Shown here: positions 1 to 21,945 of the stretch, one piece after another
Numbering within the stretch: the first letter of the stretch is position 1
How the letters are laid out: the number at the start of each line of letters is the position of its first letter
DNA from: a virus
Length of the DNA stretch: 21,945 bases
Direction: 5' to 3' (one strand)
IMG/VR virus record: IMGVR_UViG_3300044678_003079
Location: 1 to 21,945 of that record
Program-made: the position numbers and the translations under genes
Notes under the pieces: generated by a model
What the model saw: the letters and a program-made list of their open reading frames with translations, nothing else
Told to the model about the DNA's origin: nothing
Databases searched by the model: none

Positions 1-201
1 ATGTTCGATGCTTTGCTTGCGCGGGTCAAAGCGGAGAAGTTCCCAGGTCCCAACAACCGCACCGACAGCCGCGATGAGCGAATCCAGCGGCTGCTCCAGG
101 AGGCCTACCAGGCCGCGGCCGCCGATCGCCGAGCTCATCCGAGGAAGCTCCAGCAACGGATCGATGGCCTGCGGGCGCTCTGTGGCTCCCTGAATGGCTG
201 A
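1..201 (+). CDS. Short ORF upstream of head morphogenesis gene (possibly partial)
   Basis: The reading frame is open from the first base of the window, which happens to be an ATG, and gives 66 residues. It may be a complete small gene or the end of a longer one, for example a portal protein, which normally precedes a Mu F-like gene. The product is charged and helical (KAEKF, RDERIQRLLQEAYQ, RKLQQRIDGLR) with no recognisable domain. Its stop overlaps the start of the next gene by 8 bp, so the two are probably translationally coupled in the phage late operon. Function unknown. Confidence 0.5.
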   Translation: MFDALLARVKAEKFPGPNNRTDSRDERIQRLLQEAYQAAAADRRAHPRKLQQRIDGLRALCGSLNG

Positions 202-1579
202 CCGCTCGATCGAGCTGATCGAGCAGCTCGACCAGGAGCTGCGGGGCCTGGAGGACCAGCAGCTGCGCAAGCTCCGGAGGATCTTCGATGAGGCGCTGCG
301 CCGCACCATCCGCAGCCTGATGGATCGCCTGGAGCGGATCGAGGCCCAGCCCGACTACGACCCGGCCACCACCCCCGGCGCATTCCTGGGCTCCACCCCG
401 GATGGCCCGGTGCCGATCACCCCGCTGCAGAAAGACCAGGCCAGCCTCTACCTGCAGGGCCAGCTGGCCCAGGACTTGCAGGCGATCATCAACCGCTTCC
501 CGGCCGATCGGGCAGCCAATGCAGCCCTGAACCGTGAGCTGACGGAGCTCTACAACCGGGCCCAAGATCTGGGGACTGAGTACGCCCTTGAGCTGTCGCG
601 GGACATGCTCCCACCGGCCGCCGTGCTCAGCAGCCGCCACCCGTCGCTGCAGGATCCCCAGCTGCCACCGGCGGCACCACCGGCCCCCACCGATGCGCCG
701 GCCCCGGGCAGCCCCTACCAGGAGGGGCAGTCCTTCACCAGGCTCCTGAACCTGGGGGCCGTCATCGCAGCCTCGGAGCGGGACTTCAAGACCCTCAGCG
801 CCAACTACCGCCGCCAGCGCAACGCCGCCACCTCCGATCGGGTCTGGGCATCGAAGGACTATTTCTTCCGCTGGTGGCGCGACTGGGGCGATGCCGTGCA
901 GTTCGAGACCGCCACTCAGATGGCCACCGGCGTCGACAGCCGCGCCCTGGCCCGCACCCTCAAGGCCCGACTGCCCCACATCAACGACGCCTTCAGGAAC
1001 CGGGCCGAGACCGTGGCCCGCACCGAAACCCACATCGCCGCCGGCGAGGCCAGGGAGCGCACCTTCCGCCGGATCGGGGTCGGCTTTGTGCGGTACGTGG
1101 CCACCGCCGACGATCGGGTCTGCGAGTTCTGCGCGCCCCGGATGGGCTGCCTCTATTACGCCGGCAGCGTGAAGACCCCCATCCATCCCCGATGCCGGTG
1201 CAGTCTCTCCCCGATCACCCTGGAGGCGCTGGTGATCCAGAACCAGCTGGCGGCCAACCGCCGCGAGCGCTGGGAGGATCAGCAGCAGGCCCTGGCCGCG
1301 GCGACCCGCAAGAAGTACGACGAGGCCAGCAGCAGGCCCTGGCGGCCGATCGGCGGCACCGGTGAGCCCCGGGGCCCGCGGGACTACCCCCTGATGGAAC
1401 GCACCGCCCTGCCGGCCACCACCCCCCGGCCCAAAACTGAGAACAACCCAGCCAACGGTGGCGCCAGGCCTTGGCCATCAGGGGATCCGGTCTGGACACC
1501 CTCCCGGGGCTGGATCAATGCAGCCGCTCGCGAGGCCTACGAGGCCATGGTCATTGAGGTGGCGGAGCTGGAGGTGTGA
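194..1579 (+). CDS. Phage head morphogenesis protein, Mu F / SPP1 gp7-like
   Basis: The product is 461 residues. The C-terminal half carries the Mu F-like signature: an ARTETH segment (about residue 275), then VATADDRVCEFCAPR with Cys310 and Cys313, and HPRCRC at residues 331-336. This Cys/His pattern is typical of the minor head proteins that sit with the portal and assist procapsid assembly or DNA ejection. The N-terminal third is helical and charged, and a Pro/Ala-rich linker (about residues 155-180) separates it from the conserved part. The ATG overlaps the upstream ORF by 8 bp. Its stop directly abuts the stop of a convergent minus-strand gene, so the late operon appears to be interrupted here. 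The family assignment is from motif recognition. Confidence 0.85.
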   Translation: MADRSIELIEQLDQELRGLEDQQLRKLRRIFDEALRRTIRSLMDRLERIEAQPDYDPATTPGAFLGSTPDGPVPITPLQKDQASLYLQGQLAQDLQAIINRFPADRAANAALNRELTELYNRAQDLGTEYALELSRDMLPPAAVLSSRHPSLQDPQLPPAAPPAPTDAPAPGSPYQEGQSFTRLLNLGAVIAASERDFKTLSANYRRQRNAATSDRVWASKDYFFRWWRDWGDAVQFETATQMATGVDSRALARTLKARLPHINDAFRNRAETVARTETHIAAGEARERTFRRIGVGFVRYVATADDRVCEFCAPRMGCLYYAGSVKTPIHPRCRCSLSPITLEALVIQNQLAANRRERWEDQQQALAAATRKKYDEASSRPWRPIGGTGEPRGPRDYPLMERTALPATTPRPKTENNPANGGARPWPSGDPVWTPSRGWINAAAREAYEAMVIEVAELEV

Positions 1580-1864
1580 TCAGTCCTGATCGTCTGGATC
1601 GTGGTCGTAGCCCCATGCCTCGGCAGTAGCTTGATCGGAGAACGGGCCGGCATGGGCGAGAAGAGTCCCAGCAGTGAACGTACGTGCACGGCCTCCGGCG
1701 AAAACCATGGCATGGGTACTGGTGCCGTCTTCTTCGTAGCTCAACAAGACGGCGAACCAGCCGGCGCCTGCTGGCGGATCTGTGCTCCAGGTCCAACCAT
1801 CGATCAATGGGGAGCTAGACGCGAAGCCTTCTGTGATCGCAGTGATCTTGCTGAAATCCGTCAT
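1580..1864 (-). CDS. Hypothetical acidic protein
   Basis: The product is 94 residues, acidic and Gly/Ala-rich, with several aromatic residues (DGWTWSTDPP, GWFAVLLSYEEDG, AWGYDHDPDDQD end). I do not recognise a family. It reads as a small beta-rich soluble protein without signal peptide or membrane segment. The ATG lies 3 bp after the stop of the upstream minus-strand gene, so the two form an operon. The stop codon abuts that of the convergent head morphogenesis gene with no gap. It is the last gene of the minus-strand unit that begins near 4273 and is now interrupted by an insertion sequence. Confidence 0.6.
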   Translation of the reverse strand: MTDFSKITAITEGFASSSPLIDGWTWSTDPPAGAGWFAVLLSYEEDGTSTHAMVFAGGRARTFTAGTLLAHAGPFSDQATAEAWGYDHDPDDQD

Positions 1865-1867
1865 GTC

Positions 1868-2140
1868 TCAGCCGCCTTGCGCTTGCATGGGAGTGATAAC
1901 ACTAAAAGTGAAGGAATCGTCTTCCTGCTGCGTGATCTCCAGCCAGGCGGCTTCTTGGTTCAGCCGGTCGAACAGCTCCTGAATTGCATCAGGCACTGAG
2001 CCGTCAGATCGCAGGTGAATGTGCAGGCAGCGGCTCGTTTCAGCAAGCTGCACAAAGTTATGCCCAGGCATGTTCAACTCGGCGAACTCTTTCCTCAGGT
2101 GGCTGTAGCCCCTGAACCGGGCAGTGGCTGATTCGTCCAT
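1868..2140 (-). CDS. Hypothetical protein
   Basis: The product is 90 residues with a mixed alpha/beta look (FVQLAETSRCLHIHLRSDGS, VPDAIQELFDRLNQEA, AWLEITQQEDDSFTFSV). No family is recognised. The 15 bases covering the ATG and leader (2138-2152) are identical to those of the minus-strand gene starting at 3746, which supports this start and suggests a shared leader function. The IS5 element lies just upstream: removing it leaves only about 33 bp between the stop at 3396 and this start, so the gene was originally next in line after that gene. Transcription may now depend on read-through from the IS or on a new promoter. Confidence 0.6.
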   Translation of the reverse strand: MDESATARFRGYSHLRKEFAELNMPGHNFVQLAETSRCLHIHLRSDGSVPDAIQELFDRLNQEAAWLEITQQEDDSFTFSVITPMQAQGG

Positions 2141-2152
2141 GGGGAGCGTGCG
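2138..2152 (-). repeat. Leader repeat, copy 1 (CGCACGCTCCCCATG)
   Basis: These 15 bases read CGCACGCTCCCCATG on the minus strand and end in the start codon of the gene at 1868-2140. An identical copy precedes the gene at 3396-3746. It is pyrimidine-rich and contains no Shine-Dalgarno sequence. Confidence 0.6.
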
Positions 2153-2156
2153 TTAG

Positions 2157-2172
2157 GGAAGCTCTGGGCAAC
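2157..2172 (+). repeat. IS5-family terminal inverted repeat, left
   Basis: GGAAGCTCTGGGCAAC at the left end, directly after the TTAG target copy. It matches the reverse complement of the right end at 11 of 16 positions. Confidence 0.75.
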
Positions 2173-2325
2173 AAGGTCGTGAAACGCAGTTTGCGCTCCG
2201 ATTTGTTCCTAATGAACGTTCTTGGTGCAGATTGAGGAAGAGTTGGCCTGATTCTACTGATTTTTGGCGAATTTACCCTCCTATTTAGGCCTATCTGGCT
2301 CCCAATGGGCACACCAATCCCTTTT

Positions 2326-3306
2326 TCATGTCCTGCATAGCAGCTGATGCCTGGCCATGAATAGGTTCGTAAGGGCAGACAACACATTCACCTTGCAGCG
2401 ATTCTTCAACATGCCGCGTAACCGGGTCTTCTGGAAGCCGAATTGACGCTTGATCACGCGAAACGGGTGTTCAACTTTGGCGCGGATGTGAGCCTTGGCT
2501 GTCTCGATCAGCTCATCCACCCTCCCCTCGGGCGTGTCTGGCAGCACTCGCCGCTTCCCGGGTCGCATGGCAACCCGAAAGCCGATGCCCTTGCCTTCCA
2601 TCTCGTCGCGCTTCTCAATCCCTTGGTAGCCGGCGTCGGCATAGACCACCGTCTCCTCGCCGTGAAGCAGATCAGCCGCTGGCGTTAGGTCGTGCACATT
2701 GGCGGCAGTGGTTTCCACCGAGTGGATCAGCCCGGTGTCCTTGTCCACGCCGATGTGGACTTTCATGCCGAAATACCACTGGTTTCCCTTCTTGGTCTGA
2801 TGCATCTCGGGATCCCTCTCCTTCTTCTCGTTCTTGGTCGAGCTAGGAGCCGCGATCAAGGTTGCATCGATGATGGTGCCCTGCTTCATGGCCATGCCGT
2901 TCGCCTTGAGGTGCGCTTTTACTACCTCAAAGATCTGATCGCCCAGATCGTGCTTCTCCAACAGGTGCCGGAACGCCAGGATCGTGGTCTCATCAGGGAT
3001 CCGGTCAGTGATCAGTGCGATGCCAGCGAATCGGCGCATCGTCGGCACCTCGATTAATGCATCCTCCATGGCTGGATCGCTGAGGTCATACCACTGCTGC
3101 AGCAGATGAATCCGCAGCATGGTTTCCAACGGATAAGGCGGGCGACCACCCTTGCTCGTCGCCTTGGGGTAGTGGGGCTCGATCAGGTCGATCAGCGCCT
3201 TCCATGGCACAACGACCTCCATCTCCGCAAGGAAGCGCTCGCGTCTGGTGCGTTTTTTTGCAGTGGTCTGCTCGTAATCTCCGAAGCCAAGCTGCTTGCT
3301 GCCCAT
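2326..3306 (-). CDS. IS5-family transposase
   Basis: The product is 326 residues from the preferred ATG (MGSKQLGFGDYEQ); an upstream in-frame start at 3327 would add seven residues. It carries the IS5-type DDE catalytic triad: Asp147 in IIDATLI, Asp224 in VYADAGYQG and Glu279 in RAKVEHPFRVIKRQFG. The RxxxE...K spacing of the E region is as expected (Arg275, Glu279, Lys286). The N-terminal part contains the family's VPWKALIDLIEPHYPK and GRPPYPLETMLRIHLLQQWY segments. The length is normal for the family, with no frameshift or internal stop, so the enzyme is probably functional. It catalyses cut-and-paste or copy-out movement of the surrounding element. Confidence 0.95.
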   Translation of the reverse strand: MGSKQLGFGDYEQTTAKKRTRRERFLAEMEVVVPWKALIDLIEPHYPKATSKGGRPPYPLETMLRIHLLQQWYDLSDPAMEDALIEVPTMRRFAGIALITDRIPDETTILAFRHLLEKHDLGDQIFEVVKAHLKANGMAMKQGTIIDATLIAAPSSTKNEKKERDPEMHQTKKGNQWYFGMKVHIGVDKDTGLIHSVETTAANVHDLTPAADLLHGEETVVYADAGYQGIEKRDEMEGKGIGFRVAMRPGKRRVLPDTPEGRVDELIETAKAHIRAKVEHPFRVIKRQFGFQKTRLRGMLKNRCKVNVLSALTNLFMARHQLLCRT

Positions 3307-3358
3307 CAACCCAGTCCATACCTGCAATCACAGGCCAATTTTCGCGCAGGTGGGCTGG

Positions 3359-3374
3359 GTTTTCCAGTGTCTCC
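3359..3374 (-). repeat. IS5-family terminal inverted repeat, right
   Basis: Read on the minus strand it is GGAGACACTGGAAAAC, sharing GGA, C, CTGG and AAC with the left end. The TTAG target copy follows at 3375-3378. Confidence 0.75.
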
Positions 3375-3395
3375 TTAGGGAAGAGTGCCGGATAT

Positions 3396-3746
3396 TCAGC
3401 GATGCGGCGGTTTCTTTATCTCTTTCAGAGATGAGTCGAAGATGTAAGGGCTGTCGATCTTCCCAGCCTCGACGGCGGCGGCAGCGTATGCCCGGCCAAA
3501 CTCAGCAAAAGCGTATTTGGCCTGCTTCATTGTCGCCAGGACTTGGTTCATCTGCTTGCCAACCGACCGAACAACTTCGGCGTAGCGCCGGATGCGTGCA
3601 GAGAACAGCTCCTCAGGCTTCGCAGGCCAGAGCTTGTCCCACTGCATCTGGCCCCAGATGGTGCCGCCTCTGAAGGGGGCAGTGTTGACCCAGTGGATGC
3701 GACCGATCCGGCCTCCGGTGCTGGTGAAGGAAAAGAAGGTGACCAT
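3396..3746 (-). CDS. Hypothetical protein
   Basis: The product is 116 residues. The N-terminal part is aromatic and glycine-rich (FFSFTSTGGRIGRIHWVN, GGTIWGQMQWDKLW); the middle is a charged helix (FSARIRRYAEVVRSVGKQMNQ) followed by an Ala-rich helix (AFAEFGRAYAAAAVEAG). No family, signal peptide or membrane segment is recognised. The start shares a 15-bp leader with the gene at 1868-2140. It lies downstream of the HTH gene at 3785 on the same strand, and the IS5 element was inserted just after its stop. Confidence 0.55.
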   Translation of the reverse strand: MVTFFSFTSTGGRIGRIHWVNTAPFRGGTIWGQMQWDKLWPAKPEELFSARIRRYAEVVRSVGKQMNQVLATMKQAKYAFAEFGRAYAAAAVEAGKIDSPYIFDSSLKEIKKPPHR

Positions 3747-3758
3747 GGGGAGCGTGCG
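3744..3758 (-). repeat. Leader repeat, copy 2 (CGCACGCTCCCCATG)
   Basis: Identical to the leader and start codon at 2138-2152 and ends in the ATG of the gene at 3396-3746. A looser version, GCTCCCCA, lies upstream of the minus-strand gene starting at 15100. Confidence 0.6.
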
Positions 3759-3784
3759 ATGGGGGAGGGGTGCCGTGGTGGTGC

Positions 3785-4273
3785 TCAGGCAGCGAGGGTC
3801 TTGCGGACCTGGTAGCGGGTGAGCCCCAGTGTGCCTGCAATCTCGCGCTGGCTTAGCCCCTGAGCGGCGAGACGCCGGACCGAAGGCGGGGCGACGTTGG
3901 CGGGGGTGGTGACCGAAGCGGCATCTGGGGCCGGCATAAGTTCGGCGCCGTTAGTGGTAGCAACGGGTTTCGGCCCCACGGGGGTGATGACCATTTCCGT
4001 GGCGCCAGGAAATTGGTCTGGAGCTGAACTTGTAAGCAAGGCTTTCAAGTTGCCCCCGGACAACCCCAGCGTGGCCAGGCCGTGGAGCTGGTGCTCCTGG
4101 GCCCAGGCCACCAGCTGATGCCAGCGCTCGCCGGCCATAAAACCCAGCGTGTAGATCAGGGCCACCACCGCCCCCAGGCGGCGGGCAGCGGCATGGAGCG
4201 TCGGCCCCCAGTCGGAGGAGAGCCCCCGGGTGATGGTCTTCAGATCGGGAACGGTGATGCAGATCGTGATCAC
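3785..4273 (-). CDS. HTH protein with internal hydrophobic segment, putative regulator
   Basis: The product is 162 residues from a GTG start at 4273 (MITICITVPDLKTITRG); a second GTG at 4351 would add 26 Pro/Gly-rich residues that look non-coding. The C-terminal end (about residues 131-160, VRRLAAQGLSQREIAGTLGL then TRYQVRKTL) is a clear helix-turn-helix of the resolvase/sigma-region-4 style. Residues 33-48 (LGAVVALIYTLGFMAG) form an uncharged hydrophobic stretch that is either a short membrane anchor or the core of a soluble helix bundle. A Pro/Ala/Thr-rich linker joins it to the HTH. It heads the minus-strand unit 4273-1580 and is divergent from the integrase, with a 17-bp palindrome about 100 bp upstream. 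A role as local transcription regulator is inference. Confidence 0.65.
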   Translation of the reverse strand: MITICITVPDLKTITRGLSSDWGPTLHAAARRLGAVVALIYTLGFMAGERWHQLVAWAQEHQLHGLATLGLSGGNLKALLTSSAPDQFPGATEMVITPVGPKPVATTNGAELMPAPDAASVTTPANVAPPSVRRLAAQGLSQREIAGTLGLTRYQVRKTLAA

Positions 4274-4374
4274 GGGTCTGTCCTGTGACGATCCCGGCGG
4301 CTGCTCAGAGCCTGCGCGGGGTGGGTTGTAAGGCGGTTTCAGCAGGGCCACTCAGGGCTCTTCTGCTGACCCTG

Positions 4375-4391
4375 AAAACGTACCACGTTTT
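4375..4391. promoter_or_regulatory. 17-bp palindrome, candidate operator
   Basis: AAAACGT-ACC-ACGTTTT is a perfect inverted repeat with 7-bp arms and a 3-bp centre. It lies in the divergent gap between the HTH gene (start 4273 or 4351) and the integrase. Its size, symmetry and AT-rich arms in a GC-rich region are typical of a dimeric repressor site. The binding protein is unknown; the adjacent HTH protein is the obvious candidate. Confidence 0.5.
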
Positions 4392-4428
4392 GCAGTGCGA
4401 TGGGCACGGCTCAGGACAGGCACGGATT

Positions 4429-4581
4429 ATGCACCAGCCCCCAGACCCCTTGCTATCACTGGCTTGGCACTACGACATCCGCGAGATTGACGAGGATTTG
4501 TATCTTGCAGTTCTGGCCTATCGTCGCAGTCAAAACGCAGCCACTGACAGCGATCTGAGCGGCACGGCGCCACGGCCTTAG
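4429..4581 (+). CDS. Possible small ORF upstream of integrase
   Basis: A 50-residue product from ATG 4429 (MHQPPDPLLSLAWHYD, IREIDEDLYLAVLAYRRSQN). The frame stays open upstream to a GTG at 4285, but that part looks non-coding. The acidic-then-aromatic helix is compatible with a real small protein, and it precedes the integrase on the same strand by about 100 bp. No family is recognised. Together with the two palindromes, this is all I see in the 4274-4681 stretch. Confidence 0.3.
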   Translation: MHQPPDPLLSLAWHYDIREIDEDLYLAVLAYRRSQNAATDSDLSGTAPRP

Positions 4582-4622
4582 GTGACAGGAAGGGACAGCA
4601 AGGGACTAGAAAGGCGTACGTT

Positions 4623-4639
4623 ATGCACGGGCCGTGCAT
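4623..4639. promoter_or_regulatory. 17-bp palindrome upstream of integrase
   Basis: ATGCACGG-G-CCGTGCAT is a perfect inverted repeat with 8-bp arms around one base. It ends 42 bp before the preferred integrase start and overlaps an alternative GTG start at 4634. It could be a binding site controlling integrase expression, a recombinase arm or core site, or a hairpin in the leader transcript. The sequence alone does not decide between these. Confidence 0.4.
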
Positions 4640-4681
4640 CGGTCGCAGGTCTGCTCCCCGTCCGTTTCGTATTCGCCGCCC

Positions 4682-5686
4682 ATGGCCTCGATCACTGCCC
4701 AAAAGGGCCGGCTCTACCTGCTGGCCAGCCTGCCGCGGCGCGACGGGGCTCCAGGGCTGCAGCAGACCCGCATCGCCCTGCGGCTGGACGACACGCCGAT
4801 CAACCGCCGGGCCGCCGCGAAGCAGCTCAAGACCCTGGAGCAGCAGTTGGAGAGCGGCACCTTTGAATGGGCCTACTGGCTGGACGAGGCATCAGGGACG
4901 ATCACGTGGCGCGAGGCCATTGCCAGGCTCTACCGGGCTCGGGTGGTGCTCGGCCGCACGGGGCAAAGCACGTGGGAGATCAACTATTTGGGGCGACTGC
5001 GGCAGATCCAGCCAGCCAGCGCCTGCACCACCGCCAGCATGGCCAAGGCTCTGGAGCGCTACGACCGCAGCACGTGCAGCTACAAGGAGCTGTTCTACCT
5101 TCTGCGGCATCTGGCCAGGTTGGTGGCGGTGCCGTTCCCGGAGGTGCCGTTGCCCACCTACAACCAGGCCCAGTTGGTGGCGGTGCCCACCGACGAGCAG
5201 ATCATTGCGTGGGTGGAGGGGGCGCCCGATCCCGTGCGGTGGTACTGGGGGATGATGGCTTGCTACGGCCTGCGGCCTCATGAGATTGAGGGGGCGGCGC
5301 TGATCGATCGGAATCTCTGCCAGGTGGCGGATGGCACCAAGACCGGGTTCCGCACGGTGGTGCCGCTGCCCCGTGAGTGGGTAGAGCGGTTCGGGTTGCG
5401 GGATCGGCGGTTGCGGTTGCGCCTAGAGGGAAGCGCCGATCGGCCGGATGCGGTCAGCAAGTGGTTGCACAAGGAGCTTCGCCGGCAGGGGTTGCCGTGG
5501 CGGCCTTACTCCCTGCGCCACGCCTACGGCGGGAGGCTATGGCGAGAGGGCGGCAGCAGGCTTGACATCTACACCGCTGCTCGCCTGATGGGTCACACCC
5601 CAGGCCAGCACTCCCGGACCTACCGCGCTCACATTCAGCCGCACCAGGTGGCAGAGGCGGCGGAGAGGGCGTTAGGGGGAGGCTGA
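4682..5686 (+). CDS. int: Tyrosine recombinase / phage integrase
   Basis: The product is 334 residues from ATG 4682; a GTG at 4634 inside a palindrome would add 16 residues. The N-terminal third resembles an arm/SAM-like DNA-binding region. The C-terminal catalytic domain shows Arg198 in YGLRPHEIEG, Lys220 in DGTKTG as the likely beta-hairpin lysine, box II as YSLRHAY (Arg279), His305 in RLMGHT and the nucleophile Tyr314 in SRTYRAH. The usual first histidine of the HxxR motif is tyrosine (Tyr276). The length fits phage and genomic-island integrases. Its 3' end overlaps the convergent HTH gene by 15 bp. It presumably catalyses integration and excision of the element. Confidence 0.9.
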   Translation: MASITAQKGRLYLLASLPRRDGAPGLQQTRIALRLDDTPINRRAAAKQLKTLEQQLESGTFEWAYWLDEASGTITWREAIARLYRARVVLGRTGQSTWEINYLGRLRQIQPASACTTASMAKALERYDRSTCSYKELFYLLRHLARLVAVPFPEVPLPTYNQAQLVAVPTDEQIIAWVEGAPDPVRWYWGMMACYGLRPHEIEGAALIDRNLCQVADGTKTGFRTVVPLPREWVERFGLRDRRLRLRLEGSADRPDAVSKWLHKELRRQGLPWRPYSLRHAYGGRLWREGGSRLDIYTAARLMGHTPGQHSRTYRAHIQPHQVAEAAERALGGG

Positions 5687-5902
5687 GGGCTGCCCCGTCC
5701 CCGGCGCCACCGCCGCAACATTCACCCGCACGCAGCGCCTGCTGCTACCCACGGGCGCCAGGTCGATCAGCTCCCGGCCCCAGCGCCAGCGGGATTTGCG
5801 GTTGGCGTCGGCCTCGTGGATGAGCCTTTTGATATGGCGATCGGAAACCCCGAGGGCCTCGGCAGCTTCCGCAACGGTCAGCAGCACGCGAGCGGCGGCC
5901 AT
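5672..5902 (-). CDS. Small HTH protein, xis-like
   Basis: The product is 76 residues from ATG 5902; an in-frame TTG at 5908 adds two. Residues 8-30 (LTVAEAAEALGVSDRHIKRL) form a winged-helix/MerR-type HTH of the sort found in excisionases and small phage regulators, followed by a basic stretch (RKSRWRWGRELI). The start overlaps the stop of the preceding gene by one base (TGATG), making it the last gene of a four-gene operon. Its 3' end overlaps the integrase 3' end by 15 bp on the other strand. An excisionase or directionality factor fits the size and position, but it is not transcribed with the integrase as many xis genes are. Confidence 0.75.
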   Translation of the reverse strand: MAAARVLLTVAEAAEALGVSDRHIKRLIHEADANRKSRWRWGRELIDLAPVGSSRRCVRVNVAAVAPGTGQPSASP

Positions 5903-6336
5903 CAGCAACGATCCTCCGGGTCACACTGCTGCTGCTCCCTCTTTGCCAACCGTTCCGGCAGCGGCGGCAGCGGACCGGCCATGCCGTCCAGGGTGGCCCA
6001 GAGGTAGACGCCTTCCACCACCTGGCTGTCGTGGCCCTGAAGGTTCCAACGCACCAGGCGCCTGACGGCCTCCCTGGCTGTAGCCATAGCGCTCCGCAGC
6101 CGCTCGTCCTCCTGCCGCAGCTCGCGCACGCATTCGGGACACCCCCAGGCGTTGGTTGGTTGCTGGCCGTGGGTGGGGCAGTTCTGAAGACGGAGGCGGG
6201 CAGCTTCGGCGCGCCCTGCATTTCTCCAATAAACGGCCAAAAGCCTATTCGCTGCGTTCAATTCGTCTTCCAGCCGACGGATCGTGCGCCACGGGGTCAG
6301 CAGGCGGGCGAAGGCGCGGAGGTTGCCGTTGCTCAT
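5902..6336 (-). CDS. Putative zinc-binding coiled-coil protein
   Basis: The product is 144 residues, rich in Arg and Glu. It has predicted helices at about 15-50 (RRLEDELNAANRLLAVYWRN) and 70-100 (RELRQEDERLRSAMATAREA) flanking a possible metal knuckle: Cys53-x2-His56-x9-Cys66-x2-Cys69. Such a finger between coiled coils suggests a DNA-binding or scaffolding role, but no family is recognised. It overlaps the upstream ASCH gene by 4 bp (ATGA) and the downstream HTH gene by one base, so it is translationally coupled with both. Confidence 0.65.
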   Translation of the reverse strand: MSNGNLRAFARLLTPWRTIRRLEDELNAANRLLAVYWRNAGRAEAARLRLQNCPTHGQQPTNAWGCPECVRELRQEDERLRSAMATAREAVRRLVRWNLQGHDSQVVEGVYLWATLDGMAGPLPPLPERLAKREQQQCDPEDRC

Positions 6337-6728
6337 AGCTGCACCCCCGGAACATCAAAAAAGCCGAGCTGACCCTTGAAGGGAATAAACTCCAGCGGCT
6401 TTGGATCCTGCAGGACAAACCCATAAGGGCCTTGAAACCATGGCGAATCAGACTGGTAAACGCAATCCACAAGATTTACGCTGCCAATGATGCCGCCGCG
6501 AGGCAGGTGGGTTGGCTCAAGATCATCAAGTCTGACTGGGTCAAGGATGCAAGTCGCAAAACTGGCAAAAGCCCTAGCCTTTATGTATTCCCTTTTTGTC
6601 ATACCTTTAGCCGCATGGATCAAGATCCGCCCTCGCACTTTTGCCTCCCATGTGCGGTTTTCAATGTTCTTGCCAGCCAGCAGGATCAAGCTGGCCCATG
6701 GCTGGCGGATGGATAGGGCGAGGGTCAT
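6333..6728 (-). CDS. ASCH domain-containing protein
   Basis: The product is 131 residues and almost entirely an ASCH domain (PUA-like beta-barrel). It starts with the diagnostic LSIRQPWASLILLAGKNIENR segment, followed by TW, GRILIHAAKG (33-42), GGIIGSVNLVDCV (about 77-89) and GPYGFVLQDPKPLEFIPF near the end. ASCH proteins are thought to bind RNA or modified nucleotides, and one member (YqfB) hydrolyses N4-acetylcytidine. They recur in phages and mobile elements. It overlaps both neighbours by 4 bp in a minus-strand operon. The substrate cannot be read from the sequence. Nucleic-acid or nucleoside processing, possibly linked to host defence or its evasion, is inference. Confidence 0.87.
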   Translation of the reverse strand: MTLALSIRQPWASLILLAGKNIENRTWEAKVRGRILIHAAKGMTKREYIKARAFASFATCILDPVRLDDLEPTHLPRGGIIGSVNLVDCVYQSDSPWFQGPYGFVLQDPKPLEFIPFKGQLGFFDVPGVQL

Positions 6729-7027
6729 GGCTGCGTCCGGCCTTGATTGACGGCGCGGATCAGCTGCTCAGGGCATTGCCTGACGGTTTCGGCCACCATC
6801 AGCTGCTGAAACGACGGGTCGCGCATCTCTGAGGACCAGAGATAGACGTTGTCGGCAATGCCCACGCGCACGGCTGCCTGAATGTTCAGGTCGGCGCCTA
6901 GGGCCCGGCAGATCGAACCGGCCGCGGCCCAGGCCGCAGTGCCCACGCCGGCATGGGCTGGCGCCGCATGGCAGGCGCCGAGCGTCAGCAGGGCGGTGGT
7001 GATCGCAAAGCGGGAAAACGATGTCAT
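6725..7027 (-). CDS. Small exported protein with signal peptide or lipobox
   Basis: The product is 100 residues from ATG 7027 (MTSFSRFAITTALLTLGAC); a longer frame reaches 7102 but adds a non-signal-like segment. The N-terminus is a classic signal: short basic n-region, hydrophobic core, then either a lipobox (LGAC at 16-19) or a type I site (APAHA before Gly). The mature part is about 75-80 residues with two further cysteines (SICRALGAD, VRQCPEQLI), which could form a disulfide in the periplasm. It is first gene of the four-gene operon and overlaps the ASCH gene by 4 bp. An exported protein near an integrase suggests superinfection exclusion or another lysogenic-conversion function, but this is inference. 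Confidence 0.7.
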   Translation of the reverse strand: MTSFSRFAITTALLTLGACHAAPAHAGVGTAAWAAAGSICRALGADLNIQAAVRVGIADNVYLWSSEMRDPSFQQLMVAETVRQCPEQLIRAVNQGRTQP

Positions 7028-7123
7028 TGATCCGGGTCGGCTCAGTCCGGGGACGATCGGATCATACCCCCACAGCCGAACTGATGTATTGTTGTTGCGC
7101 ACTCACAACGTAGCGATCTCAAC

Positions 7124-7372
7124 ATGCCCACACTCCTTCTCCCCGTTCTGCCAAAGCCCGCCTCTCGACCCCCTGCGCGGGTTCTACATCCCCAGTTCCG
7201 GGCCCGCCGCCCCCAACGATCAGCCCCTGCCCCTTGCTGCAATGCCGGCCTGATTGCCATCTGCCTATCTGGTGTGGCCCTGGTCGCGGCGCTGGTGGCT
7301 TTCTCGATCGTGCGGGACATGGCGGCGTTTAATGGGCCTGCACAGCCCATGGCCGCTCCGCTTCGCCCGTGA
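7124..7372 (+). CDS. Small single-pass membrane protein
   Basis: The product is 82 residues. The first 38 are Pro/Arg-rich and basic; residues about 42-62 (LIAICLSGVALVAALVAF) form one strong transmembrane helix, followed by a short Pro/Ala-rich tail. The basic N-terminus predicts a cytoplasmic N-tail. It is divergent from the exported-protein operon across a 96-bp gap and points toward the tail-fibre genes. A holin-like or spanin-like role is possible by size and location, but there is no family match and no neighbouring lysozyme, so I leave it unassigned. Confidence 0.5.
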   Translation: MPTLLLPVLPKPASRPPARVLHPQFRARRPQRSAPAPCCNAGLIAICLSGVALVAALVAFSIVRDMAAFNGPAQPMAAPLRP

Positions 7373-7456
7373 GCTGCGGCCCCCATGGCAAGGCCCTGCA
7401 TTGGCATTGCCAACCAGGGCCATGCCTACCATGAGGGCGATCCACCGTCGCCATCC

Positions 7457-7750
7457 ATGAACCGTAACGAATGCGCCTACGCCGCCCAGCATTTCCTGGC
7501 CTTCCTGAAGCAGGTCGGCCCGATCGAAGCGGCATGGGTCATGAACACGGTTCTCGAGCCCCTCATGGAGCGGCCTCCAGAGCATGACCACGTGGCCGTG
7601 GCGGAGAAGGCCCTTGAAGAGGCGCTGACTGAGTTTGATGAGCTGGCCCAGGTTGCCAGCAGCGAGCCAGCAGACGGTGGTGGAGAAGCGCTGCTGGCTG
7701 AAGGACTCACACCAGAGCCCACCGCCAAGAAATCCGGCAAGGCCAGCTGA
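7457..7750 (+). CDS. Hypothetical acidic protein
   Basis: The product is 97 residues from ATG 7457 (MNRNECAYAAQHFLAFLKQ); an earlier ATG at 7385 is open but less coding-like. The N-terminal two thirds are helical (VGPIEAAWVMNTVLEPLMER, VAEKALEEALTEFDELAQV), and the tail is low-complexity, ending KKSGKAS. It lies between the small membrane protein and the tail-fibre cassette on the same strand. The 55-residue ORF ending at 15463 has a similar Pro/Ala/Lys tail (GKRPKAS), which may be coincidence. No family is recognised. Confidence 0.55.
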   Translation: MNRNECAYAAQHFLAFLKQVGPIEAAWVMNTVLEPLMERPPEHDHVAVAEKALEEALTEFDELAQVASSEPADGGGEALLAEGLTPEPTAKKSGKAS

Positions 7751-7787
7751 TTGTGAGGCCTAGCCTGACGCCAGCTGCCCGCCAGCC

Positions 7788-8141
7788 GTGACACAGCCGC
7801 AAATCCTCACGCTCAGCGCGGTCTACGAAGGCACGACGTGGGAAGGAATTAACTCGGTAACGCTGGAGCAGCCGGTCGGGACCCCGCTGAACCTGACCAA
7901 TGCGCAGCTGCGCATGATCTACCGGCGAGTCGGTGAGAACCTGGAGAGGTTGAATCTTGTTGTTGGCGCTGGGATTCAGCTCACCAATGCGGTCGGTGGC
8001 GTCTTTCGAGTTCTCCCGCAAATCCTGCCATTGACGGCAGGAAGTTATTACTGGGAGATCATCCTCACGCAAGCCAGCGGAACGATCATCCCGCTTTTCG
8101 CTGGCACACAGGAAATCACCAGGCTTGGGAGGGCGTCGTAA
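7788..8141 (+). CDS. Putative tail/baseplate-associated beta-sandwich protein
   Basis: The product is 117 residues from a GTG start. The pattern of short beta-strands (LTLSAVYEG, NAQLRMIYRRVGENLERLNL, IQLTNAVGGVFRVL, SYYWEIILTQASGTII, GTQEITRL) is the one I know from BppU N-terminal-like small proteins encoded just before phage tail fibres. These carry a 'material property' sandwich that docks a fibre to the baseplate. It ends 2 bp before the start of the fibre gene, so the two are translationally coupled. The docking role is inferred from position and fold style. Confidence 0.65.
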   Translation: MTQPQILTLSAVYEGTTWEGINSVTLEQPVGTPLNLTNAQLRMIYRRVGENLERLNLVVGAGIQLTNAVGGVFRVLPQILPLTAGSYYWEIILTQASGTIIPLFAGTQEITRLGRAS

Positions 8142-8143
8142 CA

Positions 8144-9706
8144 GTGGATATTTCGGCAGTTGTTGTACTGGACGAAACCACCCTCCAGGCCACGGTGAAC
8201 CCACCGCCTGGGGGAGGAAATGGCGAAGGTGGCGCATCCCTGAGCGATGCCACTCCCCAGGCCCTGGGCCCTGCAGCCGCTGGCACCGCTTCGACAGGCA
8301 GCCGCAGCGACCACCGCCACGCCATGCCCACGGCTGCCCAAGTTGGCGCGGACGCCACCGGGACAGCCGCGGCGGCAGTGGCGGCCCACGCCGCCGCGGC
8401 GGACCCCCACCCCAGCTACACCACCGGAGCAGAGGCAGCGGCAGCGGCCCCGGTGCAGTCGGTGTCGTTGTCAGCACCCAGCGGCTGGAGCACCAGCACC
8501 ACCAACACGGGCGGCAACGTCACCCTGACACTGGACCTGCCCACGGGATTCAGCCTGCCAAGCAACACCAGCCAGGGCAACTGGAACACCGCCTACGCGG
8601 AGCGGACTCGATGGGACGGTGGCAGCACGGGGCTGAACCCCGCCACCGGCCGCACAAGCCTGGGCCTGGGATCTGCGGCCACAACCGCCGCATCCGCCTA
8701 CGCCACGGCAGCCCAGGGGGCCAAGGCCGACACGGCTGTTCAGCCTGCCACGCTCACCTCTGGGCTGGCGGCCAAGGCCGACCTAGTGGACAGCGTGGTG
8801 CCCACCAGCCAGATCCCCGCCATCGCCCTGGTGCAATACCTGGGCTCGGTGGCCAATCAGTCCGCAATGCTCGCCCTGAGGGGGCAGGGAGGCGACTGGT
8901 GCATCAGAACCGATGGCCAGGCCAGTGAGTGGGTGATTGTCGCTAACGACGGCGCTTCACTGGCCGATTGGGTACAGCTGCCGACGTCAGCGGCTGGCGT
9001 CAGCTCGATCAACGGGCAGACCGGCGTTGTCACGCTGGGAACAGGCGACCTTGCCGAGAGCGGCGGCAACCTGTTCTTCACTGCCGTCCGAGCGATCGGC
9101 GCGGCTCTGGCCGGATTCACCGCAGGGGCCGGGACCGTTGCGGCGACCGATTCAATCCTCCAGGCCTTGCAGAAGGTGGTCGGCAACATTGCTGAAAGAG
9201 CACTGGCGGGCGTCATCACCGGCTCTGGCCTCACGATCGGCACTGGAAAGATTGCTGGCCGATTTACGGCTGGGACCGGGGCCATTGAGGAGCTAACGCC
9301 AACTGGTGGGCTTTCAATCCAAAGCGGCAACCTTGTAATGACCGAGGGCATAGTCCTCACCATTTCAAACAAGGGAGAAACTGCGGCTCCTGCTAATAAC
9401 TACGAAGAGAAAGCCGTAGATCGGGCTTGCACAGTGGTAGCTGTAACTTTTGAATTAAACCCGACAACTGTATCAACCAGCGGCAGCAGCCAGGTGATGC
9501 TGTTTGCCCGCCGCAGTGGGACAAGGACCAACCTTTTGAGCGCCAACGCATCCCTGCCCGTGACCACTGGCATTTTTACAAATGTCAGTGGCACCCTCAC
9601 GGGCACCCTGACCCTTGCGGCCGGGGATTCCATAGGGGCCGACCTAATCCAGGTCGGCACGGGGGCCACCGGCCTAAAACTCACTGTTTTCGTTCGTTAC
9701 TCCTAA
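8144..9706 (+). CDS. Phage tail fibre / receptor-binding protein
   Basis: The product is 520 residues from a GTG start. It is a mosaic of typical fibre modules: a short N-terminal strand region; LSDATPQALGPAAAGTAS and SDHRHAMPTAAQVGADATG (about 27-75), the collagen-like/His-rich spacer seen in many tail fibres; HAAAADPHPSY; then SSINGQTGVVTLGTGDLAES (about 287-306) and NLFFTAVRAIGAAL...DSILQALQKVVGNI, a common trimeric fibre unit. The last 120 residues are a Thr/Ser-rich beta domain (about 405-520) likely to be the receptor-binding tip. The DNA becomes noticeably AT-richer from about 9340, where the tip begins, suggesting that the tip was exchanged by recombination. Confidence 0.85.
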   Translation: MDISAVVVLDETTLQATVNPPPGGGNGEGGASLSDATPQALGPAAAGTASTGSRSDHRHAMPTAAQVGADATGTAAAAVAAHAAAADPHPSYTTGAEAAAAAPVQSVSLSAPSGWSTSTTNTGGNVTLTLDLPTGFSLPSNTSQGNWNTAYAERTRWDGGSTGLNPATGRTSLGLGSAATTAASAYATAAQGAKADTAVQPATLTSGLAAKADLVDSVVPTSQIPAIALVQYLGSVANQSAMLALRGQGGDWCIRTDGQASEWVIVANDGASLADWVQLPTSAAGVSSINGQTGVVTLGTGDLAESGGNLFFTAVRAIGAALAGFTAGAGTVAATDSILQALQKVVGNIAERALAGVITGSGLTIGTGKIAGRFTAGTGAIEELTPTGGLSIQSGNLVMTEGIVLTISNKGETAAPANNYEEKAVDRACTVVAVTFELNPTTVSTSGSSQVMLFARRSGTRTNLLSANASLPVTTGIFTNVSGTLTGTLTLAAGDSIGADLIQVGTGATGLKLTVFVRYS

Positions 9707-9711
9707 ACACC

Positions 9712-10377
9712 ATGACCCCCCTGACCCCCACAGCAATAAACCCCATCACTGGAATTGAGTATTACACCTCAGGACCATTAGATGGCAAAAGCGTTGCTTT
9801 GTTTGTTAATGTAAGCAACGGCAATATTAACAACCCAAGCGGTGACCGCTGGCCCACCGGCAACGGTGGCGTTCACGACTTCAGCGAAGAATTCTACGAA
9901 TATGTGCCGTTCCAGGGAGCGCCTTTTGACACCGAGCTTAGGTTTGTTGATTCCGAAAACAGTGGCCGTTTTCTAAAGCCAGCCGTACCCAAGCCACCAA
10001 CCGGCCACCCTCAGGGGACATACGAGGAGACCCGCTTGCTCAAGCGGCGCAGTAAAGCCGAGCTGAAAACTTTGGCTAGGGGGTACTGGGAATCTAGTAA
10101 CCGTGCGCTTTGGCCGCAAGAGCTTGGGTATAATGAAAAATTGGCTTGGGCTGAAAAACAGATAGCGGCACAAAACAATTTACCTGAATTTACAGTTCTT
10201 GTGGAACGCCACGAAAAACTTTTGGCTGCTTCGTTTCATAACGATAAAAGACTAGCTGTAATCTACGCTGCGATTGAAGAGGCTGGGGAAACCGGCAATA
10301 TTGACGATTGGCCGTTTAGCAAAATGCAGGACGACAGCGAAGGTGCTACGGGCTGGGTCAATGGAATTGAGGAGTAA
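9712..10377 (+). CDS. Tail-fibre-linked hypothetical protein
   Basis: The product is 221 residues. It opens with a short beta-rich part (INPITGIEYYTSGPLDGKSV, ALFVNVSNGNINN) and becomes charged and helical in the second half (EETRLLKRRSKAELKTLARG, LAWAEKQIAAQ, VERHEKLLAASF). It follows the fibre gene by 5 bp and is followed by a second fibre-like gene. Fibre chaperones commonly occupy this place, but I see no known chaperone motif. The region is clearly AT-richer than the head genes and so probably arrived with the fibre tip. Confidence 0.65.
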   Translation: MTPLTPTAINPITGIEYYTSGPLDGKSVALFVNVSNGNINNPSGDRWPTGNGGVHDFSEEFYEYVPFQGAPFDTELRFVDSENSGRFLKPAVPKPPTGHPQGTYEETRLLKRRSKAELKTLARGYWESSNRALWPQELGYNEKLAWAEKQIAAQNNLPEFTVLVERHEKLLAASFHNDKRLAVIYAAIEEAGETGNIDDWPFSKMQDDSEGATGWVNGIEE

Positions 10378-10444
10378 TGAACTGCGCCTTCCGCCGCCAT
10401 GGATTTCCTCTGCGGCTGGCCCGCCAGATGGGAGGGTGCAAAAA

Positions 10445-11308
10445 GTGATTCACTCTTCTAGGCGGCGGGCGCCAACTCTATGGACCCTCGCGAACACCTC
10501 CACTGAGCTGCTGCTGCTGCCGAACGAGGCAGGCACTGTCACAACTACATCGGGAGCGGTAAGTCAGATACAGGACGCCAAGGGAAACGGCCTGGTATTT
10601 AACGGCGCCGCCGGAAGTCGGCCCACTATTACGGCGAACGCGCTAAATGGCAAGGCCAGCCTTACTTTTAGCGGCTCAGAATGGCTTACCTTTGCAGGCT
10701 TAGCATCAGTATTCAATTTTCTTCACATAGCCGCCGGGGCCGGTGCAACGGTTATCGCCGTGTGGGAAGCTGGAACCAGCAGCGACCCTAACGCAATCTA
10801 TGGCTTATGCGGAAACAGTGGCATACTCACCACAAGTCACGGTTTTGGCATGTTTTATGACGACAGGTTTAATGTCTCCAGAAACAATACATTCACTGCC
10901 CAAATCGTTCGCGGTGTCCCTGCCCAGCCTACAGCGCAAAACATATCAGGGAACGGTGCGCACTCAGCGAATACACCTGTAATAGTTGCGCATACATTTA
11001 ACCCAGCCGCAGCGCTTCCAGCAAATAGGTCAATACTCCGCGTCAACGGCATAGAAATTAAAAACAATACATTCACAAACCTTGCCTCTACGGCAAATGC
11101 TACCCACTTATTGCAAGTCGGGGCGACCGGCGGCAATGCATTCCCGCTTGTTGGCAAGGTATTTATGCTTGGCATCCTGTCGCCTGGCACTACCCAGGAC
11201 ACCATCCTGCAGGCAGAGGGCTACGTCGCCGGCCCGGTCGCCGGATGGAACCTACAAAACCTCCTCCCCGCAGGGCATCCCTACAAATCCGACGCACCAA
11301 CGGTGTGA
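10445..11308 (+). CDS. Putative LamG/concanavalin-like fibre or receptor-binding protein
   Basis: The product is 287 residues from GTG 10445, with a Shine-Dalgarno GGGAGG at 10430-10435. The frame is open upstream, with ATG at 10361 and 10274, but those starts overlap the previous gene. The segment SGAVSQIQDAKGNGLVFNGA then GSRPTITANALNGKASLTFSG is the familiar opening of phage and secreted concanavalin/LamG-type domains, which bind glycans. The rest is beta-rich (LRVNGIEIKNNTF, LLQVGATGGNAFPLVGKVFM). It probably is a second adhesin or a decoration of the tail tip. The base composition is AT-rich like its upstream neighbour. The stop lies in a 14-bp tandem duplication. Confidence 0.7.
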   Translation: MIHSSRRRAPTLWTLANTSTELLLLPNEAGTVTTTSGAVSQIQDAKGNGLVFNGAAGSRPTITANALNGKASLTFSGSEWLTFAGLASVFNFLHIAAGAGATVIAVWEAGTSSDPNAIYGLCGNSGILTTSHGFGMFYDDRFNVSRNNTFTAQIVRGVPAQPTAQNISGNGAHSANTPVIVAHTFNPAAALPANRSILRVNGIEIKNNTFTNLASTANATHLLQVGATGGNAFPLVGKVFMLGILSPGTTQDTILQAEGYVAGPVAGWNLQNLLPAGHPYKSDAPTV

Positions 11309-11324
11309 CCCCAACGGTGTGACC
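11297..11324 (+). repeat. 14-bp perfect tandem duplication at a stop codon
   Basis: Two adjacent exact copies of CCAACGGTGTGACC, at 11297-11310 and 11311-11324. The TGA in the first copy ends the adhesin-like gene; the second copy lies in the untranslated gap. It looks like a recent slippage duplication. Confidence 0.75.
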
Positions 11325-11383
11325 CCGGCGGCCGGGCCTCCCTATCACCATGCCCATACTTGACTCAGAACGCTGCAGGCCCT

Positions 11384-11644
11384 GTGGATCGACGAACTGA
11401 AATGGTGCGGCTGGCCACTGAGCTGCTGAGTGAACAGATCCGCCCGGTGCGGATCGTGGCGATTTCCGATGCCGGCGGTGAGCCCCAAGGCGAGTTCATA
11501 TCGAACCAGACGCGCTTCACCTTCAAGTTCACCAAGGGCGGAATGGTGACCTACAAGCCCAAGGGCCAGGGCGGCGGCGGCCGGGAGGACAGCACTCTCC
11601 AGGCCCGGATCGAGCGCATGAAAGCCCGCCTGGGGGCATCGTGA
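11384..11644 (+). CDS. Hypothetical phage protein
   Basis: The start is uncertain: GTG 11384 (MDRRTEMVRLATELLSEQIR) is preferred, with TTG 11360 and ATG 11402 as alternatives; the product is 80-94 residues. It has an N-terminal helix, a beta-rich centre (RPVRIVAISDAGGEPQGEF, TRFTFKFTKGGMVTYK), a Gly-rich linker and a short basic helix at the end (LQARIERMKARLG). No family is recognised. Its stop overlaps the next start (TGATG), so it is the first gene of a coupled trio with the coiled-coil and polyvalent proteins. It marks the return to high-GC phage backbone after the AT-rich fibre cassette. Confidence 0.6.
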   Translation: MDRRTEMVRLATELLSEQIRPVRIVAISDAGGEPQGEFISNQTRFTFKFTKGGMVTYKPKGQGGGGREDSTLQARIERMKARLGAS

Positions 11645-12093
11645 TGAACTGGATCGAGGGCCTGCTGGATCACCTCGCCACGAAGCTGGCGCTCAAGGTC
11701 CGCGCCCAGCTGGATGGTGCGATCGATGCCGCGCTGGATCGGGCGGAAGACCGGATCGACACGGCCTTTGAGGGGCTGGAGGAGCGGCTGCATGCAGCGG
11801 CCACCAAGCGCATCGCAGACCTGAAGGTGACGCTGGGGCCGGTCCTCCAGTTGCAGCAGCAGATCGAGCCTCTGGAGGCGGCGGTGAAGCCTGCCCTGGC
11901 TCTGCAGCAGCAGATCGAGGCCATCAGCCCGGAGCGGCTGCAGGCTGCCGCCGAAGCCGCCGGAATGATCCCAGCCAAAGAAATGAAGGCCCAGAACGCC
12001 TTTGCAGCCTCATCCGCGAGTGATGCCGCAAGGGACCACCTGCGCAGCCGCTTGACGCCGCCCCGGCCGTGGAAGGAGATCCCTGATCGATGA
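11644..12093 (+). CDS. Coiled-coil phage protein
   Basis: The product is 149 residues from ATG 11644; a GTG one codon earlier is also possible. It is almost wholly helical, with heptad-like Leu/Ala spacing: LDHLATKLALKVRAQLDGAI, ALDRAEDRIDTAFEGLEERL, LQLQQQIEPLEAAVKPALAL, QQQIEAISPERLQAAAEAA. There is no signal peptide or zinc motif. The C-terminus is basic and Pro-rich (RSRLTPPRPWKEI). It overlaps the upstream stop by 1 bp and the downstream polyvalent gene by 4 bp (ATGA). A scaffold or accessory structural role is plausible from size and coiled coil, but unproven. Confidence 0.65.
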   Translation: MNWIEGLLDHLATKLALKVRAQLDGAIDAALDRAEDRIDTAFEGLEERLHAAATKRIADLKVTLGPVLQLQQQIEPLEAAVKPALALQQQIEAISPERLQAAAEAAGMIPAKEMKAQNAFAASSASDAARDHLRSRLTPPRPWKEIPDR

Positions 12094-14528
12094 GTCGCCA
12101 CCAGTCCCTGCTGGATCGCCTCTCGGCCATCGAGGCCCAGCTTGTCTCGACAAACCGGCAGGCCCTGCCCCGGCAGCCCATGGCCCTGCGGCATGACGCT
12201 GGCGATCGGGTCTCCCCGGTGCTGCAGGAGGTACTGGCCGAAGTGCTCCCCGGCGCCCTGGTGCTCGACTGGCGGCAGGAGGGTGCTGCCCATGCCGGGC
12301 GGATGGCCGCCGATGGCCTGGTCTACCGGTTCCGTATCGATGCCGAAGGCGTCGGCTATCGCCCCGCTTGGGAGGGGGTGCTGCAGCGTGGCTGGGAGCT
12401 GCGATCGGATTCGTTCCTGCAACTGCGGGCCCCCGGCTCCCGGATGGACTTCCGCCGCACCCGGGCCGGCAGTGGCCAGAAGCGGAAATGCGCGACGGGC
12501 TACGGCTGCGGCAACGCCTGCATCTCCCTCCAGAAGGAGTGCCGGATCGCCCCCCGTTCAGCGCTCGGCAAGGGCCGCCTGCGGCGCCTCCAGCAGCTGG
12601 CTGCCGCCGGCGACCAGTCGGCCAGGGCCACTGCCAGCCAGGTGCAGGCCTCCCGCGGGGCGGCCGCAGCGGCCCTGCAGAAGGACCGCACCACCCAACG
12701 GGTGCAGAAGCTGCTCGAGCGGCCGGAGATTGCCGAGTTCCTGCGCACCGGCAAGCTCCCATCCGGGGCCAACAGCTCCACCGAGCCCGGGACCGTCCGG
12801 GAGATGAAGCCAGGGGAGATCGGCTTCGATCCCTCCCGGTTCCAGTACAAGCTCAACGCCACCGCCACCACCGGCGAGGTGGGCAGCCTGTCGGGGGTGC
12901 GCAAGTGGGACGCCAACCTCTCCGGCGTGATGGCTGTCTGGAAGGACCCAGGCGACGGCAAGGTCTACGTGATCAATGGCCATAACAGGCTGGCCCTGGC
13001 CAACCGCCTGGGGGCGGAGGCCGTCACCGTGCGGTTCCTGAACGCCGCCACCGCCACCGAGGCCCGGGCGATCGGGGCCCTGCAGAACATCGCCGAGGGG
13101 GCTGGCAGCCCAATGGATGCGGCCAAGTTCTTCCGCGACACCGGCATCAAGAGCCAGCAGGACGTGGAGGCCCGGGGCCTGCCCCTGGGCAGCGGCCAGG
13201 CCTCCAAGGGGCTGAGCCTCAGCAAGTTGCCTGGCGACGTCTTCAACGCCGTGGTGCGGGGTGACCTGACCGTAAACCGCGGGGCGATCATCGGCGGCAG
13301 TGGCCTCGATGACACCAAGCAGCGGGAGGTGTTCAAGATGATCGGCTCCCGTAAGGCCATCACCGATCAGACCCTGCAGGAGCTGGTGGAGCATGCCGCT
13401 GCCAGCGTGCAACGCACTCAGACCACGATGAGCCTGTTCGGCGAGACCGAGGAGGCCAAGGACAACCTGCTTACCCGGGCCAAGCTGTCCGCCGGTCTGA
13501 AGGCCAAGATCGCCCGGGAGAAGCGCCTCTTCTCCACCGTCAGCAAGGCCAAGGCCGCCAGCAGCCTGACCGAGAAGGGCGGGAACGTGATCAACCAGGA
13601 GCAGAGCGCCAAGGTGGCCGGCGAGGCCAGCGAGGCCCTGGGGGTGTTCGAGCGGCTGAAGAGCTCCTCTGGCCCGATCAGCTCCGCCCTAAACCGTGCC
13701 GCCGATCGGGTCGAGGCTGGCGAGGCCGAGGCCACGGTGCGGAAGGAGCTGGAGCAGGATGTCTTCAAGGCGGTGCAGGCAGAGCTGGAGGCGGTGGGAC
13801 TGCGCAAGCGGCCCTGGGCCGACAGCCTGCAGGAGCGGATCGATGCCCTTAAACGGAAATGCAGCACCGGCTATGGGTGCGGGTCGGCATGCATCTCCCT
13901 GCGGAAGGAATGCCGCAGCCAGCCCCAGTCGGCCATGGGGAAGGAGCGAATGCGCAAGCTGCTGGCCCTGGCGGCCGGCGGCACCAGCGGCCAGCGGGGC
14001 ATCGCCCCAGTGCGGGCCCAGGAGGCCGCCGGCCTGGCCGCCGGGATTGAGCAGCAGCGAGGGGCCAAGGCCGGCCAGCTGCGCGGTGCTCGCCAGCAGG
14101 CCGCGGCGAAAGCGGCTGCAGCCAAGCCTGCTGAGCCTGGTCAAGAGGCTGTTAAGCTCCGCAGCGAAACGAAGGGGAGGAGTGCAAATATGGCATTGGC
14201 CCCGTCTTACAGACGCGTTGCATTAACAAAAGAGTCGATTCAGGGCAGGCTGACACGTCGGTCCAAGCGAGAACGTGAACTCTCTAGCCTTACCGAAACG
14301 CAAAAGGTCGCGGCCAAAAAAGTGAGCCATCGCAGGCAAACCTTTTTAACTTTTGTGTCAGGGCTGGCAATAAAGCATGGGGCCAAACACAAGGCGACCC
14401 AAGAAGAAAAAGATATGGCGTGGAAGAGTGCGTTCCTTTCAAGGCCGATTTACAGCACGCGGCAGAAAATAACTCCTGACTTTGGCGCGAAGACGCTTGA
14501 GGCGCGGGGAATTAGATACAACTATTGA
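12090..14528 (+). CDS. Polyvalent-type protein with DdrB-like ParB domain and duplicated Cys motif
   Basis: The product is 812 residues. The centre (about 240-340) is a ParB-superfamily domain of the DdrB-like type: FDPSRFQYKLNA, then VRKWDANLSGVMAVWKDPGD, VYVINGHNRLALANRLGAE with the INGHNR motif at 295-300, and EARAIGALQNIAEGAGSPMD. It is flanked by two near-identical cysteine motifs, KCxTGYGCGxACISLxKECR, at residues 131-152 and 588-609. From memory, this combination recurs in the large multi-domain 'polyvalent' proteins of phages and conjugative elements, which may be injected with the DNA to protect or modify it. The last roughly 120 residues are Lys/Thr-rich and coded by visibly AT-richer DNA (from about 14160), hinting at a swapped C-terminal module. 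The start is coupled to the upstream gene by ATGA. Confidence 0.8.
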   Translation: MSRHQSLLDRLSAIEAQLVSTNRQALPRQPMALRHDAGDRVSPVLQEVLAEVLPGALVLDWRQEGAAHAGRMAADGLVYRFRIDAEGVGYRPAWEGVLQRGWELRSDSFLQLRAPGSRMDFRRTRAGSGQKRKCATGYGCGNACISLQKECRIAPRSALGKGRLRRLQQLAAAGDQSARATASQVQASRGAAAAALQKDRTTQRVQKLLERPEIAEFLRTGKLPSGANSSTEPGTVREMKPGEIGFDPSRFQYKLNATATTGEVGSLSGVRKWDANLSGVMAVWKDPGDGKVYVINGHNRLALANRLGAEAVTVRFLNAATATEARAIGALQNIAEGAGSPMDAAKFFRDTGIKSQQDVEARGLPLGSGQASKGLSLSKLPGDVFNAVVRGDLTVNRGAIIGGSGLDDTKQREVFKMIGSRKAITDQTLQELVEHAAASVQRTQTTMSLFGETEEAKDNLLTRAKLSAGLKAKIAREKRLFSTVSKAKAASSLTEKGGNVINQEQSAKVAGEASEALGVFERLKSSSGPISSALNRAADRVEAGEAEATVRKELEQDVFKAVQAELEAVGLRKRPWADSLQERIDALKRKCSTGYGCGSACISLRKECRSQPQSAMGKERMRKLLALAAGGTSGQRGIAPVRAQEAAGLAAGIEQQRGAKAGQLRGARQQAAAKAAAAKPAEPGQEAVKLRSETKGRSANMALAPSYRRVALTKESIQGRLTRRSKRERELSSLTETQKVAAKKVSHRRQTFLTFVSGLAIKHGAKHKATQEEKDMAWKSAFLSRPIYSTRQKITPDFGAKTLEARGIRYNY

Positions 14529-14537
14529 CGCATTCAG

Positions 14538-14744
14538 TCATTTCGACGGGTTGCGGGAACTTCTTTTGCGAGCGGCATCTGCGTCTTTGCCTGCAGGCGT
14601 TTTCCTTCCGCATCTAGAGCAAAGAGGCAAAAAGACCTGCCCCCAGACTTTGCGGCCGCATTGTGGGCACACTGGGCAAGGCGGTGCGTCGCCAGAAAGG
14701 CGCGCACGATGCCTCTTCACCCGCTCCCCAGAAGGATCAGGCAT
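14538..14744 (-). CDS. Small zinc-ribbon protein
   Basis: The product is 68 residues, very basic. It carries a zinc-ribbon pattern Cys26-x2-Cys29 (PQCGRKVWG) and Cys42-x2-Cys45 (LCSRCGRK), with an extra Cys23. It is preceded by a basic helix (GERVKRHRARLSG) and followed by a basic tail (ARKRSSRNPSK). That arrangement suggests a small nucleic-acid-binding protein of the kind common in phage accessory regions. It is convergent with the polyvalent gene (9-bp gap). The conserved metal pattern makes it unlikely to be a chance ORF. Confidence 0.55.
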   Translation of the reverse strand: MPDPSGERVKRHRARLSGDAPPCPVCPQCGRKVWGQVFLPLCSRCGRKTPAGKDADAARKRSSRNPSK

Positions 14745-14794
14745 CGAGATCCACCAGCAAGAGCCATGCAGCGATGGTCGGGTCGTAGCGAGGA

Positions 14795-15100
14795 TCAGTC
14801 GGCACAGTAATCATCTGGCAGTTCGTCAAGAACTATGTAGGCATAAGCGGACCTGCGGCTACCGCAAGTGGCGGCGTGCAACTCATCTAGAGCTTGTCTA
14901 GTGGACGGGATTCCAGCGTACTCGGCGATTGCAATGTCACGGTGCCGCTCAACCATGGCCATTCGCTCAATAAACTGCATGTAGTCCATGCCTGGGTTGT
15001 CTTCCGTCTCGCGCAAGCGAATAAACTCTTGCTCGAAAGGTGCAACCACTTCTTTGTAGCCTTCCATGAAGGCAAGATATTTTGTGTGCGTTACAGGCAT
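14795..15100 (-). CDS. Hypothetical helical protein
   Basis: The product is 101 residues from ATG 15100 (MPVTHTKYLAFMEGYKEVVA); an in-frame start at 15118 adds six residues. It is mostly helical and acidic (PFEQEFIRLRETEDNPGMDY, MQFIERMAMVERHRDIAIAE) and ends in an acidic tail. No family, signal or membrane segment is seen. The leader contains GCTCCCCA, a looser form of the leader shared by the minus-strand genes at 2140 and 3746. It is probably an accessory gene with its own promoter in 15101-15295, where I see no convincing consensus promoter. Confidence 0.55.
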   Translation of the reverse strand: MPVTHTKYLAFMEGYKEVVAPFEQEFIRLRETEDNPGMDYMQFIERMAMVERHRDIAIAEYAGIPSTRQALDELHAATCGSRRSAYAYIVLDELPDDYCAD

Positions 15101-15295
15101 GGCTGAAGTGGGGAGCAAGGGTTGACACTCCCGGACTGCTGGGAGCGGATCGGCCCGGTTTTACGCCTATGGCCGGCTGGCGGTGCGGGTCTCCCCCGCG
15201 CTCCCGAATCGTAACGTCTGGCGGACGCGGAAACGCGGCCCATGTGTGTCAGTTGATCACCCGTAACAAGTGGCGGAATCTCTAGCCTGTTCCTG

Positions 15296-15463
15296 ATGCC
15301 CCGATCCACGACTATGCCCACCCCCGCCACCCCCCAGGCCCCCCGCAGCGATGGCGAGGCCATCGACTGGGCCAACGTGGCTGTGGAGACCACCGTGATG
15401 CTGCGCCTGCAGGAGGCCCCACCGGTGGCCGCGGCACGGGGCAAGCGGCCAAAGGCCAGCTGA
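15296..15463 (+). CDS. Small hypothetical ORF, 55 residues
   Basis: The frame runs ATG 15296 to TGA 15463 (second ATG 15314). The product has a Pro/Thr/Ala-rich start (TMPTPATPQAPRSDGEA), a short helical segment (IDWANVAVETTVMLRLQEA) and a basic end (GKRPKAS). It ends immediately before the stop of the convergent XRE gene with no gap. That tight packing and the amphipathic segment argue for a real small gene, but there is no family match and no Shine-Dalgarno sequence. Confidence 0.45.
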   Translation: MPRSTTMPTPATPQAPRSDGEAIDWANVAVETTVMLRLQEAPPVAAARGKRPKAS

Positions 15464-15691
15464 TTAGAGCCCCAGCAGCAGGGCCGGATCAATTGCCAGC
15501 AGCAGGCAGATCGATCGCAGCTGGCCAGGGTTCGGATCACGCTCGCCTGAGCACCAGCGGCTGACGGCGCTGCGGTGCACCTCCAACTGCTCCGCCAGCT
15601 GCTGCTGGCTGACGCCCCGCTGTTGCAAGATCACGCCCAAACGTGCACCCAACAGCCGGCGAACCATCGCGTCAGGCAGGAGTGTTGCCAT
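15464..15691 (-). CDS. XRE/Cro-CI family HTH regulator
   Basis: The product is 75 residues, almost all one HTH_3 domain: LGARLGVILQQRGVSQQQLA (14-33) then EQLEVHRSAVSRWCSGERDP (34-53), with the recognition helix around RSAVSRW. The rest is a short hydrophobic helix (LRSICLLLAIDPALLLGL). This is the usual size of small phage Cro-like or antitoxin-type repressors. It is divergent from the capsid protease gene. A palindrome TTATGG-N8-CCATAA begins 8 bp upstream of its start codon, fitting autoregulation and control of the divergent promoter. Without a toxin partner next to it, a repressor role is favoured. Confidence 0.85.
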   Translation of the reverse strand: MATLLPDAMVRRLLGARLGVILQQRGVSQQQLAEQLEVHRSAVSRWCSGERDPNPGQLRSICLLLAIDPALLLGL

Positions 15692-15698
15692 GGTGCGT

Positions 15699-15718
15699 TT
15701 ATGGCATCAACCCCATAA
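15699..15718. promoter_or_regulatory. Inverted repeat between XRE gene and capsid operon, candidate operator
   Basis: TTATGG-CATCAACC-CCATAA has perfect 6-bp arms 8 bp apart, and a further CATAA follows at 15720. It sits in the 75-bp divergent gap between the XRE start (15691) and the DUF2213 start (15767). That is where a small Cro-like protein would bind. Confidence 0.5.
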
Positions 15719-15766
15719 GCATAAAGCTGGCGGCTTCATCTTTCTGGTAGCTCCTGCTATCTGCCG

Positions 15767-17089
15767 GTGCAGTTTCGTTTCGATCGCTCCAGCATTACGG
15801 GCAACTGGGTGGAGACCCCCGAGGGATTCCTGCGCATTCGCGCCACCTTTGCCCGCACCGGTTGCCAGACCTACAGCAACCCGGATGGCTCGCAGCGTGT
15901 CGAGTACCGCCCCGAGTCGGAGGTGGCCCGCCAGGACAGCTTCCTGTCCCTGGGCGGCCTGCCGGTGACCCTGGAGCACCCGCCCCAGCTGCTCACCCCG
16001 GACACGGCCCGGCAGTACCAGCGGGGCGCTTCCGGCACCCACGTGGTCTACGACAACGGGTTTGTCCACGGCACTGTCGTGCTCACCGACCGTGAGGCGA
16101 TCGAGGCCGTCAAGCGTGGCGACGCCACCGAGCTGTCGGTCGGCTACCGCTGCGAGTACGACGCCACCCCCGGTGTCGCCCCGGACGGCACCCGTTACGA
16201 CGGCGTGCAGCGCGCCATCTCCGGCAACCACCACGCCATCACCCGCAAGGCCCGGGCCGGGTCGGAGGTGCGCCTGCACTTCGACTCCGCCGCCGGCGAC
16301 GACCAGCCGATCGTCGCGGTTTCTGCCGATCTCATTCCTTCCTTTGAGGACACCTCCATGGCTACTTCCAGCCAGCCCGCCACTGATCGCACCGACATGA
16401 AGACCCCCGCCGGCGAAACCGACGCCAAGGCCAAGGCCAAGGCCAAGGAAGAGATGGACCCCGAAGCCATGGAAGGCGACGACGGCATGGCCGGCGACGA
16501 CGACCAGGAGAAGGAAGACGGCTACGGCATGACCAATGCCAAGGGCAAGAAAACCCGTGGCGACTCCGCCACCCCCGGCCGGACCGTCCCCTGGGCTGTC
16601 TACAAGGCCACTGTTGACGACCTTGCCGCCGCTGAGCTGCGTTTCGACAGCCTCTCTGAGCAGCTCGCTGAGCTGGAGCAGCTGGTGGCCGAGCGCAACG
16701 ACTCTGCCCCTGAGCCCGATCCTGAGCTGATCCAGAAGCTGGTGGCCGAGCGTGTCGACGTGCTGGAGAAGGCCGGTGAGCTCACCGGCAACCGTGAGCG
16801 CCATGACGGCCTCTCCAACCGCGAGGTGATGGTGCTGGCCCTGGGGGCCGCTGAGGTGCGGATCGATGGCATCGAGAGCCGCAGCGATGAGTACATCGCC
16901 GCTCGCTTCGATGCCGCGTTTGAGAGCGCCGAAAAGATCCCCTACGCCCCCAATGCCGCCAACCTGCTGGCCCGCCAGCTGCAGGGCCTCACCACCCCCC
17001 GCAGCGATAGCAGCGGCGACGGCATCGCTGCAGCTGCGGCGGAGCACCGGCAGGCGGTGGCGAATGCCTGGCAGGCCACGGCCGCCTGA
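15767..17089 (+). CDS. DUF2213 prohead protease-scaffold fusion protein
   Basis: The product is 440 residues from a GTG start. Residues 1-185 are a DUF2213 domain: RIRATFARTGCQTYSNPDGS, RVEYRPESEVARQDS, LGGLPVTLEHPPQLLTPD, ELSVGYRCEYDATPGV and RYDGVQRAISGNHHAI. This family includes head maturation proteases. A linker of about 90 residues, acidic and Lys/Ala-rich with AKAKAKAK at 220-227, follows. A helical C-terminal part (about 285-400, LSEQLAELEQLVAERN) then has the look of an internal scaffold. Protease plus scaffold in one chain is a known arrangement. It heads the capsid operon and is divergent from the XRE repressor. Confidence 0.85.
   Translation: MQFRFDRSSITGNWVETPEGFLRIRATFARTGCQTYSNPDGSQRVEYRPESEVARQDSFLSLGGLPVTLEHPPQLLTPDTARQYQRGASGTHVVYDNGFVHGTVVLTDREAIEAVKRGDATELSVGYRCEYDATPGVAPDGTRYDGVQRAISGNHHAITRKARAGSEVRLHFDSAAGDDQPIVAVSADLIPSFEDTSMATSSQPATDRTDMKTPAGETDAKAKAKAKEEMDPEAMEGDDGMAGDDDQEKEDGYGMTNAKGKKTRGDSATPGRTVPWAVYKATVDDLAAAELRFDSLSEQLAELEQLVAERNDSAPEPDPELIQKLVAERVDVLEKAGELTGNRERHDGLSNREVMVLALGAAEVRIDGIESRSDEYIAARFDAAFESAEKIPYAPNAANLLARQLQGLTTPRSDSSGDGIAAAAAEHRQAVANAWQATAA
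16424..16447 (+). repeat. Hexanucleotide repeat GCCAAG x4
   Basis: Four perfect tandem copies of GCCAAG encode (Ala-Lys)4 in the linker of the DUF2213 protein. Copy number can change without shifting the frame, so it could alter linker length between relatives. Confidence 0.7.
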
Positions 17090-17130
17090 TCCCGTTCACA
17101 CCCTCACATCCATCCCCTTGCATCAGAACC

Positions 17131-17694
17131 ATGGCCCAGACCTTCACCAATAACCCCGGCACCGTCTTCGCCGGTGTTGGCCGCGACTACCCCATGCAGA
17201 TGGGCATCGGCCGCATCGGTGAGCTCGCTGACATCAGCAACAGCACCATCATCAGCGGCAACAACGAAACGGCCGCCCGGATCCTCTTCGGCATCCCGCT
17301 CATCCGGAACGGTTCTGGCGTCCTGCCCAACTCTGTCACCCCGGCGGTGGCCGCCTCCACGATCTTTGGCTTCAGCGTCCTGACCGACGTCCATGAGGTT
17401 TCCCACCGCCAGGCAGCGACGCCGTATCAGGAGGGCATCGAGCCCAACGATGCGGTGAACGTCCTGAAGGTCGGGGCCATCTACCTCGACTGCTGGGAAA
17501 CCCTCGCCCCCGGCAACGCCCTGCGCTACTTCAAGAGCGGCGTCAACGCGGGCCGCTGGGGCAAAACCGCCAGCACCGGCAACAGCCTCAACTTCTCCGC
17601 CGGTGGCTGGGAGATCGAGCGCCCGGCGGCGGCTGGTGGCCTGGCCATCGTGCGCTTCAACACCCCGGCGGCTCTGGTTGTCACCGCTGACTGA
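17131..17694 (+). CDS. Putative capsid decoration/cement protein
   Basis: The product is 187 residues. It lies between the protease/scaffold gene and the major capsid gene, the usual place for the structural (gp20/decoration-type) protein in DUF2184 phages. It is beta-rich with frequent Gly/Thr (YPMQMGIGRIGELADISNST, ARILFGIPLIRNGSGVLP, AIYLDCWETLAPG, AIVRFNTPAALVVTAD). No signal or membrane segment. The C-terminal half resembles the small beta-barrel of capsid cement proteins. The name is inferred from position and composition, not from a motif. Confidence 0.65.
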   Translation: MAQTFTNNPGTVFAGVGRDYPMQMGIGRIGELADISNSTIISGNNETAARILFGIPLIRNGSGVLPNSVTPAVAASTIFGFSVLTDVHEVSHRQAATPYQEGIEPNDAVNVLKVGAIYLDCWETLAPGNALRYFKSGVNAGRWGKTASTGNSLNFSAGGWEIERPAAAGGLAIVRFNTPAALVVTAD

Positions 17695-17737
17695 TCACTC
17701 CCCCTGACCCGATCACCATCACCCCTGCCCTCCTCCC

Positions 17738-17741
17738 GGAG
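17738..17741 (+). promoter_or_regulatory. Shine-Dalgarno of major capsid gene
   Basis: GGAG lies 7 bases before the capsid ATG at 17749. It stands out because most genes in the window lack a recognisable Shine-Dalgarno, and it fits the high expression expected for the capsid subunit. Confidence 0.55.
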
Positions 17742-17748
17742 ACGACCA

Positions 17749-18681
17749 ATGAGCCACCGCCTGGACAACTACAGCGAGGGAGCGTTCCTCGCCGATCAGC
17801 TGCAGCACATCATCCCTGGTGTTCTGCGCAAGCCTTACGCCGAGATCGTCTACCCCAAGATCTGCCCCGTTTCCTTCGAGGTGGACCCCGGCGCCACGTC
17901 GATCAAGCGCACCATCTGGGATCGCACCGGCAACTTTGATTTGATTTCCGACGCTGCCGACGACCTGCCGGTGTCCGGCGTGAAGGTCGGGGAGATCGTC
18001 AACGAGACGAGAGAATTTGGTGGATCATTCCACTACACCCAGTCCGAGCTGCTATCGGCAAAAATGGCCGGCGTGGCCCTCACCAGCGAGCGAGCCGATG
18101 CGGTGCGCGACGCCTACGAGCGCCGCAACAACCTCACCTGCCTGTTCGGCCGGGCCGGCACCGGCCTGCGCGGCATGCTCAACCACCCCGCCATCGACCG
18201 TGTGGTGGTGACCGGTAACTCCTCTGATGCCTGGTTCAATGACCCCAACACCACGCCCCAGCAGATGCTCGATCTGCTCAACTTCGGGAAGACTCAGATG
18301 CGGGTCAACTCCAAGCAGGTGGAATCGCCCAACGCGGTTCTGATGGGTGAATCGGATCACCGAATCGTCTCCACCACCTGCCGCAGCTCCACCGACAACA
18401 CATCAGTGCTGGAGCTGTTTATGAAGCAGAACCCCGAAATTACCAGCGTGGAGCCGATCAACGAGCTCGACCCGGCCAACTCCGGCGGCAACCTCACCGC
18501 TCGCCGGATGCTCTTCTACCGGAAGGATCCAACCAAAGGGAAGTTTCACATCCCGCTGCCCCTCACCTTCCTCCCCCCCCAGCCGAAGAACCTCAAGTTC
18601 GTCGTTCCCTCGATGAGCAAGAGCGGCGGTTTCATCCCCGAATTTCCCCTCGCGTTCCTCTACATCGAGGACGGCGGCTGA
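17749..18681 (+). CDS. Major capsid protein, DUF2184 family (HK97 fold)
   Basis: The product is 310 residues, normal for DUF2184 capsid subunits. Family-like segments include LRKPYAEIVYPKICPVSFEV near the start, ATSIKRTIWDRTGNFDLISD, EFGGSFHYTQSELLSA (about 90-105), AYERRNNLTCLFGRAGTGLR and GMLNHP (121-147), PQQMLDLLNFGKTQM, and the beta-rich end KFHIPLPLTFLPPQPKNLKF. These match the HK97-fold capsid lineage that accompanies DUF2213 and DUF4054 proteins. It is preceded by a Shine-Dalgarno and sits in the expected order after the protease and decoration genes. Confidence 0.87.
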   Translation: MSHRLDNYSEGAFLADQLQHIIPGVLRKPYAEIVYPKICPVSFEVDPGATSIKRTIWDRTGNFDLISDAADDLPVSGVKVGEIVNETREFGGSFHYTQSELLSAKMAGVALTSERADAVRDAYERRNNLTCLFGRAGTGLRGMLNHPAIDRVVVTGNSSDAWFNDPNTTPQQMLDLLNFGKTQMRVNSKQVESPNAVLMGESDHRIVSTTCRSSTDNTSVLELFMKQNPEITSVEPINELDPANSGGNLTARRMLFYRKDPTKGKFHIPLPLTFLPPQPKNLKFVVPSMSKSGGFIPEFPLAFLYIEDGG

Positions 18682-18733
18682 TACCGGCTGATTGGCTTCA
18701 TCCCCCTGCGCACCATTCCCCCATCCGCTCCCT

Positions 18734-19297
18734 ATGACGACGACCCATCCCACCAAGCTCGCCACCAAGCCCGCCACCGAGCCCGATACCGAAGCCGCAC
18801 CCACCAAACCCGCACCCCAGGAGACCATCACCGGCTCCCTGGCGGTGCCCGAGACCGCATCCGAACCTGAACAGGTCATCACCGGTTCCCTGGCGGTGGT
18901 CTTCACCCCCGAGGTGGGCGAGGCCACCCTCCAGTCCTGCCGCGGCGGCGCCATCTCCTTTGCGTTTGGGCCTCTAACCGCCCCCACCACGCTGCGCATC
19001 AACCCGGGCCTCAATGGCCCGATCGATCGCAGCCTGTGGGAGAAAGCCAAGGAACGGCCCGACACCCAGGTGCTGATGGGCCGCGGCCTGCTTCAGGAGA
19101 TCGAGCTCACCGATGGCGCCACCAACGCCGACGGTGAGCTGACCCTCGGCGCCGTTCCGGTGCCGGTGGCGATCCGCCTGGTCTACGGCTGCCGGAACAC
19201 CGAGCAGCTGCAGCAATGGCTACGCAAGGAAGACCGCCAGCAGCTGCGCCAGCGGCTGGCGGAGCGGATCAAAGAGATCAACGACGGCAAGCCCTGA
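18734..19297 (+). CDS. Hypothetical head/connector-region protein with internal repeat
   Basis: The product is 187 residues from ATG 18734. The first 60 residues are Pro/Thr/Ala-rich and disordered, with the heptapeptide ITGSLAV at 32-38 and again at 49-55. The rest is a compact domain (VGEATLQSCRGGAISFAF, LTAPTTLRINPGLNGPID) with an acidic/basic helical end (LQQWLRKEDRQQLRQRLAER). It lies between the major capsid and DUF4054 genes, so it probably is a virion or connector protein. No family is recognised. The next start follows 5 bp after its stop. Confidence 0.65.
   Translation: MTTTHPTKLATKPATEPDTEAAPTKPAPQETITGSLAVPETASEPEQVITGSLAVVFTPEVGEATLQSCRGGAISFAFGPLTAPTTLRINPGLNGPIDRSLWEKAKERPDTQVLMGRGLLQEIELTDGATNADGELTLGAVPVPVAIRLVYGCRNTEQLQQWLRKEDRQQLRQRLAERIKEINDGKP
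18827..18898 (+). repeat. Near-identical 21-bp direct repeats encoding ITGSLAV
   Basis: The copies at 18827-18847 and 18878-18898 differ at one base (a synonymous C/T in Gly-Ser) and encode the same heptapeptide 17 residues apart in a disordered N-terminal region. Confidence 0.6.
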
Positions 19298-19302
19298 GCA
19301 CG

Positions 19303-19608
19303 ATGGCAGTCCCCACCCTGGCTGAGTTCCTCGATCGGTTCCCCGAACTGGCTGTGCACACCCATGCCCAGCTGGAGCAGGCGCTGGCCACCGCCGGCCG
19401 CCGCTGTGATGAAACCGTGTGGGACACCCTCCACCGCGATGGTGTGGGCCTGTTCGCTGCCCACCTGATCGCCTGCCGGGTGCGTGAGGTGGGGGCCCAG
19501 GTGGGCCAGGCCGCTTCCTCCGCCGGCAGTGGCCTGGAGGCCACCTACTACGGGCAGCAGTTTGCCGAGCTGCAGTCCTGCCTCCCCCTTTGCGGCTTCG
19601 CGATCTGA
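19303..19608 (+). CDS. DUF4054-type head-completion protein
   Basis: The product is 101 residues from ATG 19303, 5 bp after the previous stop. The opening LAEFLDRFPELAVHTHAQLE, then the helical QALATAGRRCDETVWD and GLFAAHLIACRVREVGAQVG, and the GLEATYYGQQFAELQSCLPL end fit the DUF4054/gp6-like helical head-tail connector family. This family forms a ring under the portal. The tight spacing and overlap with the next gene (TGATG at the junction) are typical of the operon. The family is judged by motif pattern and position. Confidence 0.75.
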   Translation: MAVPTLAEFLDRFPELAVHTHAQLEQALATAGRRCDETVWDTLHRDGVGLFAAHLIACRVREVGAQVGQAASSAGSGLEATYYGQQFAELQSCLPLCGFAI

Positions 19609-20012
19609 TGACCACCACCCCCCAGCCAGCCTCTGCCTACGGCAACCTCGCCAACGCCACCCTGGCGTTCGAGGTGGCTGGTGCGGTGCTGACGGTGGAT
19701 GCCGACACCGGCAACCAGGTGGCGGCCACGGAGGTGGTCAACTACCTGGCGGCACTGCGGATCAACCGCTCCCGCTGGGAGAAGCAGGTGGGGGTGGATG
19801 AGAGCACCTTCCCCTGCACCGGCCGGCTGCTCTCCCCCGCCACCCTCGATCCACGCATCGTGAGCGGCAGCAAGGCGGTCGCGGTAATCAATGGCCGCCG
19901 GGGCCGCTTCGAGCTGCAGGAAGACCTGGGGGCTCCCGTGGGTGCCATGCCGCTGCTGCGCCAGCAGATCAACGGCACCTTCAGGGTCACCGGAGGCCGC
20001 GGCGATGAATGA
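19608..20012 (+). CDS. Hypothetical head-tail connector protein
   Basis: The product is 134 residues from ATG 19608, which overlaps the DUF4054 stop by one base. It is beta-rich with a helix-forming middle (ATEVVNYLAALRINRSRW), then LLSPATLDPRIVSGSKAVAV and a final strand region (GRRGRFELQEDLGAPVGAMP). It sits between the head-completion and gp10-like genes, a position usually taken by a stopper or neck protein. There is no signature I can name. The next gene starts within its last 8 bp. Confidence 0.65.
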   Translation: MTTTPQPASAYGNLANATLAFEVAGAVLTVDADTGNQVAATEVVNYLAALRINRSRWEKQVGVDESTFPCTGRLLSPATLDPRIVSGSKAVAVINGRRGRFELQEDLGAPVGAMPLLRQQINGTFRVTGGRGDE

Positions 20013-20463
20013 GCAGCTGCTGCGCGAGGTGGTGAGCGAGGCCTGGGGGCGTTTCAGCGCCCACGTGGACTCCGAGCTGACCCGGCACATCACTGAATCG
20101 AAGTGGAACTGGCCACGTGGGGAGAGCCCCAGGGACATCGTCGACACCGGCGACCTGCGCAACAGCCAGAGAATGGTGATCGACACCCGTTCCGGGGTGA
20201 TGATCACCAAGTACCGCTACGAGGGCGCCAAGCATGCCCCGGCGGTGCATGACGGCGCGGTGTTCAAGGCCACCGATGCTGAGGGCAACCCCCGCACCAT
20301 GCCGGCCCGCCCATGGACCCGTGAGCTGATGAAGGACCGCCAGCGGCTGCAGAGCACCTTCAAGTTGCACTTCACCCTGTCCGCCAAGCGGAGAGGCCTC
20401 GGCGGCAACCGTGGCGGTGGGGCCCCGGCCCCGGCCGTGCCGCCGGCAGGAGGTGCATCGTGA
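20005..20463 (+). CDS. HK97 gp10-like neck/tail-completion protein
   Basis: The product is 152 residues from ATG 20005; a longer frame to 19891 only overlaps the previous gene. The segments IVDTGDLRNSQRMVIDTRS and ITKYRYEGAKHAPAVHDGAV then FKATDAEGNPRTMPARPWTR are characteristic of the gp10-like family, with its conserved Tyr, His-Glx-like and PARPW positions. The tail is Gly/Ala/Pro-rich and basic. In related phages this protein helps join tail to head. It overlaps the previous gene by 8 bp and the next by 4 bp (GTGA). Confidence 0.75.
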   Translation: MNEQLLREVVSEAWGRFSAHVDSELTRHITESKWNWPRGESPRDIVDTGDLRNSQRMVIDTRSGVMITKYRYEGAKHAPAVHDGAVFKATDAEGNPRTMPARPWTRELMKDRQRLQSTFKLHFTLSAKRRGLGGNRGGGAPAPAVPPAGGAS

Positions 20464-20897
20464 GCCAGGCACGTTGCCAGGTGGAGTTGGGCGCCACCGT
20501 CCGCCAGGTGGCCGACGACCTGCGCGCCCTGTTCGGCCCGCTTCTCGGCGAGTACAAGCGACCCGAAGGCCCACCAATCCAGGCCTTCTGGACGGTGGGC
20601 AAGGGCCAGGTGCGCCCCAGCTACACCGCTACCGGCATCGAGGCGGTGCTCACCAACGCCCCGGAGCGCGAGCTCCTCGGCCGCGCCACCCCGGTGCTGA
20701 CAACCATGCGGACCTGGACCCTCACCTTTACTCAGTTCAACACCAGCAGCGATCTGGAGGCGGTGCGGCTGCTGGCGTACCGCGCCTGGCCGACGGCCCA
20801 GCAACGTCACCAGCACCAGACTGATGACAGCTATGAGCGGCTCATCATCGAGCTGCCCGATCCGGTCCTGATCGCCTCGCTGGCCCCTTCCGGTTGA
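20460..20897 (+). CDS. Putative tail terminator / minor tail protein
   Basis: The product is 145 residues from a GTG start overlapping the upstream stop. It has an N-terminal helix (ATVRQVADDLRALFGPLLGE), a beta-rich centre (TRMRTWTLTFTQ-like strand, TTMRTWTLTFTQFNTSSD) and a helical end (LEAVRLLAYRAWPTAQ). It precedes the tail tube gene, where the tail terminator that caps the tube is usually encoded. The assignment is by position, length and strand pattern only. Confidence 0.6.
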   Translation: MSQARCQVELGATVRQVADDLRALFGPLLGEYKRPEGPPIQAFWTVGKGQVRPSYTATGIEAVLTNAPERELLGRATPVLTTMRTWTLTFTQFNTSSDLEAVRLLAYRAWPTAQQRHQHQTDDSYERLIIELPDPVLIASLAPSG

Positions 20898-20954
20898 TCC
20901 AGCAGCCGCCTCTGTTCATCCCTACCCGACCCCCGACATTTCAAGGACATCGAC

Positions 20955-21945
20955 ATGGCTGATTTCGCGATTGGGCAAGGCTTCGTCAAGGCACATCGCA
21001 GCATCATGCTGATGACGCCGCTTAAGGCCCCCTGCCGGTACTTCCCCACCCGGGATAGCTCCGGCTTCATCACCCGCCCCACCCTCGACCCTGGCGACTG
21101 GGCGCGGGAGATGCAGACCGTGAAGCAGGTCTCGTTCTCGATTGACAACAACGATCGGGAGTTCAGGCTGATCGGCGACGACGGTTGGAGCGACAGCGTG
21201 ACGACCGGCTCCAAGGTCTCCGCCTCCTTCGACACGTTCTTCTCAAAGAGCATCGTGCAGGCGGCCACCGGCGTTTGCCCAGAGTTCCGCGGCGACTATG
21301 CCGAGGAGTTCGCCATCGTCGAAAAGTCTCGCTACGACACCGACTATGAGGTGTTTGTGGAGCTGTTCAAGGAGCTGGGCCGTGCGAACAACACCAGTGG
21401 CAACTTCATCTACGACTACGCCGCGTTCAACGCCTGCTTGCGCGGCTACAAGGAAACGACAGCGGCGGAAGACCTGATCAACGTGACGTTCAACGGCATG
21501 AGCCGCAGCCGGGCCATCTTCGGGCGCTTCGATGCCGGCGCGGCACCTCTGACCACTGGTGCTGTCCAATCGGTGATCCTCGCCACTGCCCCCTCCAGCG
21601 GCGTCCGCCGTTACGCCGTGGTTCCGGTCGACAACGGCACCGCCATCGTGGTCACCGCCAACCAAACCGTTACCTACACCTCCGACGGCACGGCGGCCCT
21701 CACCCAGTTGGCCCTGGGCGCAGCCGATGGCAGCGGCTTCCGCCTCGAGCTGGCCTCCAGTGGCGTCCGCGTCCCGGCGGTGGTCACCCTGGCCGCCAAC
21801 GTGGTCACGATCAACCCGGTGGCCGACCTGGCCGCGGCGACCATCTACCGGCTGGTGGTGCGCGATGGGGCGATCACCCAGGCGGTCAACGCCTCCCTGG
21901 TGGCCGATGCCGCCGGCATCCGCCGGCCGCTGGCGGGCTTCTCCA
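20955..21945 (+). CDS. Major tail tube protein with Ig-like C-terminal region (partial)
   Basis: The frame is open from ATG 20955 (Shine-Dalgarno AAGGA at 20943-20947) to the window end: 330 residues with no stop, so the gene continues outside. The first 200 residues look like a tail tube subunit: MQTVKQVSFSIDNNDREFRL, SVTTGSKVSASFDTFFSKSI, EEFAIVEKSRYDTDYEVFVE and LINVTFNGMSRSRAIFGRFD, with the central helix/strand alternation typical of the family. From about residue 215 come Thr/Val-rich strands (VQSVILATAPSSGVRRYAVV, VVTLAANVVTINPVADLAAA, TIYRLVVRDG) resembling Ig-like repeats that project from the tube surface. It directly follows the head-to-tail connector genes. Confidence 0.75.
   Translation, partial: MADFAIGQGFVKAHRSIMLMTPLKAPCRYFPTRDSSGFITRPTLDPGDWAREMQTVKQVSFSIDNNDREFRLIGDDGWSDSVTTGSKVSASFDTFFSKSIVQAATGVCPEFRGDYAEEFAIVEKSRYDTDYEVFVELFKELGRANNTSGNFIYDYAAFNACLRGYKETTAAEDLINVTFNGMSRSRAIFGRFDAGAAPLTTGAVQSVILATAPSSGVRRYAVVPVDNGTAIVVTANQTVTYTSDGTAALTQLALGAADGSGFRLELASSGVRVPAVVTLAANVVTINPVADLAAATIYRLVVRDGAITQAVNASLVADAAGIRRPLAGFS

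Follow-up and report, generated by a model that had tools for sequence, protein, structure and literature searches.

A split head module with an exchangeable recombinase slot in a group of probable freshwater cyanophages

In a group of phages that probably infects freshwater Synechococcaceae-type picocyanobacteria, the host being assigned only from MAGs that carry related integrases, the gene for the MuF-like minor head protein and the protease-capsid operon are held apart by a long block of other genes. This split is very probably a stable, lineage-wide genome plan with an interchangeable recombinase slot, and not a one-off insertion. The window, the whole stretch of DNA analyzed here, is a 21,945-bp IMG/VR virus record with no host sequence attached. 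Its first base lies within the end of a polyvalent-type gene, which in a longer relative (G001) sits between the portal and MuF genes and is whole there, as a 710-aa ORF with a PF18796 LPD1 domain. The edges of the gap given in the preliminary description are correct, MuF ending at 1579 and the DUF2213 gene starting at 15767, and 14,187 bp lie between them (12,965 bp without the IS5 element). The features of the window are as follows.

1..201, plus strand: C-terminus of the large polyvalent-type protein preceding MuF (tblastn, 73% identical to the end of the G001 ORF)
194..1579, plus strand: MuF-like minor head protein, left edge of the split (PF04233, E 2.3e-8; phrog_115)
1580..2140, minus strand: two small ORFs, 94 and 90 aa, differing among relatives
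2157..3374, minus strand: IS5-family insertion sequence, 1218 bp (PF01609 and PF05598; transposase 2326-3327)
3396..4351, minus strand: two small genes, 116 aa and 188 aa, the latter with a weak HTH_23 match; left flank of the recombinase slot
4427..5905, plus strand: exchangeable tyrosine integrase-xis cassette, with borders taken from serine-integrase relatives and other phage backbones
about 4429-4581: short coding-like segment upstream of the integrase gene
about 4583-4612: GGGAC-type repeats with 11-bp spacing, upstream of the integrase gene
4623-4639: near-palindrome ATGCACGGGCCGTGCAT, unique in the genome
4682-5686, plus strand: integrase, start likely ATG 4682 (phrog_1, 5.6e-14)
5672-5902, minus strand: xis (HTH_17, phrog_66)
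5902..7102, minus strand: g10, ASCH protein (phrog_3193, 4.8e-53) and exported-like protein (g12)
7385..12093, plus strand: late genes, in order two small, tail-fibre-like (8144-9706), one at 9712-10377, virion-structural-like (about 10274-11308), two small
12090..14528, plus strand: large polyvalent-type protein, 812 aa (phrog_21, 1e-50, residues 227-544; phrog_33618)
14529..15463, strand not assigned: variable slot between the polyvalent and HTH genes
15464..15691, minus strand: Cro/C1-type HTH regulator, 75 aa (PF01381, 6.4e-12)
15694..15706, plus strand: operator-like site TGCGTTTATGGCA, directly next to the HTH start, in the intergenic region between the divergent HTH and DUF2213 genes
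15767..21944, plus strand: capsid and neck operon, right edge of the split, running off the contig; in order DUF2213 protease, cement, major capsid, DUF4054, neck/tail-completion genes, Ig-domain protein

The right edge has the order known from DUF2213/DUF2184 head modules, namely protease, cement, major capsid, and DUF4054, with Pfam matches to PF09979 (DUF2213, 5.9e-39), PF22758, PF09950, and PF13262 (Big_5 falls below the cut-off) and phrog matches to phrog_530, 264, and 302; the capsid protein is the PF09950/phrog_264 member. The adjacency of MuF to the protease gene, which is usual and not universal in such modules, is not found in the window. The integrase, xis-like, ASCH, IS5, and fibre-like genes reported earlier are all present between the two edges. 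The left part of the gap (1580-7102) holds small minus-strand genes, IS5, the plus-strand integrase, and the xis-like, g10, ASCH, and exported-like genes. The 116-aa and 188-aa genes are kept in most close relatives and g12 is conserved in most relatives, whereas g10/ASCH is variable cargo. The gap is not cargo throughout: only 1580-7102 and the small regulator slot before DUF2213 interrupt the module, and the plus-strand genes of 7385-14528 are ordinary head/tail late genes. These conserved late genes make up more than half of the gap, and their order (7385..12093) is shared among relatives. The fibre-like gene at 8144-9706 matches phrog_2824, phrog_23595 (tail), and phrog_26941, and the virion-structural-like gene matches phrog_10356. 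No tRNA genes were found in the window or in the MAG phage contigs, and no Rfam family matched.

The polyvalent gene that had been reported is present as well, and it also aligns with the C-terminal region of phrog_21, whose annotation is portal. The protein contains a portal-extension-like domain and two Cys motifs (C..GYGCG..CISL.KECR) and is conserved in relatives, in which 0.55-4.6 kb separate its conserved match from DUF2213. As a separate observation, a short Cys motif, C..GY.CG..CI..(K)..C, repeats within and between the large polyvalent-type proteins that lie to either side of the split, including those at 12090-14528 in the window, at L074:1346-3475, and in L058 (phrog_33618, without a Pfam family).

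The conservation of the split was assessed with 19 capsid loci (82-94% identical) and 41 MuF loci from IMG/VR; no close capsid relative was confirmed in genome contigs. In all eight contigs with both genes, counting the window, the MuF-DUF2213 gap measures 10.1-14.2 kb: 12.6 kb in G001, 12.5 kb in G002, 10.8 kb in G004, 12.0 kb in G013, and 10.1 kb in G007, G009, and G019. In G014 and G011 the gap crosses the contig ends; treating these contigs as circular would give about 9.6 and 16.5 kb. In none of the 15 DUF2213 contigs does MuF occur within 3 kb, and gene order and approximate gap size are common to all relatives examined. An assembly chimera of a phage and another element is hardly credible. 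The contigs are metagenomic and IS5 does break assemblies, as seen in three near-identical contigs (L021-L023) that share the IS5 insertion and end in it; however, the identical order recurs in independent contigs from many metagenomes, including the 67-68 kb contigs G001 and G007.

The preliminary description offered two accounts of the split, a hotspot at which cargo gathers inside the head module or an unusual plan in which lysogeny and late functions are interleaved. The second holds, its order being conserved across relatives. The first, in which recent insertions would have opened an otherwise contiguous head module, is quite improbable and fails as the cause of the split because order and approximate size are common to all relatives. 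Contiguous MuF-DUF2213 versions were sought among close relatives and none was found; they occur in distant phages only. The expectation that these genes lie close together in related phages thus holds often, not always, for distant phages and does not hold for close ones. In Klebsiella Domnhall, Vibrio 13VT501A, Vibrio D82, FP_Brigit, and BUCT618, DUF2213, cement, and a DUF2184-type capsid follow portal/MuF as in the window, but MuF or a gene in its place lies about 0-120 bp from the protease gene. The distance (again from MuF or a gene in its place) is 0.9-1.0 kb in Pseudomonas R12 and Psychrobacter pOW20-A, 3.1 kb in Rhizobium RHEph06, with plus-strand genes, and 7.35 kb in Vibrio 1.248.O. 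Because it is interrupted in RHEph06, 1.248.O, S-CBS4, and probably Acinetobacter LAPP1 (where the MuF gene is unannotated), the junction tolerates insertion in several lineages, which favors a hotspot. The cyanophage group has the longest gap among the phages examined and is the only one with a recombinase in it.

Local turnover also speaks for a hotspot, at a smaller scale. The recombinase, ASCH/g10, and polyvalent-to-HTH slots differ among relatives, as do other small genes, and IS5 is a recent insertion. The element has a DDE transposase, imperfect terminal inverted repeats (11/16 by eye), and a 4-bp target duplication of the YTAR type, TTAG, at 2153-2156 and 3375-3378, and its empty site is seen in L028, L029, L030, and L033, which read TTGG there. 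Within the group, the hotspot is contradicted by the split and shared order in every close relative, leaving it tenable only for these sub-slots or as an ancient event that first opened the split.

The stable plan includes a site at which integration systems are exchanged. The integrase of the window has the catalytic and arm-binding parts of a tyrosine integrase, with Arm-DNA-bind_2 above and PF00589 below the cut-off. PF00589 alone misses most of these integrases, hence protein-level tblastn was used. A recombinase is present in 30 of the 32 contigs with sequence far enough beyond MuF to reach the slot, many of them near-identical, so that independent lineages number fewer than 30; nine carry the tyrosine integrase with xis always beside it, and 21 carry an unrelated serine integrase. 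The latter (about 434 aa; PF00239 1e-26, phrog_95 integrase 9e-37) has the resolvase domain and zinc-ribbon recombinase part of a large serine integrase, Zn_ribbon_recom falling below the cut-off. A search of 300 host-family genomes for this integrase at E<=1e-60 gave no match. The slot has sharp borders: in pairwise DNA comparisons of the window with the serine-type loci L033 and L027, homology stops at 4426 and restarts at 5891/5892. Unrelated recombinases thus occupy one colinear site in related genomes, and on the MuF tree the two states change at least six times, an approximate count since several forks are weak and MuF may recombine. The two contigs without a recombinase, G013 (72% MuF) and L058 (55%), are the most divergent, and their gaps are nevertheless long, so persistence of the gap does not depend on the recombinase.

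The tyrosine cassette also occurs elsewhere. It was found in 39 viral contigs (integrase 73-94% identical, xis adjoining) and in two MAG contigs, from Cyanobacteria bacterium REEB417 and Synechococcaceae bacterium WB9_2_112. Most of the other cassette-bearing contigs gave no MuF or capsid-gene match within the sequence retrieved and seem to be built on a different phage backbone. In L102 and G210 (genome search) the cassette has late genes on one side and minus-strand early genes on the other, an ordinary place. In most of the other cassettes, homology with the window starts at 4427-4429. The third codon positions of the short coding-like segment upstream of int, which was absent from the preliminary description and has an ambiguous start codon, vary about 3-4x more than the others; its conserved core, YDIREIDEDLYLAVLACR, lies 5' of every tyrosine integrase compared, including a chromosomal one (G286). 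In L116 and L122, cargo lies between int and xis, and the 3' end of int recurs after it as a second copy, which suggests repeated insertion at that end.

The half-sites of the near-palindrome change symmetrically in divergent cassette copies, and the palindrome and repeat region can be regarded as a candidate attP core or integrase operator. As a conserved host attB the palindrome was rejected: at up to one mismatch it turned up in just one of 121 host-family genomes, as the phage copy carried by the MAG itself, and none of the 120 others contained the candidate site (4583-4639). Neither attP nor attB was found. The chromosome of G286, a host-family genome, contains a small element (C1, about 980000-985300) with a 49% related integrase, the same xis, an ERF-like gene, and the short upstream segment; it is flanked by an rRNA-methyltransferase-like gene and clpB. 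A search for att repeats around it gave only a 13-bp inverted match flanking int-xis, which resembles shared regulatory sites more than attL/attR.

At the right edge, the preliminary description had spoken of repressors in the gap; the true candidate for this role is the HTH gene adjoining DUF2213. It lies 76 bp before DUF2213 in the window and 76-83 bp away in 15 of 15 DUF2213 contigs. In the close group its protein is 94-99% identical with a pN/pS of about 0.03-0.11, and the constraint on it exceeds that on the capsid protein in both comparisons that allowed the two to be computed; the gene is under purifying selection there. Eight genomes or fragments each contain a single exact copy of the operator-like site (TGCGTTT[A/T]TGGCA), and it is retained in G013/L014 despite an HTH protein identity of only 69%. 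With one exact site per genome, a multi-site repressor is unsupported. We infer that the HTH gene controls the protease-capsid promoter, silencing the capsid half.

Under the lineage-wide plan, one half of the head operon comprises packaging, portal, and MuF and the other fibres, the polyvalent protein, protease, and capsid, with a lysogeny-type block between them. The recombinase would integrate the phage, and cassettes may be swapped by recombination between co-infecting phages, changing the integration system and leaving the virion genes untouched. It is also possible, as a tentative extension, that attP lies in the recombinase cassette, in which case integration would cut the head operon and excision would rejoin its halves, so that excision would gate head assembly. 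Packaging, portal, and MuF would then stand at one prophage end and protease, capsid, and tail at the other, each with its own regulator, and a cassette swap would alter the integration site and keep the gate. An unlikely alternative is that the recombinase acts within the phage genome, by inversion or resolution, or is a vestigial passenger, and that the phages are lytic or episomal. Consistent with this, the integrase lies inside phage sequence with no visible host border in the two larger of the MAG contigs that carry a close relative, the palindrome is missing from the 120 other host-family genomes, and a capsid search of 400 host-family genomes, run without a positive control, gave no lysogen of the group. 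Against it, the xis partner is constant, the recombinase is replaced rather than lost, and the G286 element places a relative with the same xis and upstream segment in a host-family chromosome. Lysogeny in unicellular cyanobacteria is considered rare (PMC6157547). A recombinase in almost every genome of these uncultured phages, with repeated exchange of type, suggests that a temperate or episomal life style is maintained, and a lysogeny cassette stably embedded in the head operon would offer a clean case for the effect of integration on late-gene continuity.

The window phage is a distant relative of the Synechococcus cyanosiphovirus S-CBS4 (NC_016766). S-CBS4 shares the protease, cement, and capsid order, a minus-strand repressor-like gene directly before the protease (29% identity to the window HTH over 65 aa, in the same place), and extra genes between portal and protease. 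However, its capsid is only 43% identical, and its gap of 4.4 kb holds glycosyltransferases, a methyltransferase, and HNH, in contrast to the integrase, fibres, and polyvalent protein of the window group. An integrase in the structural module has been reported for S-LBS1, a 34.6-kb freshwater Synechococcus siphovirus with a tyrosine integrase, described as S-CBS1/S-CBS3-like (PMC6157547); it is likened here, in host and integrase position, by published description only. Cluster A actinobacteriophages provide a known example of interchangeable tyrosine integrase, serine integrase, or parABS cassettes at one place (PMC7157519). Both groups carry alternative lysogeny-maintenance cassettes at a colinear position, but the cluster A hosts are actinobacteria. 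The cluster A cassette is central in the genome and outside the head operon. What is new is the integrase position as an exchange slot, the same int-xis cassette in other backbones, and the constrained HTH with an operator-like site facing the capsid operon.

Two further observations concern the left half of the module. In G001 (18018-19281, L073), genes for a sigma-70-type factor and a LexA-type DNA-binding protein lie just before the portal gene. In L118:5109-7313 (G011) and L052, MuF has an intein-like insert at a conserved cysteine, giving a 735-aa ORF with splicing-type residues C...HN|C and an Intein_splicing match below the Pfam cut-off.

What the first reader, a model, noticed from the sequence alone, without database searches (positions are those of the whole stretch)
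6333..7027. Exported protein coupled to an ASCH protein next to an integrase
The operon at 7027-5672 joins, by 1-4 bp overlaps, a signal-peptide/lipobox protein, an ASCH (PUA-like) protein, a Zn/coiled-coil protein and an xis-like HTH protein. Exported prophage proteins are often superinfection exclusion factors, and ASCH domains act on RNA or modified nucleosides. The combination is not one I know and could be a lysogenic-conversion or anti-phage unit.
Basis: partly seen in the sequence, partly recalled or inferred. Interest (0 to 1): 0.72.

Follow-up and report, generated by a model that had tools for sequence, protein, structure and literature searches.

The report
Mosaic cyanophage operon beside its integrase
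Four small overlapping genes beside a cyanobacterial virus's integrase are real, but relatives show them to be interchangeable parts rather than one machine; the lasting piece is a small exported protein of unknown function found so far only in these viruses.

Summary
On the minus strand an exported protein (7027-6725), an ASCH protein (6728-6333), a Zn-motif/coiled-coil protein (6336-5902) and an excisionase-like HTH protein (5902-5672) overlap by 4, 4 and 1 bp, tail-to-tail with a tyrosine integrase.

The exported gene was found in 20 other viral contigs (3-4 clades), always between a conserved single-TM/tail block and the integration module. All four genes together occur only in this window, and ASCH directly follows the exported gene in only 4 of 21. 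ASCH is a widespread phage gene (phrog_3193; 506 viral matches) with very diverse neighbours, and its modelled fold matches the DNA-binding ASCH domain of human TRIP4 (Z 17). The HTH gene belongs to the integration module: 41 of 41 integrase loci carry it. A serine recombinase replaces the whole module in other relatives.

The exported protein is a genuine, purifying-selected gene family without a Pfam, PHROG or PDB match. Its position suggests a prophage-expressed envelope protein, perhaps superinfection exclusion, but this is inference. Ordinary phage mosaicism plus one unnamed phage-specific exported family.

The parts
6725..7027 (-). Exported small protein (EXP), 100 aa, lipobox-like LGAC at 16-19 and PAHA site at 23-26; three conserved Cys (19, 40, 85)
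   Evidence: no credible Pfam, PHROG, NCBIfam, PADLOC or PDB match
6333..6728 (-). ASCH-domain protein, 131 aa, phrog_3193, TRIP4-type ASCH fold
5902..6336 (-). Mosaic small protein with CPTH..CPEC motif and coiled-coil-like middle; conserved N- and C-termini, variable centre; the Zn motif is absent in several relatives
5672..5902 (-). Excisionase-like HTH protein (XIS), probable recombination directionality factor of the adjacent integrase
4634..5686 (+). Tyrosine integrase (conserved start probably ATG 4682)
7124..7372 (+). Conserved single-TM small protein, divergent to EXP (96-bp intergenic gap)
   Evidence: homologues beside EXP in the divergent clades too
7091..7109 (.). Inverted repeat GTTGT-N9-ACAAC in the divergent intergenic region, candidate operator (weak)
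   Evidence: one exact match in the window, none in 100 shuffles; kept in six close sequences by inspection of the alignment, not seen in L139; no sigma-70-like promoter found

Best explanation
This is the leftward lysogeny-side operon of a temperate cyanophage, assembled by ordinary mosaic gene exchange at start/stop junctions. (1) EXP is a conserved, phage-specific exported protein anchored at the boundary between the tail block and the integration module. (2) ASCH and the Zn/coiled-coil gene are accessory genes inserted between EXP and xis in one clade; ASCH most likely binds phage or host DNA (or modified bases) through its PUA-like cleft. (3) The HTH protein is the excisionase of the adjacent tyrosine integrase and travels with it. 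The genes are probably co-transcribed but functionally independent. Shown: gene structure, overlaps, selection on EXP, variable gene content, constant xis-integrase pairing, ASCH family (and its fold by a confident model). Inferred: DNA binding by ASCH, directionality function of XIS, and that EXP acts in the envelope of the lysogen, where superinfection exclusion is the single likeliest role (about 0.3).
For: EXP in 21 contigs including the window, in synteny with P461/R117/tail genes wherever covered. Homology between close relatives stops exactly at the EXP stop codon: 91-99% identity in the EXP bins, 26-38% (unrelated) after it. XIS with integrase in 41/41 integrase loci; serine recombinase in its place in L001, L002, L004, L005, L006, L008 and L162-L171, the last with a fused remnant of the xis N-terminus. 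ASCH: 506 viral matches; 96 neighbouring ORFs match 86 PHROG families, the commonest in 8 members, the named ones including primase, helicase, DNA-binding protein and excisionase. ASCH model pLDDT 90.7, TRIP4 ASCH-dsDNA complex Z 17.2, rmsd 2.1 over 125 residues.
Against: The 4-bp overlaps would allow translational coupling and hence a shared role within this one phage. A different small exported family (phrog_9917) also sits directly before ASCH in about eight other prophage contigs, so an exported protein-ASCH pairing recurs, though with unrelated proteins. Co-transcription and DNA binding were not measured.
Confidence: 0.72

Rival explanations
1. The four genes form a dedicated anti-phage or lysogenic-conversion system in which the exported protein and the ASCH protein act together.
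For: Tight overlaps, lysogeny-side location, export signal, PUA-like nucleic-acid-binding fold.
Against: Quartet unique to the window; EXP-ASCH adjacency in 4 of 21; no credible PADLOC match.
Confidence: 0.06
2. EXP is a lysis or virion-release protein (o-spanin-like lipoprotein) working with the adjacent single-TM protein.
For: Small possible lipoprotein next to a conserved single-TM ORF near tail genes.
Against: EXP is transcribed away from the late genes, with xis; the TM partner has only about 20 residues after its TM, unlike i-spanins; no family match.
Confidence: 0.12
3. The ASCH protein is a YqfB-like amidohydrolase or other nucleoside enzyme that remodels modified nucleosides.
For: ASCH fold; YqfB is an ASCH amidohydrolase on N4-acetylcytidine (PMC6972931); K20 and R25 match YqfB Lys21 and Arg26.
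Against: The nucleophile position (YqfB Thr24) is an invariant Glu23 in all 36 aligned relatives; nearest structures are TRIP4 ASCH domains.
Confidence: 0.07
4. EXP is a passive or decaying gene that happens to sit between modules, with no current function.
For: Truncated in L007 and L008.
Against: Purifying selection, invariant Cys/Trp pattern at 48% identity, intact in the other contigs where it is completely covered.
Confidence: 0.08

Closest known systems
phrog_3193 / TRIP4-type ASCH proteins of phages
   Same: Full-length profile match, conserved LSIRQPW, KxxENRxW and RGGI(I/V)G signatures, same fold as human TRIP4 ASCH
   Different: Operon context differs from that of other carriers; function of the phage family not established in the literature found
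Ltp-type superinfection-exclusion lipoproteins (S. thermophilus phage TP-J34; PMC3952083) and the periplasmic Glo protein of V. cholerae (mentioned there)
   Same: Small exported protein, Ltp encoded in the lysogeny module near the integrase (works-like resemblance only)
   Different: No profile match found; different hosts; activity untested; EXP has a three-Cys pattern
Excisionase-family HTH proteins (TIGR01764, HTH_17)
   Same: Above curated cut-offs; strictly paired tail-to-tail or close by with a tyrosine integrase
   Different: Directionality activity not tested
Synechococcus phage S-CBS4
   Same: Nearest isolate by major capsid protein (43% identity); cyanobacterial host
   Different: No megablast similarity between the window and any phage record; EXP not found in the phage collection

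Membership tests
ASCH superfamily (PF04266) | Profile score above the curated cut-off and PUA-like beta-barrel fold | tested here: met
   23.8 vs 21.2 bits; model pLDDT 90.7, TRIP4 ASCH Z 17.2
YqfB-type ASCH amidohydrolases | Thr-Lys-Glu catalytic triad with Thr24 as nucleophile (PMC6972931) | tested here: not met
   Position is invariant Glu23 in 36 relatives; Lys20 and Arg25 present; a Thr24Ser mutant keeps activity in YqfB, Glu was not reported
Nucleic-acid-binding ASCH (TRIP4-like) | Binding of dsDNA or RNA | not testable with these tools
   Only fold and sequence similarity to TRIP4 ASCH-dsDNA structures
Excisionase / recombination directionality factor | Excisionase-family HTH profile | tested here: met
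   TIGR01764 29.4 vs 28.8; PF12728 27.5 vs 27
Excisionase / recombination directionality factor | Linked to and controlling the cognate integrase | tested here: inconclusive
   Linkage met in 41/41 loci; control of excision not testable
Tyrosine recombinase (integrase) | Profile match to phage integrases | tested here: met
   phrog_1 E 5.6e-14; Arm-DNA-bind_2 23.2 vs 22; the Pfam catalytic model is below its cut-off (16.6 vs 27.1)
Bacterial lipoprotein | N-terminal signal with lipobox ending in Cys | tested here: inconclusive
   LGAC in the window clade, ASAC in L139, TGAC in L162; a competing AxA signal peptidase I site is conserved too; no signal-peptide predictor available
Ltp-type superinfection exclusion | Sequence relationship to Ltp | tested here: inconclusive
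   No significant Pfam or PHROG match for EXP; no direct comparison with Ltp was made
Ltp-type superinfection exclusion | Blocks DNA injection of incoming phage when expressed from the prophage | not testable with these tools
   Needs an experiment
Known anti-phage defence systems (PADLOC) | Significant match to defence-system profiles | tested here: not met
   EXP, ASCH: none; Zn and HTH proteins only weak matches of 12-16 bits

The most novel reading that the evidence does not exclude
EXP together with the divergent single-TM protein is a new two-part envelope system of freshwater cyanophages, for example a superinfection-exclusion pair expressed from the prophage, kept constant while the integration machinery and accessory genes beside it are exchanged.
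Probability: 0.17. Interest if true: 0.5.

Novelty: new member of a known kind. Interest (0 to 1): 0.28.

Why it matters
It shows how a persuasive-looking operon with perfect gene overlaps can be produced by module shuffling, so overlap alone is weak evidence for a functional unit. It also defines a small, phage-specific exported family fixed at the integration locus of picocyanobacterial phages, where knowledge of lysogeny and superinfection exclusion is thin, and shows tyrosine and serine integrases trading places at one locus, with a remnant of the old excisionase gene in one clade.

Tried and rejected
EXP by structure: the AlphaFold model from six sequences was unusable (pLDDT 45), so no fold search was made. 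Host homologues of EXP: weak matches in the host family were inspected and look like compositional or signal-peptide look-alikes; the empty genome searches for EXP and ASCH have no positive control and show little. EXP in isolated phages: none. ASCH-EXP coupling as a general rule: rejected after tallying ASCH neighbours. The antisense ORF over EXP (6882-7253 +): rejected, antisense frames carry stops inside the EXP span in the window and most relatives. ASCH in L005 is not cleanly intact: one base more in a C-run near its start shifts the frame, perhaps a sequencing error. The in-window promoter and terminator scan found nothing. PADLOC and NCBIfam gave no function for EXP.

Full report
What is there. 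The window is a virus record; its major capsid protein is nearest to Synechococcus phage S-CBS4 (43% identity) and its integrase has relatives in two cyanobacterial genome bins (87% and 75%). On the minus strand four ORFs overlap: EXP 7027-6725, ASCH 6728-6333, a Zn-motif/coiled-coil ORF 6336-5902 and an HTH ORF 5902-5672, with overlaps of 4, 4 and 1 bp, ending tail-to-tail with the tyrosine integrase 4634-5686.

EXP is a real gene. Six close sequences give pooled pN/pS 0.36 in the EXP frame; one antisense frame shares the low value, but antisense frames are interrupted by stops in the window and in most relatives. An alignment-based scan found a second set at 49-51% identity; 44 of 100 positions are invariant in an alignment that includes one of them, among them C19, C40, C85, W33 and W64. 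Its N-terminus offers a lipobox-like motif and an AxA site, both retained, so export is likely but its type is open. Nothing credible in Pfam, PHROGs, NCBIfam, PADLOC or the PDB sequences matches it, and no phage isolate in the collection carries it.

The operon is a mosaic. I counted 21 contigs with EXP (window, L001-L008, L139, L140, L162-L171). Several are near-identical, so they represent perhaps three or four clades. In every contig with enough flank EXP lies between the tail-gene block (R117, R121, and a single-TM ORF at 7124-7372 that I add here) and the recombinase. What follows EXP varies: ASCH in four (window, L001, L004, L005), serine recombinase directly in two (L002, L006), XIS-integrase directly in three (L003, L139, L140), a xis remnant and serine recombinase in ten (L162-L171), and EXP cut short and joined to another gene in two (L007, L008). 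Only the window has all four genes. Homology among close relatives stops precisely at the EXP stop codon, the mark of exchange at gene boundaries.

The integration module. All 41 integrase loci examined carry XIS tail-to-tail or close by, so XIS belongs to the integrase and not to EXP or ASCH. In other relatives a 434-438-residue serine recombinase (PF00239 101.9 bits) takes the place of XIS and integrase. In L162-L171 the first ~22 residues of XIS remain, fused to a different tail, which I read as a fossil of the swap in that lineage.

ASCH. It matches phrog_3193 (4.8e-53) and 506 viral stretches. Its confident model (pLDDT 90.7) fits the TRIP4 ASCH domain bound to dsDNA (Z 17.2, rmsd 2.1 over 125 residues), well above ZmASCH (about 10) and YTH domains (about 6.5). 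The YqfB nucleophile Thr24 is replaced by an invariant Glu (PMC6972931), so YqfB chemistry is unlikely. Its neighbours across phages are extremely diverse; named ones include primases, helicases, DNA-binding proteins and excisionases. I infer a DNA-related accessory role. TRIP4 lacking its ASCH region binds DNA very poorly (PMC10076317).

The Zn/coiled-coil ORF keeps its two ends (PWRTIRRLE near the start, GMxGPLxxLPExLA near the end) while the centre changes; the full Zn motif is present in the window, L089 and L011 only among seven compared, and partly deleted in L005.

Mechanism. EXP is likely secreted to the periplasm or tethered to a membrane of the lysogen. Its place in the lysogeny-side operon resembles that of Ltp, a lipoprotein encoded in the lysogeny module that blocks DNA injection (PMC3952083). 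This is an analogy by position and export only; I give superinfection exclusion about 0.3, a lysis role 0.12, with the remainder unknown.

Limits. No transcript data, no signal-peptide predictor, no usable EXP structure, and a collection that may omit the nearest relatives of the window. Counts are of contigs, not independent events.

Noticed in passing
   Followed up: partly
L001, L002, L004, L005, L006, L008, L162-L171 versus window 4634-5902: A serine recombinase replaces the tyrosine integrase plus xis at the same locus in related cyanophages; L162-L171 keep a fused N-terminal remnant of xis.
   Followed up: partly
window 2326-3327 (-): A DDE transposase gene (PF01609, IS5-like by its DUF772 domain) lies between the Mu-F-like head gene and a 116-aa ORF; close relatives have only a short gap or small ORF there.
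   Followed up: partly
L050, L055, L057, L062, L063, L067, L074, L081 (just upstream of ASCH): A different small exported family (phrog_9917, MTRLALCLLLLATGASA...) lies directly before ASCH by a 4-bp overlap in other prophage contigs; unrelated in sequence to the window's exported protein.
   Followed up: partly
window 12090-14528 (+): An 812-aa ORF with a repeated Cys-rich KRKC.TGYGCG.ACISL.KECR motif and a phrog_21 (portal-annotated) match in its middle region.
   Followed up: no
window 7091-7109: Inverted repeat GTTGT-N9-ACAAC between the divergent exported and TM genes, kept in six close sequences but not in L139; candidate operator.
   Followed up: partly
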